NCBI GenBank assembly: GCA_031260295.1
Contig: JAIRKE010000001.1
Coordinates: forward strand, 1-64,000
Reading direction: 5' to 3'
Source: Azonexus sp.
Lineage (GTDB): Bacteria > Pseudomonadota > Gammaproteobacteria > Burkholderiales > Rhodocyclaceae
Length of the DNA: 64,000 nt
Part shown: positions 1 to 64,000 of the stretch, piece by piece
Position numbering within the stretch: position 1 is the first letter of the stretch
How the letters are laid out: each line of letters begins with the position of its first letter
The notes under the pieces: generated by a model
Database searches by the model: none
Told to the model about the DNA's origin: nothing
The model's input: only the letters and a program-made list of their open reading frames with translations
Program-made: the position numbers and the translations under genes

Positions 1-984
1 GGGTACGACAACATCCCGGCGCCGGCGCCGTGCGGCCGGATGAAGATGATGCCGCAGCCTGAGGCCCAGCGGCCGGCCTACCGCATTCGCCAGATGCTGG
101 CCGACCGCGGATATCAGGAAGTGGTCAATTTCGCCTTTGTCGAGACCGCTTGGGAAGCCGATTTCGCTGGCAAGACCGAGGAAAGCGAATTGATCCGCTT
201 GGCCAATCCGATCGCCAGCCAGATGGCGGTGATGCGTTCGACGCTGATTGGCGGCTTGGTTGCCAATCTGGTCACCAATCTGCGGCGCAAGCAAGGCCGC
301 GTGCGCCTGTTCGAACTGGGGCGCTGCTTCAGCCGCGACGCACAGGGCGCTCCAGTGGCCGGCTTCAGCCAGCCGTGGCGTCTGGCCGGCCTGGCTTACG
401 GCGGCGCTTTGCCGGAAGGTTGGGCGGGTGGTGCGCGCAAGGTTGATTTCTATGATCTCAAGGGCGATCTTGAAGCTCTGCTGGCGCCGGCCGAACTGCG
501 TTGGGAAAAGGCGGTGTATCCGGCCTTGCATCCCGGCCGCGCCGCCCGCGTGTTGCTGGAAGGTCGAGAGATCGGCATCCTCGGCGAATTGCATCCGCAG
601 TGGGTGCAAAAGTACGAATTGCCGCAGGCGCCGGTGGTTTTTGAACTAGATTTCGCCGTCCTCAAGATGGCGCGGGTACCGGCCTTCGCTGAAGTATCGA
701 AATTCCAGCCAGTCATTCGCGATCTGGCGGTCGTGGTCGATCATGACTTGCCGCTGCAGGCCCTACTCGATGGCTTGCAAAAGGGCAAGCCAGAGTTGGT
801 TCGCGATGTCCAGTTGTTCGATCTGTACGCCGGTAAAGGGGTGCCGGAAAACAAAAAAAGTCTTGCTTTCCGTATAGTTATGCAAGATACTCAACGCACT
901 TTGCTAGATTCGGAAGTTGATGCTGCGATGCAGCAACTGGTGTCCTGTCTTGAGCGGGCATTCGGTGCTCAACTGCGTGCCTGA
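1..984 (+). CDS. pheT: Phenylalanyl-tRNA synthetase beta subunit, C-terminal part (partial)
   Basis: Beta chain of the alpha2beta2 enzyme that charges tRNA-Phe. The reading frame is open from the first base (beginning GYDNIP) and the gene starts outside the window; about 327 residues are visible. The end of the catalytic-like B6/B7 core is followed by the C-terminal anticodon-binding (FDX-ACB) domain, seen around residues 230-325 ([14 protein letters not shown], then [23 protein letters not shown]). The stop overlaps the ihfA start (TGATG), the classical pheST-ihfA arrangement. Identification is firm; only the truncation limits it. Confidence 0.96.
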
Positions 985-1301
985 TGGAAAAGACAAAGAT
1001 GACGCTGACCAAAGCCGAACTTGCTGATCTGCTTTTTGAAAAAGTGGGTCTCAACAAGCGCGAAGCCAAAGACATGGTCGAAGCCTTTTTTGAGGAAATC
1101 CGCAATTCGCTGGAAACCGGCGACGGGGTCAAACTGTCGGGCTTTGGCAATTTCCAGTTGCGCGACAAGCCTCAGCGGCCTGGGCGCAATCCCAAGACCG
1201 GCGAGGAAATTCCCATCACGGCCCGGCGGGTCGTGACTTTCCATGCCAGTCAGAAGCTGAAGTCGGACGTTGAGCTAGCCTTCGATGGAACCCCAGCCTA
1301 A
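984..1301 (+). CDS. ihfA: Integration host factor alpha subunit
   Basis: Nucleoid DNA-bending protein that pairs with IHF-beta. The 105 residues carry the full HU/IHF fold: a helical N-terminus ([19 protein letters not shown]), the FGNFQLRDK segment and the DNA-intercalating beta-arm [15 protein letters not shown] 984 overlaps the pheT stop; a second in-frame ATG at 999 gives MTLTKAEL, the usual IHF-alpha N-terminus, so the true protein may be five residues shorter. Cotranscription with pheT is expected. The 3' end overlaps the MerR-type gene by 17 bases. Confidence 0.96.
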
Positions 1302-1665
1302 AGTCTCGTCCGGCGACGAACTGCCGCCCATTCCCGCCAAGCGCTACTTCACCATCGGTGAAGTCAGCGAGCTATGCGGCGTCAAGCCGCACGTGCTGCG
1401 CTACTGGGAGCAGGAATTCAACCAGCTCAAGCCGGTCAAGCGGCGCGGCAACCGGCGCTACTACCAGCATCACGAAGTCCTGCTGGTGCGTCGTATTCGG
1501 GAACTACTTTACAATCAGGGGTTTACCATCAGCGGCGCGCGTAATCGCCTCGACGAAGGGGGGGGCGTCGGTAAAGGTGTTGCGCTGGAAAGGGAGTCGG
1601 GGCAAAGGCCGACCGGGAATTTGCGTCAGGAATTGCAGTCGATTATCGACATGTTGCGGCTTTGA
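1285..1665 (+). CDS. MerR-family transcriptional regulator encoded downstream of ihfA
   Basis: DNA-binding regulator of 126 residues. The MerR winged helix-turn-helix occupies about residues 20-90: [21 protein letters not shown], then [20 protein letters not shown]. The C-terminal tail is short and low in complexity, with no cysteine or drug-binding effector domain, so the inducer is unknown. This small MerR gene after ihfA is a conserved neighbour in many proteobacteria. The start overlaps ihfA, indicating translational coupling in the pheT-ihfA operon. Its target genes cannot be read from the sequence. Confidence 0.9.
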
Positions 1666-1688
1666 ATCGCTACGACTTCAGGTATAAT
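1661..1688 (+). promoter_or_regulatory. Probable sigma-70 promoter of tRNA-Pro
   Basis: A perfect TATAAT at 1683-1688 lies 11 bases before the tRNA. The best -35 candidate is TTTGAA at 1661-1666, 16 bases upstream, overlapping the end of the MerR gene. Confidence 0.65.
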
Positions 1689-1698
1689 AGAAAGCTTG

Positions 1699-1776
<78 letters not shown>

Positions 1777-1784
1777 AATTAAAA

Positions 1785-1806
1785 GACCGGCTTTTGCCGG
1801 TTTTTT
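1785..1806 (+). terminator. Rho-independent terminator after tRNA-Pro
   Basis: ACCGGC (1786-1791) and GCCGGT (1796-1801) form a stem around a TTTT loop, followed directly by a run of six T. It starts nine bases after the tRNA CCA end. Confidence 0.88.
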
Positions 1807-1818
1807 AATTTCTATTCG

Positions 1819-1847
1819 TTGATTTATACGGCCAGACAAATTAAATT
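1819..1847 (+). promoter_or_regulatory. Possible promoter of the H-NS-like gene
   Basis: TTGATT at 1819-1824 and TAAATT at 1842-1847 are separated by 17 bases in an AT-rich stretch between the tRNA terminator and the H-NS-like gene. The match is by eye only. Confidence 0.45.
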
Positions 1848-1877
1848 ATCGCCACCCTTAATGTTCTGGAGGTAATC

Positions 1878-2183
1878 ATGGATTTGTCCACTTTGTCCAT
1901 TGCCCAATTGCGCGATTTGCAACAGCAGATTCCGGGCGAGTTGAAGCGTCGTGAGTCCAAGGAAAAGACCGTTGTTCTCAACGAGGCGCGGGCTTTTGCC
2001 AAGGCGCGGGGCTTTACCCTTGAGGAGCTGATGGGTAAGGCGGCGGCCACGGTCAGCAAGGTGCGCGTGAAATATCGTCACCCGCAGAATGCCGAGCTGG
2101 AATGGACCGGACGGGGCCGTAAGCCGAAATGGGTCGAGGCGTGGTTGGCCAACGGTGGTAGCCTCGATAGCCTTCTGGTTTGA
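1878..2183 (+). CDS. H-NS family nucleoid-associated protein
   Basis: Small nucleoid protein of 101 residues. The N-terminal half (about 1-55) is a charged helical oligomerisation region (LSIAQLRDLQQQIPGELKRR). The C-terminal half carries the H-NS DNA-binding domain: KVRVKYRHPQNAELEWTGRG, then KPKWVEAWLANG. The GRGRKP-type AT-hook-like loop is the minor-groove contact in this family. A strong Shine-Dalgarno GGAGGT at 1868-1873 supports ATG 1878. H-NS-like proteins usually silence AT-rich, acquired DNA. It directly precedes surE but has its own leader. Confidence 0.93.
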   Translation: MDLSTLSIAQLRDLQQQIPGELKRRESKEKTVVLNEARAFAKARGFTLEELMGKAAATVSKVRVKYRHPQNAELEWTGRGRKPKWVEAWLANGGSLDSLLV

Positions 2184-2186
2184 TTG

Positions 2187-2927
2187 ATGCATATTCTGCT
2201 CAGTAACGATGACGGTTATTTTGCCCCGGGTTTGGCCGCACTGGCCGAAGCGCTGACCGGACTGGGTGAAATTACCGTTGTCGCGCCTGAGCAGAATCGG
2301 AGTGCCGCCAGTAATTCGTTGACGCTCGACCGGCCGCTATTTCTCCGGCGGGCGGACAGCGGATTTTGCTTTGTTAACGGTACGCCGGCCGATTGCGTTC
2401 ACTTGGCCGTGGCGGGCATGCTGGACAGGTTGCCGGATATAGTCGTTTCCGGGATTAATCACGGCGCCAATATGGGCGACGACACCATTTATTCGGGTAC
2501 CGTCGCGGCGGCGACCGAAGGATATTTGCTCGGGCTGCCGTCGATCGCCATTTCGCTGACCAGTTTCGCGGGGCGCCATTACGCAACGGCGGGGCAGGTG
2601 GCGCGCGAATTGGTCGAGCGCTTTATCCGCGATCCGATTCGCCAGCCGGTGCTGCTCAATGTCAATGTGCCGGATATTCCCTATGCCGAGTTGCAGGGTA
2701 TGGAAGTGACCCGCCTGGGACGGCGGCACAAGGCCGAGCCGGTGGTGCGGATGACCTCGCCACGCAACGAAACGGTATTCTGGATCGGCGCCGCCGGAGG
2801 CGCCGCCGATGCCGCGCCGGGCACCGATTTCAACGCAATCGAGCGCGGCTGTGTGTCGGTGACGCCGTTGCAAATCGATTTGACGCATACCGCGCAACTG
2901 GGCGCCGTGCGCGACTGGATGAAGTGA
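2187..2927 (+). CDS. surE: 5'/3'-nucleotidase SurE
   Basis: Metal-dependent nucleoside monophosphate and polyphosphate phosphatase of stationary-phase survival operons. ATG 2187 gives [16 protein letters not shown] with the metal-binding Asp pair (residues 7-8); further conserved blocks are [14 protein letters not shown] (about 38-51) and [19 protein letters not shown] (about 90-108). The in-frame TTG three bases earlier is less likely. At 246 residues the length is normal. First gene of a tight surE-pcm-nlpD-rpoS cluster; only four bases separate it from pcm. Confidence 0.97.
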
Positions 2928-2931
2928 TCGC

Positions 2932-3585
2932 GTGGTGTTGCACGGCATTGGCATGACCTCGCAGCGGACGCGGACGCGGATGATCGAGCGGCTGCGCGAA
3001 AAAGGCATTCGCAACGCAGCCGTGCTGGCGGCGATGAACGCCGTGCCACGCCATCTGTTCGTCGAGGAGGCCCTGGCATCGCGTGCCTACGAGGACAATG
3101 CCTTGCCGCTGGGCATGGGGCAGACCATTTCGCAGCCTTATATCGTCGCCCGGATGATCGAATTGCTGCTCGACGGGCGTCCGTCGCTCGGCAAGACCCT
3201 TGAGGTCGGGGCGGGTTGCGGTTACCAGGCGGCGGTATTGGGGCAATTGACCGACGAGGTCTATGCCGTCGAACGTATCGCGCCGCTGCTGGAAAAGGCC
3301 AAGACCAACATGCGTCTGCTGCAGCAGTTCAATGTCCGCCTGAAGCATGCCGATGGCCAGATGGGATTGCCGGAAGCGGCGCCCTTCGATAGCATGATCG
3401 TCGCAGCGGCTGGCTCGCGGGTACCGCCTGCGCTGCTCCAGCAACTGGCGCCGGGTGGCCGGCTGGTATTGCCGGTCGGGACGACGGAGCAATACCTCAG
3501 TTTGATTGAATGCACGCCTCAGGGATTTGTCGAAAAGCGGCTGGATGCCGTTCGGTTTGTCCCGCTTCTCGCAGGAACGCAATGA
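2932..3585 (+). CDS. pcm: Protein-L-isoaspartate O-methyltransferase
   Basis: SAM-dependent repair enzyme that methylates isoaspartyl residues in aged proteins. At 217 residues it has the family signature [13 protein letters not shown] (about 64-76), the SAM-binding loop [13 protein letters not shown] (about 89-101) and the C-terminal [12 protein letters not shown] 2932 is taken as start since it keeps a helical N-terminus of usual length; ATG 2953 is an alternative. The stop overlaps the nlpD start (ATGA), so translation is coupled within the stress operon. Confidence 0.96.
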
Positions 3586-4493
3586 CTCGAGTCCTTCTTT
3601 TTGCCTTGTCCGTCCTGTCCGTCGCGCTGGCCGGCTGTTTCAGCCAGCAGCCGGCGCCGGCCGTAGACCGCAGTTTGACCGCCCAGGCCAAGCCCCAACC
3701 CAGCGGTCCCGGCTATTACACCGTGAAGCGGGGCGATACCTTGTATCGCATCGCTATGGAACACGGCCAGGATTACCGCGATATCGCCGCCTGGAACAAT
3801 CTCTCCGATCCGGCGGCGATCAACGAAGGGCAGATTCTGCGGGTGCTGCCGCCCGTTGCCGCGACCGCCGACAGTAACGGCGCCGTGGTGGCCTCCCCGA
3901 TCGGTGGCGGTGGCGGTGTCGAAGCGCGTTCCCTCGATGCGCCGGCAGCGGCAGCGTCGGCGGGTGGCCTGAAGCAGGAACCACGAGTCGGCAAGGAGCC
4001 GTATTCGGACGAAGCCTATGCCCGCCTGAACCGCCCGGCCGACACATCGCCGCGGCCGGCCGAGCAGCCGCGCGTCGAGACGAAGCCCGAACCGGCTACG
4101 CCGCCAGCGCCGGCAACCGGGCCGGACAGTGTGCCATGGATCTGGCCGACCGCTGGCAACGTCATCGCGCCGTTCAGCGAGGCCAGCAACAAGGGCCTCG
4201 ACTTCGCCGGCAAGGCCGGCGACCCGGTGATCGCCGCCGGCGAGGGCAAGGTCGTCTATGCCGGTTCCGGCCTGCGCGGCTATGGTGAGTTGGTGATCAT
4301 CAAGCACAACGCCACCTTCCTCTCGGCCTATGCCCACAACCGCAAGATTCTCGTCAAGGAAGGCCAGCAGGTCGCCCGGGGCCAGAAGATCGCGGAAATG
4401 GGCAATACCGACGCCGATAGGGTGAAGCTGCATTTCGAGATCCGCAAGCAGGGTAAGCCGGTCGATCCCGCGCAATACCTGCCGAAAAGATGA
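3582..4493 (+). CDS. nlpD: NlpD-like lipoprotein with LysM and degenerate LytM domains
   Basis: Envelope lipoprotein that in relatives activates the amidase AmiC at the division septum. ATG 3582 overlaps the pcm stop and gives a lipoprotein signal peptide ending LAGC (lipobox Cys about residue 18). A LysM peptidoglycan-binding domain follows ([14 protein letters not shown], about 46-90), then a Pro/Ala-rich linker (about 100-195) and an M23/LytM domain (about 200-303). Zinc ligands look lost: the usual HxGxD is NKGLD and the usual HLH is KLH, as in other NlpD activators. Its 3' end overlaps rpoS. Confidence 0.94.
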
Positions 4494-5425
4494 GCGAACC
4501 GGGTACCCGCGTCGACGACGAAGATTTCGCGGAGCCGCAGGATCCTGCCCTGCTGCCCGAGGATGAAGTCGAGGCAGCAACGCCCGAACTGGAGTTGCTC
4601 GAAGACGTTACCCAGTTATATCTGAATGAAATCGGCGCCAAGCCGCTGCTGACGCCGGAGCAGGAAGTGGCGACCGCCCGCCGGGTACGAGCCGGCGATT
4701 TTGCGGCGCGGCAGAAGATGATCGAGCACAACCTGCGGCTCGTCGTGAACATCGCCAAGCACTATCTGAACCGAGGCATTCCGCTGCTCGACCTGATCGA
4801 GGAGGGCAATCTCGGCCTGATCCACGCCCTGGAAAAATTCGATCCAGAGCGCGGTTTTCGTTTTTCCACCTATGCCACCTGGTGGATTCGGCAGAGCATC
4901 GAGCGCGGCATCATGAACCAGTCGCGGACCATCCGCTTGCCGGTGCATGTGGTCAAGGAAATCAATCTCGTGCTGCGCGCCATGCGCCACCTGGAGTCGG
5001 CCGAGCGCCGAGATGCGACGGTCCAGCGCGTAGCGCTGTTGCTCGACCGCCCGGTCGAGGAAGTGCGCCGCATCCTGTCGCTCAACGAGCACATCGCCTC
5101 GCTCGACGCGCCGCTGGAAATCGATCCCAACCACACGATGGCCGAATTGATTCCCGACGACAGCGGCCGCGATCCGGAAAGCCTGCTGCAATCGAGTGAG
5201 GTCGGCGGCCTAGTCGATCATTGGCTGGGTGAGTTGAGCGAGCGCCAGCGCTCGGTGATCGAGCGTCGCTACGGCCTCAGCGGGGCCGAGGTGGCGACCC
5301 TTGACCTGATTGCCAGCGATCTCGGCCTGACCCGCGAGCGGGTTCGGCAGATTCAGATGGAAGGTCTGGATCGCCTGCGCAAGATCATCAAGCGCGGCAA
5401 TATCACCCGCGATTCGTTGCTTTAG
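4490..5425 (+). CDS. rpoS: RNA polymerase sigma factor RpoS
   Basis: Stationary-phase and general-stress sigma factor (311 residues). Region 1.2 begins at DVTQLYLNEIGAKPLLT (about 41-57); region 2 carries DLIEEGNLGLIHALEKFDPE and RFSTYATWWIRQSIER for -10 recognition; region 3 is about 165-245; region 4 has the -35 helix-turn-helix LGLTRERVRQIQMEGLDRLR. The long acidic N-terminus is typical. ATG 4490 overlaps the nlpD stop (ATGA). In gamma-proteobacteria rpoS promoters lie inside nlpD; the same layout makes that plausible here. It converges with mltB, the stop codons overlapping. Confidence 0.97.
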   Translation: MSEPGTRVDDEDFAEPQDPALLPEDEVEAATPELELLEDVTQLYLNEIGAKPLLTPEQEVATARRVRAGDFAARQKMIEHNLRLVVNIAKHYLNRGIPLLDLIEEGNLGLIHALEKFDPERGFRFSTYATWWIRQSIERGIMNQSRTIRLPVHVVKEINLVLRAMRHLESAERRDATVQRVALLLDRPVEEVRRILSLNEHIASLDAPLEIDPNHTMAELIPDDSGRDPESLLQSSEVGGLVDHWLGELSERQRSVIERRYGLSGAEVATLDLIASDLGLTRERVRQIQMEGLDRLRKIIKRGNITRDSLL

Positions 5426-6438
5426 CGAGCGTCGTTGCCGCCGGTGACATCGTTCGCCATGCGCTGCCGAATCGCCTCGGCCAACTGAAAAACCGACATG
5501 GCGTAGAAACTGGAGCGGTTGTAGCGGGTGATCACGTAAAAATTCTCGAAGCCGAGCCAGTATTCGGTGGCTTTGCCGGGCGAGACGAGATCGACCAGCG
5601 TCGCCACCGCCTGCGGGTCGGCCGTGGCGACGACGCCCTGGCGTTGCAATTGGTCGACCGGCAGGCTGGGGCGAATGCCGGCCTCGATCCAGGCCGGGTC
5701 CGGCTGACCGGGGAGGCTGGCCGGCACGGCGATCGGCTGGCCGGGCTGCCAGCCGTGCTGCTCGAGGAAGCGGGCGACGCTGCCGATGGCGTCCTCGACA
5801 CTGCCGCTCAAGTCGACCCGTTGATCGCCATCGAAGTCGATGCCAAAGCGCCGCTGGCTGCCCGGCATGAATTGCGGAATGCCGATGGCGCCGGCGAAGG
5901 AACCCTTGACCGCCAGCGGATCGAGATGGTTCTCGCGGGCCAGCAGCAGGAATTGCTCAAGCTCGGTACGGAAGTATTCGGCCCGTCGCGGATAGTGGAA
6001 AGCCAGCGTGGTCAGCGCCTCGAGCACGCCGAAGCCGCCCGTGTTGCGACCGTATTCGGTTTCGACGCCGATGATGGCGACGATGATTTCCTCGGGCACA
6101 CCGTAAAAAGTACGGGCGCGGACCAGCGTGATCAGGTGCTCCCGCCAGAAGCTGACACCGTTGTCGATGCGCCGCTCGTTGATGAAGCGCGGCCGGTAGC
6201 GTTCCCAGGAGCGTTGCTGCGGCGAAGCGGGCGGCGCTATCAGTTGCAGTACGCGCGGATTGGGGCGGATTTGCGTGAACTGGCCGAGCAATTCGGCGCT
6301 GTTGAAGCCGTGGCGTTGTTCGAGATCGTGCGCGAAATCGATGATTGCCGGATTGTCGGTGAAGGCCGGCAGCGCATCGCCGGCGACGGCGTGGGCGGAC
6401 AGCCCGGCACACAGCAGGGCGGCGAAAAAAAGCTTCAA
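5422..6438 (-). CDS. mltB: Membrane-bound lytic murein transglycosylase B
   Basis: Periplasmic enzyme that cleaves the MurNAc-GlcNAc bond of peptidoglycan (GH103, SLT_2). It has 338 residues and an N-terminal signal peptide (KLFFAALLCAGLSAHAVAG). The catalytic Glu is in IIGVETEYGRNTGGFGVLEA (about residues 124-143), followed by SFAGAIGIPQFMPGSQRRF and DFDGDQRVDL. The start codon is TTG at 6438, supported by a GGAG Shine-Dalgarno (complement of 6445-6448) six bases upstream. No lipobox Cys is evident, so it may be soluble or signal-anchored. It lies 11 bases after the transglutaminase gene. Confidence 0.93.
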   Translation of the reverse strand: MKLFFAALLCAGLSAHAVAGDALPAFTDNPAIIDFAHDLEQRHGFNSAELLGQFTQIRPNPRVLQLIAPPASPQQRSWERYRPRFINERRIDNGVSFWREHLITLVRARTFYGVPEEIIVAIIGVETEYGRNTGGFGVLEALTTLAFHYPRRAEYFRTELEQFLLLARENHLDPLAVKGSFAGAIGIPQFMPGSQRRFGIDFDGDQRVDLSGSVEDAIGSVARFLEQHGWQPGQPIAVPASLPGQPDPAWIEAGIRPSLPVDQLQRQGVVATADPQAVATLVDLVSPGKATEYWLGFENFYVITRYNRSSFYAMSVFQLAEAIRQRMANDVTGGNDAR

Positions 6439-6449
6439 GAAAATCTCCG

Positions 6450-8381
6450 TCAGGGCAGGCGCGCGATGGCGGCGCGCAGCATCTTCAAATCGCAGGCGGT
6501 GCCGTAGCGGGCTAGCAGGTAGGCCTCGACGACCTGCGCGACCGGCTCGGCGAGTTCGGGCCGCTCGGCTTTGAGGCGGACAGCCAGGGCGAGCGGGGTT
6601 TCCCAGGGCGCGCAGTGTACTTGTCTACGGGCCAAGTAGCGCAAGACTTTTTGCCACAAGCGTGCCGCCGGGTCGCGGTGCGGCCGGTGGTACAGCGCCC
6701 AGGCCAGGCTGGCCGTCAGCAGCAGGGCGGTAGCGGTACCGAGGGCGATGGCGAGGTCGCGCCAGTCGGCATCGGGCAGACCGAAGCGGGCCAGCAGGTC
6801 GCGTTGCCGCTCGCGGTCGAAACCGATCACCTGCTGGTTCCAGGCATTGTTGATCGCCTCCCAGCGGTGGCGCAGGGTGCGCAACCAGTCGGTACGTACC
6901 TGCAGTAGCGCCGGCAGCGGTTCGCCGGCCGGCAGCGCGTCGGCGATGCCGGCCTCGATGCGGCTTGGTGACACGGCGGCGGTCGGGTCGACGCGGACCC
7001 AGCCGCGACCGGCCAGCCAGACCTCGGCCCAGGCATGGGCGTCCGACTGGCGGACGACCAAAAAGCCATCGACCGGATTGCGCTCGCCGCCCTGGTAGCC
7101 GGTGACGACGCGGGCCGGCACGCCGCCCGCCCGCATCAGTACGACGAAGGCGGCGGCAAAGTGCTCGCAGAAACCACGCCGGGTCGTGAACAGGAACTCG
7201 TCAATGCCGTTTTCGCCGAGCAGCGGCGGTCGCAGGGTGTAGAAAAATTCGCGGGCGAACAGGTCTAGCGCCTTATCGATCAGCGCTTGCGGCGAACTGT
7301 TCTCGGCTCGCCAGCGGCGGGCCAGGTCGACGGAGCGCGGATTGTTGCCGGGCAGGGCCAGGTTGCGTTGCAGCACTGCTTGGGTCTCCTCGACGTTGAA
7401 GCGGTAGTCGAGAACCGAGCTGAAGCGGTGGCGCTGGCGATTGACCACCGGCTGACGGGCGTTGACGGTCAGCGTGCCACTGAGGATGGCATCGGCTGGC
7501 AGTGTGCTGGGTGCGTCGAGGGCCAGTAGCCAGCGCTGGCTGTGACCTTCCAGCGTGGTCTGGTAATCGACTGGTTGGCTCAGTAACGCGAGTTGGGGGT
7601 GTGGCGTCACGCCAGGGTAAGGGCGCCAGATCCGGCCATCGAATGCTTCGAGCACCGGGCCGCGCCAGTACAGCTTGTCGCGCGGCGGCAACGCACCGTC
7701 GAACAGCACGCGGAAGGCGATCTCGCTGCTTTGGGCCAGGCTGGCGATGTTGCCCGGGGTCATCGTTTCCGACAGGCCGGTGCGCCCGGCGTGCGCATCC
7801 TGCGGCAGACCCCACAGTGGTCCGGGAATGCGCGGAAATAGCAGATAGAGCACCAGCATGAAGGGTAGGGACTGAGCGGCGAGAACGGCGGCGTGGCGTA
7901 GCGTACCGCGCGTCGTGGCGGCGCTGCCGCCGTGCACGCGGATCAGCGTCGCGGTGACCAGCCACAGGGCGGTCAGTAGCCACAGGCCGGTGGGAATGCT
8001 CTGTGAGTAGAAATAATGGGTTAGCAGCAGGAAGTAACCGAGGATCACCACCACGATGGCATCGCGCCGGCTTTTCAGTTCGAGCAACTTGAGCGCCATC
8101 AGCATGACCAGCAGTGCCACGCCGGGGTCGCGTCCGAACAGGGTGTGGAATTCGGCCAGGATCGCGGCACAGCCGCCGGCGACCAGCAGCACCAGCAGCC
8201 AGCGCCCGGGCAGGCGCCGGTCTTGCCACCACAGCCAGCCGCCCCAGGCGAAGGTCAGCGCAACACAGACGCTCAGCCACGACGGCTGGTGCGCGAAATG
8301 TGGGGCGACGGTGGCAACCGCGGCGAGAAACAGCCAGGGCGTCGCCGAGTGGTCGAGGGCTTCCTTGGCCGGCGTGCTCAT
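6450..8381 (-). CDS. TgpA-like membrane transglutaminase (DUF3488-transglutaminase-DUF4129)
   Basis: Integral inner-membrane protein with a periplasmic transglutaminase-like domain. ATG 8381 overlaps the stop of the upstream DUF58 gene (ATGA); 643 residues. Six or so transmembrane segments fill about 1-190 (DUF3488), then the transglutaminase core shows the Cys-His-Asp triad: RRGFCEHFAAAFVVLMR, SDAHAWAEVW and GWVRVDPTAAV. A further membrane segment (about 535-560) and a DUF4129-like tail follow. Last gene of a moxR-DUF58-tgpA operon; the family is exemplified by P. aeruginosa TgpA, which is essential there. The substrate is unknown. Confidence 0.92.
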   Translation of the reverse strand: MSTPAKEALDHSATPWLFLAAVATVAPHFAHQPSWLSVCVALTFAWGGWLWWQDRRLPGRWLLVLLVAGGCAAILAEFHTLFGRDPGVALLVMLMALKLLELKSRRDAIVVVILGYFLLLTHYFYSQSIPTGLWLLTALWLVTATLIRVHGGSAATTRGTLRHAAVLAAQSLPFMLVLYLLFPRIPGPLWGLPQDAHAGRTGLSETMTPGNIASLAQSSEIAFRVLFDGALPPRDKLYWRGPVLEAFDGRIWRPYPGVTPHPQLALLSQPVDYQTTLEGHSQRWLLALDAPSTLPADAILSGTLTVNARQPVVNRQRHRFSSVLDYRFNVEETQAVLQRNLALPGNNPRSVDLARRWRAENSSPQALIDKALDLFAREFFYTLRPPLLGENGIDEFLFTTRRGFCEHFAAAFVVLMRAGGVPARVVTGYQGGERNPVDGFLVVRQSDAHAWAEVWLAGRGWVRVDPTAAVSPSRIEAGIADALPAGEPLPALLQVRTDWLRTLRHRWEAINNAWNQQVIGFDRERQRDLLARFGLPDADWRDLAIALGTATALLLTASLAWALYHRPHRDPAARLWQKVLRYLARRQVHCAPWETPLALAVRLKAERPELAEPVAQVVEAYLLARYGTACDLKMLRAAIARLP

Positions 8382-9331
8382 AGGGTTGCCAGGGCCAGGG
8401 TTTCGAGGCAGCGGCGCCGGTGCTGCTCGCCGGTTCCGGCCGGAATATCGGTACCGGGCAGGCGCAGGGCATAGCAAGCGCCCAGCGCGTCGGCCGCTAG
8501 TACCCAGCCGGTGAGCAGTGACAGGCGGGTTTCGGCTGGTAGGGCGGGATTGGTCAGATCCCAGTCGAGTCGCAACTCGACCTGGGCGCCACCGGCGAAT
8601 TGCTTGACCAGGAGCGGTCGGGACGGGGCGCGGGCGCTCGCCTTCCAGGCCACGTGGCGTGGCGAGTCGGCCGGCTGGCGCAGGCGGAAACCGGCGAAAT
8701 CCTCCTCCCCGCCGTCGTTACCGTGTTCGCCACCGCGCAGGGTCGGCACCGCCGGTGGCAGCGGCGAGGCCAGCGGCGCCGGATAGACCAGGCAGCGCAT
8801 TTCCGGCTGCAAATAGCTCCAGGCGCGAAACAGGCCAAGCGGATAGCGCGTCCACAGCCGCACCCGTGGCAAGCTCAGCCAACCGCGCCGTTCGGCGGGC
8901 AAGGGCAGGCTGACGCGCTGCATCTCGTTACCGGCGATGTCGGCATGGGTCGATCCGGCACCAGGCGCGGCTTCGAGTTCCAGCCCCAGGCGCGGACTGT
9001 TGCGCTCGTTGCCGAGGCGTAGCGGGAAGTGCGCAATTTCACCGGCGAACACGGGTTCGCAACGGCCCGGCGTGACGATTAGGCCGTGCAGGTTGCGGAA
9101 GGTGTGCACCATGCCGTTCAGGGCGATGCCGGCGAGCAGAAAAACTAGGGCGTGGCCGAGCGCCAGCGTGTAGTTGATGGCGCCGATCAGCATCACGACC
9201 AGGGCGATGGTGAACAGCAGGCCGGCGCCGGTCGGCAGGATGAAGACGCGTCGCTGGCCGAGCCGGGTCGGCGCCGTACCGTCGCTCTGCCAGCGGAACA
9301 GGCGTTGACGAAGGGTGGCGAACAGGGTCAT
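8378..9331 (-). CDS. DUF58 domain membrane protein of the MoxR operon
   Basis: Unknown function; 317 residues. Two adjacent transmembrane helices (about 28-72: FILPTGAGLLFTIALVVMLI, then LALGHALVFLLAGIALNGMV) precede a soluble part with the DUF58 block around residue 200-245 (FAGFRLRQPADSPRHVAWKA). The expected R.Y..GD.....DW.ASA pattern is recognisable as RLRQPAD...VAWKASAR. DUF58 proteins accompany MoxR ATPases and are thought to be part of the complexes they remodel. Overlaps tgpA by four bases and follows moxR by six. Confidence 0.9.
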   Translation of the reverse strand: MTLFATLRQRLFRWQSDGTAPTRLGQRRVFILPTGAGLLFTIALVVMLIGAINYTLALGHALVFLLAGIALNGMVHTFRNLHGLIVTPGRCEPVFAGEIAHFPLRLGNERNSPRLGLELEAAPGAGSTHADIAGNEMQRVSLPLPAERRGWLSLPRVRLWTRYPLGLFRAWSYLQPEMRCLVYPAPLASPLPPAVPTLRGGEHGNDGGEEDFAGFRLRQPADSPRHVAWKASARAPSRPLLVKQFAGGAQVELRLDWDLTNPALPAETRLSLLTGWVLAADALGACYALRLPGTDIPAGTGEQHRRRCLETLALATL

Positions 9332-9337
9332 GGCGGC

Positions 9338-10276
9338 TTAAGGAATGGCGACGCTGCGGATCAGTGCGGCGATATCCTCCGCCGAAGCATGGTCGCTCCC
9401 CTGGAGCGAACGCAGGCGGTGACGGGCCACTGACGGCAGCACCGCCTGCACGTCGTCGGGCAGGACCATGTTTCGCCCAGCCAGCCAGGCCCAGGCGCGG
9501 GCGGCGGCGAGCAGGCCGAGCCCGGCGCGCGGCGAGAGGCCGTGCTGGAAGGCCGGTGCCTGCCGGCTGGCTTCGACCAAGGCCAGGACGTAATCGATCA
9601 GCGGTTCGGCGGCATGCACGGCGGCGACTTCGCGTTGCAGGCCGGGCAGGGTGCTGGCGTCGAGCAGCGGCAGCAACTGGTCGAGGTGCTGGCGCTGACC
9701 GCCGCCGGCCAGCAGGCGGCGCTCGGCGGCTTGGTCGGGATAGCCGAGTTCAAGGCGCATCAGGAAGCGGTCGAGTTGCGATTCCGGCAGCGGGAAGGTG
9801 CCGATCTGGTGCGCCGGATTCTGCGTGGCGATGACGAAGAAAGGTTGCGGCAGCCGACGCGTTTCGCCCTCGGCGGTGACTTGGCCTTCCTCCATGGCTT
9901 CGAGCAGGGCGCTCTGGGTTTTTGGCGTGGCCCGGTTGATCTCGTCGGCGAGCAGCAGTTGCGAGAAAATCGGGCCGGGCAGGAAGCGGAATTCGCTGCG
10001 CTCGCGCTCGAAGATCGAGACGCCGGTGATGTCGGCCGGCAGCAGGTCGCTGGTGAACTGGATGCGCGAAAATTGCAGGCCGAGCAGATGGGCCAGGGTC
10101 TGGGCCAGGGTGGTCTTGCCCAGACCGGGCAGATCCTCGATCAGCAGATGCCCGCCGGCCAGCAGGCAGGCCACGGCCAGGCGGATTTCCGTCGATTTGC
10201 CGAGGATGATCTCGTCGGCGCGGGCAAGAACGGGAGCCAGGGGGCGAGGGCTAGCGGAGAGCAGAGGTGTCGACAT
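9338..10276 (-). CDS. MoxR family AAA+ ATPase
   Basis: Chaperone-like AAA+ ATPase of the MoxR/RavA class. Visible motifs: Walker A LPGLGKTTLAQ, the MoxR block QFTSDLLPADITGVSIF, Walker B LLLADEINRATPKTQSALLE, sensor 1 FFVIATQNP and the arginine-finger region PLPESQLDRFLMRL. ATG 10276 is preceded by AAGAAAG; ATG 10291 or 10297 would add five to seven residues. First gene of the moxR-DUF58-tgpA operon, so it probably assists assembly or maturation of a cell-envelope system. Divergent from the deacetylase-family gene. Confidence 0.94.
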   Translation of the reverse strand: MSTPLLSASPRPLAPVLARADEIILGKSTEIRLAVACLLAGGHLLIEDLPGLGKTTLAQTLAHLLGLQFSRIQFTSDLLPADITGVSIFERERSEFRFLPGPIFSQLLLADEINRATPKTQSALLEAMEEGQVTAEGETRRLPQPFFVIATQNPAHQIGTFPLPESQLDRFLMRLELGYPDQAAERRLLAGGGQRQHLDQLLPLLDASTLPGLQREVAAVHAAEPLIDYVLALVEASRQAPAFQHGLSPRAGLGLLAAARAWAWLAGRNMVLPDDVQAVLPSVARHRLRSLQGSDHASAEDIAALIRSVAIP

Positions 10277-10400
10277 GGGGACTTTCTTCATGACCATAGA
10301 GGCGGATTCTAATGCTTGAAGCGCGGCGAGGAATCGGACGATAATGACAACTCAACGTGCGCCGCCCAATGCGCCGGATTGCAGAGAGAGAAAGATACCA

Positions 10401-11327
10401 GTGACCAGCACGGCTTTCATCACCCATCGCGACTGCCAGTTGCACGACATGGGTTCGCATCACCCGGAGTGCCCGCAACGTCTCACCGCCATCCACGATC
10501 ACCTGATCGCCCAAGGCATCGACGCCTACTTCGTCTACCACGACGCGCCGCTGGCCACCTTCGAACAACTGCTGCGCGTTCATCCGGCCTCCCATCTGGA
10601 GCGCGTCAAACGCGCCTCGCCGGAACACGGCATCGTTCATCTCGATCCTGATACGGCGATGAATCCCCATACCTGGCAGGCGGCCCTGCGCGCCGCCGGC
10701 GCCGGTTGCCTGGCGGTCGACCTGGTGCTCGGCGGTGAGTGCGAAAATGCTTTTTGCGCGGTGCGTCCGCCAGGCCACCATGCCGAGAAGACCAATGCAA
10801 TGGGCTTCTGCTTCTTCAACAACATCTCTGTCGCCGCCCGGCATGCGTTGAAGGCGCACGGCCTGGAACGCGTCGCCATCATCGATTTCGACGCCCATCA
10901 CGGCAACGGCACCGATGACTGCTGCGCCGGCGATGAGCGCATCCTGATGTGCGGCATCTTCCAGCACCCCTTCTATCCTTATTCCGGCGCCGACCATCCG
11001 GCCGCCAATATGTGCAACGTGCCGCTCGCCTCGGGGTGCGGCGGCGATGAATTCCGCGACGCGGTGCTGCAAGCGTGGACGCCGCGCCTCCAGGAGTTCA
11101 AGCCGCAGATGATCTTCATCTCGGCCGGTTTCGATGCCCACTATGAAGATGACATGGGTGGCCTCAAGTTGGTCGAGAAGGATTTCGCTTGGTGCACCGA
11201 GCACCTGAAGAAGCTGGCCGCCGAAATGTGCGACAAGCGTCTGGTCTCAATGCTCGAAGGCGGTTACGTGATGACCTCGCTGGCGCGCAGCGTCGGCGCC
11301 CACCTGCGGGTGCTGGCCGATCTCTGA
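10401..11327 (+). CDS. Histone deacetylase family protein (class II-like, acetoin/polyamine type)
   Basis: Zinc-dependent amidohydrolase of the arginase/deacetylase fold, about 308 residues. Metal and catalytic motifs are complete: RPPGHHAEKTNAMGFCFFNN (tandem His), IDFDAHHGNGTDDCC and ISAGFDAHYEDDMGG. GTG 10401, preceded by a purine-rich GAGAGAGAAAG, gives VTSTAFITHRDCQLHDMG, matching the family N-terminus; ATG 10344 would add 19 poorly conserved residues. Bacterial members act on acetylated polyamines, acetoin-linked targets or other small amides, so the substrate is not predictable here. Single gene between moxR and lysC. Confidence 0.92.
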   Translation: MTSTAFITHRDCQLHDMGSHHPECPQRLTAIHDHLIAQGIDAYFVYHDAPLATFEQLLRVHPASHLERVKRASPEHGIVHLDPDTAMNPHTWQAALRAAGAGCLAVDLVLGGECENAFCAVRPPGHHAEKTNAMGFCFFNNISVAARHALKAHGLERVAIIDFDAHHGNGTDDCCAGDERILMCGIFQHPFYPYSGADHPAANMCNVPLASGCGGDEFRDAVLQAWTPRLQEFKPQMIFISAGFDAHYEDDMGGLKLVEKDFAWCTEHLKKLAAEMCDKRLVSMLEGGYVMTSLARSVGAHLRVLADL

Positions 11328-11340
11328 GATCGGGTCGTTA

Positions 11341-11369
11341 TTGGGAAAGAGGCAGGTCTGGGGTAGAAT
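11341..11369 (+). promoter_or_regulatory. Probable sigma-70 promoter of lysC
   Basis: TTGGGA at 11341-11346 and TAGAAT at 11364-11369 are separated by 17 bases, in the gap between the deacetylase gene and lysC. The leader of about 45 bases to ATG 11423 leaves no room for a lysine riboswitch. Confidence 0.7.
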
Positions 11370-11422
11370 TCGCCCTGCTTTTCCCTCGTTTTCTTGTTTC
11401 CAACGTTTACCCGGATAAATCC

Positions 11423-12649
11423 ATGGCGTTGATTGTTCAAAAGTACGGCGGCACGTCGGTCGGCAACCCCGAGCGCATCAAGAACGTTGCCAAGCGCGTG
11501 GCCAGGTTCCGCGCCCAGGGCCACCAGGTCGTGGTGGTCGTCTCCGCGATGAGCGGCGAAACCAACAAGCTGATCGCACTGGCCAAGGAAATTTCGGCCA
11601 ACCCCGATCCGCGCGAACTGGACCAGGTCTGCGCCACCGGCGAGCAGGTCACCATCGGCCTGCTGTCGATGGCCCTCAAGGAAATCGGCGTTCCGGCCCG
11701 CAGCTACACCGGCGGCCAGGTCAAGGTGCTGACCGACAACACGTTTACCAAGGCGCGCATCCTGTCCATCGACGAATCCAACATGCGTCGCGACCTCGAT
11801 GCCGGCATGATCGTTGTCGTTGCTGGCTTCCAAGGTGTCGACGCCGACGGCAACGTCACCACGCTGGGCCGTGGCGGTTCCGATACCTCAGGCGTTGCCC
11901 TGGCGGCAGCGCTGAAGGCCGACGAGTGCCAGATTTACACCGATGTCGACGGTGTCTACACCACCGACCCGCGCGTCGTGCCGGAAGCCCGCAAGCTCGA
12001 CACCGTCACCTTCGAGGAAATGCTGGAAATGGCCAGCCTCGGATCGAAAGTGCTGCAGATTCGCTCGGTCGAGTTCGCCGGCAAGTACAAAGTCAAACTG
12101 CGTGTTCTTTCCAGCTTCCAGGACGAAGGGGAAGGTACGCTGATCACCGTTGAGGAAGACAAGAATATGGAACAACCGATCATTTCCGGTATCGCGTTCA
12201 ACCGCGACGAAGCCAAGCTGACGATGCTCGGCGTTCCCGACAAGCCGGGCATCGCTTATCAGATCCTGGGTGCCATCGCCGAAGCCAACATCGACGTCGA
12301 CATGATCATCCAGAACGTCGGCCACGACGGCACCACCGACTTCTCCTTCACCGTCAACCGTGGCGACTTCGCCAAGGCCCAGGGCATCCTGGAGAAGGTC
12401 AAGGCTGAACTGGGCGCCCGCCAGGTGACCGGCGACAACAAGATTTGCAAAGTTTCCGCCGTCGGCGTCGGCATGCGCTCGCATCCGGGCGTCGCCTCCA
12501 AGATGTTCAAGGCGCTGGCCGACGAGGGCATCAACATCCAGATGATCTCGACCTCGGAAATCAAGATTTCCGTCGTCCTCGACGAAAAATACCTGGAACT
12601 GGCCGTCCGCGTGCTGCATCGCACCTTCGGCCTCGACCAGTCCATTTGA
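11423..12649 (+). CDS. lysC: Aspartate kinase
   Basis: First enzyme of lysine, methionine and threonine synthesis: phosphorylates aspartate. ATG 11423 gives MALIVQKYGGTSVGNPERIK, the family start; 408 residues. The kinase domain (about 1-250) shows VVSAMSGETNKL, TLGRGGSDTSGVALAAAL and CQIYTDVDGVYTTDPR. Two ACT domains follow (about 265-405: KLTMLGVPDKPGIAYQI and CKVSAVGVGMRSHPGVA), which mediate lysine/threonine feedback in this monofunctional class. A frame open further upstream is not used, since the promoter lies at 11341-11369. Monocistronic; tRNA-Ser follows. Confidence 0.97.
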   Translation: MALIVQKYGGTSVGNPERIKNVAKRVARFRAQGHQVVVVVSAMSGETNKLIALAKEISANPDPRELDQVCATGEQVTIGLLSMALKEIGVPARSYTGGQVKVLTDNTFTKARILSIDESNMRRDLDAGMIVVVAGFQGVDADGNVTTLGRGGSDTSGVALAAALKADECQIYTDVDGVYTTDPRVVPEARKLDTVTFEEMLEMASLGSKVLQIRSVEFAGKYKVKLRVLSSFQDEGEGTLITVEEDKNMEQPIISGIAFNRDEAKLTMLGVPDKPGIAYQILGAIAEANIDVDMIIQNVGHDGTTDFSFTVNRGDFAKAQGILEKVKAELGARQVTGDNKICKVSAVGVGMRSHPGVASKMFKALADEGINIQMISTSEIKISVVLDEKYLELAVRVLHRTFGLDQSI

Positions 12650-12674
12650 CCTTCCGGCGCGGACCCGATATCAT
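12646..12674 (+). promoter_or_regulatory. Probable sigma-70 promoter of tRNA-Ser
   Basis: TTGACC at 12646-12651 (overlapping the lysC stop) and TATCAT at 12669-12674 are 17 bases apart; the tRNA begins 25 bases after the -10 box. Confidence 0.72.
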
Positions 12675-12699
12675 CCGCGCCTCCGTTGCAAGACGGTTA

Positions 12700-12792
12700 G
12701 GAGACGTGGCCGAGAGGTCGAAGGCACTCCCCTGCTAAGGGAGCATGCGGGCAAAACCTGCATCGAGGGTTCGAATCCCTCCGTCTCCGCCA
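12700..12792 (+). tRNA. tRNA-Ser, anticodon GCT
   Basis: A 93-nt class II tRNA with a long variable arm. Acceptor GGAGACG (12700-12706) pairs with CGTCTCC (12782-12788); the anticodon stem CTCCC/GGGAG holds the loop CTGCTAA with anticodon GCT; the variable arm lies around GCATGCGGGCAAAACCTGC; the T loop is GTTCGAATC. CCA is encoded (12790-12792). It reads AGC/AGU. Confidence 0.97.
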
Positions 12793-12804
12793 AGTGCCGC
12801 AAAT

Positions 12805-12830
12805 ACAGCCCTTCGGGGCTGTTTTTGTTT
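12805..12830 (+). terminator. Rho-independent terminator after tRNA-Ser
   Basis: ACAGCCC (12805-12811) and GGGCTGT (12816-12822) pair perfectly around a TTCG tetraloop and run into a T-rich tail. The remaining stretch to 13042 holds no supportable gene. Confidence 0.93.
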
Positions 12831-13042
12831 GTGCGGTCGGGCTTTTTAGCATAAACCGGGTATTCAGGTTGTTCCAGCCAAATTCCGGGAGCCAGCGGTC
12901 GCAAGCTGGCATCCACGGCGAATAGAGTAGTATGGTCGGATAGTCATCGACTCTGCCGGGAGGGAGAAATGAACGCCATGCTGTTCTCTGCCATGCCGTT
13001 AGCCTACCGCCGGTTGTCTGTCCGTGCGGTTGGGAGCGCGTC

Positions 13043-13966
13043 GTGAACGGGCCGGCTATGAGTCGGGCCGATTTTCTGCGCCTGGCGGCCGGCGCTGCGG
13101 CTGGGTTACTGTTCGGCGGCGGGGCGGTAGCGGCCGCGCCGGTCATGCGGCGGCGCTCGATTCCGGTTAGCGGCGAAAGCCTGCCGGTGATCGGACTGGG
13201 TACTTACCGGGTTTTCGATGTGGCGCCCGGTTCGGCGGAATATGCCCGCCTGCCCGGCGTGCTGGAGGCGCTGTTCGCCGCTGATGGTTCGGTGATCGAT
13301 AGTTCGCCGATGTACGGCCGCGCCGAGGAAACCATCGGCGAGTTGCTGGCCGCTGCTGGCAGCCGACGCCAGGCTTTTGTCGCCAGCAAGGTGTGGACCG
13401 AGGGCCCCGATACCGGGCGGCGGCAGATGGACACTTCGTTGCGTCTACTGCATGCCGAGCCGCTCGACCTGATGCAGGTGCACAATCTCGTCGATTGGCG
13501 CAACCAACTGGCGACGCTGCGCGAATGGAAGCAGGCCGGACGCATTCGCTACCTCGGGGTGACCCACTATCACTCGGGCGCTTACGATGAGCTGGCAGCG
13601 GTGCTGCGCGCCGAGCGCCTCGATTTTTTGCAAATCAACTATTCGCTCGATGAACGCGAGGCCGAGCGCTTGATTCTGCCGCTTGCCGCCGAGCGCGGCC
13701 TGGCGGTGTTGATCAATCGTCCGTTCGGTGGCGGTGGGCTGTTGCGCCGCCTGCGCGACCGGCCGCTGCCGGCCTGGGCGGCCGAGATCGAGGCCGGAAG
13801 TTGGGCGCAATTGCTGCTCAAATTCGTCTTCAGCCAGCCGGCGGTGACTTGCGTCATTCCTGCCACCGGCCGGCCCGAGCACATGGCCGACAACGCCGCC
13901 GCCGGGGTTGGGCGCATTCCCGAGCCGGCCTTCTGGCGGAGCCGTGGCGATTTCTTGAACTCGTGA
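13043..13966 (+). CDS. Exported aldo/keto reductase
   Basis: NAD(P)H-dependent oxidoreductase of the aldo/keto reductase (TIM barrel) superfamily. The catalytic tetrad is present: Asp and Tyr in VIDSSPMYGRAEE, Lys in FVASKVW, His in LDLMQVHNL. The N-terminus (SRADFLRLAAGAAAGLLFGG) looks like a Tat signal with a degenerate SRxxFL motif and an AAA cleavage region, so the enzyme is probably periplasmic, unusual for a cofactor that is normally taken up with the folded protein. GTG 13043 and ATG 13058 are both possible starts. The substrate is unknown. Confidence 0.88.
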   Translation: MNGPAMSRADFLRLAAGAAAGLLFGGGAVAAAPVMRRRSIPVSGESLPVIGLGTYRVFDVAPGSAEYARLPGVLEALFAADGSVIDSSPMYGRAEETIGELLAAAGSRRQAFVASKVWTEGPDTGRRQMDTSLRLLHAEPLDLMQVHNLVDWRNQLATLREWKQAGRIRYLGVTHYHSGAYDELAAVLRAERLDFLQINYSLDEREAERLILPLAAERGLAVLINRPFGGGGLLRRLRDRPLPAWAAEIEAGSWAQLLLKFVFSQPAVTCVIPATGRPEHMADNAAAGVGRIPEPAFWRSRGDFLNS

Positions 13967-13986
13967 GAAGGGTGTGGTTTTTTCTT

Positions 13987-14013
13987 GTCATTCCCGCTTT
14001 CGCAGGGAATGAC
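13987..14013. repeat. Short palindromic repeat between genes
   Basis: GTCATTCCC (13987-13995) and GGGAATGAC (14005-14013) are perfect inverted arms around GCTTTCGCA. This matches a dispersed intergenic palindrome seen in many proteobacterial genomes. No T run follows, so termination is doubtful; it sits just before the start of the carrier gene. Confidence 0.7.
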
Positions 14014-14021
14014 GAAGGAGA

Positions 14022-15293
14022 ATGATGGCCGGACTGCTCGCCCGGCTGGTGCCGTTTCGCCAAGGTGAGGCGGTGCCGGTGCTGCTGGCCACTGCCTACG
14101 GCTTCGCCATCCTGTTCGCCTATTACCTGCTGCGTCCGGTGCGTGACGAGATCGGCGCTGCCGACCGCGGCAATCTGCAAGTGCTGTGGACGGCGGTGTT
14201 CCTGGTCATGATGCTGGCCGTGCCGTTGTACTCGATGGTCGTTGCCCGCCTTTCCCGGGCGGTGTTCATCCCGCTGACCAACCGCTTTTTTGCCGTCAAC
14301 CTGGTGCTGTTCTATCTGGCGCTGCTGCTCTTGCCGGAGTCGGCACGGCCCTGGATCGACCGCGTCTTCTACGTTTGGGTCAGCGTCTTCGCGCTGTTCG
14401 TGGTCGCCGTCTTCTGGGGCCTGGTCGTCGATCTGTTTCGCGATGAACAAGGCGAGCGCTTGTTTGGCTTCATTGCTGTCGGCGCTTCGCTCGGCGGTAT
14501 CGCCGGCTCGACGACAACGGCGTTGCTGGCGCCGGTGCTGCCGGTGTTCCTGCTGCTCCTGCTCGCCGTGCTGCCGTTGGAAGCGGCCGGCCGCCTGGGC
14601 CGCGCCCTCGACCGCCACGCCGAGCAGGCGCCGGCAACGCTGCGTCGTGCACCGCCCGCGCCCATCGGTGGCAGCGCCTGGAGCGGCATCGGTCCGGTCT
14701 TCCGTTCGCCGGCCCTGCGCCGCATCGCGCTGTGGATTTTGCTGATGACCTTCGCTTCGACCATCCTCTACTTCGTGCAGTCGCATCTGGTCGGCGAGGC
14801 CATTGCCGACCGTGCCGCGCGCCGAGCCTTCCTGGCGCGCATCGATCTCGCCGTCAATGTCGTCACCATTGTCACCCAGCTCCTGCTGACCGCCCGTATC
14901 CTCGCCCGCCTCGGTGTTGGGGCGACGCTGGCCGTGCTGCCGGCCATCGCTGTGCTCGGTTTTGTTGTCCTCGGCAATACCGGGGCCGGCGGTGCCCTGG
15001 CGGCGCTGCTGGTGGTTCGCGTACTTTACGACAGCAGCCGCCATGCGTTGGCCAAGCCGGCACGTGAGGTTCTGTTCACTAGGCTGACGCGCGAGCAGCG
15101 CTACAAATCGAAAGCTTTCATCGATGCCGCCGTCTATCGCGGCGGCGATTTGCTCAGTGGCTGGATCTATGCGGGCTTCGGCGCGCTCGGCCTGGGCGCG
15201 TCGGCCATCGCCCTGATCGCGGCGCCGGTGGCGGTGCTGTGGGGTGTGTTGGGCTGGCAACTCGGGCGGGTGCCAGCAGAAAAGGAGCAATAG
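14022..15293 (+). CDS. ATP/ADP-translocase-like (NTT/COG3202-type) membrane carrier
   Basis: Polytopic inner-membrane protein of 423 residues with about eleven hydrophobic segments. It resembles the nucleotide-transporter (Tlc/NTT) and related MFS-like branch: AILFAYYLLRPVRDEIG in the first helix, VDLFRDEQGERLFGFIAVGAS in the central part, and the C-terminal YKSKAFIDAAVYRGGDLLSG. Homologues in free-living bacteria are common and their substrates are unknown, so ATP/ADP exchange should not be assumed. GAAGGAG precedes ATG 14022; ATG 14025 is also possible. It sits between an exported reductase and tag, on the same strand. Confidence 0.78.
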   Translation: MMAGLLARLVPFRQGEAVPVLLATAYGFAILFAYYLLRPVRDEIGAADRGNLQVLWTAVFLVMMLAVPLYSMVVARLSRAVFIPLTNRFFAVNLVLFYLALLLLPESARPWIDRVFYVWVSVFALFVVAVFWGLVVDLFRDEQGERLFGFIAVGASLGGIAGSTTTALLAPVLPVFLLLLLAVLPLEAAGRLGRALDRHAEQAPATLRRAPPAPIGGSAWSGIGPVFRSPALRRIALWILLMTFASTILYFVQSHLVGEAIADRAARRAFLARIDLAVNVVTIVTQLLLTARILARLGVGATLAVLPAIAVLGFVVLGNTGAGGALAALLVVRVLYDSSRHALAKPAREVLFTRLTREQRYKSKAFIDAAVYRGGDLLSGWIYAGFGALGLGASAIALIAAPVAVLWGVLGWQLGRVPAEKEQ

Positions 15294-15297
15294 GCGA

Positions 15298-15876
15298 ATG
15301 AACGGTGAACGCTGTCCGTGGTGCGAGGGGTCCGAACTCTACCGCCACTATCACGATACGGAATGGGGTGTGCCGCTGAAGGACGAGCGCGCGCTGTTCG
15401 AACTGCTGCTGCTCGAAGGCGCCCAGGCCGGGCTGTCGTGGGCGACGATCCTGAAAAAGCGGGAGAACTACCGGCGTGCCTTCGACGGTTTTGACCCGGC
15501 CAAGATCGCCGCTTACGACGAAGCCAAGGTCGCCGCACTGCTGGCCGATTCGGGCATCGTCCGCAACCGGGCCAAGGTCGCCGCCGCCGTCGGCAATGCC
15601 TGCGCCTGTCTGGCGCTGCATGCCGGCGGCGGCTCGCTGGCCGATTTCTTATGGCAGTTCGTCGACGGCGAGCCGATCGTCAACCATTGGACCCACCTTG
15701 CCGAGGTGCCGGCGCGCACGACGCAGTCGGATGCAATGAGCAAGGCCCTGCAAAAGGCTGGCTTCAAATTCGTTGGGAGTACCATCTGCTACGCGCTGAT
15801 GCAATCGGCCGGGCTAGTCAACGACCACCTGACCAGTTGCCCACGCCACGCCGAGATCGCCGCCGGCCTGGCGTAA
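15298..15876 (+). CDS. tag: DNA-3-methyladenine glycosylase I
   Basis: Base-excision repair enzyme removing 3-methyladenine. ATG 15298 (after AAGGAG) gives MNGERCPWCEGSELYRHYHD with the first zinc-binding Cys; 192 residues, normal length. Conserved blocks: EWGVPLKDERALFELLLLEG, GLSWATILKKRENYR with the catalytic Glu region, FVGSTICYALMQS, and the C-terminal zinc ligands SCPRHAEI. The carrier gene ends four bases upstream, so the two are probably cotranscribed. Confidence 0.96.
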   Translation: MNGERCPWCEGSELYRHYHDTEWGVPLKDERALFELLLLEGAQAGLSWATILKKRENYRRAFDGFDPAKIAAYDEAKVAALLADSGIVRNRAKVAAAVGNACACLALHAGGGSLADFLWQFVDGEPIVNHWTHLAEVPARTTQSDAMSKALQKAGFKFVGSTICYALMQSAGLVNDHLTSCPRHAEIAAGLA

Positions 15877-15946
15877 CGCTGAGCGCAGCGGGCCCGGCTG
15901 GGAATCACCCCCCTTTTTTTGTCACCCACCATCACAGGAGAAGCTC

Positions 15947-16498
15947 ATGAGCCAATACCAAATCGCCGTCATTGTCGGGAGCCTGCGCCAGGACTCCTTC
16001 AACCGCAAGCTGGCTACCGCCATCGCCCGCCTGGCGCCGGCCGAATTTTCCTTCAAGCAGGTGGCGATCGGCGACCTGCCGCTCTACAACCAGGACGATG
16101 ACGACCGCCCGGCACCGGCAGTGACGCGCCTGAAAGGCGAGATCAAGGCAGCGCAGGGCCTGCTATTCGTGACCCCGGAATACAACCGCTCGATTCCCGG
16201 CGTGCTGAAGAATGCCCTCGACCACGGCTCACGTCCCTACGGCCAGAGCGTCTGGGGTGGCAAGCCGGCCGGCGTCGTCGGCGTCTCGGTCGGGGCCATT
16301 GGTACGGCGCTGGCGCAGCAGCACTTGCGCAACATCCTCGCTTACCTTGATGTGCCCACCTTGGGCCAGCCAGAAGCCTTCATCCATGCCAAGGATGGCT
16401 TCTTCGACGCGGACGGCAATATCGGCGTCGGCAGCCGGGCCTTTGTGCAGAGCTGGGTCGACCGCTACGTGACCTGGGTCAAGCGCCACGCCGGCTGA
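15947..16498 (+). CDS. NADPH-dependent FMN reductase (chromate/quinone reductase type)
   Basis: Flavodoxin-fold FMN oxidoreductase of 183 residues, close to the ChrR/YieF group that reduces quinones and, incidentally, chromate. The FMN phosphate loop is VGSLRQDSFNRKL (about 10-22); the isoalloxazine-contacting block is TPEYNRSIPGVLKNALD (about 76-92), followed by WGGKPAGVVGVS. A good AGGAG Shine-Dalgarno precedes ATG 15947. Probably an antioxidant quinone reductase; chromate reduction is only a known side activity of the family. Confidence 0.92.
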   Translation: MSQYQIAVIVGSLRQDSFNRKLATAIARLAPAEFSFKQVAIGDLPLYNQDDDDRPAPAVTRLKGEIKAAQGLLFVTPEYNRSIPGVLKNALDHGSRPYGQSVWGGKPAGVVGVSVGAIGTALAQQHLRNILAYLDVPTLGQPEAFIHAKDGFFDADGNIGVGSRAFVQSWVDRYVTWVKRHAG

Positions 16499-16828
16499 TT
16501 CTCCGCTACCCGCAGCCGTAGGTTGGTGGTGAGCGAAGCGAACCCCAACAGCTCAAGGGCGCAATAAGCAAAGCGCATTACGCCATCCCGCCGGAATCGA
16601 TTGCTCGAACGACCGGCGCAATGCGTTAAGCATGTTGCGCCCTGCTTGCCCGTCAGCAGGCGGTACGCCGGGTCTTATGTAATCCAATGGCATGCATATG
16701 CCCATCGCCCGGTTCTCTGGCCTTGCCAGTCCGCGAGGCGGCGTTCTCTGCTTGCGCAATCAAGACTACCGGAGGCTTCGCATCCGGCATATCGGGCGTT
16801 GATCGTAAACATCTCGGTTTCTCCCAGT
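16499..16828. other. Intergenic region with REP-like inverted repeats
   Basis: 330 bases without a supportable gene. The first part (16517-16585) contains two imperfect inverted repeats: GTTGG...CCAAC around a GAGCGAAGCGAA core, and GGCGCAAT...ATTACGCC around AAGCAAAGC. These motifs are typical of dispersed intergenic repeats in proteobacteria. The rest shows short open frames only, with no convincing codon bias or ribosome-binding site. Confidence 0.6.
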
Positions 16829-17284
16829 TCAGCAAGTTCCGGCGCTGCGGCAGGCGGCGATTTCGGGGGTTGCTGGCGCGACCGGCAGGTTGTCCTGAAT
16901 CCAGCCCTTGATGCCGGCCTTGACGTTGTAGACGGTAGCGTAGCCGGCCTGCTGCGACAGGAAGCGGCTGACGGCGCGGGTACGGTTGCCGGTGCGGCAG
17001 ATGACGATGACCGGCTGGTCTGCCTTGGTGTAGGGCTTGATCTTCTCCAGCCAGGCCGCTGGGTCGGCGTAGCCGCGCTCATCGAAGAAGGTATTTAACT
17101 TGCTACCGGCGACGATGCCGGTTTCTTCCCATTCTGCTTGCAGACGGATGTCGATGACTGGCACGCCTTGTTGCATGAGCTGGGCCAGTTCGGCGTTGTC
17201 GATGTCGATGACTTCGGCATGGGTGGCGAGGCTGGCGAACGCGAGGCTGCCACTGAGCAGCAGGGGGGCAAAGAACGGGCGCAT
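16829..17284 (-). CDS. Periplasmic single-domain rhodanese
   Basis: Sulfurtransferase-like protein of 151 residues with a cleavable signal peptide (RPFFAPLLLSGSLAFASLATHA). The rhodanese domain spans about 30-135; the active-site loop is VIVICRTGNRTRAVSRFL with the catalytic Cys, and VPVIDIRLQAEWEETGI is the usual N-terminal strand. Such exported rhodaneses are assumed to move sulfane sulfur in the periplasm; donor and acceptor are unknown. It stands alone, convergent with the preceding FMN reductase across the repeat region. Confidence 0.93.
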   Translation of the reverse strand: MRPFFAPLLLSGSLAFASLATHAEVIDIDNAELAQLMQQGVPVIDIRLQAEWEETGIVAGSKLNTFFDERGYADPAAWLEKIKPYTKADQPVIVICRTGNRTRAVSRFLSQQAGYATVYNVKAGIKGWIQDNLPVAPATPEIAACRSAGTC

Positions 17285-17580
17285 GATGTGCTGGAGAGAG
17301 GGATGGCGTGATTATAAATCTGGCTCTGTAACAGCCGTTACCGGTCTTGGCCGGTGTATGCTGGAGAGTCTGCATCGCTTGCCCTTGTTCGCCGGGCAGG
17401 CAGGTGCAGAACCAAGCGCCGATCCACGCGGCGGGACGGAACGTGAACGATGACAAGATATCGTTCCGCTTCTGGCGTGCGGGCCGGTACATAAAAACAG
17501 AGTGCCCAGGGAGGCGCAGCCGGCCAGCGTCGGTTTTCCGGCGCTCCGGTTGATCGACCGGGTATTTAGGAGAGCATTAC
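17285..17580. other. Upstream region of the acetate-type transporter
   Basis: About 296 bases between divergently transcribed genes. It includes small inverted motifs (TAACAGCCGTTA and CCGGTCTTGGCCGG at 17328-17355) and should hold both promoters, but no convincing -35/-10 pair was identified. A stretch AGGAGAG lies just before ATG 17581 and serves as Shine-Dalgarno. No gene is supported here. Confidence 0.5.
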
Positions 17581-18216
17581 ATGAGCACACAAAATTCTTC
17601 CGCCTTCACCGAAACCCGGATGATGTTGTCGGATCCGACGGCGCTGGGCGTATTCGGGCTGTCGTTGACGACTTTCGTTGCCTCGTCGGCCAAGATGGGC
17701 TGGACCAGCGGTTTTTCCTTCATCATTCCGTGGGCGATCTGCCTCGGGTCGGCCGCCCAGATCTGGGCGTCCAGCGTCGACTTCAAGAAGAACAATTATT
17801 TCGGGGCCATCGTGCTCGGCGCCTATGGCCTGTTCTGGGCCGCCGTCGCCATCCATTGGGCGATGACGCTCGGCTGGTTCGGTCCGGTCGGCGAGAGTGC
17901 CGATCCGCGCCAGTTCGCCTTTGCCTGCTTCGCCTATCTGTTCTTCTCGTTGTTCGTGATGGTTGCCGCGTTCGAGGCCAACAAAGCCTTTGCCGCGATC
18001 CTGGTGCTGATCAACGTCTTGTTGTTCTCGCTGGGCATGGCGTCGCTCGGCATCGCGAAGGAAGTCTTCAATCCGCTGGCGGCATGGTCGGAATTTCTGA
18101 TTTCGCTGATCGGCTTCTACGCAGCCGGCGCCATCTTCCTGAACAACTACTTCGGGCGCGTGGTGCTGCCGCTTGGTGCGCCGCTGGGTCTGATCCGCAA
18201 GGGACCGGCACAGTAA
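17581..18216 (+). CDS. GPR1/FUN34/YaaH (AceTr) family acetate/succinate transporter
   Basis: Inner-membrane carrier of 211 residues with six transmembrane helices. The family's N-terminal signature near the first helix is recognisable as LSDPTALGVFGLSLTTF (about 17-33), and helix 2 shows SGFSFIIPWAICLGSAAQIW. E. coli SatP and related proteins take up acetate and succinate by proton symport; this member is at the typical length, though the canonical NP is DP here. It has its own upstream region and no metabolic neighbours, so the substrate is inferred from family only. Confidence 0.9.
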   Translation: MSTQNSSAFTETRMMLSDPTALGVFGLSLTTFVASSAKMGWTSGFSFIIPWAICLGSAAQIWASSVDFKKNNYFGAIVLGAYGLFWAAVAIHWAMTLGWFGPVGESADPRQFAFACFAYLFFSLFVMVAAFEANKAFAAILVLINVLLFSLGMASLGIAKEVFNPLAAWSEFLISLIGFYAAGAIFLNNYFGRVVLPLGAPLGLIRKGPAQ

Positions 18217-18227
18217 GGCATCCTGGC

Positions 18228-18271
18228 GCCGGATTTCCCGCATCGCCTGCCGGCGGGCGGGGAATCCGGGC
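18228..18271. repeat. Long imperfect hairpin between convergent genes
   Basis: GCCGGATTTCCCGC (18228-18241) pairs with GCGGGGAATCCGGGC (18257-18271) with one bulge and one mismatch. No T run follows on either side. It may end transcription of the transporter and the facing efflux operon, or be a REP-like element. Confidence 0.55.
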
Positions 18272-18301
18272 CGCCGGCTCAACGCCGGAACAAGGAAAAA
18301 T

Positions 18302-19159
18302 TCACCGCGGCTTGACCACGACCGTGCAGGTCATTCCCGCCGACAGGCGGTGATCGGCAGGCAGGTCGTCGATGCGCACGCGCACCGGAATGCGTTGCGC
18401 CAGCCGCACCCAGTTGAAAGTTGGATTGACGTCGGCGAGCAGTTCGCGCCCGGTCGCCGCGTCGCGGTCGGTGATGCCGCGCGCAATGCTTTCGACATGG
18501 CCTTTGAGGTCAGGCAGAGCGCTGAGGAAGCGCAATTCGACCGTGTCGCCGACCGCGATCCGGGGTAGCTTGGTTTCCTCGAAATAGCCCTCGACATAGA
18601 AGGAATTGGCCTCGATCAGGGCCAGACGGGAGGCGCCGGCGCTGGCGAAATCGCCGACGAAGACGCGCAGGTTGGTGACGTAACCGTCCGTCGGCGCGCG
18701 CACCTCGGTGCGTTCGAGATTGAGTCTGGCCGTATCGCGTGCCGCCTGTGCCGCCTGGTATTTGGCGGCGGCGATGCTGGCGAGGGAATCCGCCGATTCG
18801 CGGCTTTCGCTGGTGACGATGGAGCTATCCAGGTTGGCGCGGCGCGCGGCTTCGCGGCCACGCATGAGCTTCTCGGCGTTTTGCGCGGTGAGCGTGGCTT
18901 CGGCTTGCGCCAGGGCGTCGGCGTAGCGGTTTTTATCGATGGTGAATAGCACCTCGCCCTGCTTGACGAACTGATTGTCATGCACCGGCACACTGGTCAC
19001 GATGCCGGATACGTCCGCCGCGATGTTGATGACGTTGGCCTTGACGCGGCCGTCGCGCGTCCACGGCGCGTAAATGTTGTCGTCCCACAGGTATTTGCCG
19101 AACAGCAGGGCGACGATGACGATCGCGGCAGTGATGGCATAGCGGGCAAAGGTTTTCAT
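18302..19159 (-). CDS. HlyD/EmrA/AaeA-type membrane fusion protein
   Basis: Periplasmic adaptor of an efflux system, 285 residues. One N-terminal membrane helix (AITAAIVIVALLFGKYLW, about 8-25) anchors it; a biotinyl-lipoyl-like half-motif VSGIVTSVPVHDNQFVKQGE is followed by a coiled-coil hairpin (about 75-145) and the second half TEVRAPTDGYVTNLRVFVGD. It belongs with the adjacent DUF1656 and FUSC genes, as in the aaeXAB p-hydroxybenzoate efflux arrangement. Last gene of the five-gene minus-strand operon. Confidence 0.94.
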   Translation of the reverse strand: MKTFARYAITAAIVIVALLFGKYLWDDNIYAPWTRDGRVKANVINIAADVSGIVTSVPVHDNQFVKQGEVLFTIDKNRYADALAQAEATLTAQNAEKLMRGREAARRANLDSSIVTSESRESADSLASIAAAKYQAAQAARDTARLNLERTEVRAPTDGYVTNLRVFVGDFASAGASRLALIEANSFYVEGYFEETKLPRIAVGDTVELRFLSALPDLKGHVESIARGITDRDAATGRELLADVNPTFNWVRLAQRIPVRVRIDDLPADHRLSAGMTCTVVVKPR

Positions 19160-19174
19160 GAGGTATCCAGAAGA

Positions 19175-19375
19175 TCAGTGAAGCAGAATCAGGCTCAGCC
19201 CGCCCCAGGCGCAGACGAACATGCAGACGCGAAACAGGGAGCGATGCCAGACGTGGCGATAGATGTTGTAGTGGGCGCACAGCCAGTCGAGGCCGACTTG
19301 CACGACGGCGGCGAGCAGCCCGACGATGAGCAGGCCGGGCACGAAGGCGCCGAGAATTTCAATCTCACGCGGCAT
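19175..19375 (-). CDS. DUF1656 (AaeX-like) small membrane protein
   Basis: 66-residue inner-membrane protein with two hydrophobic segments (about 8-28, VPGLLIVGLLAAVVQVGLDW, and 46-64). It starts with MPREIEILGAFVPG, the usual DUF1656 N-terminus. Its start overlaps the FUSC stop by 11 bases and it lies 15 bases before the fusion-protein gene, the common aaeX position. Role unknown, presumably an accessory to the pump. Confidence 0.9.
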   Translation of the reverse strand: MPREIEILGAFVPGLLIVGLLAAVVQVGLDWLCAHYNIYRHVWHRSLFRVCMFVCAWGGLSLILLH

Positions 19376-21482
19376 CGGGAAGCTCCTTGGAAAGCGAGGC
19401 GGGGTCGTCGAGCAGGCCGACGCGCAGCAGATGTAGCTCGGTCCGCAGGCGTGCGGCGTCGGGTATTTCGGTGCAGGCGCGCAGAGCGTCGTCGAGCGCG
19501 GCGATGGTGGCGAGGCGCGTGGTCTCGTCCGGTCGATGAAAGAATGCCGACATTCGTTTTACGACGCGCTGTATTGCGTCATGCACCGCTACAGGGAAAG
19601 ACTGTGTTTCGAGTTCGTGGCGCAGGCTGATCACGGCATGGCCGAGTTCGAGCAGTGTCAGCGCCTGGTTGGCGATGGCGCGTTTTGTCGCGTCTGGTTT
19701 TCCGCCGAGGCCGAGCTGGTGGAACAGGTCGTGGATACGGCTTTCAAACTCGTGGCGCAGCGTGACCGATGCAGCGCTGCATACCCGCTCGGCTTCCTCC
19801 CACAGCGCGGCGAGGGTATGGCGCAGCGATCCCACGCGATGCTCCGGCAGAATCAGCGCGAACATCAGGCTGGCCAATAGCAGGCCGATGATTTGCGCGC
19901 TGGCGTCGTTGATGAAATTGGCGATGTCGAAGCGCATCTGGTTTTCCGGTGCGACCATTTGCGCGAACATCATGTTGAAGCCGGTGCCTATGCCGGTGCG
20001 ACCGGGCAAGGTGGAGATATACGCGCCGATGGCGACGAACGGTGCCATGCCGACAATGAGCATGGGGAAACCTTCGACGCGATCGAGGATGAAGAAGGCG
20101 CAGATGAAGGCGAAAGGTCCGCCGAGCAGGAAGCCTTTCATGATGGCCTGAATCATGCGGGTCGGCGTCGGCGACGAGGCGGCGAGGCCGCAGAAAATCG
20201 TCGCCAGCAATACCGCGCCGGTTGCACTCGGCCAGTTCAGCGCGTACCAGGCGAAACCCAGTATCAGCAGGGTGGCAGCGTTACGCAGGCCGGCGGCAAG
20301 GGCGATGATGCGCGGCGTGCTGGAGTGGTATACGGGAGCAGGGAGATCTTTCTCGTTTTCGCGATCGCGGTTGTTGGGCAGCGCCATGTAGATGGCGACC
20401 AGCGCGCGATACTCGGCGGCGAAACGTTGCAGCAGTTCGAGCGCGGTATCGAGATCGAGGCGGCGGTACGTGTCCAGCATGGCGCCGTGTTCGGCGCGCA
20501 GCGATTCGCAGATGAGCGGCAGACCGCGCAGCAGCAGATTGAGCTTGCCCAGCGTTACCTCTGCCTCTGCCGCGTTGCGCGCCGGCTCGTCGCCGATCAT
20601 CAGTGCGTCCGTGAAGGCCTGGAACAGCGGTTGCAGCAGCGCCGGAATCGGTGAATCGGCGCGGTTGCGCAGGCGCTCCATGAGTTGGTGCAGGGTATGA
20701 AAAGTGGTTAGCGTCGCCACGGTGGCGGTGTGCAGCGCGTGCAGTTTGCGGCTGCGCAGGCGAATGTCGCCGGCTTCAAAGAGGGCGGCGAGGCGTTCCG
20801 CTTCCAGCACGGCGGCGTCGGCGGAGATTTGCAGATGGCGCTGTTCGAGTTCTTCGCGCGTGATCCGGTGGCGCATCGCGTCGCGGCATAGCGTGGCGAA
20901 AGCCGTGTAGAGGCCGCGTACCCTGAACACGAGCTGGTCGCTCTGGTGGTTGGGAAAAAGTACGTCGTTCACTAGCGCGTAGCAGAGAATGCCGAGCGAG
21001 ATTTCGGTGACGCGCGCGATCGTCACATCGAATACCCCGAGCGGATGGCTGATCGACGGCAGCACGATCATGCAGGCGGTGTAACCGGACAGCACGAAGC
21101 CGTAGGAGCGGGCATTGCGCATGTAAGCCGCGCCGGCGGTGCACAGTCCTGCCCACGTCGCCAGCGCGAGGAACAGCAGGGGCGCATGCTGACCGAACAG
21201 ACCGATCAGGGTGAGCGCCGCGATCGAGCCGACCAGCGTGCCGATCAGCCGGTAAGCACTTTTTTCCAGCGCCATGCCGGTACTCGGCAGCGCGACGATG
21301 AATACCGTGAGCATGGCACTGCGCGGTGAATCGAAGCCGAGGAAAAAGGCGATCCACAGTGCCAGAAAGGCCGCCAGCAGAACCTTGATGACGAACAGCC
21401 AGCGTGGCCATTCGCTTGTTCGCCAGTCGGCCAGCACCGCGAATAGCGGATTGGCGCGGATGGGATGTGCGGCTTCGTTCAT
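19365..21482 (-). CDS. FUSC/AaeB-type aromatic acid efflux pump
   Basis: Inner-membrane transporter of 705 residues, fusaric-acid-resistance family. ATG 21482 gives MNEAAHPIRANPLFAVLADW. Two membrane blocks of about six helices each (about 30-180 and 360-510) alternate with cytoplasmic domains (about 190-345 and 530-700), the typical FUSC layout; FFLGFDSPRSAMLTVFIVALP is the characteristic first-block motif. It probably extrudes aromatic weak acids or drugs with the adjacent HlyD-type protein and outer-membrane factor. One base separates its start from the MarR stop. Confidence 0.94.
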   Translation of the reverse strand: MNEAAHPIRANPLFAVLADWRTSEWPRWLFVIKVLLAAFLALWIAFFLGFDSPRSAMLTVFIVALPSTGMALEKSAYRLIGTLVGSIAALTLIGLFGQHAPLLFLALATWAGLCTAGAAYMRNARSYGFVLSGYTACMIVLPSISHPLGVFDVTIARVTEISLGILCYALVNDVLFPNHQSDQLVFRVRGLYTAFATLCRDAMRHRITREELEQRHLQISADAAVLEAERLAALFEAGDIRLRSRKLHALHTATVATLTTFHTLHQLMERLRNRADSPIPALLQPLFQAFTDALMIGDEPARNAAEAEVTLGKLNLLLRGLPLICESLRAEHGAMLDTYRRLDLDTALELLQRFAAEYRALVAIYMALPNNRDRENEKDLPAPVYHSSTPRIIALAAGLRNAATLLILGFAWYALNWPSATGAVLLATIFCGLAASSPTPTRMIQAIMKGFLLGGPFAFICAFFILDRVEGFPMLIVGMAPFVAIGAYISTLPGRTGIGTGFNMMFAQMVAPENQMRFDIANFINDASAQIIGLLLASLMFALILPEHRVGSLRHTLAALWEEAERVCSAASVTLRHEFESRIHDLFHQLGLGGKPDATKRAIANQALTLLELGHAVISLRHELETQSFPVAVHDAIQRVVKRMSAFFHRPDETTRLATIAALDDALRACTEIPDAARLRTELHLLRVGLLDDPASLSKELPDAA

Positions 21483-21483
21483 G

Positions 21484-21975
21484 CTAGTCCGCAAGATTAT
21501 CGAGCTGGCGGCGCAGCATGCGCTCGCACTGTTGCAGCGAAACTGCGTCGATGCCGGCATAACTCCGTTCGACGATGGCCCGGTATTCCGGCGAAATGCT
21601 CTCGACCAATGCGCGGCCGGCGGCGGTGAGCGAGATGACCACACCGCGCCGGTCGGTGTCGCTGCTGCGGCGGTCGATCAGACCGCGCGCGGCGAGGTCG
21701 TTGCAGATGCGCGTCATGTTGGCTGGTTTTTCCGAGCAGGCTTCGCCAAGCTCGGAGGCCCGCTGAGTTTCGTCTGCGGAGCCGTAGAGCACCATCAGCG
21801 CGGTGTAGCCGACGGTGGTTATGTCATATTGCCTGAGCGCCGCGGCAAGCCTGTCCTGGGTGCGCTTCTGCACGTGGTAGGCGAGACGGTTCAAGGTTAC
21901 GAGTCGCACGGGATAATCCAACATGCGCTCGCCACAACGCGCGATACGGTGCTCGGTGGACTTGAAGGTTTTCAT
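21484..21975 (-). CDS. MarR-family regulator of the efflux operon
   Basis: Winged-helix repressor of 163 residues. ATG 21975 overlaps the stop of the outer-membrane factor gene (ATGA). The MarR domain spans about 25-140, with the recognition region SEKPANMTRICNDLAARGLI and the wing RRSSDTDRRGVVISLTAAGR. Its location inside the operon suggests autoregulation of efflux in response to a phenolic ligand, as for other MarR proteins. The AT-rich palindrome at 23457-23478, ahead of the first gene, is the likely operator. Confidence 0.92.
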   Translation of the reverse strand: MKTFKSTEHRIARCGERMLDYPVRLVTLNRLAYHVQKRTQDRLAAALRQYDITTVGYTALMVLYGSADETQRASELGEACSEKPANMTRICNDLAARGLIDRRSSDTDRRGVVISLTAAGRALVESISPEYRAIVERSYAGIDAVSLQQCERMLRRQLDNLAD

Positions 21976-23408
21976 GGTTGTTGCTCCTGCGGTGGCAAAG
22001 CGCCGCTCCATCCGCCGCCCAGGGCGAGCATCAGGTCGGCGTAGCTCTGTAAGCGGTACGACATGACGACCGCTTGCATGTCCTGTTGCTGGATCAAGTC
22101 GACTTCGCTGCTCAGGACCACCAGAAAATCGGTGAGGCCGGCCGCATGGCCCTTACGGGCAAGGTCGTGCGCCCTTTTCGCGGCAACGACACCGGCGTCG
22201 CTCAGACGCTTCTGCTGTTGCGCCGATTGCGCCGAAGCCAGAGCGCCGGCGACGTTTTCGAGTGCGTGCAGCACCGTCTGGTTATAGCTTTCCACGGCGA
22301 CGTCGTAGCCGGCGGTATGCGCCGCCAGATTGCCGCGCAGGCGGGCGCCGTCGAAGATCGGCAGCGAGATGGCCGGACCGATGCCGCGCACCGCCGAGTC
22401 GTTATTGATGAAGTGACTGAGGCCGACAGCCTGGAAGCCGATGAAGGCCATCAGGTTGATGTTCGGGTAGAAGGCGGCCTTGGCGACATCGATGTCGCGC
22501 GCTGCCGCTTCCGCGCCCCAGCGCCGTGCGGCGACATCGGGCCGGTGGCCGATCAGATCAGCGGGTACGTTGGTCGGTAGGTGCAGCCAATCGTTGTTAG
22601 CGAGGTTCAGCGTCGGGCGCTGGATGTCCTCGCCCGCTGCCGGCCCTTGGCCGATCAGCGCCGAAAGCTGGTGGCAGAGCAGGGTGATCGCTTCCGCGTG
22701 CTGCTCGATCTGTGTCTGTAGCCGTGGAATCGCCGCTTCGAGCTGGCTGATTTCGACTTCGGTTGCCAGGCCGGCGGCTTGCTTTCGGCGCGTGATGTCG
22801 AGCGCGCGCTGACGATTTTTGAGCGTCTCCTCCAGAGAATTTTTCAGTGTGTAGCGTAGCGCCAGTTGCAGATAAGCGCGGACGATGCGGTTCTCCAGTC
22901 CGAGCCTCGCCATCTGCGATTCGGCCTCCGCGACACGGGTTTCGGCCACAGCGGCGGCGAGCGCGCTACGGTTGCGGCCCCACAAATCGAGGTCGTAGCT
23001 GACATTGGCGGTGAGGCTGTTACGCCAGTCGTAATTGCCGGCCCAGGGCGGCGGAATGAAATCAGTGCTGGAGAACAGTTCGCGCGAGAACGAGGCGCTA
23101 ATGCCGCCACCTGGCAGCGTCGTTGCCTCGGCGATGTTCGAGATGCCTTGTGCCTGCCGCACGCGCGCCTCGGCGATGCGCAGACTGGGACTGTCGTGCA
23201 GGGCGGTATCGATCAACTTGTCGAGTTGGGGATCGCCGTAGCGTTCCCACCAATGCTCGGAGGGCCACTGCGCTTGTGTCGGGGGCAAGCCGGTTTCCAG
23301 CGTGTTGGCATCGAGCAATTTCGCCTGCGGCGCGTTGTCGCCCATGCTCGCGCAGCCGGCAAGGCCGATCAGGGCGGTTAAACCGATGAGAGGAAGAATG
23401 CTACGCAT
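21972..23408 (-). CDS. NodT-type outer-membrane efflux lipoprotein
   Basis: TolC-like outer-membrane channel (RND/FUSC outer membrane factor), 478 residues. ATG 23408 yields a lipoprotein signal MRSILPLIGLTALIGLAGC with lipobox Cys 19. Two OEP repeats follow: first half around HDSPSLRIAEARVRQAQGI, second half around HRPDVAARRWGAEAAARDID. Typical length. First gene of the operon nodT-marR-FUSC-DUF1656-hlyD, completing a tripartite pump. Confidence 0.94.
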   Translation of the reverse strand: MRSILPLIGLTALIGLAGCASMGDNAPQAKLLDANTLETGLPPTQAQWPSEHWWERYGDPQLDKLIDTALHDSPSLRIAEARVRQAQGISNIAEATTLPGGGISASFSRELFSSTDFIPPPWAGNYDWRNSLTANVSYDLDLWGRNRSALAAAVAETRVAEAESQMARLGLENRIVRAYLQLALRYTLKNSLEETLKNRQRALDITRRKQAAGLATEVEISQLEAAIPRLQTQIEQHAEAITLLCHQLSALIGQGPAAGEDIQRPTLNLANNDWLHLPTNVPADLIGHRPDVAARRWGAEAAARDIDVAKAAFYPNINLMAFIGFQAVGLSHFINNDSAVRGIGPAISLPIFDGARLRGNLAAHTAGYDVAVESYNQTVLHALENVAGALASAQSAQQQKRLSDAGVVAAKRAHDLARKGHAAGLTDFLVVLSSEVDLIQQQDMQAVVMSYRLQSYADLMLALGGGWSGALPPQEQQP

Positions 23409-23456
23409 GATGTCTACGCGCTTTTCCAGAAACAAAACAGTTTTATTTTACTTAAA

Positions 23457-23478
23457 AATATTTCATTAATAAATTATT
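23457..23478. promoter_or_regulatory. AT-rich imperfect palindrome, candidate MarR operator
   Basis: A 22-bp imperfect palindrome centred on ATTAAT (left arm AATATTTC, right arm AAATTATT; 16 of 22 positions symmetric) in an AT-rich stretch about 50 bases before the first gene of the MarR-containing efflux operon. MarR sites commonly have this form and place. Assignment is inference. Confidence 0.5.
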
Positions 23479-23586
23479 TGTTGTTTCTTGTCGGTGGTCA
23501 TGCCAGCGTAATGGACGGTACCGAATTCCGGACGGCGGCGGGGGCGACCGCATGGGATAATCCGCGCTTTTTCGCCGCTCGCCCGC

Positions 23587-24138
23587 ATGGCACTCAAATC
23601 CACCATCTTCAAGGCCGAACTGCAACTGGCCGATCTCGACCGCGGCTATTTCGCCGAGCATGCGCTGACGTTAGCGCGCCATCCGTCGGAAACCGACGAG
23701 CGGATGATGGTCCGGCTACTGGCCTTCGCTCTCAACGCATCGCCGACGCTGGCTTTCGGCCGCGGCTTGTCGACCGAGGACGAGGCCGACCTGCAGGATG
23801 TCGACGCCACCGGTGCCATCGCATGCTGGATCGATGTCGGCCTGCCGGACGAGAAGGACATCCGCCGCGCCTGCAATCGCGCCCGCCAGGTCGTCGTATT
23901 GGCCTATGGCGGGCGGGGCGCCGACATCTGGTGGCAGCAGACCGCCGCCAAGGTCGGTGGTCAGAAAAATCTGCACGTGCTGCAACTGGCGGCGGAGGAG
24001 GGTAAGGCCCTGGCTTCCCTGGCCGAGCGCAGCATGAAGCTGCAATGCACGATCCAGGACGGCGTCGTTTGGTTGGGTAGTGACCGCCAGCAGGTGGAAC
24101 TGCATCCGGCGGTACTGCAGGCCGGCATGGGGGAGTGA
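23587..24138 (+). CDS. yaeQ: YaeQ family protein
   Basis: Conserved protein of 183 residues with a PD-(D/E)XK nuclease-like fold; biochemical role unproven. Recognised from MALKSTIFKAELQLADLDRG, LARHPSETDERMMVRLLAFA and WIDVGLPDEKDIRRACNRA, which hold the conserved Glu, Asp and Lys positions. Normal length for the family. It is divergent from the efflux operon and stands alone; no neighbouring gene clarifies its task. Confidence 0.93.
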   Translation: MALKSTIFKAELQLADLDRGYFAEHALTLARHPSETDERMMVRLLAFALNASPTLAFGRGLSTEDEADLQDVDATGAIACWIDVGLPDEKDIRRACNRARQVVVLAYGGRGADIWWQQTAAKVGGQKNLHVLQLAAEEGKALASLAERSMKLQCTIQDGVVWLGSDRQQVELHPAVLQAGMGE

Positions 24139-24303
24139 GGAGCGGCTGACGTCCGGCCGTCATGCCGGTTCAGCGCCGGAATCGTGGAACCAAATGCCCT
24201 AACAGGCTGAGACAGGCCGAGCGCCACCTCGCCGTGATATCGCCGGGCCAAGCGGTGCTTGCTCATCGGTTGGCGGCTGGAGAGGCAGGCGGTCGGTTGC
24301 ATG

Positions 24304-26193
24304 TCAGGCCGGACGGATGCTTCCCAAGTTGAGCCTGACGCCTTTCTTCATCTTGCCGATGACGTGCATTTCGCAGGCCTTGCAGTCGAACTTGAGTATC
24401 AGTTTCTCGCTGCCGTTGATGAGCGTCATCGGGTCCGGCTTCAGGTGCTTGATTTCCTTCGGACAGAGGTTGAAGCTGTAACGCAGGCAGTGGCGGGTAA
24501 TCATCAGTGAGACCATGCCTTTTTCGTGGCCGGCCTCGTAGGCCTCCTCGATCAGCTTGACGCCGTGTTTTTCGTAGAAGGCGCGGGCCTTGGCGTTGAA
24601 GACGTTGCCGAGATAGCTCAGTTCTTCTTGCGGATAGGGGGCCGGCATCGCCGTCGGTGTCGCGCGCGGTGGGCGCGGGTGGCTGGCGATACGGGCGGTT
24701 TCCAGCCGTTCGGCGGCGGTGCGGCGCAGCGCGTTAATGGCGCCGAGCGGTAGGAACCATGGCTGCGTCAACGCCAGTTCGACCGCTGCGGCGGCGAACA
24801 TCGTGTTGCCAAACTTGCCGAGGTTCTCGCGCAGCTTGTCCATTGCCTGTTCCGGGTGCTGCGCCAACTCGCGGCCGATCTTGCCGTCCTTGGCCAGTTC
24901 GGCGCTGGCCGTCACGCCGTCCTCGTCGCGTAGTGTCAACACAAAGTTGTCGGTCGTTTCGGCCAGGCGCGGCCAGACGCGCACCCGGCGCTCGGCCGAT
25001 TCCTTTTCCAGCGCCCGTTCGAATGCTTGGTCGCGGTTGCGGAACAAGGTGGCGCCTGCGGTCAGCTCGGCCGGCATCTCGGCTGGGTAGAGGCGTCGGC
25101 CATCGACGCGGTTGATGCGCATGCCCTGGGCGTTGCCGTGCGCATCATAGAAGCAGACGCCGTCGCCGTTATGGAATTCCTCTGTAGTAGCGATTTCGAG
25201 CCAACCGTCACCGAGCGCGGCGACTTCGCCAATCAGTTCACCGACGAAGGCCGGCGAGTCGAAAGCGCCGATATCATCCTGGCGGCCGGTGGCGAAATAG
25301 TCGGTGTAGCCGCGGTTGAAGGTCTTGTCCGGGCGCGGCGTGAAGGTGAAGGTCGTCTGCCCGGACGAGGCGCGGCGGTACTGCGGGTTGCCGGCGATGA
25401 TCTCGTCGAGCAGTTGGCGATAGTGGGCAGTGATGTTCTTGACGTAGGAGAGATCCTTCAATCGCCCCTCAATCTTGAACGATGAGACACCGGCCTCGAT
25501 CAGCGCCAGCAGGTTGCCGCTCTGGTTGTTGTCCTTCATCGACAGCAGGTGCTGGTTCTCGCGGATCGTCCGGCCCTTGTCGTCGACCAGGGTGTAGGGC
25601 AGGCGACAGGCCTGCGAGCATTCGCCGCGATTGGCGCTGCGCCCGGTATGAGCGTGGCTGATGTAGCACTGTCCGGAATAAGCGACACACAGCGCGCCAT
25701 GCACGAAATATTCCAATGCGATGTCGGTTTGCGCGGCCACGGCGGCGATTTCGTCGAGGCTCATTTCACGCGCCAGGATGATTTGCGAGAAGCCGACGTC
25801 AGCCAGGAATCTGGCCTTGGCCGGATGGCGGATATCGGCCTGGGTCGAGGCGTGGAGCTGGATCGGCGGCAGGTCGAGTTCGAGCAGGCCCACGTCCTGG
25901 ATGATCAGGGCGTCGGCGCCGGCGGCGTATAAATCCCAGGCCAGCCGCCGGGCGCTTTCGAGTTCCGTGTCGTGCAGGATGGTGTTGAGCGCAACGAAGA
26001 CCTTGGCCCGGTAGCGGTGAGCGAAATCGCATAGCTGTCTGATTTTGGCGACATCGTTGCCGGCGCCGTAGCGAGCGCCAAAAGTCGGGCCGCCGATATA
26101 GACGGCATCGGCGCCGTGCTTGATGGCTTCGATGCCGAATTCGGCGTTTTTGGCCGGGGCGAGCAGTTCGAGGGGATGGTGGGTACGGGTCAT
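24304..26193 (-). CDS. rlhA: 23S rRNA 5-hydroxycytidine C2501 synthase (U32 peptidase family)
   Basis: Large-subunit rRNA hydroxylase, formerly YdcP, of the U32 family. ATG 26193 gives MTRTHHPLELLAPAKNAEFG; 629 residues. Motifs match RlhA closely: HGADAVYIGGPTFGARYGAG, LHASTQADIR, SGQCYISHAHTGRSANRG followed by ECSQACRLPY (Cys cluster), LLSMKDNNQSGNLLALIEAG and the C-terminal FDCKACEMHVIGKMKKG. The C-terminal DUF3656 part separates it from TrhP/YegQ. Relatives need prephenate and Fe-S biogenesis; the isc operon lies 9 kb away. It precedes nothing on its strand until YaeQ's opposite gene. Confidence 0.92.
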   Translation of the reverse strand: MTRTHHPLELLAPAKNAEFGIEAIKHGADAVYIGGPTFGARYGAGNDVAKIRQLCDFAHRYRAKVFVALNTILHDTELESARRLAWDLYAAGADALIIQDVGLLELDLPPIQLHASTQADIRHPAKARFLADVGFSQIILAREMSLDEIAAVAAQTDIALEYFVHGALCVAYSGQCYISHAHTGRSANRGECSQACRLPYTLVDDKGRTIRENQHLLSMKDNNQSGNLLALIEAGVSSFKIEGRLKDLSYVKNITAHYRQLLDEIIAGNPQYRRASSGQTTFTFTPRPDKTFNRGYTDYFATGRQDDIGAFDSPAFVGELIGEVAALGDGWLEIATTEEFHNGDGVCFYDAHGNAQGMRINRVDGRRLYPAEMPAELTAGATLFRNRDQAFERALEKESAERRVRVWPRLAETTDNFVLTLRDEDGVTASAELAKDGKIGRELAQHPEQAMDKLRENLGKFGNTMFAAAAVELALTQPWFLPLGAINALRRTAAERLETARIASHPRPPRATPTAMPAPYPQEELSYLGNVFNAKARAFYEKHGVKLIEEAYEAGHEKGMVSLMITRHCLRYSFNLCPKEIKHLKPDPMTLINGSEKLILKFDCKACEMHVIGKMKKGVRLNLGSIRPA

Positions 26194-26200
26194 GGCGGTC

Positions 26201-27034
26201 TTAGTAGGTAAACCGCCCAACGAGTTCCTCGATGTTGAACTCACGCAGGATGGCCTCGGCCCGCTGGCGGGCGTTTTTCCGCGGTGTGCCGCGCCGGCTG
26301 GCGATGATCAGCTCGTTTTTCATGGAATGTTCCCAACCGACCAACTCGGTGACAGTCACATCGTAACCATGCGCTTCGAGCAGCAGGCAGCGCAGCACGT
26401 TGGTCAAGTGGCTGCCCAGTTCGCGGGTATGCAGCGGATGCCGCCACAGTTCGGACAGCGGTGTTTTGCCTAGCGATTCGTTCTTCCTGGCCCGCATCGC
26501 GGCGGCGACTTCGGCTTGGCAGCAGGGGACAAGGACGATGTGCCGGGCCTGTCGGGAGAGGGCGAAACGGATCGCATCGTCGGTCGCCGTATTGCAGGCG
26601 TGTAGCGCGGTGACGACATCGACGCGAGCCGGCAGTTCGCTCGATGCCAGCGACTCCTCGACCGTGCAGGCGACGAAGCGCATGCGCGGAAAGCCAAGCC
26701 GGACGGCCAATTCGCGGGATTTGGCGACCAGCTCGGGGCGGCTTTCGATACCGATGATTTCGCCGCTGGCACGATTCTTGATACATAGGTCATACAGGAT
26801 GAAGCCGAGATAGGATTTACCGGCGCCGTGATCGACCAGGGTTTCGGCATCGGCCAGCAGCGGCTCGATGAATTGGACGAGGTGATAGACCTGTTTCAGT
26901 TTGCGGCGGCTGTCTTGGTTGAGTTTGCCGTCGCGGGTCAGGATGTGTAGTTCCTTGAGCAGTTCGATGGACTGTCCGGGACGAATCTCCGGGATTGCAG
27001 GCAAATTCGCGGCAGGGACGTTCGGCTTCTTCAT
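26201..27034 (-). CDS. Class I SAM-dependent methyltransferase (Methyltransf_32-like)
   Basis: 277-residue methyltransferase of unknown target. The SAM site is LVDHGAGKSYLGFILYDL (about 65-82) followed by the acidic strand end IIGIESRPELV; downstream blocks are TALHACNTATDDAIRFAL and IVLVPCCQAEVA, which resemble GSTCD-type and RNA/protein methyltransferases. It ends seven bases before the rlhA start on the same strand, so the two genes are probably one transcription unit, hinting at an RNA modification role; this is inference. Confidence 0.82.
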   Translation of the reverse strand: MKKPNVPAANLPAIPEIRPGQSIELLKELHILTRDGKLNQDSRRKLKQVYHLVQFIEPLLADAETLVDHGAGKSYLGFILYDLCIKNRASGEIIGIESRPELVAKSRELAVRLGFPRMRFVACTVEESLASSELPARVDVVTALHACNTATDDAIRFALSRQARHIVLVPCCQAEVAAAMRARKNESLGKTPLSELWRHPLHTRELGSHLTNVLRCLLLEAHGYDVTVTELVGWEHSMKNELIIASRRGTPRKNARQRAEAILREFNIEELVGRFTY

Positions 27035-27144
27035 GGGGCGCGATTATCGCATTCAACGATCGCTGACTTTCGTGTCAACCGAATCGAAATCGCGTCGTTA
27101 TTCGCAACATGGTGCTGGCGCACCGAACTTCTACGGAGAACCAA

Positions 27145-27423
27145 ATGGGTAGTCTGAGCAACGAATCCTTCGAACAATTCCTGGATTCCCTGAAAGAGGC
27201 TGGCATTGCAATTTCCAATGAGGCTGAATTGCGCGAGCGGCTGGCGGAAGCCCAGCGTTGGCGTTACGCTTTTCAGACACTCGCCGCCAATGGCAAGACC
27301 ATCGGCATCTGTTTCGAAGACCGTTCGCAAGGCAGCAACGAAGCTGAGATCGAGCGCGCCTTCAATGAATTCTCGTTTTCCGAAAAGAGCCGTGCTGTCT
27401 TTTCAGCCAGCCTCAAGCACTGA
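27145..27423 (+). CDS. Small conserved-looking hypothetical protein
   Basis: 92 residues, no recognised domain. ATG 27145 follows a GGAGAACC Shine-Dalgarno; an in-frame start at 27109 would add 12 residues. The composition is acidic and helical (NESFEQFLDSLKEAG, then EAELRERLAEAQRWRYAFQT) with no signal peptide or membrane segment. Codon use fits its neighbours and a strong terminator follows, so it is likely real and monocistronic. Function unknown. Confidence 0.7.
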   Translation: MGSLSNESFEQFLDSLKEAGIAISNEAELRERLAEAQRWRYAFQTLAANGKTIGICFEDRSQGSNEAEIERAFNEFSFSEKSRAVFSASLKH

Positions 27424-27470
27424 CCGGTATTTGCTGTCGCCGCCTTGCACAATGGCGGGCAGGTAAAAAG

Positions 27471-27498
27471 AAACGGGCGCCGTAGCGGCGCCCGTTTT
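27471..27498. terminator. Bidirectional rho-independent terminator
   Basis: AAACGGGCGCCG (27471-27482) and CGGCGCCCGTTT (27486-27497) form a perfect 12-bp stem around TAG. A T run follows on the plus strand and an A-rich run precedes it, so it can serve both the small plus-strand gene and ettA. Confidence 0.92.
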
Positions 27499-27529
27499 AC
27501 GTCTACCCTGTCGCGGCAGGGCGCTGCGT

Positions 27530-29194
<1,665 letters not shown>

Positions 29195-29409
29195 GAAACT
29201 GTCCGAAAACGATGAAAGGGCGACAGTGTACCCAAGAGTGCGCCCAAAAACAGCCGGGCGCGGATACTTGCTCAGGCGGCGATTTATTATCGCTTTGATT
29301 TATTTATTGTTGTTGATCGCCAGGATGTGTCGTTTGGCATAAACGGGAGGCTGGCCAAATTGATCGAAAAGGCTAAACTACCGTTCCTATTTCCTTTCCA
29401 GCGCTTGGG

Positions 29410-30816
29410 ATGATTCGAATTTCCTTTCGCCAGGGCATGCTGGCGGGCGTTGCCCTCATTGTGCTGTTGCTTGGCGGCGTGGCTTTGCGTAGCTGGATGC
29501 TGGTCGAAACGCTGGTCGAGCAGAATCGCCGCAACAGCGAGCAGGCGATTCTGTTGACGGCCGCGATCCAGGAATTGGCCGAGCGCAGCGTCGATATCGA
29601 GCGCAGCGCGCGGCAATATCTGGTGCTTGAGGATCCACTGTTTCGCCAGCGTTTCGATGAACACCTGAGCCAGTCGCTGGTACTCGTCGATCGCCTCGAC
29701 AGCTTGACAGCCGAGCCTCTGACGCCCTTTCTCGGCGGTTGGCGGATGGTCGCCGCGGCGTTGCGTGGTGGCCTTGACAAGCGGATTGGCAGGGATGAGC
29801 TGGCGCCTTTCCTGGCACGCCTGATGGAATTGAACGATTTGCTCAAGCAGGCCGGTCAGCGCTGGATCGAAAGCCGGAACACGCATTTGCTCGGCGAATT
29901 GGAAGCGCATCGTTTGCGCCTGGGGGGGCAGATTCTGCTGGCCTTGGGCGGCGCCTTGCTGGTCGCGCTGGCCATGGGCTGGTGGCTGGTCCGCCCCGTG
30001 CGGCAACTGGAGCGGGCCATCGGCCGCCTTGGCGCCAGTCGTTTCGACGAGGCCGTGCAGGTCGGCGGGCCGGACGATCTGCGCCAGCTCGGCCGCCGCC
30101 TGGACTGGCTGCGCCAGCGCCTGGCCGATCTGGAGGCCGATCGGGAGCAGGCGCTGCGTCATGTTTCGCACGAATTGAAAACGCCGCTGACGGCGCTGAA
30201 GGAAGGCATTGCCTTGTTGCGCGAGGAAGTTCCCGGGCCGTTGGGGGAAAATCAGCGCGAGGTCGTCGATATCCTGCAACATAATGTGCATGGTTTGCAG
30301 CGCCAGATCGAAAGCCTGCTCAGCCTTAACGGGACGGCTTTCGAGGCGCGCAAGCTGCATCTGGAAAGCGGCGATCCGCACAAGGTTCTGGCCGGCGTGG
30401 TCAAGCGCCGCGAATTGCATGCCCAGTCGCGGCAGGTGAGTGTTGTCGTCGAGGCGCCGGCCTCGGGTCCGGCGCTGATCGATGCCGACAAGCTGGCCGT
30501 GGCGCTCGACAACTTGCTGTCGAACGCCATCGATTTCAGTCCCGAAGGCGGCGAGGTCAGGCTGGTTCTGGCGCGCTCCGAAGGCGTGCTGCGTTTCGAA
30601 TGCATCGACCAGGGACCGGGGGTGGCGCCGGAAGATCGCCAGCGTATCTTTGATCCCTTCGTTCAGGGCAAACGCGAGGCGCCGCTGCCGCGCCAGGGCA
30701 GCGGCGTCGGTTTATCCATCGTGCGCGAACTGGTTGGCGCCATGGGGGGCGTGGTGGCGGTGATGCCAGTCGAACGGGGAGGGCATTTTATTGTGGAAAT
30801 ACCGGATGAAAATTGA
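29410..30816 (+). CDS. glrK: Sensor histidine kinase GlrK (QseE-like)
   Basis: Inner-membrane sensor kinase of 468 residues. N-terminal helix (about 10-30), a periplasmic sensor of about 140 residues, second helix (GGALLVALAMGWWLV, about 178-196), HAMP (about 197-245), HisKA with phospho-acceptor His in ALRHVSHELKTPLTALKEG, and HATPase_c with ALDNLLSNAIDFSPEGG, DQGPGVAPEDRQRIF and RQGSGVGLSIVREL. The glrK-qseG-glrR order identifies the GlrK/QseE system that senses envelope state. Its end overlaps qseG by 11 bases. Confidence 0.93.
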   Translation: MIRISFRQGMLAGVALIVLLLGGVALRSWMLVETLVEQNRRNSEQAILLTAAIQELAERSVDIERSARQYLVLEDPLFRQRFDEHLSQSLVLVDRLDSLTAEPLTPFLGGWRMVAAALRGGLDKRIGRDELAPFLARLMELNDLLKQAGQRWIESRNTHLLGELEAHRLRLGGQILLALGGALLVALAMGWWLVRPVRQLERAIGRLGASRFDEAVQVGGPDDLRQLGRRLDWLRQRLADLEADREQALRHVSHELKTPLTALKEGIALLREEVPGPLGENQREVVDILQHNVHGLQRQIESLLSLNGTAFEARKLHLESGDPHKVLAGVVKRRELHAQSRQVSVVVEAPASGPALIDADKLAVALDNLLSNAIDFSPEGGEVRLVLARSEGVLRFECIDQGPGVAPEDRQRIFDPFVQGKREAPLPRQGSGVGLSIVRELVGAMGGVVAVMPVERGGHFIVEIPDEN

Positions 30817-31414
30817 CTTCCCAGAACGGGCGGCGCTTGGCCGCCGCCGATCGATCAGTATCCTGAGCCTGCTTGCGCTGTTGGCGGCCGGTTGCGCCCA
30901 GACGCCAGCGCCGGCGAGCCACGCGCCGGCCGTCGAAACACCACGCGTCGCGCCGCCCTTGGCCTACTACCAATTGCTGGGTCGCCTGAATGCAGCCGAA
31001 CTGGCCAGGGAACGCAGCCTTCTGGCAACCTTGCCGGCCGAGCCGGCGAACCAGATCCGTCTGGCCATGGCGCTTGGCCATCCGCTTGGCCAAGCCGATA
31101 CCGCCAAAGCCTTGGCGCTGGTCGAGCAAATCTTGCGCTCGAACGAGCCGGCCGCCGTCGAATTGCACCCCTTGGCGCAATTGCTGGCCGATCAGTACGG
31201 CGAGCGTTTGCGCCTCGACAACGAGCGCCAGCGCCTCGATAACGAACGCCTGCGTCAGGAAGGAGCGCTGGAGCGTCAAGGCCAGTTGCTCAAGGAAAGC
31301 CAGCGCAAGGCCCAGGAACTCCAGGAAAAGCTCAAGAGCCTGGCCGATATCGAGCGCAGCCTGTCGGCGCCTCGGCCGCGAGTGGAGCAAGGCGCCCAAG
31401 GAGGCCAGCGATGA
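30806..31414 (+). CDS. qseG: QseG-like outer-membrane lipoprotein
   Basis: 202-residue lipoprotein encoded between kinase and regulator. ATG 30806 starts inside glrK; a basic N-terminus leads to SILSLLALLAAGCAQTPAP with lipobox Cys about residue 30. A helical domain follows, ending in a coiled coil (about 130-185: RLRLDNERQRLDNERLRQEG). QseG in enterobacteria interacts with the QseE sensor; the position supports that role here. Four bases overlap glrR. Confidence 0.85.
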   Translation: MKIDFPERAALGRRRSISILSLLALLAAGCAQTPAPASHAPAVETPRVAPPLAYYQLLGRLNAAELARERSLLATLPAEPANQIRLAMALGHPLGQADTAKALALVEQILRSNEPAAVELHPLAQLLADQYGERLRLDNERQRLDNERLRQEGALERQGQLLKESQRKAQELQEKLKSLADIERSLSAPRPRVEQGAQGGQR

Positions 31415-32805
31415 CGGCGGACGGCGCCCATATTCTGGTCGTCGACGACGACGAGGACATTCTCCGGCTGCTGGCGATCCGCCTGAAAGCGCGCGGTTTC
31501 AAGGTGTCGGCGGTGGGTTCGGCGGAAGAGGCGCTGGCCCGGATTGCCGTTGAGGCGCCACGGGTCGTCGTCAGCGACGTTCGTCTGCCGGGCCGCGACG
31601 GGCTGGCGCTGTTCGAGGAAATCCGCGCCACCCGGCCCAGCCTGCCGGTCATCCTGTTGACCGCGCACGGCACCATACCCGATGCCGTGGCGGCCACCTC
31701 GAAAGGGGTGTTCGGCTACCTGACCAAACCCTTCGACAGCCAGACGCTGCTGGCCAAGATCGACCAGGCGCTCAACCTCTCGACGCCGGGATTGGCTTCC
31801 GACAAGCGGACCACCAACAGCACCGGAACGGCGGGCGACTGGCTCGAAGGCATCGTTTTTTGCAGCAACCGCATGGCCGAACTGATGGCCGAGGCGCGCA
31901 TGGTCGCCCAATCCGACGCCAGCATCCTCATCCGGGGCGAAAGCGGCACCGGCAAGGAAATTCTCGCGCGCGCCATCCATCGCGCCAGCCCGCGCGCCGG
32001 TGGCCCTTTCGTCGCCATCAATTGCGGCGCCATTCCCGAGCAATTGCTGGAATCCGAACTGTTCGGCCACGTCAAGGGCGCCTTCACCGGCGCCGCTACC
32101 AGCCGCGTCGGCCTGATCCAGGAGGCCAATCGCGGCACGCTGTTCCTCGACGAAATCGGCGACATGCCGCTGTCGCTGCAAGTCAAGCTGCTGCGCGTCT
32201 TGCAGGAGCGGGTCGTGCGCCCGGTCGGGGCGACCCGCGCCGAGCCGGTCGATGTCCGCCTGCTCTCGGCCACCCACCGCGATCTCGATGCCGCCATGGC
32301 CGAGGGGCAGTTCCGCGAAGACCTCTATTACCGGCTCGACGTCGTGTCGCTGACCCTGCCGCCGCTGGACGAGCGGCGGGAGGACATCCCGATGCTGGCC
32401 GCCCATTTCGTCCAGCAGGTTGCCGCCAAATACGGCAAGCCGATCACCGGCTTCGCGCCGGATGCGCTCGAAGCCCTGGCCGCCGCTTCCTGGCCGGGCA
32501 ACGTCCGGCAACTCTACAACGTGGTCGAGCAAAGCTGTGCCTTGACTTCGACGCCGCTGATACCGCTGTCGCTGGTTCAGCGGGCGCTCCGCGTGCCGGC
32601 CATGGAAACCCTGAACTACGCCGAGGCCAAGCAGCGTTTCGAGCGCAATTATCTGGTTCAGCTGCTCAAACTGACCGACGGCAACGTTGCCGACGCCGCC
32701 CGGATTGCCGATCGCAACCGCACCGAGTTCTATCGCCTGTTGCAGAAACACGACCTGACGCCAGCCATGTTCCGGGGCGAGGGCGTGGGCGGCGGCGAAC
32801 GATAG
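31411..32805 (+). CDS. glrR: Sigma-54-dependent response regulator GlrR (QseF-like)
   Basis: 464-residue NtrC-family activator. Receiver domain (about 8-120) with the acidic pocket VVDDDED and phospho-Asp in VVVSDVRLPGRDG; AAA+ domain with Walker A IRGESGTGKEILARAI, sigma-54 loop GAFTGA, Walker B GTLFLDEIGDMPLSLQVKLL; C-terminal Fis-type helix-turn-helix (GNVADAARIADRNRTEFYRL). Target promoters must use sigma-54; in enterobacteria the regulon includes the glmY sRNA, not seen here. Translationally coupled to qseG. Confidence 0.95.
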   Translation: MTADGAHILVVDDDEDILRLLAIRLKARGFKVSAVGSAEEALARIAVEAPRVVVSDVRLPGRDGLALFEEIRATRPSLPVILLTAHGTIPDAVAATSKGVFGYLTKPFDSQTLLAKIDQALNLSTPGLASDKRTTNSTGTAGDWLEGIVFCSNRMAELMAEARMVAQSDASILIRGESGTGKEILARAIHRASPRAGGPFVAINCGAIPEQLLESELFGHVKGAFTGAATSRVGLIQEANRGTLFLDEIGDMPLSLQVKLLRVLQERVVRPVGATRAEPVDVRLLSATHRDLDAAMAEGQFREDLYYRLDVVSLTLPPLDERREDIPMLAAHFVQQVAAKYGKPITGFAPDALEALAAASWPGNVRQLYNVVEQSCALTSTPLIPLSLVQRALRVPAMETLNYAEAKQRFERNYLVQLLKLTDGNVADAARIADRNRTEFYRLLQKHDLTPAMFRGEGVGGGER

Positions 32806-32833
32806 TTGGCTGTTGGCGGCAGCGAATGAACGC

Positions 32834-33118
32834 TCAATCTGTTGCCAGCGTTGCCAGCGTTGCCAGCGTTGCCAGCAGCGCCCCTTCATCGACGGTATCG
32901 CCCGCTGCGACATGCACTTCGACAACCCGCCCGGACCACGGCGAAGGAATGTCCAGCGCCACCTTGCCGGTTTCCAGCGTCAGGATCGTTTCGTCGCGCT
33001 CCACCCAGTCACCGACCTGTATCGCCAGTTCGAGAATGAAGACCGGACCGGCGGCGCAGGAGCCGCAACTTTGCCAGCATTCGGGAAAGCGGGGCATATG
33101 AATGGCGTGACGGGGCAT
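32834..33118 (-). CDS. Free-standing lipoyl-domain protein with a Cys-rich N-terminus
   Basis: 94-residue protein consisting mostly of one biotinyl/lipoyl attachment domain. The acceptor Lys is in TLETGKVALDIPSPWSGRVV (about 47-66), matching E2-type lipoyl domains more than biotin carriers (which have AMKM). No E2 catalytic domain follows. The N-terminal segment holds four cysteines, ECWQSCGSC, where normal lipoyl domains have none. The C-terminus is four LAT repeats coded by a 9-bp tandem repeat. Start uncertain (ATG 33118 or 33097); no clear ribosome-binding site. Partner enzyme unknown. Confidence 0.68.
   Translation of the reverse strand: MPRHAIHMPRFPECWQSCGSCAAGPVFILELAIQVGDWVERDETILTLETGKVALDIPSPWSGRVVEVHVAAGDTVDEGALLATLATLATLATD
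32841..32876. repeat. Four tandem 9-bp repeats at the 3' end of the lipoyl gene
   Basis: GTTGCCAGC occurs four times head to tail (32841, 32850, 32859, 32868). On the minus strand each unit encodes Leu-Ala-Thr. Since the unit is a multiple of three, copy-number change would lengthen or shorten the protein tail without frameshift. Confidence 0.93.
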
Positions 33119-33186
33119 GGATGGAAGGATTCAGGTAGCAGCATGCGCGATCATAAAGCAGCTTGCCCGGGGCAGCTTTCCGGAAA

Positions 33187-33219
33187 ATAGCTGACAAATT
33201 CAGTCAGGTTTTTTAAAAT
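33187..33219 (+). promoter_or_regulatory. cysE promoter overlapped by a type 1 IscR-like box
   Basis: CTGACA (33191-33196) and TAAAAT (33214-33219) are 17 bases apart. A 25-base stretch at 33187-33211, with halves ATAGCTGAC and AGTCAGGTTT, matches the E. coli type 1 IscR consensus at 23 of 25 positions by hand count. IscR with its 2Fe-2S cluster would cover the -35 and spacer and so repress cysE. Confidence 0.68.
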
Positions 33220-33250
33220 TGCTTTTTTTGGGCAAGGGAGATCGGGCTTC

Positions 33251-34006
33251 ATGTTCCGGGTGTTGAACGAGGATATCCGCGCGGTTTTCGGCCGCGATCC
33301 GGCGGCGCGTTCCTTCTGGGAAGTCCTGACCTGTTACCCGGGCATCCACGCCCTGATCCTGCACCGTTTCGCGCACTGGCTGTGGGGCTATCGCCTGCGC
33401 TGGCTGGCGCGTTTCGTCGGCTATCTCGCGCGCTTCGCCACCGGTATTGAAATCCATCCGGCGGCACAGATTGGCCGGCGCTTTTTCATCGATCACGGCA
33501 TGGGCGTGGTCATTGGCGAAACCGCCGAGATCGGCGACGACGTGACGCTCTATCACGGTGTCACGCTGGGCGGCACGTCATGGAACAAGGGCAAGCGCCA
33601 TCCGACGCTGGGCGATGGCGTGGTCGTCGGCGCCGGGGCCAAGGTGCTCGGGCCGATCACCATTGCCGCCGGGGCCAGGGTCGGTTCCAACGCAGTGGTC
33701 ACCAAGCCGGTGCCGGCCGGGGCCACCGCCGTCGGCAATCCGGCGCGGATCATCGACCATTCGGAGGAGGGCCGGCAGCGTGAGGCGCAGGCCGAAAAAA
33801 TGGGTTTTTCCGCTTACGCTGTCGGCGGCGACCAGGACGATCCGCTGGTCAAGGCCATCCACGGCCTGCTCGATCATGCCGCCGAAACCGACCGCCGGCT
33901 GGAATCGCTGCTGCGCGCGCTCGACGCCCAGGGGGTCAAGTGCGACAAGGATGTACAGGCGGCAGACGGTTTCGATCCGCAATACCTGAGCAAAATAGTT
34001 GACTAA
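33251..34006 (+). CDS. cysE: Serine O-acetyltransferase
   Basis: Acetylates serine with acetyl-CoA, committing it to cysteine synthesis. 251 residues of the shorter EpsC-like type. The left-handed beta-helix begins near residue 70; active-site blocks are [20 protein letters not shown] (His/Asp), [20 protein letters not shown] and [13 protein letters not shown]. The C-terminal tail (about 175-251) is longer than usual. It lies directly before iscR, with the iscR promoter overlapping its last codons, and its own promoter bears an IscR-like box. This couples cysteine supply to Fe-S assembly. Confidence 0.96.
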
Positions 34007-34048
34007 TTTTGTCTGGTTTGTTTATAGTTGACTACAACACTGGGTTAT
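33995..34048 (+). promoter_or_regulatory. iscR promoter with two type 1 IscR-like boxes
   Basis: Box 1 (33995-34019, beginning ATAGTTGACTA) and box 2 (34024-34048, beginning ATAGTTGACT and ending GGGTTAT) match the type 1 consensus at about 22 and 21 of 25 positions. The promoter TTGACT (33999-34004), 18-base spacer, TATAGT (34023-34028) lies across both, so holo-IscR should shut off its own operon. The first box overlaps the cysE stop codon. Confidence 0.82.
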
Positions 34049-34064
34049 TGACCGGAGTACTGCA

Positions 34065-34568
34065 ATGCGTTTGACTACCAAAGGTCGCTTCGCCGTTACT
34101 GCCATGATGGATCTAGCCCTGCGCGGGGCGGAGGGGCCGGTTGCGCTGGCCGGCATCAGCGAGCGGCAGAAGATTTCGCTTTCCTATCTCGAACAACTGT
34201 TCGGCAAGTTGCGCCGCTGCAAGCTGGTCGATAGCGTGCGCGGCCCCGGCGGCGGCTACTGTATTGCCCGGCCGCTGAACCAGGTGACGGTGGCCGACAT
34301 CATCCGCGCCGTGGACGAACAACTCGACGCCACCCAATGCGGTGGCCGCGAGAACTGCCACGGCGAGCATCCTTGCATGACGCACGACCTGTGGTCGACG
34401 CTCAATTCAAAGATGTTCGATTACCTCGCCTCGGTGACGCTGGGTGAACTGGTTGAGCGGCAGAAGCTGAAGCTAGCCGCCCAGTCGTCGGTCGCCATCG
34501 AGGACAAGCGTCTTGGCCCGCAGCCACGTCTGCGCGGTACACGGGAAAAGGCCGCTGCGGCCGCCTGA
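34065..34568 (+). CDS. iscR: Fe-S cluster regulator IscR
   Basis: Rrf2-family repressor that senses Fe-S status with a 2Fe-2S cluster. 167 residues; winged helix MRLTTKGRFAVTAMMDLALR and KISLSYLEQLFGKLRR, with cluster ligands Cys92, Cys98, Cys104 and His107 in the same positions as the E. coli protein (QCGGRENCHGEHPCMTHDLW). The wing residue Glu that sets sequence specificity is in the SYLEQLF helix. First gene of the isc operon, autorepressed through the two boxes in front of it. Confidence 0.97.
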   Translation: MRLTTKGRFAVTAMMDLALRGAEGPVALAGISERQKISLSYLEQLFGKLRRCKLVDSVRGPGGGYCIARPLNQVTVADIIRAVDEQLDATQCGGRENCHGEHPCMTHDLWSTLNSKMFDYLASVTLGELVERQKLKLAAQSSVAIEDKRLGPQPRLRGTREKAAAAA

Positions 34569-34573
34569 TCGCC

Positions 34574-35731
34574 ATGTTCCAGCCCATCTATCTCGACCAC
34601 AACGCCACCACGCCGCTCGCTCCGGCCGTACTGGCGGCCATGCTGCCGTGGCTGGAAAGCCTGTGCGGCAATGCGTCGAGCCGGCACGAGTACGGGCGGC
34701 GGGCGCGCCAAGCGGTCGACGAGGCGCGGCAGAAGGTGGCAGCCGCGCTCGGCGCGCATCCGACCGAAGTGGTTTTTGTCAGCGGCGGCAGCGAGGCCAA
34801 CAACCTGTTCGTCAAGGGCGCGGCGGCCAGTCGCAAGGCTGGTGTCATCGCCGTCAGCGCTGTCGAGCATCCTTGCGTGTTGAAGCCGGCGGTGCAATTG
34901 GCCCGGCAAGGCTGGACGCTGCGCGAAATAGCGGTCGACGGTGCCGGGCGCATCGACGGCGAGGATTATCTGCGCGCCCTGCAAACGAAGCCGGCCCTGG
35001 TGTCGGTGATGGCGGCCAACAACGAGACCGGTGTGGTGCACGATGTTGCCGCGCTGGCTGCGGCGGCCCGCGCCACCGGTGCCTGGTTCCACAGTGACGC
35101 GGTGCAGGCCTTTGGTAAGTTACCGCTCGATTTCCGCACGCTGAATGCCGCTGGCGTGCATGCGCTGACCGTGTCGGCGCACAAGATCAACGGCCCGAAG
35201 GGCGCCGCGGCGCTGATCGTCGACAAGCGCGTCGAGTTGCAGCCGCAGATCGCCGGTGGCGGTCACGAGCGCGGCCTGCGTTCAGGTACCGAGAACGTGC
35301 CGGCCATCGTCGGTTTCGGCGTTGCCGCGGAACTTGCGGCGCAAGGCCTTGCCGAACGGGCGGAACGTCTGCGTAGCCTGCGCGAGCGTCTGGAATCCGG
35401 CTTGGCGGCGCTGGGCGCCCATGTTTTCGCCGCGTCGGCCGAGCGCCTGCCCAATACCACCTGTTTCGCTTTCCGCGATATCGATGGCGAGACGCTGGTC
35501 GGCAAGCTCGACCGCGCGGGTTTTGCCGTGGCCAGCGGCGCTGCCTGTTCCAGTGCCAATCCGGAGCCGTCGCACGTGTTGCGGGCGATGGGCGTGGCGC
35601 CGGAATTCGCCCGCGGCGCGGTACGGGTCAGCCTCGGTACCGGTAACGAGGTCGCCGATATCGAACAATTCATCAATGCCGTGCAGGTTACAGTCGGACG
35701 CCTGCACGAACTGACGGCAATGGCCGTCTGA
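34574..35731 (+). CDS. Second cysteine desulfurase (NifS/IscS-like), upstream of iscS
   Basis: PLP-dependent class V aminotransferase fold, 385 residues. PLP Lys is in [16 protein letters not shown]; the active-site Cys loop is [17 protein letters not shown], a class I (IscS/NifS) type loop. Starts [17 protein letters not shown]. It differs from the next gene throughout and lacks the long conserved IscS C-terminus that contacts IscU. Located between iscR and iscS, so it is under the same control. It may be a NifS-type helper supplying sulfur to a different scaffold, or a partly redundant IscS; which is not shown by sequence. Confidence 0.93.
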
Positions 35732-35757
35732 ATAACCCGACCCTAGCGAGAATGACG

Positions 35758-36969
35758 ATGAAACTGCCCATCTACCTGGATTACTCGGCGACCAGTCCGG
35801 TCGATCCGCGCGTTGCCGAAAAAATGATTCCTTATCTGTGCGAGCTCTACGGCAATCCGGCCTCGCGTTCGCACAGCTTCGGCTGGGTGGCCGACGCGGC
35901 GGTGGAAGAGGCGCGCGAGCAGGTCGCGGCGCTGGTCAATGCCGATCCGAAGGAAATCGTCTGGACTTCCGGGGCCACCGAGTCCAACAATCTCGCCATC
36001 AAGGGCGCCGCCAATTTCTACGCCGGCACCAAGGGCAAGCACATCATCACCGTCAAGACCGAGCACAAGGCCGTGCTCGACACCGTGCGTGAGCTGGAGC
36101 GCCAGGGCTTCGAGGCTACCTATCTCGATGTCCAGGCCAACGGCCTGCTCGACCTGGAGGTGTTCAAGGCGGCGATCCGTCCGGACACCGTGCTGGCCTC
36201 GGTGATGTTCGTCAACAACGAGATTGGCGTCGTCCAGCCGATCGCCGAGCTGGGCGAGATTTGCCGCGAGAAGGGCGTGATTTTCCACGTCGATGCCGCT
36301 CAGGCCACCGGCAAGGTCGACATCGACCTTGCCCAGCTCAAAGTCGACCTGATGAGTTTCTCGGCCCACAAGACCTACGGCCCGAAAGGCATCGGCGCCC
36401 TGTACGTGCGCCGCAAGCCGCGCGTTCGTCTTGAGGCACAGATGCACGGTGGTGGTCACGAGCGCGGTTTCCGCTCCGGCACGCTGGCCGCGCACCAGAT
36501 TGTCGGCATGGGCGAGGCTTTCCGTTTGGCCAAGGAGGAAATGGCGGAAGAAAGCAAACAAATCAAAAAGTTGCGCGATAAACTTCTGAAAGGACTTGAA
36601 GATATTGAGGCGACCTACGTCAATGGCGACATGGTCCATCGTGTGCCGCACAACCTGAACATCAGCTTTGCCTACGTCGAAGGCGAATCGATGATGATGG
36701 CCATCAAGGACTTGGCGGTTTCCTCCGGTTCGGCCTGCACCTCGGCCAGCCTGGAACCGTCCTACGTGTTGCGGGCGCTCGGCCGCGACGACGAACTGGC
36801 GCACAGCTCGATCCGCTTCAGCATCGGCCGGTTTACGACTGAAGAAGAAGTCGATTACGTAATCAATCTATTGCACGCGAAAATTGGCAAGTTGCGGGAA
36901 CTATCGCCGCTATGGGAAATGGTGCAGGAAGGCATTGATTTGAGCACCGTTCAGTGGGCCGCCCATTGA
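35758..36969 (+). CDS. iscS: Cysteine desulfurase IscS
   Basis: Housekeeping sulfur donor for Fe-S clusters and tRNA thiolation. ATG 35758 gives [20 protein letters not shown] and is favoured because AGCGAG lies seven bases upstream; ATG 35752 adds two residues. 403 residues; PLP Lys in [17 protein letters not shown], catalytic Cys in [20 protein letters not shown], and the typical C-terminal tail around [19 protein letters not shown]. Followed after 45 bases by iscU. Close to E. coli IscS by eye. Confidence 0.97.
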
Positions 36970-37014
36970 GTCGTCTAGTGGCGGAAATGAACCACAGAAT
37001 TCAGGAGAAATAAC

Positions 37015-37398
37015 ATGAGCTATAGCGTAAAAGTCATCGACCATTATGAAAACCCGCGTAACGTCGGCTCCTTCAACAAGGAAGATGATGGCGTCGGTAC
37101 CGGTATGGTTGGTGCGCCGGCCTGCGGCGATGTGATGAAGCTGCAGATCAAGGTCAACAAGGCTGGCGTGATCGAGGATGCCAAGTTCAAGACCTACGGT
37201 TGCGGTTCGGCGATCGCCTCGTCGTCGCTGGTTACTGAGTGGGTCAAGGGCAAGACCGTCGACCAGGCGCTGACCATCAAAAATACCGAAATCGCCGAGG
37301 AACTGGCGTTGCCGCCGGTTAAAATCCATTGTTCGATCCTGGCCGAGGATGCCATCAAGGCAGCCGTCGCGGATTACAAGAAAAAGCACGGAGAATGA
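37015..37398 (+). CDS. iscU: Fe-S cluster scaffold IscU
   Basis: Scaffold on which clusters are built with IscS sulfur. 127 residues with the three cluster Cys at 37 (PACGDV), 63 ([10 protein letters not shown]) and 106 ([11 protein letters not shown]), plus Asp39. The HscA-binding motif LPPVK (99-103) directly precedes Cys106. AGGAGA Shine-Dalgarno before ATG 37015. The stop overlaps the iscA start. Confidence 0.98.
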
Positions 37399-37724
37399 GC
37401 ATGGGCGTCACTTTGACCGACACGGCGGCGAAACACGTCAACAATTTTCTGACCAAGCGTGGCAAGGGCATCGGCCTGCGCCTCGGCGTGCGGACTTCCG
37501 GTTGCTCCGGCATGGCCTACAAGCTGGAATTCGTCGACGAGGTGAATGAGGACGACCTGGTTTTTGAAAGTGCCGGCGTCAAGGTTGTTGTCGATGCCAA
37601 GAGCTTGCCTTACCTCGACGGTATGGAGTTGGATTTTGCCCGCGAGGGACTGAACGAGGGTTTCAAGTTCAATAACCCGAATGTTAAGGATCAGTGCGGT
37701 TGCGGCGAGTCCTTCAACGTGTGA
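37395..37724 (+). CDS. iscA: Fe-S carrier IscA
   Basis: A-type carrier that delivers clusters to apo-proteins. ATG 37395 overlaps the iscU stop (ATGA); ATG 37401 gives E. coli-like numbering with Cys35, Cys99 and Cys101 ([17 protein letters not shown] and QCGCGESF). 107-109 residues. Followed by an unusual 130-base gap with a hairpin before hscB. Confidence 0.97.
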
Positions 37725-37749
37725 GGTGCTGGCTCGGCGGGGCGTCGTT

Positions 37750-37791
37750 GAACCCCGCTTGCCGTACATTCGTACTGTCTGCGCGGGGTTC
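37750..37791 (+). repeat. Hairpin in the iscA-hscB gap
   Basis: GAACCCCGC (37750-37758) and GCGGGGTTC (37783-37791) are a perfect 9-bp inverted repeat enclosing 24 bases with an inner GTAC/GTAC pair. There is no T run. It occupies the only sizeable gap inside the isc operon and could stabilise the upstream mRNA or attenuate hscBA; a dispersed repeat is the alternative. Confidence 0.72.
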
Positions 37792-37854
37792 GCCTAGCCT
37801 CGCCTTCGCTTTGAGGTTTTCGCGGTCTGACGCGCCGCCATGCTGAGGTGACTG

Positions 37855-38382
37855 TTGGACCTGACCACCGATTTCTTCTCCCTGTTTGAACTGTCACGGG
37901 CTTTCCGGCTGAATGTGTCGGAACTCGATTCGCGTTTTCGTGACGTGCAGGCCCAGGTGCATCCCGATCGTTTCGCCAATGCTTCGGAAAGCGAGCGGCG
38001 CTTGTCCATGCAGTGGGCGACGCGGGTTAACGAGGCTTACCAGACCTTGAAAAAGCCGCTCGGCCGGGCGCGCTACCTGTTGGAATTGGCGGGCCACGAC
38101 CTGCAGGCCGAGAATAATACGGCGATGCCCGCCGATTTCTTGATCGAACAAATGGAATGGCGCGAGGCGGTGATGGAGGCGCGGAGCGGCGGCGACCACC
38201 ACGAGTTGGAGCGCCTGCACAACCGGCTGCACGGCGACGTGGCTGGCCGTTACGACGAGGTCGGGCATCTGCTCGACGACGAAAAGGATTTCGCGCTGGC
38301 TACCGACCGGGTGCGCCGCTTGATGTTCCTGGAAAAGCTCCTCTCTGAAATCGACGATGCCCTGGCATCGCTGGAAAATTAA
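37855..38382 (+). CDS. hscB: Co-chaperone HscB
   Basis: J-type co-chaperone that brings IscU to HscA. 175 residues; the J domain (about 1-75) has the HPD motif in QVHPDRFANASESERR, then a C-terminal three-helix IscU-binding domain (about 90-172: QMEWREAVMEARSGGDHHEL). The start is TTG 37855, preceded by TGAGGTG; no in-frame ATG precedes the J domain. Three bases separate it from hscA. Confidence 0.95.
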   Translation: MDLTTDFFSLFELSRAFRLNVSELDSRFRDVQAQVHPDRFANASESERRLSMQWATRVNEAYQTLKKPLGRARYLLELAGHDLQAENNTAMPADFLIEQMEWREAVMEARSGGDHHELERLHNRLHGDVAGRYDEVGHLLDDEKDFALATDRVRRLMFLEKLLSEIDDALASLEN

Positions 38383-38385
38383 ACA

Positions 38386-40263
38386 ATGGCTCTGTTTCAA
38401 ATCGCCGAACCCGGCGCATCTGCGGCTCCACACGAGCACAAGTTGGCGATTGGCATCGATCTCGGCACTACCAATTCACTGGTCGCTACCGTGCGCAGCG
38501 GCTTGGCTGTCTGCCTCAACGACGAGCGCGGGCGGCCGTTGCTGCCCTCGGTTGTTCGCTACCATGCCGACGGCTCGGCTGAAGTTGGCTACGAGGCGCA
38601 GAGGAACCAGGCGATCGACCCGCGCCATACCATCGTCTCGGTCAAGCGCTTCATGGGCCGCGGACTCCAGGACATCGCACACATCGAAGCCATGCCCTAC
38701 GATTTCGTCGAGGTACCGGGCATGGTCAAGCTGCGTACCCATGCCGGCATCAAGAGTCCGGTCGAGGTCTCGGCGGAAATCCTCAGGAGCCTGAAGGCCC
38801 GCGCCGAGGCGGCGCTGGGTGGCGATTTGGTCGGTGCGGTGATTACCGTCCCGGCCTATTTCGACGATGCTCAGCGCCAAGCCACCAAGGACGCTGCCCG
38901 CCTGGCCGGGCTGAATGTGCTGCGTCTGTTGAACGAGCCGACTGCTGCCGCCATCGCCTACGGCCTCGACAACGCGGCCGAGGGCGTCTATGCGGTGTAC
39001 GACCTCGGCGGTGGCACCTTCGACATCTCCATTCTCAGGCTGACCAAGGGCGTCTTCGAAGTCCTGGCTACCGGCGGCGATTCGGCGCTCGGCGGCGACG
39101 ATTTCGATCACCGCATCTATTGCTGGGTGGTCGAGCAGGCCAAGTTGCAGCCGCTGACGCCGGAGGATGCCCGGCTGCTGATGATGCGTTGTCGCGAAGC
39201 CAAGGAATTCCTGACCCTGAACCCGGAAGCGCCGATCACCGCTCGCTTGTCGACCGACGAGATGGTCGACCTGAAACTCGATGTTCCTACCTTCGCCGCT
39301 ATTACCCAGACGCTGGTATCGAAGACGCTGCAGCCGGTCAAGAAGGCGTTGCGTGACGCTGGGCTGCATTCCGATCAGGTCAAGGGTGTCGTTATGGTCG
39401 GTGGCGCTACGCGCATGCCGCAGATTCAGAGGGCGGTCGGCGATTTCTTCCGTCAGGAACCGCTGACCAATCTCGACCCGGACAAGGTCGTCGCCCTTGG
39501 CGCCGCGACCCAGGCTAACCTGCTAGCCGGCAACAAGACCGGCAAGGACGATTGGCTGTTGCTCGACGTCATCCCGCTGTCGCTCGGTCTGGAAACCATG
39601 GGCGGCCTGACCGAGAAGGTGATTCCGCGCAATGCCACGATCCCGACCGCGCGCGCCCAGGAATTCACTACCTTCAAGGACGGTCAGACAGCGATGGCCA
39701 TCCACGTTGTCCAAGGCGAGCGCGAGATGGTCGCCGATTGCCGCTCGCTGGCCCGCTTCGAACTGCGCGGCATTCCGCCGATGGTGGCCGGCGCGGCGCG
39801 CATCCGCGTGACTTTCCAGGTTGATGCTGACGGCCTGTTGTCGGTCGCGGCCCGCGAGCAGACCACCGGCGTCGAGGCTAGCGTCACGGTGAAGCCGTCT
39901 TACGGCCTGTCTGACGAGGAGATCGCCGGCATGCTCCAGGATTCGCTGGCCCATGCTCGCGACGACGCCATGACCCGTGCCCTGCGCGAAGCCCAAGTCG
40001 AGGCTGAGCGCATGATCGAGGCGACCGAGGCGGCACTGGCCGAGGATGCCCACCTGCTGAACGCTGCCGAGCAGGAGAAAATCCGCGCCAGTATCGCCAG
40101 CCTGCGTGCGGCGGCGGCCGGCGATAACCGCCGCACGATCAACATCGCCATGGACGACCTCGGCTTCGAAACCCAGGAATTCGCCCACCGCCGCATGGAT
40201 CAAAGCATCAAGAAAGTGCTCGCGGGCCGCAAGGTCGATGAAATCAAGATGGGAGAAGCTTGA
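38386..40263 (+). CDS. hscA: Fe-S chaperone HscA
   Basis: Hsp70-class ATPase that releases the cluster from IscU. 625 residues. Nucleotide-binding domain with [35 protein letters not shown] and [19 protein letters not shown]; linker and substrate domain with [18 protein letters not shown], then the helical lid. The interdomain linker and Hsp70 signatures are intact; no DnaK-type C-terminal acidic tail. The last base of its stop is the first base of the fdx start. Confidence 0.97.
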
Positions 40264-40607
40264 TGACGCAGCTCATCGTGTTGCCGCATGTCGAGAGTTG
40301 CCCGGACGGCGCCCTCATCGAGGCCGAGGAGGGCAAGTCGATCTGCCTGAACCTGCTCAAGAACGGCATCGAGCTCGATCACGCTTGCGAGATGTCCTGC
40401 GCCTGCACCACCTGCCATGTGATTGTCCGCGAGGGCTTCGCCTCGCTGAATCCGGCCGAGGAGAACGAGGAAGACCTGCTGGACAAGGCCTGGGGCTTGG
40501 AACCGAATTCCCGCCTGGGGTGCCAGGCCATCGTCGGCAAGACGTCGCTGGTGGTCGAGATTCCCAAGTACAGCATCAATATGGCGAAGGAGGGACACAA
40601 AAAATGA
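40263..40607 (+). CDS. fdx: Isc-type 2Fe-2S ferredoxin
   Basis: Adrenodoxin-like ferredoxin supplying electrons to cluster assembly. 114 residues from ATG 40263; cluster ligands Cys42, Cys48, Cys51 and Cys87 (HACEMSCACTTCHVIV and SRLGCQAIVG). An extra Cys46 inside the loop is common in Isc ferredoxins. Ends in a short basic tail; the stop overlaps the iscX start (ATGA). Confidence 0.97.
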   Translation: MTQLIVLPHVESCPDGALIEAEEGKSICLNLLKNGIELDHACEMSCACTTCHVIVREGFASLNPAEENEEDLLDKAWGLEPNSRLGCQAIVGKTSLVVEIPKYSINMAKEGHKK

Positions 40608-40798
40608 AATGGACCGACATCAACGACATCGCCATCGAACTGGCCGACGCCCATCCGGACAAGGATCCGTTGCAGATCAATTTCGTCGACCTGCGTGACT
40701 GGGTGCTGGGCTTGCCCGGCTTCGACGACGACCCCAAGCACTGCGGCGAAAAGATTCTGGAAGCCATCCAGCAGGCGTGGATTGACGAAGTGGCGTGA
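40604..40798 (+). CDS. iscX: IscX, Fe-S assembly modulator
   Basis: Small acidic protein (64 residues) that binds IscS and iron and tunes cluster formation. ATG 40604 overlaps the fdx stop; sequence KWTDINDIAIELADAHPDKD, DPLQINFVDLRDWVLGL and FDDDPKHCGEKILEAIQQAW covers the full family. Last gene of the isc operon. Confidence 0.96.
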   Translation: MKWTDINDIAIELADAHPDKDPLQINFVDLRDWVLGLPGFDDDPKHCGEKILEAIQQAWIDEVA

Positions 40799-40847
40799 TC
40801 TCCGAGAATTCCGGTGCGAATCTCCCCGGCCGGCTCCGGGCGCGGCC

Positions 40848-40876
40848 ATGACAATGGCAGCCCGGTTGGCTAGAAT
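40848..40876 (+). promoter_or_regulatory. Probable promoter of the J-domain/DUF898 gene
   Basis: ATGACA (40848-40853) and TAGAAT (40871-40876) are 17 bases apart in the 120-base gap after iscX, so the following genes probably have their own transcription start. Confidence 0.6.
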
Positions 40877-40918
40877 GCCTCGCCATCAGAAGCGTCAACA
40901 GCGACAAATGGGGGGAAC

Positions 40919-42211
40919 ATGATCAACGGGCAGGCTGCGACACATTACGACATTCTCGGAGTCACCCCGGAAGCCACACTGGACGAAATCAAGGCGGCTT
41001 ATCGGGAGCGGATCGAGACTTTCCGCCAACGCCTGCATACGCCGGAGCAGCCGGACCCGGCGGAACTCGACGCGCTGCGCCAGGCCATTGCCACGCTCGG
41101 CGATCCGCAGGCCCGCGCCGCTTACGACGCGCAGTTGAAATCGCCGGCGACCGTGGCGCAGGCTGCCGGCAATGCCCCACCGGCGCCGCCGGCCGTGCCG
41201 CGGGCGCCCGCTGTGGCAGCGGCCGACGCCGAGCAGGGAGGCGAGGAGAATTTCAGCTTCTCTGGCGATGGCGGCGAATATTTCCGCATCTGGATCGTCA
41301 ACCTGCTGTTGAGCATCGTCACCCTCGGCATTTATTCGGCCTGGGCCAAGGTACGGCGCGAGCAGTACTTTCACCGCAACCTGCTGCTCGACGGTTCGGG
41401 GTTCGACTACCACGGCCAACCAATTCGCATCCTCAAGGGGCGGATCATCGCCCTCTTGCTGCTGATCGGGCTGTCGCTGGCGAAGAATGCCGGTCCAGCG
41501 GCTTACGGCCTGGCCCTGCTGCTCCTGGTGCCGGTCGTACCCTGGCTGGCGGTCAAGGCCTTCCGCTTTCGCGCCCACAACACCAGCTACCGTGGCCTGC
41601 GCTTTTCCTTCCACGGCACCTATGGCCAGGCGGCCAAGGTTTTCATCGGCTACGGCCTGCTGACCCTGTTCACGCTATTCCTGGCTTTTCCGTTGTTCTA
41701 TCGGCAATTACGCAAATTCGTGCTCGACAACACTCACTTTGGTGCTACGCCACTCGCATGCGCGGTCGGTATCGGCGAGATCTACGGCATTTTCCTGCTG
41801 CCGGTGCTGGCGGTGGTGTTGCTGGCGGCGTCGCCACCTTTTTTGGTCATTTTTTCCTTCATGTTTATTCCCGCCCTGTACCTGCTGATCCTGACCGTGG
41901 TCGTACCCTATATCCAGTGCCGCACGGCCAATGCCGTGTGGAGCAGCACCCGCCTGGGACCGCACGCCTTCGTCAGCCGCTTGCCGATCGGCGGCTATAT
42001 CGGGCTGACCTTGGTGAACTGGTTGGGCATTCTCGTCACGCTCGGCCTGTTCATTCCCTGGGCCCGCGTGCGCGTCGCCCGCTTCCGCGCCAAGTACCTG
42101 GCGCTGGCCGTCGCCGGCAGCCTCGACGACTTCGTGGCTGCCGAGGCGACCGCTGCCCCGGCGGTCGGTGATCAAGCGGCGGAAATGTTCGATCTGGACA
42201 TCGGCCTGTGA
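40919..42211 (+). CDS. Degenerate J-domain fused to a DUF898 (YjgN-like) membrane protein
   Basis: 430 residues. The N-terminus (about 8-72) reads as a J domain (THYDILGVTPEATLDEIKAA, then LGDPQARAAYDAQL), but the HPD motif needed for Hsp70 activation is missing (RQRLHTPEQPDPAE). After a Pro/Ala-rich linker comes a DUF898 membrane domain of several helices with FSFSGDGGEYFRIWIVNLLL, TLGIYSAWAKVRREQYFHRN and the repeated WARVRVARFRAKYLA. Function unknown. It overlaps the M48 protease gene (GTGA), and the pair looks like a membrane quality-control or envelope unit. Confidence 0.88.
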   Translation: MINGQAATHYDILGVTPEATLDEIKAAYRERIETFRQRLHTPEQPDPAELDALRQAIATLGDPQARAAYDAQLKSPATVAQAAGNAPPAPPAVPRAPAVAAADAEQGGEENFSFSGDGGEYFRIWIVNLLLSIVTLGIYSAWAKVRREQYFHRNLLLDGSGFDYHGQPIRILKGRIIALLLLIGLSLAKNAGPAAYGLALLLLVPVVPWLAVKAFRFRAHNTSYRGLRFSFHGTYGQAAKVFIGYGLLTLFTLFLAFPLFYRQLRKFVLDNTHFGATPLACAVGIGEIYGIFLLPVLAVVLLAASPPFLVIFSFMFIPALYLLILTVVVPYIQCRTANAVWSSTRLGPHAFVSRLPIGGYIGLTLVNWLGILVTLGLFIPWARVRVARFRAKYLALAVAGSLDDFVAAEATAAPAVGDQAAEMFDLDIGL

Positions 42212-43227
42212 GTGGCCTTCCGGCCAGTTTTTTCGACGGACGCACGCCGCGACGGCAAGCGGTCGAACTGCTGGCCGAGGGTGGGGAGATCGTTGTCCGC
42301 GGTGCTTTCGGTGAGCGACGGATACAGCGCACACAAGTGGAAATTTCCGAACCGCTGGGCCGAGCCCCGCGCCTGCTGCGCCTGCCTGACGGGGCGGTGT
42401 GCGAAATCACCGACCACCGGGCCTTCGCCGACTGGCTGACAGCGGCCGGTTTCGCCGATTCGCCGGTAGTGCGGCTGCAGGCGCGCTGGTCATGGGCGGT
42501 GGCGGCCCTGGCGGCCGCCGTGCTGATATTGCTGGCTGCCTATTTCTGGGGGTTGCCGGCTGCCAGTAAAGTGCTGGCCCCGCGCGTTCCCGAGCCCGTG
42601 GTCCAGTCCCTGTCGAAATACACCTTGAATTTCCTCGACCAGCGTTTGCTGCGGCCGTCGCGCCTGCCGCAGGCACGCCAGGACGAGTTGCGGGCGCATG
42701 TTGCCGCCGTGATGCAGGCCCGGCCGGGGCTGCCGACTTATCGTCTGCTTTTTCGCTCTTCGTCGATCGGGCCGAATGCTTTCGCGCTGCCCAATGGCGA
42801 TCTGGTGATGTTCGACGAACTGGTCGCGCTGGCTAAGAGCGACGATGAGGTGGCCGGCGTGGTCGCTCACGAACTCGGACATGTCGCCTATCGCCACGGA
42901 TTGCGCCAGTTGATCCAGTCCTCGGTCGTCGGCTTCGCCGTCGGCCTGTATCTCGGCGATCTGTCCTCGCTCGCCAGCGGCTTGGCCGCACTGGCGCTGG
43001 AATCGCGCTATTCGCGCGACTTCGAGTTGGAGGCCGATGCCTATGCGGCGGCAGCGATGCGGGCGGCAGGGCGGGGCACCGAGCCGCTGGCGGCGATGCT
43101 CGAACGCATGGAGGCCGGCGCCGGACGCCAGGAGAGGGGGGGCTGGGACGGACTATCGAGCCATCCCGACACGGCCGAACGCATCCGCCGCTTGCGCGCC
43201 AGCAACGGCTTGCCGGCCGGCGATTGA
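42208..43227 (+). CDS. M48 family membrane metalloprotease
   Basis: 339 residues. The GTG start at 42208 overlaps the DUF898 stop. One transmembrane helix (AVAALAAAVLILLAAYFWGL, about 94-113) precedes the zinc protease domain: PNAFALPNGDLVMFDELVAL, the HExxH site VVAHELGHVAYRHG, and third ligand in SRDFELEADAYAAAAM. A C-terminal SSHPDTAERIRRLR is typical of M48 (HtpX/BepA/LoiP-like) proteins. The N-terminal 90 residues resemble a small beta-rich domain. Likely degrades envelope proteins; partner DUF898 protein suggests a membrane-linked task. Confidence 0.92.
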   Translation: MSGLPASFFDGRTPRRQAVELLAEGGEIVVRGAFGERRIQRTQVEISEPLGRAPRLLRLPDGAVCEITDHRAFADWLTAAGFADSPVVRLQARWSWAVAALAAAVLILLAAYFWGLPAASKVLAPRVPEPVVQSLSKYTLNFLDQRLLRPSRLPQARQDELRAHVAAVMQARPGLPTYRLLFRSSSIGPNAFALPNGDLVMFDELVALAKSDDEVAGVVAHELGHVAYRHGLRQLIQSSVVGFAVGLYLGDLSSLASGLAALALESRYSRDFELEADAYAAAAMRAAGRGTEPLAAMLERMEAGAGRQERGGWDGLSSHPDTAERIRRLRASNGLPAGD

Positions 43228-43245
43228 CGGGGTTTCACCGCCGCC

Positions 43246-44842
43246 ATGCCTATCCTTTCCCGGCTCGTTCCGCACTGGCTCAAACCCTATCCGCGCGCCG
43301 ACCTCGGCGCTGATCTGGCGGCCGGTCTGATCGTCGCCATCCTGGTCATTCCGCAGAGCATGGCCTACGCGCTGCTGGCCGGCCTGCCGCCGCAGTTCGG
43401 GCTGTACGCCAGCATCCTGCCGGCGATCGCCTATGCGCTGCTGGGCAGCAGCATGGTGCAAGTCGTCGGGCCGGTGGCCGTCACCGCGATCATGACCTAT
43501 GCCGTGCTCAGTCCGCTGGCGGCTCCCCACTCACCCCAGTACATCGTGCTGGCGGCGGCGCTGGCGTTGCTGTCCGGTTTGATGTTGCTGGCCGGTGGCT
43601 TGCTGCGCCTGGGTTTCCTGTCGCAATTACTGAGCCGGCCGGTGGTCAGCGGCTTCATCTCCGGCTCGGCCGTGCTGATCGTCGTGAGCCAGTTGAAATA
43701 CCTATTTGGACTCTCGCTGGCCGGCGACCATAGCAGCGCCATCGTCGTCGACCTGCTGTCTCATCTCGACCGGGCGCCTGATGCCGCTGCTGATCGTGCT
43801 GCTGGCCACGCTGCTGACGGTCGAGTTCGACCTCGATGTCAGGCATGGGGTGGCCGTGGTCGGTACGGTGGTCACCGGCCTGCCGCCGCCGAATTTCTTT
43901 CTGCCTGGGTTCGACACGGTACGTAGCCTGATCGTGCCGGCCTTCCTGATGGCGCTGATCGGCATGGTGCAGAACATCACCATGGCCCAGGCATTGGCCA
44001 TCCGCCGACGCGAGCGCATCGATCCCAATGCCGAGCTGACTGGCCTCGGCGCTGCTAATATTGTCGCCGCCTTTTCCGGTGGCATGCCGGTCGGCGGTGG
44101 CCTGTCTCGCTCGGCCATCAATGTCGCGGCCGGGGCGCGCACGCCGCTGGCGACCATTGTCTCGGCACTGGTCATGATCGGCGTGGTAGCCGGCGCCGCC
44201 GGCTGGTTCGCCCGTCTGCCGTTGGCGGTGCTGGCGGCGACCATCATCATGGCGGCGATGCCGATGATCGATCTGCGCGCTTTGCGCCAGGCCTGGGCCT
44301 ACGACCGTGCCGACGCCCTGGCATTGCTCGGCACGGCCGGCGGGGTGCTGGTGTTCGGGCTGGAAACCGGCATCGGGCTCGGTGTCATGCTGTCGCTGGC
44401 GGCCTTGCTGTATCGCTTTAGCCTGCCGCACATGGCGGTGCTCGGACGCATTCCCGGCAGCGAGCATTTTCGCAATGTCGAGCGCCATGCCGTCGAGACC
44501 CTGCCCGGCGTGCTCTTCCTGCGCATCGACGAAAGTTTGTTTTTCGGCAATCTCGGCGCTGTCGAGCAACGCCTGAAGCAGGAGTTGGAGCGGACACCCG
44601 GCGTGCGCGATCTGGTGCTGGTGATGAGTGCGGTCAACCTGATGGACGCCACTGCCGTCGAGGTGTTCGGCGAACTGAACCGGGAGTTGGCTGAGCGCGG
44701 CATCCGCCTGCATCTGGCGGAAGTGAAAGGGCCGGTGCAGGATCGGCTACAGCACTCGCCGCTCTGGCCGGTACTGAGCGGCGAGGTGTTCCTGTCGGCC
44801 AACGCTGCCTTCGAGGCGCTGGGTGGAGCTGCCCGCCGCTGA
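43246..44842 (+). pseudogene. SulP-family anion transporter, disrupted by internal deletion/frameshift
   Basis: SLC26/SulP sulfate or bicarbonate transporter. The first part (43246 to about 43770) reads in one frame: YPRADLGADLAAGLIVAILV, AILVIPQSMAYALLAGLPPQ, VVGPVAVTAIMTYAVL, then leaves it at HLDRAPDAA. The rest (from about 43775) is in the next frame: RLMPLLIVLLATLLTVEF, PVGGGLSRSAINVAAG and a C-terminal STAS domain (ESLFFGNLGAVEQRLKQELE). Where the frames meet, one or two helices expected between them are missing, so this is a deletion of roughly 60-100 bases rather than a single-base slip. Pseudogene or assembly error. Confidence 0.85.
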
Positions 44843-44970
44843 GTTTGTGATCAAGAACACGCCAAACACATTGCGCAGTGGCGATTGACATTTGTAACCT
44901 ACACCTCGCTGCTAGCTGGATTTAAAATGACGCTGTTTTGTTATCACTTAATTTTCATGTAGGAGTAACT

Positions 44971-45660
44971 ATGTCCAAGAAACTTGGCGCGGAATTTTTC
45001 GGCACTTTCTGGCTTGTTTTCGGTGGCTGCGGCAGCGCGGTGTTGGCGGCAGGGTTCCCTCACTTGGGCATCGGCTTTGTGGGCGTTGCGCTGGCTTTTG
45101 GTTTGACTGTCCTGACCATGGCCTATGCGGTCGGCGGTATCTCCGGTGGCCACTTCAATCCGGCTGTCTCGCTCGGTCTCGCCGTCGCCGGACGTTTCAG
45201 CTGGGCCGAACTCATCCCCTACTGGATTGCACAAGTGCTCGGCGGCATCATTGCGGCGGCTGTCTTGTACATCATTGCCACGGGCCAGCCCGGTTTCGAG
45301 GTCGGGAGCTTTGCCGCCAACGGTTATGGCGACCTTTCGCCCGGCCACTACAGCCTGCTTTCCGCGGCTGTGATCGAGATCGTGCTGACGGCCGGTTTCC
45401 TGATCGTCATCATCGGTGCCACGTCGAAGACTGCACCCGCTGGATTCGGCCCGCTGGCGATCGGTCTTGCGCTGACACTGATCCATCTCGTCGCAATTCC
45501 GGTCACCAACACCTCGGTCAATCCGGCTCGCTCCACGGCTGTCGCTCTGTTCGCGCAGACTGATGCGCTCGGCCAATTGTGGCTTTTCTGGGTTGCTCCG
45601 CTGGTCGGCGGCGCACTGGGTGCGTTGATCTGGAAGGCGTTGATCGAGCCGCGGGAATAA
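44971..45660 (+). CDS. aqpZ: Aquaporin Z
   Basis: Water channel of the inner membrane, 229 residues, six helices. ATG 44971 follows AGGAG. The two NPA boxes are in [20 protein letters not shown] and [16 protein letters not shown]; the selectivity-filter Arg follows the second NPA, and [20 protein letters not shown] is the AqpZ N-terminus. Monocistronic; a large GNRA-loop hairpin lies in the short gap before the facing serB. Close to the water-specific AqpZ group, not GlpF. Confidence 0.96.
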
Positions 45661-45665
45661 CCCAG

Positions 45666-45699
45666 CAACGCAGGGTGGGGGTGACCCCGCCCTACGTTG
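45666..45699. repeat. Long hairpin with GNRA-type loop between aqpZ and serB
   Basis: CAACGCAGGGTGGGG (45666-45680) faces CCCCGCCCTACGTTG (45685-45699) around GTGA; 13 of 15 positions pair canonically and the other two are a G-T and a C-A. No T run follows. It may act as a shared terminator for convergent genes or be a dispersed repeat. Confidence 0.72.
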
Positions 45700-45720
45700 G
45701 TTTGATCTGCAGCGGCAATT

Positions 45721-46560
45721 TCAGGCGAACAGATTGAGCAGGCTGTCGAGACCGCCGAAGTTGATCGCCACGTCGGCCTTGGCGCGCGTCGCCGGTTTGG
45801 CGCAGTAGGCCACGGCGAGGCCGGATTCGGCCAGCATCGGCAGATCGTTGGCGCCGTCGCCGACGGCGATGACCTGCTCCCGGCGCAAACCCAGTTCGTC
45901 GCGCAGGCGGCGCAGGTGGCGGGCCTTGGCGGCAGCATCGACGATGTCGCCGATGACCCGGCCGGTCAGCTTGCCGCCGGCAATTTCCAGTTCGTTCGAG
46001 GTGGCGAAGTCGAAGCCGAGCTCGATGCGCAGGCGCTCGGTGAAGTAGGTGAAGCCGCCGGACAGGATGGCCGTGCGCAAACCGGCGGCCTGGGCCGCGT
46101 CCAGCAATTTCCGGGCGCCTTCGGAGAACAGCAGGCGTTCGCCATATACGCGAGCCAGCACCCGGGCGTCGAGGCCGGCCAGCAGCGCCAGACGGCGGCA
46201 CAGGCTTTCGCGGTAATCGATCTCGCCGCGCATCGCGGCTTCGGTGATGGCCGAAACTTCCGTTTTCTTGCCGGCAAAGTCGGCCAGTTCGTCGATGCAC
46301 TCGATAGTGATCAACGTCGAATCCATATCGAAGCAGATCAGGCCGAAATCGGTCAGTTTCCTGCCGGGTTCGACGAAAGCCCAGTCGAGCTTCTCGGCTT
46401 CGATGAGCGGCGTCAGCGCGACGAATTCCGGGGTGCGGCGGGCATCGCGCAGGCGGACGACCTGCGGCGGACAGGGTTCGACCGCCGTGGCGCCAGTCGC
46501 GGCGACGATGCGTTCGAGCAGGAAGGTAGGCAGGGCGCCGCCCTGGATGACGAGGTTCAT
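45721..46560 (-). CDS. serB: Phosphoserine phosphatase
   Basis: Last enzyme of serine synthesis. 279 residues, HAD fold: nucleophile in LICFDMDSTLITIECIDELA, motif II in TAILSGGFTYFTERLRIEL, motif III region AKARHLRRLRDELGLRREQV and motif IV in VIAVGDGANDLPMLAESGL. The N-terminal 75 residues are a reduced regulatory part. ATG 46560 overlaps the stop of the GFA gene. In many betaproteobacteria serB neighbours mfd, consistent with the local order here. Confidence 0.97.
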   Translation of the reverse strand: MNLVIQGGALPTFLLERIVAATGATAVEPCPPQVVRLRDARRTPEFVALTPLIEAEKLDWAFVEPGRKLTDFGLICFDMDSTLITIECIDELADFAGKKTEVSAITEAAMRGEIDYRESLCRRLALLAGLDARVLARVYGERLLFSEGARKLLDAAQAAGLRTAILSGGFTYFTERLRIELGFDFATSNELEIAGGKLTGRVIGDIVDAAAKARHLRRLRDELGLRREQVIAVGDGANDLPMLAESGLAVAYCAKPATRAKADVAINFGGLDSLLNLFA

Positions 46561-46988
46561 GGTTTCAGATCATTGATGAGAGCAATGAACTCCGAGAGAT
46601 TTGGCAATTCGTCATAGCACGCACCTTGAAGGGGAATGGAGTCCCAGGATGCTTTGGATGCCGTGCATAAATGGGCAACGATTTCCAACTCTCCTCCTTG
46701 CTCAAAAAGCCCGGCGGGAACCCAGAAGTAGGGCATATTCCTGAGCGGATTTGGCACGGGAGACCCGCAGATGGAGCAGAAATCAGAGCGAAAGCCCCTG
46801 TCGTGTTTCCATGACGAAATAAATTCTTCGCCACCAAGCCAGCGAAAGTTGCTATCAGGGACGATGGTTGCGGTATTGGATAGTGAACCGCCTTGTCTTC
46901 TGCAAAGAGAGCAATGGCACTGGTAAAGTTTGAAGCGATCCCCGTCAATTTCAAATTTGACTGTTCCGCAGAGACAATGGCCGCGCAC
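46557..46988 (-). CDS. GFA/CENP-V family zinc-binding protein
   Basis: 143 residues; zinc-binding protein of the glutathione-dependent formaldehyde-activating (Gfa) fold. Cys ligands are in GHCLCGTVKFEI, LYQCHCSLCRRQGGS and FCSICGSPVPNP. Most members have no proven activity; the name does not imply formaldehyde metabolism. The gene is visibly more A/T-rich and uses different codons than aroG and serB on either side, suggesting later acquisition, although its stop overlaps the serB start (ATGA) in operon fashion. Confidence 0.88.
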   Translation of the reverse strand: MRGHCLCGTVKFEIDGDRFKLYQCHCSLCRRQGGSLSNTATIVPDSNFRWLGGEEFISSWKHDRGFRSDFCSICGSPVPNPLRNMPYFWVPAGLFEQGGELEIVAHLCTASKASWDSIPLQGACYDELPNLSEFIALINDLKP

Positions 46989-46992
46989 AGGC

Positions 46993-48060
46993 TCAAGCCA
47001 GCCGTTCCGGCAGCACGTCGCGCAGCAATACGGCAGCGTCGCGGATCATTTTCTCGGTGGTGTCCCAGGCGACGCAGCCGTCGGTGACCGAGCAGCCGTA
47101 CTTGAGTTGCAACAGGTCGGCCGGGATTGGCTGGTTGCCGGCCTCGATATTCGATTCGATCATCAGGCCGAGCAGCGATTTGTTGCCATTGCGAATCTGG
47201 TTAACCACATCGGCCATGACCAGCGGTTGCAGTTCTGGCTTCTTGTAGCTGTTGGCATGCGAGCAGTCGACGACGATGTTTGCCGGCAGCTTGGCTTTGG
47301 TGATGGCTTCCTCGGCGATGGCGACCGCCACGGCATCGTAGTTGGGTGCGCCATCGCCGCCGCGCAGCACGACATGGCCGTAGGCGTTGCCGGTGGTGCG
47401 GACGATGGAGACGCAGCCGTCGTTGTTCAGGCCGAGGAAGGAGTGCGGGTTGGAAGCCGACAGGATGGCGTTGGTGGCTACCGTCAGGTCGCCGCTGGTG
47501 GCGTTCTTGAAGCCGACCGGCGTGGACAGGCCGGAGGACATTTCGCGGTGGGTCTGCGATTCGGTGGTGCGGGCACCAATGGCCGTCCAGGTAATCAGGT
47601 CGCCGTAATACTGCGGGCCGTAGGGGTCGAGCGCCTCGGTACCGGCGGGTAGCCCCAGTTCGTTGACTTGCAGCAGGAACTGGCGGGCCCGCTCCATGCC
47701 AACATCGACCCGGAAGGAATCGTCCATGAACGGGTCGTTGATATAGCCCTTCCAGCCGACGGTGGTGCGCGGCTTCTCGAAATAGACGCGCATGATGATC
47801 TGCAGCGTGTCGCTGACTTCATCGGCCAGTCCCTTCAGGCGGCGCGCATAGTCGAGGCCGGCCACCGGGTCATGAATGGAGCAGGGGCCAACGACGACGA
47901 ACAGCCGATGATCCTTGCGGTCGAGGATGTTGCACAGCAGTTCCCGGCCGTGGCTGACGGTGGCTTCGGCCTTGGCGCTCAGCGGCAGGCGGGCGTGGAT
48001 CTCGGCCGGAGTCGGCATGGGGTCGAATGCCGATACGTTGATGTTTTCGATCTTGGTCAT
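46993..48060 (-). CDS. aroG: 3-deoxy-7-phosphoheptulonate synthase (class I DAHP synthase)
   Basis: First step of the shikimate pathway, condensing PEP and erythrose 4-phosphate. 355 residues, AroF/G/H type: FVVVGPCSIHDPVAGLDYAR, MRVYFEKPRTTVGWKGYIND, GARTTESQTHREMSSGLSTP and IVVDCSHANSYKKPELQPLV contain the metal and substrate ligands. Which aromatic amino acid inhibits it cannot be read with certainty. ATG 48060 overlaps the stop of the mfd-derived fragment, so aroG was probably once coupled to mfd. Only four bases separate it from the GFA gene. Confidence 0.97.
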   Translation of the reverse strand: MTKIENINVSAFDPMPTPAEIHARLPLSAKAEATVSHGRELLCNILDRKDHRLFVVVGPCSIHDPVAGLDYARRLKGLADEVSDTLQIIMRVYFEKPRTTVGWKGYINDPFMDDSFRVDVGMERARQFLLQVNELGLPAGTEALDPYGPQYYGDLITWTAIGARTTESQTHREMSSGLSTPVGFKNATSGDLTVATNAILSASNPHSFLGLNNDGCVSIVRTTGNAYGHVVLRGGDGAPNYDAVAVAIAEEAITKAKLPANIVVDCSHANSYKKPELQPLVMADVVNQIRNGNKSLLGLMIESNIEAGNQPIPADLLQLKYGCSVTDGCVAWDTTEKMIRDAAVLLRDVLPERLA

Positions 48061-48197
48061 TGGGTCAGTTCCCGAATCATGTTCTTGACCGCCGCGACCT
48101 TGTCGTTGAGGCCGGGACAGTGGGGTAAAAGAAGAATTCTATCCCGTCCGGCTAGCTTATAGCTGCGGTTCTTCTCGATCAGGTGGATGATCCGATC
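48057..48197 (-). pseudogene. Displaced 3'-terminal fragment of mfd
   Basis: Translated on the minus strand this stretch reads IIHLIEKNRSYKLAGRDRIL and PGLNDKVAAVKNMIRELTQ then stop, against IIHLIQKNRSYKLAGQDKIS and PGLNDKVAAVKEMVRELTR in the intact mfd at 53684. By hand, 36 of 44 residues and about four in five bases agree. The similarity starts abruptly near 48197 and ends with the stop codon, which overlaps the aroG ATG. There is no start codon of its own. It marks the left edge of island 1; see findings. Confidence 0.9.
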
Positions 48198-48297
48198 CAG
48201 TCCGGCCTGAACTCGGGGGTGAATAGCAAAAAAACGATGCTGTCCTGTTTGCGGCTATTTTGCCGAACTGGCAGGCTCTGAACCCTGAAACCTGTCG

Positions 48298-49521
48298 TCA
48301 AAGTACATGCGAAACCAGCCCGTCGGCCAGTTTCGGTTCGAACCAGGTCGATTTGGGTGGCATCACCTGGCCGGCGTCGGCGACGGCCATCAAATCTTTC
48401 AGGCTGGTGGGATAGAGCGCGAAGGCGGCGGCCATCTCGCCGCTATCCACACGCTTTTCCAGTTCGGCGAGGCCGCGTATGCCGCCGACGAAATCGATGC
48501 GCTTGTCGCGGCGTAAATCGGTGATGCCAAGCACCGGGCCGAGCAGGTGTTCGGAGAGCAGGCTGACATCGAGCCGCGCGACCGGATCGCTGACGAACAG
48601 TTTGGGGTCGATGTTGAGCCGGAACCAGCGGCCCGGCAGGTAGAGGCCGACTTCGCCCGGGCAGGTGGGCTTCGCTGCGCCGATGGCGGGTGAAACCGCG
48701 TAGGTCTTGGCGATCCTGGTCAGGAATTCGGCTTCGGTGAGGCCGTTGAGATCCTTGATCACGCGGTTGTAGTCCATGATCTTCATCTGGTGATGCGGGA
48801 AGATCACAGCGAGGAAATAATCGCTGTCCTGCTCGACCCCCGATTTGCGGCGGGCGGCGGCAACGCGCGAGGCGGCGGCGGAACGATGGTGCCCGTCGGC
48901 GATGTAGAGCGCGGGCATGGTCTCGAAGGCAGCCGTGATGTCGCCGATAAGCTTGTCGTCCGCAATGACCCAGATGGTGTGGCGAATGCCGTCGTCGGCT
49001 GTCACCGAAGCTACCGGCGAGCCGGCGCAGGCGAGCGCGAGCAGGGCATCGGCCTTGCGCGAATCGGGATAGGCAAGCAGCACCGGGCCGGTCTGGGCGT
49101 TGAGCGCGTCGATCTGGCGCACGCGGTCGTCTTCCTTGTCCGGGCGCGTGAATTCGTGTTTCTTGATGCGGCCCGCGTCATAGGCTGCGACCGAGGCAGC
49201 GGCGACAAAGCCGGTTTGTGCATGGTCGCCCATCTCGATGCGATAGGCGTAGTACGACGGCTGGCTGTCGCGGCACAGGATACCGGCTTGCAGCATTTTC
49301 GCCAGATTCTCGGCCGCCTTGGCATAAACGGCGGGCGCGTAAGGATCGGTGCCGACCGGCAGGTCGATCTCGGGTTTGGAGATATGCAGAAAGGACCAGG
49401 GCTTACCGGCGGCGCGCTGGCGTGCCTCGTCCGTGGAAAGCACATCGTAAGGCGGGGCGGCGACGTCGGCGGCGTGCCGGGGCACGGGGCGCAGACCACG
49501 GAAGGGCTTGATGAGAGACAT
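48298..49521 (-). CDS. DUF1015 family protein
   Basis: 407-residue cytoplasmic protein of unknown function. Family blocks: IKPFRGLRPVPRHAADVAAP with PPYDVLSTDEARQRAAG, RIKKHEFTRPDKEDDRVRQI, TMPALYIADGHHRSAAASRV (the conserved DGHHR motif) and FPHHQMKIMDYNRVIKDL. It shows nuclease/kinase-like conserved His and Asp but no tested activity. DUF1015 genes often sit near serine biosynthesis genes; serB is 2 kb away. It is the leftmost gene of island 1, pointing toward the mfd fragment. Confidence 0.92.
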   Translation of the reverse strand: MSLIKPFRGLRPVPRHAADVAAPPYDVLSTDEARQRAAGKPWSFLHISKPEIDLPVGTDPYAPAVYAKAAENLAKMLQAGILCRDSQPSYYAYRIEMGDHAQTGFVAAASVAAYDAGRIKKHEFTRPDKEDDRVRQIDALNAQTGPVLLAYPDSRKADALLALACAGSPVASVTADDGIRHTIWVIADDKLIGDITAAFETMPALYIADGHHRSAAASRVAAARRKSGVEQDSDYFLAVIFPHHQMKIMDYNRVIKDLNGLTEAEFLTRIAKTYAVSPAIGAAKPTCPGEVGLYLPGRWFRLNIDPKLFVSDPVARLDVSLLSEHLLGPVLGITDLRRDKRIDFVGGIRGLAELEKRVDSGEMAAAFALYPTSLKDLMAVADAGQVMPPKSTWFEPKLADGLVSHVL

Positions 49522-49883
49522 GATGTAATTATCCGGTTATTTTTCTATTTGAAAATAAAGCGAAGCTGACCCCATGGCGCTGTTAGGTGATGGCGTAGAT
49601 GAGCACCGTTAAATTCGATGCTGACCCCTCAGGTATTTGACCCTCTGGGTTTAGATTGTAATGGCGAAGGCTGCTGCCAACCTGCCCGTTCGCATTTCAA
49701 CGACCTCAAGGTTAAATATGCCGCATGAGATAACCCTTAATTGCTGGGTCAATAGCCTAATACAGCCTGTTCTCCGGTATGCTCGTGGCAACACAGACGG
49801 CGACACAGCACGGGCGCAAAGGCTGAATAATCCCGATGTGCGATAAGTTGATGACGTGCGCATTCGGTCCGGAAGGAAAAATC
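49522..49883. other. Divergent intergenic region within island 1
   Basis: About 360 bases between DUF1015 and the Sel1-repeat gene, AT-richer than the surroundings. It holds two near-identical words, GCTGACCCC at 49566-49574 and 49621-49629, and short open frames without ribosome-binding sites. It should contain both promoters; none is convincing. No transposase remnant was recognised. Confidence 0.5.
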
Positions 49884-52835
49884 ATGCAATCACTTCGACA
49901 CCCTATCCGCATTTTTTTGATCAGCCTTGCCGTAGTAGCTGCATTGGTATTTTCCATCCAGGCGCTGGCTGCACTGACAGTAGGACAGACGAACGTCCTC
50001 GAAACCAAAGCGGCATCAGGTGATAAAACCGCTTTGGAAACGCTGGTGACCGAGGCGCAAAAGGGAGATGAGTATGCTCAATTCATTTTGGGCACTCTTT
50101 ATCACCACGGCAAAGGCATTCCCCAGGATTACGGCCAAGCGTTGCAGTGGTACCGCAAGGCAGCAGAGCAAGGGAGCGACGTTGCACAAAACAACTTGGG
50201 CATTCTCTATAGAAATGGCGAAGGCGTTCCCAAAGATGACAACCAGGCGGCAGTGTGGTGGCGCAAAGCAGCGGAACAGGGATATGCCACTGCGCAGGCT
50301 AACCTGGGTGTTCTCTACCACTTAGGTCAAGGCGTTTCCCAAGACGACAGCCAAGCGGCACAGTGGTTCCGCAAGGCGGCGGAGCAGGGAAACACCGATG
50401 CGCAGTTCAACCTGGGTGTTCTCTATCACGGCGGCAAAGGCGTTCACCGGGACGACAGCCAAGCAGCCCGGTGGTGGCACAAGGCGGCGGAGAAGGGAGA
50501 CGCCAGCGCGCAGACCAACCTGGGCACGCTCTATAAGAACGGTTGGGGGGTTCCCCAAGACTACGGCCAGGCTGCACTGTGGTGGCGCAAGGCAGCCGAA
50601 CAGGGGGACGCCGACGCGCAGAAACCCCTGGGTTTTCTATATGACGCTGGCCAAGGCGTTCCCGAGGACACTACTCTGGCAGCGCAGTGGTACCACAAGG
50701 CGGCGGAGCAGGGGGATGCCAAGGCGCAGTACGATCTGAGTGTACGCTATGTCGCCGGTCGGGGTGTCAGTCAAGACTATGCTCAGGCAATGCTGTGGCT
50801 TCGCAAGGCGGCGGAGCAGGGATATACCACTGCGCAGAGCGATTTGGCTTCTCTCTATGCGCAGGGGAAACGAGGCGTCCCCCGAGATTATAGTCAAGCG
50901 GCGCTGTGGTACCGAAAGGCGGCAGAACAGGGGGATGCCGGAGCGCAATGTAGCCTTGGCTTTCTCTATAAAAACGGCCAAGGCGTTCGCCAAGACCATG
51001 CCGAAGCTGTGCAGTGGTTCCGCAAAGCGGCAGGACAGGGAAATATCACCGCGCAGTTCGCCTTGGGCGCTCTCTATGAGAAAGGCCAAGGCGTTCCCCA
51101 GGATTACGGACAAGCGGCGCAGTGGTACCGTAAGGTGGCAGAGCGGGAGGGCATGGTGGGAGTGCCGATAGTCGCCGAGGCGCGGAACAGTCTGGGCCTT
51201 CTCTACGTCAACGGCCAAGGCGTTCCTCAGGATCATGCTCAAGCGGCACAATGGTTTCTCAAGGCGGCGGAAGGGCAAAACGTCGAAGCGTGGAACAACC
51301 TCGCTCTTCTTTATCAAAACGGCCAGTGGGTACCCCGGGACTATGTTGAAGCAGCGCAGTGGTACCGTGAGGCAGCGAAGCAAGGGCACGGCTTAGCGCA
51401 GGAGAGACTGGGTTTTCTCCATGCCAACGGCTTGGGTGTTCCTCGTAGCGAGGTGGTCGCCTACGCCTTGTATAGCCTGTCAGCCAAGCAGAATCCGTCA
51501 GGTAGAAATCCCGCATGGAAAAGCCGTTCGCAGCTTGCCAAAGGCATGGCTGAACAGGAAATCAAGGCTGGGGAGGTGCTGGCCGGGGAAATGAGCAAGC
51601 CGAACAATTTCGACAATGCCTTGCGTCAATACTTGGCGCAATATGTTGCGCCTGCGGAATCCTTATTGCTTCAGTGCGATAACGATTCCTTTGATTCTCG
51701 CCGACCGCCGCAAAACTCGACCACAAATCAGAATACTTCGAGTCATTGGGCAGAACTGCCAATAACCTTTCCAAAAACTGCGGTAAGCCACATAGCCACC
51801 TATCGCCCTGGGCGAAACCCCAATCGTGTGGTTACTATTACGCGCCATGGAGCCTTGGTGCGAACAGAGTCGCTTGATACCGGATCATCCGGCAAAGATG
51901 AGGGTAAGCATACCATTATGTATTCAAATTTGGCGACTGGCGCCAGTGTCAGGACGGCCATCAGCAAAAATCAGCAGGCTATAGAAGCCAGTCTGAGAAA
52001 CCAGACCCTGGAAAAATCAGTAGCAGGAAAACAGCCTTATACCCTATCTCGCACCGGATCTGAAATGATTGCAGGTGAGCGTTGCAATATTATCTTTGCG
52101 GAGCCATCTGCCGATGATAGGGCGGGAGTAACTCACTCAGCCTGTGTCACAGATGATGGCGTGGTTCTGCGCGACACAGCATATTACGGCAGCGGTAAAG
52201 TCATGAGCGAGTCCGTGGCGGTAAAGGTTGAGCGAGTGCCTGTCGATGAGCAAAAGGTACTTCCGCCACGCGATCTTCTCGACTGGGCGAAATGGGATAA
52301 TTTGCCAATTACCAAGGACTCCATCTGGACTGCGCAAAAAAACTATACCTTGATGCTTGTTGCCACAAAAGAAATAAAAAACGCTTCGATGGCCCAGACG
52401 TTGAAAGCGGACACCGTTTCGTCTTCAGAAATAAAATGCTTGAATGGAATAATGGATACACTATGGATTGCGGCACCAAAAAAACAGCTTTCATTCATAT
52501 CTGAACGCATGTTGTCCATAACGATGCGTCAAGATTATTCGCCTTTAAAACATTTTCGTAATGAAGCGCCATTACCCAAACCCGATGGCTGGGTACTGAA
52601 GGAATCATGCCAATGGACTAATACTGGCGTTAATGTGGCAGACTACTCCCGAACGGAATGCCGTACAAATGACGGCCTTCCTCTGCTTGTCGAGGAAAGA
52701 TCAATGGGTGGTGGAGCCAATTGGGTTGCGACCAAACTTGAACGCGGTCGGAACTCACCCGGCAGCATTGCGCCACCATCTGGTTTGCTGAATTGGGATT
52801 ACTGGGGTTGGCCCCAACTCGCAACCAAAAAGTAG
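49884..52835 (+). CDS. Exported Sel1-repeat (TPR-like) protein with a duplicated C-terminal module
   Basis: 983 residues from ATG 49884 (Shine-Dalgarno GGAAGGA). A signal peptide (IFLISLAVVAALVFSIQALA) is followed by thirteen 36-residue Sel1-like repeats (about 60-545) of the form AQxxLGxLYxxGxGVPQDYx, then AAxWYRKAAEQGD. The remainder (about 600-983) lacks repeats and contains two related modules: each has a Cys pair, DGL/DGV, an ER motif and ends in LL(D/N)W..W. This half is A/T-richer than neighbours. Sel1 proteins are interaction scaffolds; the C-terminal part is unassigned. Probably periplasmic or surface-exposed. Confidence 0.88.
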   Translation: MQSLRHPIRIFLISLAVVAALVFSIQALAALTVGQTNVLETKAASGDKTALETLVTEAQKGDEYAQFILGTLYHHGKGIPQDYGQALQWYRKAAEQGSDVAQNNLGILYRNGEGVPKDDNQAAVWWRKAAEQGYATAQANLGVLYHLGQGVSQDDSQAAQWFRKAAEQGNTDAQFNLGVLYHGGKGVHRDDSQAARWWHKAAEKGDASAQTNLGTLYKNGWGVPQDYGQAALWWRKAAEQGDADAQKPLGFLYDAGQGVPEDTTLAAQWYHKAAEQGDAKAQYDLSVRYVAGRGVSQDYAQAMLWLRKAAEQGYTTAQSDLASLYAQGKRGVPRDYSQAALWYRKAAEQGDAGAQCSLGFLYKNGQGVRQDHAEAVQWFRKAAGQGNITAQFALGALYEKGQGVPQDYGQAAQWYRKVAEREGMVGVPIVAEARNSLGLLYVNGQGVPQDHAQAAQWFLKAAEGQNVEAWNNLALLYQNGQWVPRDYVEAAQWYREAAKQGHGLAQERLGFLHANGLGVPRSEVVAYALYSLSAKQNPSGRNPAWKSRSQLAKGMAEQEIKAGEVLAGEMSKPNNFDNALRQYLAQYVAPAESLLLQCDNDSFDSRRPPQNSTTNQNTSSHWAELPITFPKTAVSHIATYRPGRNPNRVVTITRHGALVRTESLDTGSSGKDEGKHTIMYSNLATGASVRTAISKNQQAIEASLRNQTLEKSVAGKQPYTLSRTGSEMIAGERCNIIFAEPSADDRAGVTHSACVTDDGVVLRDTAYYGSGKVMSESVAVKVERVPVDEQKVLPPRDLLDWAKWDNLPITKDSIWTAQKNYTLMLVATKEIKNASMAQTLKADTVSSSEIKCLNGIMDTLWIAAPKKQLSFISERMLSITMRQDYSPLKHFRNEAPLPKPDGWVLKESCQWTNTGVNVADYSRTECRTNDGLPLLVEERSMGGGANWVATKLERGRNSPGSIAPPSGLLNWDYWGWPQLATKK

Positions 52836-52914
52836 CCAGTCCGCAGGCTGTGGCCAAAATCACCAAAAGAATCACCAAAAGGGGTCGTTCTCCAGAGTCC
52901 TAGGGGTCTATTTT

Positions 52915-53331
52915 TCAATCAAGCATCCAGTCCAGCAAACGCAGGCCGGGGCTGTCTTTGAAATCGCGCGTGTTATGCGTCACCAGCGTCAGGTTTTCCG
53001 CCAGCGCGTGAGCGGCGATTTGCGTATCCATGTCGCCACGGAGCGTCCCCTGATTGCGGTGATGGCTTTTCAGTGCGCCAAAATGGTCGGCGGCGCTGAC
53101 GGTCCACGGCAGGCAGGGTATCTGGCGCAAGAACATATCAATCAACTCGCGCCGACGATCCACTGCTTCCATCAACGCCTGTCCGTAGCGCAGTTCAGCC
53201 CGCGTCAGCACCGAAATCGCGCAAGTCTGCTCACGCAATGCCTCCCCCATCGCCTTTTCCAGCGCGGGTGATGTCCGCCGCAGGTAATAGCTGACAATGT
53301 TGGTGTCCAGCAAGTAGATCAACGGGTTCAT
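52915..53331 (-). CDS. vapC: VapC-type PIN-domain toxin
   Basis: 138-residue ribonuclease toxin of a type II toxin-antitoxin pair. PIN acidic residues: Asp in IYLLDTNIVSYYLRR, Glu in LTRAELRYGQAL, Asp in LRGDMDTQIAAHALAENL and Asn/Asp in VTHNTRDFKDSPGLRLLDW. ATG 53331 overlaps the vapB stop (ATGA), as usual. The target RNA is unknown (initiator tRNA or rRNA in studied relatives). It lies in island 1 next to mfd. Confidence 0.93.
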   Translation of the reverse strand: MNPLIYLLDTNIVSYYLRRTSPALEKAMGEALREQTCAISVLTRAELRYGQALMEAVDRRRELIDMFLRQIPCLPWTVSAADHFGALKSHHRNQGTLRGDMDTQIAAHALAENLTLVTHNTRDFKDSPGLRLLDWMLD

Positions 53332-53594
53332 GGTTGATCTATGTCAAAGGGGCTGCCCCTGGGGGTGTCGGCGCGAGGCAAAAGAAATTCGTCGCTGTTC
53401 CTGGGCACGGCTTCCAGCAAGGAAAAAAACGCCTCCAGCACCTCCGGCTTGGGCTTGGGTTGGAGCAGGATTTCCCCCGTAGCTTCATTTTGCGTTATCC
53501 AGACCGCATCGACATCGAGCCGAAAAGACTTGGGCAGACGCACAGCCTGACTGTTGCCACTGGTAAAAACCCTGGCGGTAGCGAGTGTGTTCAT
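53328..53594 (-). CDS. vapB: VapB antitoxin (SpoVT/AbrB type)
   Basis: 88-residue antitoxin. The N-terminal AbrB-like DNA-binding domain is TARVFTSGNSQAVRLPKSFR with LDVDAVWITQNEATGEILLQ; the C-terminal part wraps the toxin (FDIDQP). First gene of vapBC; a small palindromic stretch ACGTATAAGTATATACGT at 53617-53634 just upstream is a likely autorepressor site. Confidence 0.92.
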   Translation of the reverse strand: MNTLATARVFTSGNSQAVRLPKSFRLDVDAVWITQNEATGEILLQPKPKPEVLEAFFSLLEAVPRNSDEFLLPRADTPRGSPFDIDQP

Positions 53595-53616
53595 ATGCGG
53601 CCTCCGGGTGGGTACT

Positions 53617-53634
53617 TACGTATAAGTATATACG
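53617..53634. promoter_or_regulatory. Palindrome upstream of vapBC, candidate VapB operator
   Basis: ACGTATAAGTATATACGT is an 18-bp near-palindrome (ACGTATA...TATACGT arms) 23 bases before vapB. VapBC complexes repress their own promoters through such sites; inference from position and symmetry. Confidence 0.55.
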
Positions 53635-53683
53635 TCGACCCGTTCAACAGCCATCTTTACACCCCGCCTTGGATGCGCCTCGC

Positions 53684-56600
53684 CTACCGGGTCAATTCCC
53701 GCACCATCTCTTTCACCGCCGCCACCTTGTCGTTCAAGCCGGGGCAGTGGCGCAATAGAGAAATTTTGTCCTGCCCGGCCAGCTTGTAGCTGCGGTTCTT
53801 CTGGATCAAATGGATGATCTTGATCGGCTCGATGGGCGGATTCCGGGTGAATTCCGGGCTGAACTGGATGGTCACCTGATCGTGGGTCGCATCGAGCTTG
53901 GCGATCAGCAGTGGCTTGACCAGCAGGCGCAGGCGGTGCGTGGCCAGCAGCGACTGCGCTTGCAACGGCAGTTCGCCGAAACGGTCGATCAGTTCTTCCT
54001 GCAGCATGTCGATGTCCGTGCTGGACTCGCAGTTGGCCAAGCGCTTGTACAGCGTCAGGCGCTCGTGTACGTCGGGACAGTAGGCGTCGGGCAGCAGGGC
54101 CGGCGTGCGCAGATTGATCTCGCCGCTGACGCCGATCGGCTGCGTCAGGTCGGCGGTCTCCAGCACCTTGCCCTGTTTCAGGTGGGCGACGGCGCGGTTG
54201 AGCATCTCGGCATACATATTGAAGCCGACTTCCTGCATCTCGCCCGACTGGTTGTCGCCGAGCACCTCGCCGGCACCGCGAATTTCCAGATCGTGCATGG
54301 CGAGGAAGAAGCCGGAGCCGAGCTCCTCCATCAGTTGGATGGCCTCCAGGCGCTGCTTCGCCTGCTTGGTCATGGTCTTGTCGTCCTGTACCAGCAGGTA
54401 GGCGTAGGCCTGATGGTGCGAGCGGCCGACGCGGCCGCGCAACTGGTGCAACTGGGCGAGGCCGAATTTCTCGGCGCGGTTGATCAGGATGGTATTGGCG
54501 TGCGGATTGTCGATGCCGGTCTCGATAATGGTCGTGCACAACAGCAGGTTGGCGCGCTGGCCGGTGAAGTCGCGCATCACCCGCTCCAACTCGCGCTCAT
54601 TCATCTGGCCGTGGCCGATGACGATGCGCGCTTCCGGCACCAGCTTTTCCAGCCTGTCGCGCATGTTGGCGATGGTGTCGACCTCGTTATGCAGAAAGTA
54701 CACCTGGCCGCCGCGCTTCAATTCGCGCAGCACCGCCTCACGGATGATGCCGTCGGACAGCCGCGAGACGAAGGTCTTGATGGCCAGCCGCTTCTGCGGC
54801 GCCGTGGCGATTACCGAAAAGTCGCGCAGCCCCTCCATGCTCATCGCCAGCGTGCGCGGGATCGGCGTCGCCGTCAGCGTCAGCACGTCGACCTCGGCAC
54901 GCATGGCCTTCAGCGTTTCCTTCTGGCGTACGCCGAAGCGGTGTTCCTCGTCGATGACGACCAGGCCCAGGCGGCCAAAGCGGACCTCCTTGCCAATCAG
55001 CTTGTGGGTGCCGATGATGATGTCGATCTGGCCGTCAGCCAGTTCCTTGAGCGCCTGTGCCGATTCCTTGGCGGTTTTGAAGCGGGAGATTTCGGCGATT
55101 CTCACCGGCCAGTCGGCGAAGCGGTTCACGAAGGTCTGGTAATGCTGCTCGCAGAGCAGCGTTGTCGGGCACAGTACGGCCACCTGCTTGCCGCCGGCTA
55201 CCGCGCAGAAGGCGGCGCGTAGCGCCACCTCGGTCTTACCGAAGCCGACGTCGCCGCAAACCAGCCGGTCCATCGGCTTGCCCGATTTCATGTCCTCGAT
55301 CACCGCGGCGATGGCGGCTGCTTGGTCGGCGGTTTCTTCGAAGCTGAAACCGTCGGCGAAAGCCTCGTAGTCGCTGTCCTTGAAGGCGAAGGCATGGCCT
55401 TGGCGGGCGGCGCGGGCGGCATAGAGCGCCAGCAATTCGGCGGCCGTGTCGCGCGCCTGTTCGGCTGCCTTCCTCTTGGCCTTTTCCCACTGCTCGGAAC
55501 CGAGCGTGTGCAGCGGCGCGGCATCAGGATCGGCGCCGGAGTAGCGTGAGATCACCTGCAACTGCGCCACCGGCACGAACAGCTTGGCATCGTTGGTGTA
55601 ATGCAGTTCGAGGAATTCCTGCTCGCCCAACCCGAGATCCATGCGTACCAGACCGCGGTAGCGGCCGATACCGTGGCTCTCGTGCACTACCGGATCGCCG
55701 ACCTTGAGTTCGGTCAGATCCTTCAGCCAGTTGTCGAAGCTGGCCTTTCTGGCCGCCTGACGGCGGTTGCGGCGCGGGCTGCCGGCGAACAGCTCGGTTT
55801 CGCTGACGAAGGCGATGGCTTCCAGGGAAAACCCCGCCTGTAGCGGGCCGATGCCAAGCGCCAGCTTGGCGTCGCCGGCGAGGAAAGCGGCCAGGTCGGC
55901 ACAAGCGGCAGGCGCCAGGCCGTGCTCGGCGAACATCGCGGCCAGCGTTTCGCGCCGGCCAGCAGTTTCGGCGATCAGCAACACGCGCTCTGGCGAACTG
56001 GCTAAATACTGCTTCAGGGCGCCCAACGGGTCTTCGGCGCGGCGGTCGATGGCGACATTAGGCAGTTGTCCGGCCGTAGCCGCTGTGCGCTCGGGCAAGG
56101 CCAGACGGGGGTAACCCTTGGCCGCGCTGAAAAAGGCTTCGTCGGTCAGGAACAGTTCTTCCGGCGCCAGCAGCGGCCGCCCCTTGTCACCTTGCAGCAG
56201 GGTGTAGCGCGAACGGGTATCGCTCCAGAAGGCGGCGATGGCGGCCGGCACATCGCCGTGGGTGACGAAGAGGGCGTCCTGCGGCAGATAATCGAACAGG
56301 GTCGCCGTCGCATCGAAAAACAGCGGCAGGTAATACTCGATGCCGGCACTGGCAATGCCGGTCGAAACATCCTTGTAAATGCCGGACTTGGCCGGGTCGC
56401 CCTCGAAGCGCTCGCGGAAAGCCTGGCGGAAATGCGTGCGCCCCTTCTCATCCAGCGGGAATTCACGGGCTGGCAGCAGGCGTATTTCCGGCACCGGATA
56501 GACGGTGCGCTGGGTGTCGACATCGAAAGTCTTGATGCCCTCGATCTCGTCGTCGAACAGATCGAGCCGGTAGGGCAGTTGCGCGCCCATCGGGAACAGG

Positions 56601-57127
56601 TCGATCAGGCCGCCGCGGACCGCGTATTCGCCAGGCGACACGACCTGCGTGACGTGAGCATAGCCGGCCAGTCCGACCTGGGTGCGGAACTTCTCGGCGT
56701 CGAGCTTCTGCCCCTTCCTGAATGCGAAGGTGTAGGCGGCCATGAATTCCGGTGGCGCCAAGCGGTTGACGGCGGTCGCCGCCGGCACCAGCAGGATGTC
56801 CAACTCGCCCTGCATGGCGGCCCATAGTGTTGCCAGGCGCTCGGAGACGAGATCCTGGTGCGGCGAAAAGTGGTCGTAGGGCAGAGTCTCCCAGTCCGGC
56901 AGCAGGCGCACGCGCAGTTGCGGCGCGAACCACGGTATTTCGTCGAGCAGGCGCTGGGCATCGGCGGCGCTGGCGGTAACGACGGCCAGCAAGCGGCCGG
57001 CGCCGGCGGCCGTCGCGGCCAAGATCAGGGCATCGCCGGAACCGGCCAGCGGCGGCAGATCGAGCCGATGGCCGGGCTTCGGCAGGGCCGGTAGGAAAGA
57101 GTGGGGGAGCAGGGGAGAAGCGGACAC
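53684..57127 (-). CDS. mfd: Transcription-repair coupling factor
   Basis: SF2 translocase that removes stalled RNA polymerase and recruits UvrA. 1147 residues from GTG 57127, the normal length; an open frame reaches 57214, but a TATAAT at 57161-57166 (minus strand) would place the transcript start after that. UvrB-like N-terminus (LLPDWETLPYDHFSPHQDLV), RNA-polymerase-interacting domain (VGDPVVHESHGIGRYRGLVR), Walker A LVCGDVGFGKTEVALRAAF, DEEHRFG, TLTATPIPRTLAMSM and RGRVGRSHHQAYAYLL, then the TRCF domain. Its 3' end is partly duplicated at 48057-48197. Confidence 0.97.
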   Translation of the reverse strand: MSASPLLPHSFLPALPKPGHRLDLPPLAGSGDALILAATAAGAGRLLAVVTASAADAQRLLDEIPWFAPQLRVRLLPDWETLPYDHFSPHQDLVSERLATLWAAMQGELDILLVPAATAVNRLAPPEFMAAYTFAFRKGQKLDAEKFRTQVGLAGYAHVTQVVSPGEYAVRGGLIDLFPMGAQLPYRLDLFDDEIEGIKTFDVDTQRTVYPVPEIRLLPAREFPLDEKGRTHFRQAFRERFEGDPAKSGIYKDVSTGIASAGIEYYLPLFFDATATLFDYLPQDALFVTHGDVPAAIAAFWSDTRSRYTLLQGDKGRPLLAPEELFLTDEAFFSAAKGYPRLALPERTAATAGQLPNVAIDRRAEDPLGALKQYLASSPERVLLIAETAGRRETLAAMFAEHGLAPAACADLAAFLAGDAKLALGIGPLQAGFSLEAIAFVSETELFAGSPRRNRRQAARKASFDNWLKDLTELKVGDPVVHESHGIGRYRGLVRMDLGLGEQEFLELHYTNDAKLFVPVAQLQVISRYSGADPDAAPLHTLGSEQWEKAKRKAAEQARDTAAELLALYAARAARQGHAFAFKDSDYEAFADGFSFEETADQAAAIAAVIEDMKSGKPMDRLVCGDVGFGKTEVALRAAFCAVAGGKQVAVLCPTTLLCEQHYQTFVNRFADWPVRIAEISRFKTAKESAQALKELADGQIDIIIGTHKLIGKEVRFGRLGLVVIDEEHRFGVRQKETLKAMRAEVDVLTLTATPIPRTLAMSMEGLRDFSVIATAPQKRLAIKTFVSRLSDGIIREAVLRELKRGGQVYFLHNEVDTIANMRDRLEKLVPEARIVIGHGQMNERELERVMRDFTGQRANLLLCTTIIETGIDNPHANTILINRAEKFGLAQLHQLRGRVGRSHHQAYAYLLVQDDKTMTKQAKQRLEAIQLMEELGSGFFLAMHDLEIRGAGEVLGDNQSGEMQEVGFNMYAEMLNRAVAHLKQGKVLETADLTQPIGVSGEINLRTPALLPDAYCPDVHERLTLYKRLANCESSTDIDMLQEELIDRFGELPLQAQSLLATHRLRLLVKPLLIAKLDATHDQVTIQFSPEFTRNPPIEPIKIIHLIQKNRSYKLAGQDKISLLRHCPGLNDKVAAVKEMVRELTR

Positions 57128-57238
57128 GGCGGAGCGGGTGCTGCGGCTGGCGGGGGAGGGATTATAGCCGCTGCCCAATTTACTACTACACACCCGCAGG
57201 AACATGGTTGACAATAGGCTCAGGAGGAAACCATCACC

Positions 57239-58903
57239 ATGCCCCCCCTCGCTGCGGACACCGAACCCACCTCTGCGCCCCCAGTGGATCTGCTGTCAGG
57301 ACTGGTTTTTGTGCAGGATGGAAAAACCGTTCTGGCCAGTTTTGAACCTGCCACGCTTCCTCCCGAAACTTCCCAGACCGCGCTGACGACGGCCGTTGCC
57401 TCTGCCTTGGACCGTGCTGGTTTTGGCGCTTGCCGGGTCAGGGATGAGGCGCTTGTCGAGCTATCTCGAACGATAAGCGCGGGGCATCCCGTGGCGGCCT
57501 TTCCGGTAGCCGATGTCCTCGATGGCGAGGTATCGCTGACCTTTGACGCGGACCTCATGACTGCCACGTTGACGATCTTTCCGCCTCGGGGGGGCGATCC
57601 GGTTGATGAAAATGCCATTCACCGTGCCCTGGCCGAGCACAATGTCGTCTATGGCGTCGATGACGAAGCGATTCGCCAAGCCATCGCCTCGGCAGCAACG
57701 GGAACAGAGGGCGGAATCGTGGTCGCCCGTGGCAAAAAACCGGCGCACGGCCAGGATGGCCGTTTGCAATTGCTGCTGGAGATACGCTCGCGCGTGCCGC
57801 AGATCGATAGCAGTGGCCGGGTGGATTACCGCAATCTGGGCGACATCTTGACCGTCCAGGCTGGCACCCCGCTGCTGCGGCGAATTCACGCCACCCATGG
57901 CGAAGCGGGAAAAACCATTACCGGCCGCGATATTCCCGCCAAAAAGGGCAAGGATGTTGCCTTCTCGCACAAACTGGAAGGCGTATCCATTAACCCGAAA
58001 AACCTCGATGAATTGATCGCCGCGCAAGGCGGCCAGCCGGTCGAAGTGCTTGGCGGGGTAATGGTCGAGCCGACGTTTCAGTCGAAAAACGTCAATATCG
58101 CCACGGGAAATGTCGTTTTTGAAGGCTCGGTGACCATCGATGGCGATGTGCAGGCGGGCATGACCGTCAAGGCTGGCGGCGACATCGAAATCGGCGGCAC
58201 GGTCGAAGACGCCACGCTGGAGGCGGGCGGCAATATCCGAATCAAGGGGGGCGTAGTCGGTTCACTGGGCCACCCGGAAGCCGAACCCCGGCATATCCGT
58301 TGCAAAGGCAGTTTTTCGGCTGCGTTCGTACAACAGGCGGCCATTGACGCAGGGGAGGCCATCCTCATCGACGACTTTGCCATGTTGTGCCATCTCACTG
58401 CCGGGCAGCGGATCGTGATCGGCGATAAAAAACGCGGACTGCTGATTGGCGGCGTAGCGCGAGCAGGGATATTGGTCAAGGCCAGAGTGATTGGTTCGGC
58501 CGCCCAGACCGAAACCCGCATCGAAGTCGGCGACACACAGGAATTTCACAAGGAGCGGGATGCGATTGCCCACGTCCAGTCAGAAAAATCCGCACAACTC
58601 GGCAAGCTGGTGCAGTTAATGGCCGTCGGCAAAAAACAGCCAGAGCGCATGCCGCCGGGATTTATCGAAAAAGCCGAATCCAGCCGTCTGCATCTGCTTG
58701 AGGAACTGGAAGAACTAGGGCAACGCGCCGACTTGCTGCAACAACAGATGGATTTGGCCGCAACGGCCAAGGTAGAGATCGAATCAGGCGTTTTTGAAGG
58801 GGTGGTGATCCGGTGCGCAGGACAGATCTACCGGGTCAATGATCCGCGAAATCATGGCATGGTATTCGCGTTGGACGGAGAGGGAGGGTTGTCCTGGCGT
58901 TGA
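57239..58903 (+). CDS. DUF342 (FapA-like) domain protein
   Basis: 554 residues. FapA/DUF342 polymer-binding-like protein: a beta-helical core with repeated short Gly-rich strands (NVVFEGSVTIDGDVQAGMTV, AGGDIEIGGTVEDATLEAGG, GNIRIKGGVVGS) in about 270-370, flanked by N-terminal alpha/beta parts (GTPLLRRIHATHGEAGKTIT, GRDIPAKKGKD) and a C-terminal coiled coil (about 430-505). Members influence flagellar assembly or cell-surface regulation; no flagellar genes are nearby. AGGAGG Shine-Dalgarno at 57222-57227. Divergent from mfd and convergent with the glnD fragment. Confidence 0.9.
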   Translation: MPPLAADTEPTSAPPVDLLSGLVFVQDGKTVLASFEPATLPPETSQTALTTAVASALDRAGFGACRVRDEALVELSRTISAGHPVAAFPVADVLDGEVSLTFDADLMTATLTIFPPRGGDPVDENAIHRALAEHNVVYGVDDEAIRQAIASAATGTEGGIVVARGKKPAHGQDGRLQLLLEIRSRVPQIDSSGRVDYRNLGDILTVQAGTPLLRRIHATHGEAGKTITGRDIPAKKGKDVAFSHKLEGVSINPKNLDELIAAQGGQPVEVLGGVMVEPTFQSKNVNIATGNVVFEGSVTIDGDVQAGMTVKAGGDIEIGGTVEDATLEAGGNIRIKGGVVGSLGHPEAEPRHIRCKGSFSAAFVQQAAIDAGEAILIDDFAMLCHLTAGQRIVIGDKKRGLLIGGVARAGILVKARVIGSAAQTETRIEVGDTQEFHKERDAIAHVQSEKSAQLGKLVQLMAVGKKQPERMPPGFIEKAESSRLHLLEELEELGQRADLLQQQMDLAATAKVEIESGVFEGVVIRCAGQIYRVNDPRNHGMVFALDGEGGLSWR

Positions 58904-58945
58904 GCCGGGCAACTGGCCGGGTAGCTCATTCGGTAAATTCCAGGC

Positions 58946-59030
58946 TCAAACCTTGAGCCGCTCCATCAGTTCGGTTTCCAGGCGGATGCGGCTGGCGCTC
59001 TCGTGCAGGTCGCCGCCGCTGATCAGGATG
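58946..59030 (-). pseudogene. Displaced 3'-terminal fragment of glnD
   Basis: On the minus strand this reads [20 protein letters not shown] then LMERLKV and stop, against [27 protein letters not shown] in the intact glnD at 62956. By hand 24 of 27 residues and 75 of 83 bases agree, without gaps. Similarity ends sharply at about 59030, inside the last codons of the malonyl-CoA decarboxylase gene, whose TGA lies within the fragment. No start codon. It is the left edge of island 2; see findings. Confidence 0.9.
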
Positions 59031-60426
59031 TTGCCGCGCCCTTGGCGGCGCGGCGTACGTTGGCGCTCTGATCGATTTTTCCTTCCTGCAACAAAGCCTC
59101 GATATTGCGTTCGATATTGTCCGGATCGTAGAGATAATTCACCATCATCCCGTAGGACTGCGCCAGCCCTTTCTCGGACGTATCGCCGAGATAATTGAGC
59201 CGCTCGACGCGGGCGCCGTTGCCGAGATGGAAGCTCGCCACCGGATCAAGCGGACGCTCGCCTTTTTCCGGCGCGATCCTTTTTGCATTGACCAGATAAT
59301 TTGCCGCCAGCCTGGTCAGCGGCGTTTGCAGCAGACGTTTGAGTCGCTCGTCCTCGAACCAGCGCGGCCTCTCCAACAGCGCGGCCAGCGCCTCGCGCTG
59401 CGCCTCGATCTCCACGGCTTTGGCGATGCGCGCCAGTTCGCTGTCGTCGATCGCGTGCCGCCATGCCGCCTCGTTGTTTTGCGCCCAGCGGCGCAAGCCC
59501 GGCAGCGGCGACAAGGTGGCAAAGGTCGACAGGCGCGGCAGGTCTTGTTGCAGATCGTCGATCACCCGTTTCAGCAAAAAATGGCCGAAACTGACGCCGC
59601 GCAAACCCGTTTGCGTATTCGAAATGGAATAGAAAATCGCGGTGTTAGCGCGTCGGACATCGAAAATTGGCGCCTGCTCGTCGAGCAGGCTCTGCACGTT
59701 GTCGGCGAGATCGTTGACCAGCGCGACTTCCACGAAGATCAAGGGATCATCCGGCATGCGCGGATGAAAAAAGCCGTAGCAGCGGCGGTCGGAATCGAGA
59801 CGGTTCTTGAGATCGGCCCAGGAGCGGATTTCATGCACGGCTTCGTAGCGGATCAGCGTTTCCAGAACTGCCGCCGGCGTGTGCCAGGTCAGGCGCTTCA
59901 ATTCGAGAAAACCGACATCGAACCAGGCGCCAAAACGGTTTTCCAGCTCGCGGTCGAGCGCCGCCAGCGCTGGATCGTTTTTCATGTAACGCAACAGATC
60001 GCTACGCAGATCGACGAGGAATTTGACTCCCTGCGGCAGCGCGTTGAACTGCGTCAGAATGCGCAGCCGGGGGGAACGCAGCGCCGCCCGCAATGCCGCC
60101 TCGGCGTTCCACTGCGCCGGGGTGCCAGACGCCTGCTGCCATGCATTGTGCGCCGCCTCGACTTTTTTCGGGTCGGGGCCGAATTCATGCACGATCAGGC
60201 TGAGAAAATTTTTGCGCCCCGCATCGCCAAGCTTCATATAAATCTCGCCCAGCCGTGCGGCGCGCTGCCGCGTCGACACCTCGCCGCCAAGATTGGCGGC
60301 GCAATCGTGCAGCAAGGCGAGAATTTTCTGGGTTTCCTTGTCGCTCAACTCCGCCTTTTCCGGCGCGGCATGCGTCCACAGTTTCCTGACCTGGGAGAGG
60401 CCACGCTTCATCAGATCTTTCGGCAT
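59023..60426 (-). CDS. Malonyl-CoA decarboxylase
   Basis: Converts malonyl-CoA to acetyl-CoA and CO2. 467 residues of the MCD family: helical N-terminal domain (about 1-150), then a GNAT-like catalytic domain with FVEVALVNDLADNVQSLL, FYSISNTQTGLRGVSFGHFL (catalytic Ser/Thr region) and SFHLGNGARVERLNYLGDTS followed by GLAQSYGMMVNYLYD (catalytic His and Tyr). The last residues RAAKGAATS run into the duplicated glnD end, so its C-terminus may have been set by that junction. Stands alone: no malonate transporter or synthetase nearby. Confidence 0.94.
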   Translation of the reverse strand: MPKDLMKRGLSQVRKLWTHAAPEKAELSDKETQKILALLHDCAANLGGEVSTRQRAARLGEIYMKLGDAGRKNFLSLIVHEFGPDPKKVEAAHNAWQQASGTPAQWNAEAALRAALRSPRLRILTQFNALPQGVKFLVDLRSDLLRYMKNDPALAALDRELENRFGAWFDVGFLELKRLTWHTPAAVLETLIRYEAVHEIRSWADLKNRLDSDRRCYGFFHPRMPDDPLIFVEVALVNDLADNVQSLLDEQAPIFDVRRANTAIFYSISNTQTGLRGVSFGHFLLKRVIDDLQQDLPRLSTFATLSPLPGLRRWAQNNEAAWRHAIDDSELARIAKAVEIEAQREALAALLERPRWFEDERLKRLLQTPLTRLAANYLVNAKRIAPEKGERPLDPVASFHLGNGARVERLNYLGDTSEKGLAQSYGMMVNYLYDPDNIERNIEALLQEGKIDQSANVRRAAKGAATS

Positions 60427-60563
60427 TTGTCTTTATCCTCTAGCGCAATCGACGTCTTTATGCAAACGCCGGAACGAACGGACCGGCTCCTGTTCGAAGA
60501 TAACCCAGAAGAAGCTTCCTTCGAGCACTCCGACGCGCGCATCCGAGTGTTTTTGACAGAGCC

Positions 60564-60605
60564 TTGACGGAGTATATTGTGTTAATGATAATTATTCTCA
60601 TTAAC
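60564..60605 (+). promoter_or_regulatory. Promoter with Fur box before the outer-membrane protein gene
   Basis: TGATAATTATTCTCA (60586-60600) matches the 7-1-7 Fur core at 14 of 15 positions and lies within a 25-bp palindrome (GTTAATGA...TCATTAAC, 60581-60605). It covers a promoter TTGACG (60564-60569), 18 bases, GATAAT (60588-60593). Iron-replete Fur should repress the gene that follows. Confidence 0.85.
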
Positions 60606-60622
60606 ATCAAGGGAGGTGCCCA

Positions 60623-61408
60623 ATGTCCCGCTTCGCTTGCAAGCGCTCCGTGCTTTTCTCTTTCGCCATGTCAGCTGCGTTTTCGGCATCGGCCATGCTG
60701 CCGTTGATCACCGATGACGCGGAGACGCAAGGTTCCGGCGGGCATCAACTCGAAGTGGCATACGACTGGAGCCGTAGTCGTTGGAGCGGGGAGAGCGAAC
60801 GAGTGGATTCCGTGCCATTGACCTATACCTATGGGTTGAAGGATGCCGTCGATATTTTTGTCGGTACCGACTACTCGATCATCCGGGCTCCCGGGAATCG
60901 CGCGCGCGGTTTTGGTAACACGGGAATTGGCCTCAAGTGGCGGTTTTTCGAAAACGAGGCTTCCGGCGTCAGCCTGGCCGTCAAGCCGGACGTGCTGATT
61001 CCCGTCGGCTCGCGGCGTGAGGAAAAGGGATTGGGTACCGGCCGGACTTCCGGTCACCTGACTCTGATCCTCAGCCAGAACCTGCCGTTCGGTGCGGTGC
61101 ATTTCAATGCCGGAGCCGGGTACGACCGTTTCCGCTACCGTCATTCGAACGACAACCAAAGGAACCGGCACTTCTCCGTGGCACCCATCTGGGATCTTTC
61201 AGGGCGCTGGAAGCTGGCAATGGACATGGGCATCGATCTGTCCTGCTCCGGCGGCGACACGGTGCGTTCGAAGTATGCCGAAATAGCCGCCATCCATTCG
61301 CCGAGCCCAAACCTCGACCTAGCGATCAGCTACATCCGGACGGTTGGCAGCGAGTACCCGGAATCGACGACTCACCAAGTGGTATCCGGAGTGACCTGGC
61401 GGTTTTGA
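60623..61408 (+). CDS. Iron-regulated outer-membrane beta-barrel protein of unknown function
   Basis: 261 residues. Signal peptide (RSVLFSFAMSAAFSASAM) followed by a barrel-like sequence of alternating strands: GGHQLEVAYDWSRSRWSG, SVPLTYTYGLKDAVDIFVG, GFGNTGIGLKWRFFENEASG, ending THQVVSGVTWRF with the terminal aromatic typical of outer-membrane barrels. About ten to twelve strands, like the MetA-pathway phenol-degradation/transporter-like group. AGGGAGG Shine-Dalgarno before ATG 60623. The strong Fur box suggests a role in metal or iron-limited conditions. Not a TonB receptor: no plug domain, too short. Confidence 0.82.
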   Translation: MSRFACKRSVLFSFAMSAAFSASAMLPLITDDAETQGSGGHQLEVAYDWSRSRWSGESERVDSVPLTYTYGLKDAVDIFVGTDYSIIRAPGNRARGFGNTGIGLKWRFFENEASGVSLAVKPDVLIPVGSRREEKGLGTGRTSGHLTLILSQNLPFGAVHFNAGAGYDRFRYRHSNDNQRNRHFSVAPIWDLSGRWKLAMDMGIDLSCSGGDTVRSKYAEIAAIHSPSPNLDLAISYIRTVGSEYPESTTHQVVSGVTWRF

Positions 61409-61448
61409 GTTTTTGCCGGAAGACAAGATCGATCCGGGGCGCTGCGGA

Positions 61449-62900
61449 TCAGGGCACGCTGTCTCGCGGCGGCGGCTCGTTGCCTGCCGCCGCCAGTCGC
61501 CGTCCGATGGCTTCGAGGTGCGGGCGGATCGCCTCGCCCTCGGACATTTGCGGTTCCGACAGGGTGTAGTCTTCTTCCCGCTCGCGCGCCTCCACCGTGC
61601 GGCGCGCCTGTTCGAAAGCGGCGGTGAAGGAATGGGTGTGGCGCAGCGCCTCGTCGAAATAGGCGCGGCCGAAGAAGGTCCAGTCCGCCTCATGGCTGCA
61701 TCCATGCGAATTGCGGTCGGCGCGGGCGGCACTGATGACCAGGGTGTGCGGGTCGGACAGGGGCTCGATGAAGCCGCCCGAATAACAGGCCGAAACAACG
61801 ACGACGCGGTTCTTGATGCCGGCGGCGTCGAGCAGTTCGCGCAGGCGTTGCGGCGTCAGTTCGTCGAATTTAAACGGCCATAGGCTCAGCGTGAAATGGA
61901 ATTCCGAAGAACCGTGCGAAGTCATGAAAAGGAACAGCACGTCCTTGTTCTGGTCCATCCGGCTTCCGATTGCCTTGAGCGCGTGTTCCAGCGCCGTGAC
62001 GCTGGCGACGGGGCGTTCCAGCACGGTGGCCGGATTGTTGACCAGCACGATGCTGCGTCCGGCGGTGCCGAAGCGTTCTTTGAACAAGGTTTCCACGCCC
62101 AGGACTTCACGCAGGAAAACGTCCTGGCCCGCATCGCCGCCGAAGGCGAGCAGATACAACTCTGGCACCTCCGGGCGGCTGGGCTGCACCTCCGCGAGCG
62201 CTTTTTCCAGCAGTTCCGGTTGGTGGTAGAGGATGGCTTCGCCACGGGTCAATTGCCAGCGGTCGCTGTAGGAAGATTCGCTGTCGCTGTAACTGTAACT
62301 GGGTTGCCACAGCCTGATCTCCGTCATGGCAAACCACATCGAGCCTGCCGAGAAAGCGCCAAGGAGGAGCGAGGCGAGGAGATATCTCGGCCAGGTCAGC
62401 CGGTAGATCCACCACAGGGCAGCGTACACGGCTGACAGATACCAGAGCAGCAGCGCGCAACAGATGCCCACGAGCAGCCAGTAGATAGGGACCTGTTCGT
62501 CGAACCAGGGCGCGGTCGGATCGATAAGAAAGACAAGCGGCGTTAGCATGAGAGCGCAGCACAGGGCCAGCGCCAGGGTCGCCACCATTCCTTCGAGGAC
62601 TCCGGCTGGCGCATCCTCCTTCTGCATTCGCGCGTAGCACCACATGCACAGCAGCAACAGCGGCATCCACCAGAGCTGGTAAGGCAATGCCTGGAGGTTG
62701 AATTCGCCGTCCCATCCCACTTGCTGGAGGTCGTAGATCAAGCCGATCAAGACGCCCAACAGCCACAACCAGACGATTTGCGGCACCGATGCGCGCAGAC
62801 GGTTGACCGCGTTTTTCCGGAATAGAAAAAACCCGATGCCGGCGCGCAGATTGCTCACCAGATCGCGTAGCGCGACGTTGATTACTGTTGGGGGCAACAT
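61449..62900 (-). CDS. Membrane-anchored C13 (legumain/caspase-like) cysteine peptidase
   Basis: 483 residues from ATG 62900 (GAAAGGA upstream). About five transmembrane helices fill residues 25-190 (VWLWLLGVLIGLIYDL, ALALCCALMLTPLVFLI, LLVGICCALLLWYLSAVY, LLASLLLGAFSAGSMWF). A peptidase C13 domain follows (about 240-480): LYLLAFGGDAGQDVFLREVL, catalytic His in LFLFMTSHGSSEFHFTL and catalytic Cys in VVVVSACYSGGFIEPLSD. The domain would face the periplasm or cytoplasm depending on helix count. Substrate and role are unknown; bacterial C13 members are candidates for regulated proteolysis. Last gene of island 2, next to glnD. Confidence 0.88.
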   Translation of the reverse strand: MLPPTVINVALRDLVSNLRAGIGFFLFRKNAVNRLRASVPQIVWLWLLGVLIGLIYDLQQVGWDGEFNLQALPYQLWWMPLLLLCMWCYARMQKEDAPAGVLEGMVATLALALCCALMLTPLVFLIDPTAPWFDEQVPIYWLLVGICCALLLWYLSAVYAALWWIYRLTWPRYLLASLLLGAFSAGSMWFAMTEIRLWQPSYSYSDSESSYSDRWQLTRGEAILYHQPELLEKALAEVQPSRPEVPELYLLAFGGDAGQDVFLREVLGVETLFKERFGTAGRSIVLVNNPATVLERPVASVTALEHALKAIGSRMDQNKDVLFLFMTSHGSSEFHFTLSLWPFKFDELTPQRLRELLDAAGIKNRVVVVSACYSGGFIEPLSDPHTLVISAARADRNSHGCSHEADWTFFGRAYFDEALRHTHSFTAAFEQARRTVEAREREEDYTLSEPQMSEGEAIRPHLEAIGRRLAAAGNEPPPRDSVP

Positions 62901-62955
62901 TGCCGTCCTTTCTCTATGCATATTTCCCTTTTTTTGCCGGATACCACAGCCGGGA

Positions 62956-64000
62956 TCAGATTTTGAGCCGCTCCATCAATTCCGTTTCCAGCCGGATGCG
63001 GCTGGCGCTGTCGTGGAGGTCGCCGCCGCTGATCAGGAAAACGTCCTCGGCCCGTTCGCCGAGCGTGGCGATCTTGGCCGTTTCCAGATTGGCACCATGC
63101 TGGGCCAGGATGGCGGCCACCGTGTACAGCAGGCCGGGACGGTCGGCGGCGACCAGCGAGAGGATGTAGTTGTCGCCGCGCTCGTCCTCGATGATCCGGG
63201 CTTCCGGCTTGATCGGGAAATGCTTGACCTGGCGCGACAGCAGTTTGGTCGGCGGCACGTCCGGCGGCCCCTGCCGGATCAGTCGTTGCTCCAGTTCGTG
63301 CTCAATGTAGGCGACCATCTCGCGGTGGGTGTCGCGTTCGAACACGTCGAGCACGACAAAGCTGTCGAGCGCGTAGCCGTGCGCGGTGGTGTGGATTTTG
63401 GCATCGACGATGCTGTAGCCGGCGCGGGCGAAGAAGCCGACGATGCGGGCGAACAGGTCGGGCTGGTCCTTGGTGTAGACCATCACTTGCATGCTGCCGT
63501 CCAGGTGCAGGCGGGCGCGGACGACCGGCTGGTTGTTGTGGATGCGGTAATACAGCGAACGCGTGTGCCAGGCGATTTCCTCGGCCGAATGGCGCAGGAA
63601 ATAGACGGTATCGAGCTGCTTCCACAGCCGTTCATGCACGGTGGCGGAGAGCGCGAAGTAGCGCAGCAGGCGCATCGCCTCGGTCTGGCGCTCGGCAATC
63701 ACGCCGTGGGCCGGCGGCACTTCGCCCTGGTGCAGGGTGTACAAGGTCAGATAGTAGAGATCGGCCAGCAGCCGGCCTTTCCACTGATTCCAGACCTTCG
63801 GGCTGGTGCCGCGGATATCGGCATGGGTCAGTAGGTAGAGCGCCGTCAGGTGGCGAACGTCGCCGACTCGGCGGGCGAAGCTGGCGATGACCTCGGGGTC
63901 GCTGAGGTCTTCCTTCTGGGCAATCTGCGACATGACCAGATGATTTCTGACCAGCCACACGACCAGTTCGCTGTCTTCGCCGGCCAGGCTGTGTTGTTCG
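62956..64000 (-). CDS. glnD: Bifunctional uridylyltransferase/uridylyl-removing enzyme, C-terminal part (partial)
   Basis: Nitrogen sensor that modifies PII proteins. The start lies beyond the window; about 348 residues are seen. They include the end of the HD-domain part ([40 protein letters not shown]) and two ACT domains ([40 protein letters not shown]) that bind glutamine. It ends [11 protein letters not shown]. Intact at its 3' end, yet the last ~27 codons are repeated at 58946-59030 across island 2. Confidence 0.95.

Follow-up and report, generated by a model that had tools for sequence, protein, structure and literature searches.

Why should two neighbouring core genes, mfd and glnD, each be followed by an accessory block and, on the far side of that block, by a second copy of their own 3' end? 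Both arrangements lie in the window, the stretch of 64,000 nucleotides (positions 1-64,000) of contig JAIRKE010000001.1 from the Azonexus sp. genome GCA_031260295.1 (G000). The original prediction saw in them one shared plan and possibly an undescribed integration mode. Our analysis argues that these are most likely insertions of a kind already known in other bacteria, not the product of a new integration system; a striking look-alike, two adjacent islands with duplicated gene ends, can come from separate, ordinary events.

Duplicated 3' ends of mfd and glnD

Both stubs are located downstream of the intact gene, a few kilobases off, on the same strand and with the stop codon kept. Repeat and protein searches bore out this part of the prediction, with copies of 135 bases for mfd and 84 bases for glnD. 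The repeat search returned ungapped direct repeats at mfd (48062-48192 and 53689-53819, 81%) and at glnD (58940-59028 and 62950-63038, 89%). In a protein search of 320 kb of the same contig, mfd residues 1132-1176 and glnD residues 825-851 matched their stubs with E values of 2e-16 and 2e-8; whole-genome protein searches gave 7e-17 and 6e-8, respectively. The mfd stub of G000 differs from the intact gene by 15 synonymous and 8 other codons of 45, and the glnD stub by 9 of 84 nucleotides, with two replacements plus one at the joint. The TGA of the mfd stub overlaps the ATG of aroG. At the other locus, the start of the glnD stub forms the last codons of the malonyl-CoA decarboxylase (MCD) gene, whose own TGA lies inside the stub sequence. 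There is a weak hint of a decayed part of mfd upstream of the mfd stub, with a score reached by 4 of 200 shuffles. Pfam assignments for block 1 (DUF1015 protein, Sel1-repeat protein and VapC/VapB-like pair) and block 2 (MCD, outer-membrane-like protein and C13-type peptidase) agree with the parallel gene directions noted before, minus, plus, minus in each.

Table 1. Genes and gene-end stubs in the part of the window that holds both blocks.
Feature	Positions	Strand	Basis and remarks
aroG (3-deoxy-7-phosphoheptulonate synthase)	46993..48060	-	NCBIfam TIGR00034 above cut-off; ancestral downstream neighbour of mfd
mfd 3' stub	48057..48191	-	45 codons including stop; 78.5% identity to intact mfd; ancestral site
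DUF1015 protein, cargo	48298..49521	-	PF06245
Sel1-repeat protein, cargo	49836..52835	+	PF08238, 13 stretches
VapC-like PIN-domain protein, cargo	52915..53331	-	PF01850; VapC models below cut-offs
VapB-like antitoxin, cargo	53328..53594	-	PF04014 at cut-off; VapB models below cut-offs
Intact mfd, start codon uncertain	53684..57214	-	TRCF, MFD_D3, CarD_TRCF_RID and helicase domains
fapA-like gene	57239..58903	+	PF03961, PF20250; near glnD also in G004 (locus L093)
glnD 3' stub	58946..59029	-	27 codons plus stop; 89.3% identity to intact glnD; beside fapA
Malonyl-CoA decarboxylase (MCD), cargo	59023..60426	-	PF05292, PF17408; C-terminus compared with two relatives
Outer-membrane-like protein (Phenol_MetA_deg), cargo	60623..61408	+	PF13557
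C13-type peptidase	61449..62921	-	PF01650; adjoins glnD also in G013 (locus L061)
Intact glnD, 3' part	62956..64000	-	GlnD_UR_UTase, ACT and HD domains; gene extends to contig position 65511

Age and position of the two stubs

Of the 30 relatives' loci that show both mfd and aroG, 29 have the two genes at most 30 nt apart (between match ends). The mfd stub therefore marks the original end of the gene, still in its ancestral position. An overlap of the mfd stop with the aroG start occurs in the window as well as in relatives, e.g. G008 and G031. The mfd stub is common to G000 and its closest relative, G004, in which it is eroded. No glnD stub was seen in G004; that of G000 occupies a non-ancestral site and still encodes a clean GlnD tail. 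Because of these differences in sharing and erosion, the two stubs probably represent two events of different age, and the single plan that had been proposed for them is not supported. The mfd gene of G004 was not found in its genome, which is 79% complete.

In a tree of 129 nt of the mfd end, the two mfd copies of G000 fall into one clade with a support of 0.90, making an in-place duplication possible at mfd, and the two copies of G013 are sisters (0.60). As the latter pair lies inside a G013/G022/G033 group (0.98), a common stub-bearing ancestor of G013 and G000 is unlikely. A sister-genus donor of the intact mfd tail was rejected since the tails in G222, G283, G060 and G185 belong to a different type.

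Over its 84 nt, the glnD stub is more similar to G026 and G027 (91.7 and 89.3%) than to G004 and G013 (83.3 and 79.8%), and the corresponding end of intact glnD is instead closer to G004 and G013 (91.7 and 90.5%). These alignments lend thin support to the view that the stub is a non-sister allele that did not come from the clade of the intact copy. Farther upstream, ~360-680 nt from the stop, intact glnD has a patch resembling G026 (score reached by 41 of 2000 shuffles; at -672, 95.9% to G026 vs 87.8% to G004), suggesting exchange between this gene and DNA of the G026 type. In the last 300 nt, G004 is closest or equal closest in five of five windows and there is no donor tail; moreover, the contact between glnD and the C13-type peptidase gene is already present in G013, whose peptidase gene has 80.4% nt identity over 1421. 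Thus, a crossover in the tail of intact glnD is not visible. No glnD stub was seen beside the usual phosphorylase neighbour in loci of 2.4 to 3.8 kb from G000 and seven relatives. Which glnD copy was resident we infer rather than observe.

Cargo, recombinases and further stubs

As predicted, no recombinase is visible in either block: Pfam searches of the seven cargo proteins revealed none, nor any match to a phage or conjugation/transfer family. G000 has five PF00589 matches (E <= 1e-10) and one PF00239 match, all on contigs other than that of the stubs, which has no match to either family at these settings. No Rfam family was found in 46000-64000, and the two tRNA genes of the window are located at 1700 and 12700. 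Six pairwise comparisons of the four junctions, with shuffles for direct scores only, yielded no clear common motif; the top direct score of 20 (glnD near vs far end) was reached by 10 of 200 shuffles, and the top inverted score, a raw value, was 21.

Among the seven cargo genes, DUF1015 is the one with its origin traced. The window copy matches that of G222, a member of another genus, at 78%, as compared to 67.5-71.2% for four copies from its own genus, and in the same genome pair, G000 and G222, aroG (71%) and mfd (68%) remain below this value. Judged by these sequences, DUF1015 looks imported, if on thin support, and it could be the four own-genus copies, not that of the window, that are the odd ones. 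The gene order serB-DUF1015-aroG-mfd occurs in G005, G014, G015 and G024, and DUF1015 lies directly beside aroG or mfd in seven of ten genomes read outside the genus.

A scan of 865 kb of G000 (29% of the genome, 677 ORFs) revealed no convincing third case among ORFs of at least 120 aa with at least 55% identity, E <= 0.01 and a distance of at most 40 kb on one contig, limits at which decayed stubs are missed. An AraC-type pair was dropped as a tandem partial paralogue, a 141-aa ORF on contig C27 with two same-strand 3' matches (36 residues at 61% and 23 residues at 70%) as an internal-repeat stretch, and three places with 5' matches (C25 twice, C27 once) were read as repeats or paralogues. 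The 1682 ORFs of 154 partly redundant loci contained no other convincing case either. Four genomes have stubs, at two genes: G000 at both mfd and glnD, G004 with the mfd stub that it shares with G000, G013 at mfd and G014 at glnD. This recurrence is biased by the search for mfd and glnD by name in relatives. In G000 the glnD stub begins 27 codons ahead of the stop, in G014 about 81. The G014 stub differs from intact glnD by 13 synonymous and 3 other codons, none of the three more than five codons from an end; it is located on a different contig, in a bin with 5% contamination that may mix two strains, and is possibly a binning artefact. A glnD fragment of G009 was dropped as it lies at a contig edge beside an inverted piece. 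In three of the four cases (G000 mfd, G013 mfd and G014 glnD) the end of the displaced gene is unlike that of the stub. New stop codons as a sign of a joint were set aside as weak since stop positions vary in stub-free relatives too.

Possible routes to a duplicated gene end

The reading that we prefer, with about an even chance of being correct, is that the stubs are scars of two separate past imports in which recombination linked chromosomal-type DNA to a core gene at its 3' end. Incoming DNA would have recombined in or near the 3' end, leaving the core gene readable and a displaced piece of the second gene end as a stub beyond the new block. Most likely this would have been general recombination, with no dedicated recombinase involved. 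Either a circularised fragment carrying the gene tail would have integrated by one crossover in that tail, or one end of a fragment would have recombined by homology while its other end was joined illegitimately. Selection would then retain only joins that keep the core gene whole, and the mfd stub would have had to stay because the sequence preceding the aroG start is part of it. Homology-facilitated illegitimate recombination and single crossover of circularised linear DNA are both described in the part of PMC3240628 used here. Together with the ancestral contact of aroG and mfd, the DUF1015 and glnD comparisons, the mainly synonymous differences of the G014 stub, the differing stub starts at the same gene and the lack of a recombinase in the blocks, these described routes favour import scars; relatives carry more stubs at these two genes than random import would predict, which counts against them. 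The suggestion in the original prediction that cargo moved by recombination with a terminal gene stub comes close to this explanation. A donor in which the gene tail adjoins this cargo was not seen in 30 mfd loci or 29 glnD contexts (G013 has the glnD-C13 contact only). Hence the homology anchor, like the donor and the joining step, is what we infer here, whereas the events in that part of PMC3240628 are laboratory ones.

The anatomy equals that of prophage e14 in icd of Escherichia coli K-12, for which the part of PMC11148124 used here gives a duplication of 165 bp (icdC) with 12 nt changes, two conservative replacements and an intact frame. Shared with this case (PMC11148124, same part) are a gene kept whole by a replacement 3' end and a partial copy beyond the insert, and the mostly silent differences of e14 may have a parallel here too; in both window blocks the far-side copy is on the same strand and keeps its stop. 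The blocks could accordingly be remnants of integrative elements, prophages or islands, that used a site-specific recombinase to enter at the 3' ends of genes and brought a replacement end along, with the recombinase and most genes later lost. The mostly synonymous differences in G014, less so those of mfd in G000, the further stubs in G013 and G014 and, weakly, the three unlike gene ends are consistent with such an origin. However, e14 has an integrase and phage genes, whereas the seven cargo proteins include no recombinase, phage or conjugation family and the contig no match to the two recombinase families. Moreover, stub starts vary at the same gene instead of marking a fixed crossover core, with the reservation that G014 may mix two strains, and no clear motif is shared; we consider element remnants unlikely. 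ICEs inserted next to the protein-coding genes guaA, radC and dusA, as listed in the part of PMC8627217 used here, likewise take core protein genes as insertion sites, but unlike those conjugative or mobilisable elements the cargo has no recombinase or transfer family.

A local tandem duplication that broke within the gene and later lost most of its second copy, leaving a stub and shuffled neighbours, was initially our favourite in the form of a duplicated DUF1015-aroG-mfd tail. DUF1015, a neighbour of aroG or mfd in so many genomes, could be a shuffled local gene, and the grouping of the mfd copies within G000 and within G013 also speaks for duplication. This explanation was weakened, and now appears improbable, by DUF1015 being nearer to other genera than to the four genus copies and by the lack of an aroG remnant in the block beside intact mfd; at glnD, the stub is not nearest to the clade of the intact allele. 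An undescribed mechanism that targets core-gene 3' ends in the genus would fit stubs at two genes in four genomes as opposed to none convincing among the 677 own or 1682 locus ORFs. Yet this recurrence carries the bias of a search by name and includes the G014 stub from a contaminated bin, stub sharing, lengths and starts differ, the blocks have neither a clear end motif nor a recombinase, and e14 in icd is a described precedent (PMC11148124, same part). Such a mechanism is very improbable. Results that the original prediction had named as speaking against it were obtained in part, as the scanned 29% of the genome held no convincing further case and the events probably differ in age.

Accessory DNA may also have landed repeatedly at the mfd and glnD 3' ends in the Azonexus/Dechloromonas group, a proposal we hold to be rather doubtful. 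Stubs would have arisen independently at mfd (in the ancestor of G000 and G004, and in G013) and at glnD (in G000 and in G014), and the overlap of mfd stop and aroG start would force a gene-end duplication in every tolerated insertion. If so, overlapping pairs like mfd-aroG would clearly predict at which places an insertion has to leave a scar of the gene end behind, and DNA import would have dated markers in these scars.

Duplicated gene ends and the cargo between them

A repeat search of positions 46000–64000 returned two direct repeat pairs (see table) that Pfam assigns to the 3' ends of mfd and glnD, confirming the duplicated ends that the original prediction had claimed. The mfd stub comprises 45 codons, of which 22 are identical to those of intact mfd, 15 carry silent changes and 8 replacements; the glnD stub has 27 codons and the stop. 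Within 320 kb of the same contig, the protein E-values are 2e-16 and 2e-8, respectively. Intact mfd ends CGG TAG and its stub CAA TGA, glnD ends as its stub does, and mfd of the relative G013 and glnD of the relative G014 extend two residues further. Stop codon and tail length vary also in relatives without stubs, so we place little weight on differing gene ends.

Coordinates of the features
Feature	Location	Remark
Direct repeat pair 1 (mfd)	48062-48192; 53689-53819	81% identity
Direct repeat pair 2 (glnD)	58940-59028; 62950-63038	89% identity
Stop of mfd stub	48057	TGA
GFA-family gene	46557-46988	between serB and aroG
AraC-type ORF pair	C50:226401-227868 (L228:6401-7868)	320-aa gene, then 156-aa ORF
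glnD tail fragment of G009	L113:3593-3701	contig end

Block 1, between the mfd copies, encodes DUF1015, Sel1-repeat, VapC-like and VapB-like proteins; block 2, between the glnD copies, encodes a malonyl-CoA decarboxylase (MCD), an outer-membrane-like protein and a C13-type peptidase (all by Pfam). The Pfam-annotated genes run in the directions originally described (minus beside the stub, plus in the middle, minus beside the intact gene), and, also as described, no recombinase is visible in either block, Pfam finding none among the seven cargo proteins. Neither Rfam families nor tRNA genes were found in 46000–64000. The window genome's five tyrosine-recombinase matches at E ≤ 1e-10 and one resolvase match all lie on other contigs. 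The NCBIfam VapC and VapB models score below their cut-offs on the block 1 pair. The sole PADLOC match, to PtuA (E 7e-12), covers just 48 residues of the Sel1 protein, and we do not count the Sel1 gene among defence genes.

The mfd site and its relatives

Most of the named relatives in which glnD was found belong to Azonexus, Dechloromonas and other Rhodocyclales. G004 is sister to the window genome in five gene trees (support: ettA 0.98, hscA 0.39, aroG 0.97, serB 0.98, glnD 0.98). G013 comes next in the ettA, hscA and glnD trees; G013, G022 and G033 join in those of aroG, serB and mfd. The next branches of the glnD tree are G027 and G026, with G022 placed elsewhere. Record WQUQ01 (L241, G004) is titled Desulfobulbus sp. 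isolate Cu122P5bin47; its core genes are those of the Azonexus/Dechloromonas group, sister to the window genome, and the label looks wrong.

Of 30 loci from relatives in which both aroG and mfd are present, 29 place the two genes no more than 30 nt apart (match ends), sometimes overlapping, G013 being the single exception; thus, the window stub beside aroG is the old mfd end at its old site. A 716-base alignment of G004 with the window (89.8%) runs from aroG ~90 bases into the stub and then ends, arguing that the stub most likely predates the split of these genomes. The G004 mfd remnant has lost its reading frame, and the genes beyond it are different core genes, zapD among them; mfd itself was not found in this genome (79% complete). 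There is a hint that the window stub runs further upstream, at a score reached by 4 of 200 shuffles.

A stub of ~36 codons adjoins aroG in G013, at a distance of 1.8 kb from mfd. In a tree of 129 nt, this stub groups with G013's own mfd (0.60) inside G013/G022/G033 (0.98), and both window copies fall in a wider clade (0.90); we read the G013 stub, with modest support, as an independent event. In four genomes of other genera (G222, G283, G060, G185; L327, L328, L329, L332) the aroG–mfd gap spans 0.7 to 3.7 kb with further frames, one in G060 PIN-like by eye, suggesting that insertion at this spot may be more widespread.

DUF1015 adjoins aroG in G005, G014, G015 and G024; a family search found it in 3 of 22 genus genomes besides the window, and among ten outside genomes it is adjacent to aroG in five and to mfd in two. 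The window copy is 67.5–71.2% identical to four genus copies, which share 77.2–83.4% among themselves; against G222 it reaches 78%, with aroG at 71% and mfd at 68%. These values lead us to read the window DUF1015 as imported; alternatively, the four genus copies could be the odd ones. The GFA-family gene occupies the place where four relatives carry DUF1015.

The glnD site

The usual downstream cluster, including a PF01048 phosphorylase and further genes of putative flagellar type, is present in 19 of 29 relatives with glnD context; nine others have something else and G014 stops at a contig edge. In the window, fapA adjoins the glnD stub and C13 the intact gene. The glnD–C13 contact is old, since C13 also adjoins glnD in G013 (80.4% nt). 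MCD stops inside the stub sequence, and MCD of two relatives terminates at roughly that position, which places the joint at the last MCD codons.

Over 84 nt, G026/G027 (91.7/89.3%) come closest to the stub and G004/G013 (91.7/90.5%) to the intact end, the two copies sharing 89.3%. G004 is closest in most stretches along intact glnD (L052); a patch ~360–680 nt before the stop is G026-like (score reached by 41 of 2000 shuffles), a 198-nt stretch matching G026 at 95.9% vs G004 at 89.2%, and the tail itself is not G026-like. Together, the stub allele and the patch hint at exchange with G026-type DNA in glnD; gene conversion is possible for the patch.

In G014, contig C5 carries a 3' glnD stub of ~81 codons next to the usual phosphorylase, and intact glnD is at the edge of contig C15. 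The copies differ at 13 synonymous codons and three others, all three no more than five codons from the ends. Given 5% contamination of the bin and the placement of the copies on separate contigs, two strains may be their source. An inverted glnD piece follows a fragment of the glnD tail at the edge of a G009 contig, and would be either an assembly artefact or a fold-back. Contig C7 of the window genome (L368 end) carries the phosphorylase usually adjoining glnD, then the start of a frame resembling an IS transposase by eye.

Origin and frequency of the stubs

One integration mode had been proposed for both islands. The mfd stub is common to G004, and no glnD stub was seen at the G004 glnD locus, where fapA is also near; rather than a shared mode, the window probably records an older and a younger insertion, both of which left a gene end in duplicate. 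Their anatomy matches e14 in icd as described in PMC11148124. Unlike such an element, the window blocks have neither a recombinase nor a fixed stub start, and for this reason we do not file them as e14-type. Imported DNA joined by general recombination is the simplest account; PMC3240628 describes both routes, circularised DNA entering by a single crossover and homology-facilitated illegitimate joining. The mfd stub includes the stretch that precedes the aroG start, which would explain its retention.

Across 865,000 bases of the window genome (29%; 677 ORFs, each 120 aa or longer), no same-strand 3' stub separated from its gene by a block is convincing except those of mfd and glnD. A set of 154 loci, each 6 kb or longer, with some redundancy and selected around mfd, glnD and DUF1015 (1682 ORFs), yields the G013 mfd stub as its only such case, further matches being one at 53% in L335 and 5' matches at two other places. 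Two random points in 865 kb fall within 15 kb in 3.4% of trials, so the closeness of the stubs is mildly unusual. Their neighbourhood is variable across the clade. The 156-aa AraC-type ORF, ~35 nt after the 320-aa gene and 73% identical to its C-terminal part, is a tandem partial paralogue.
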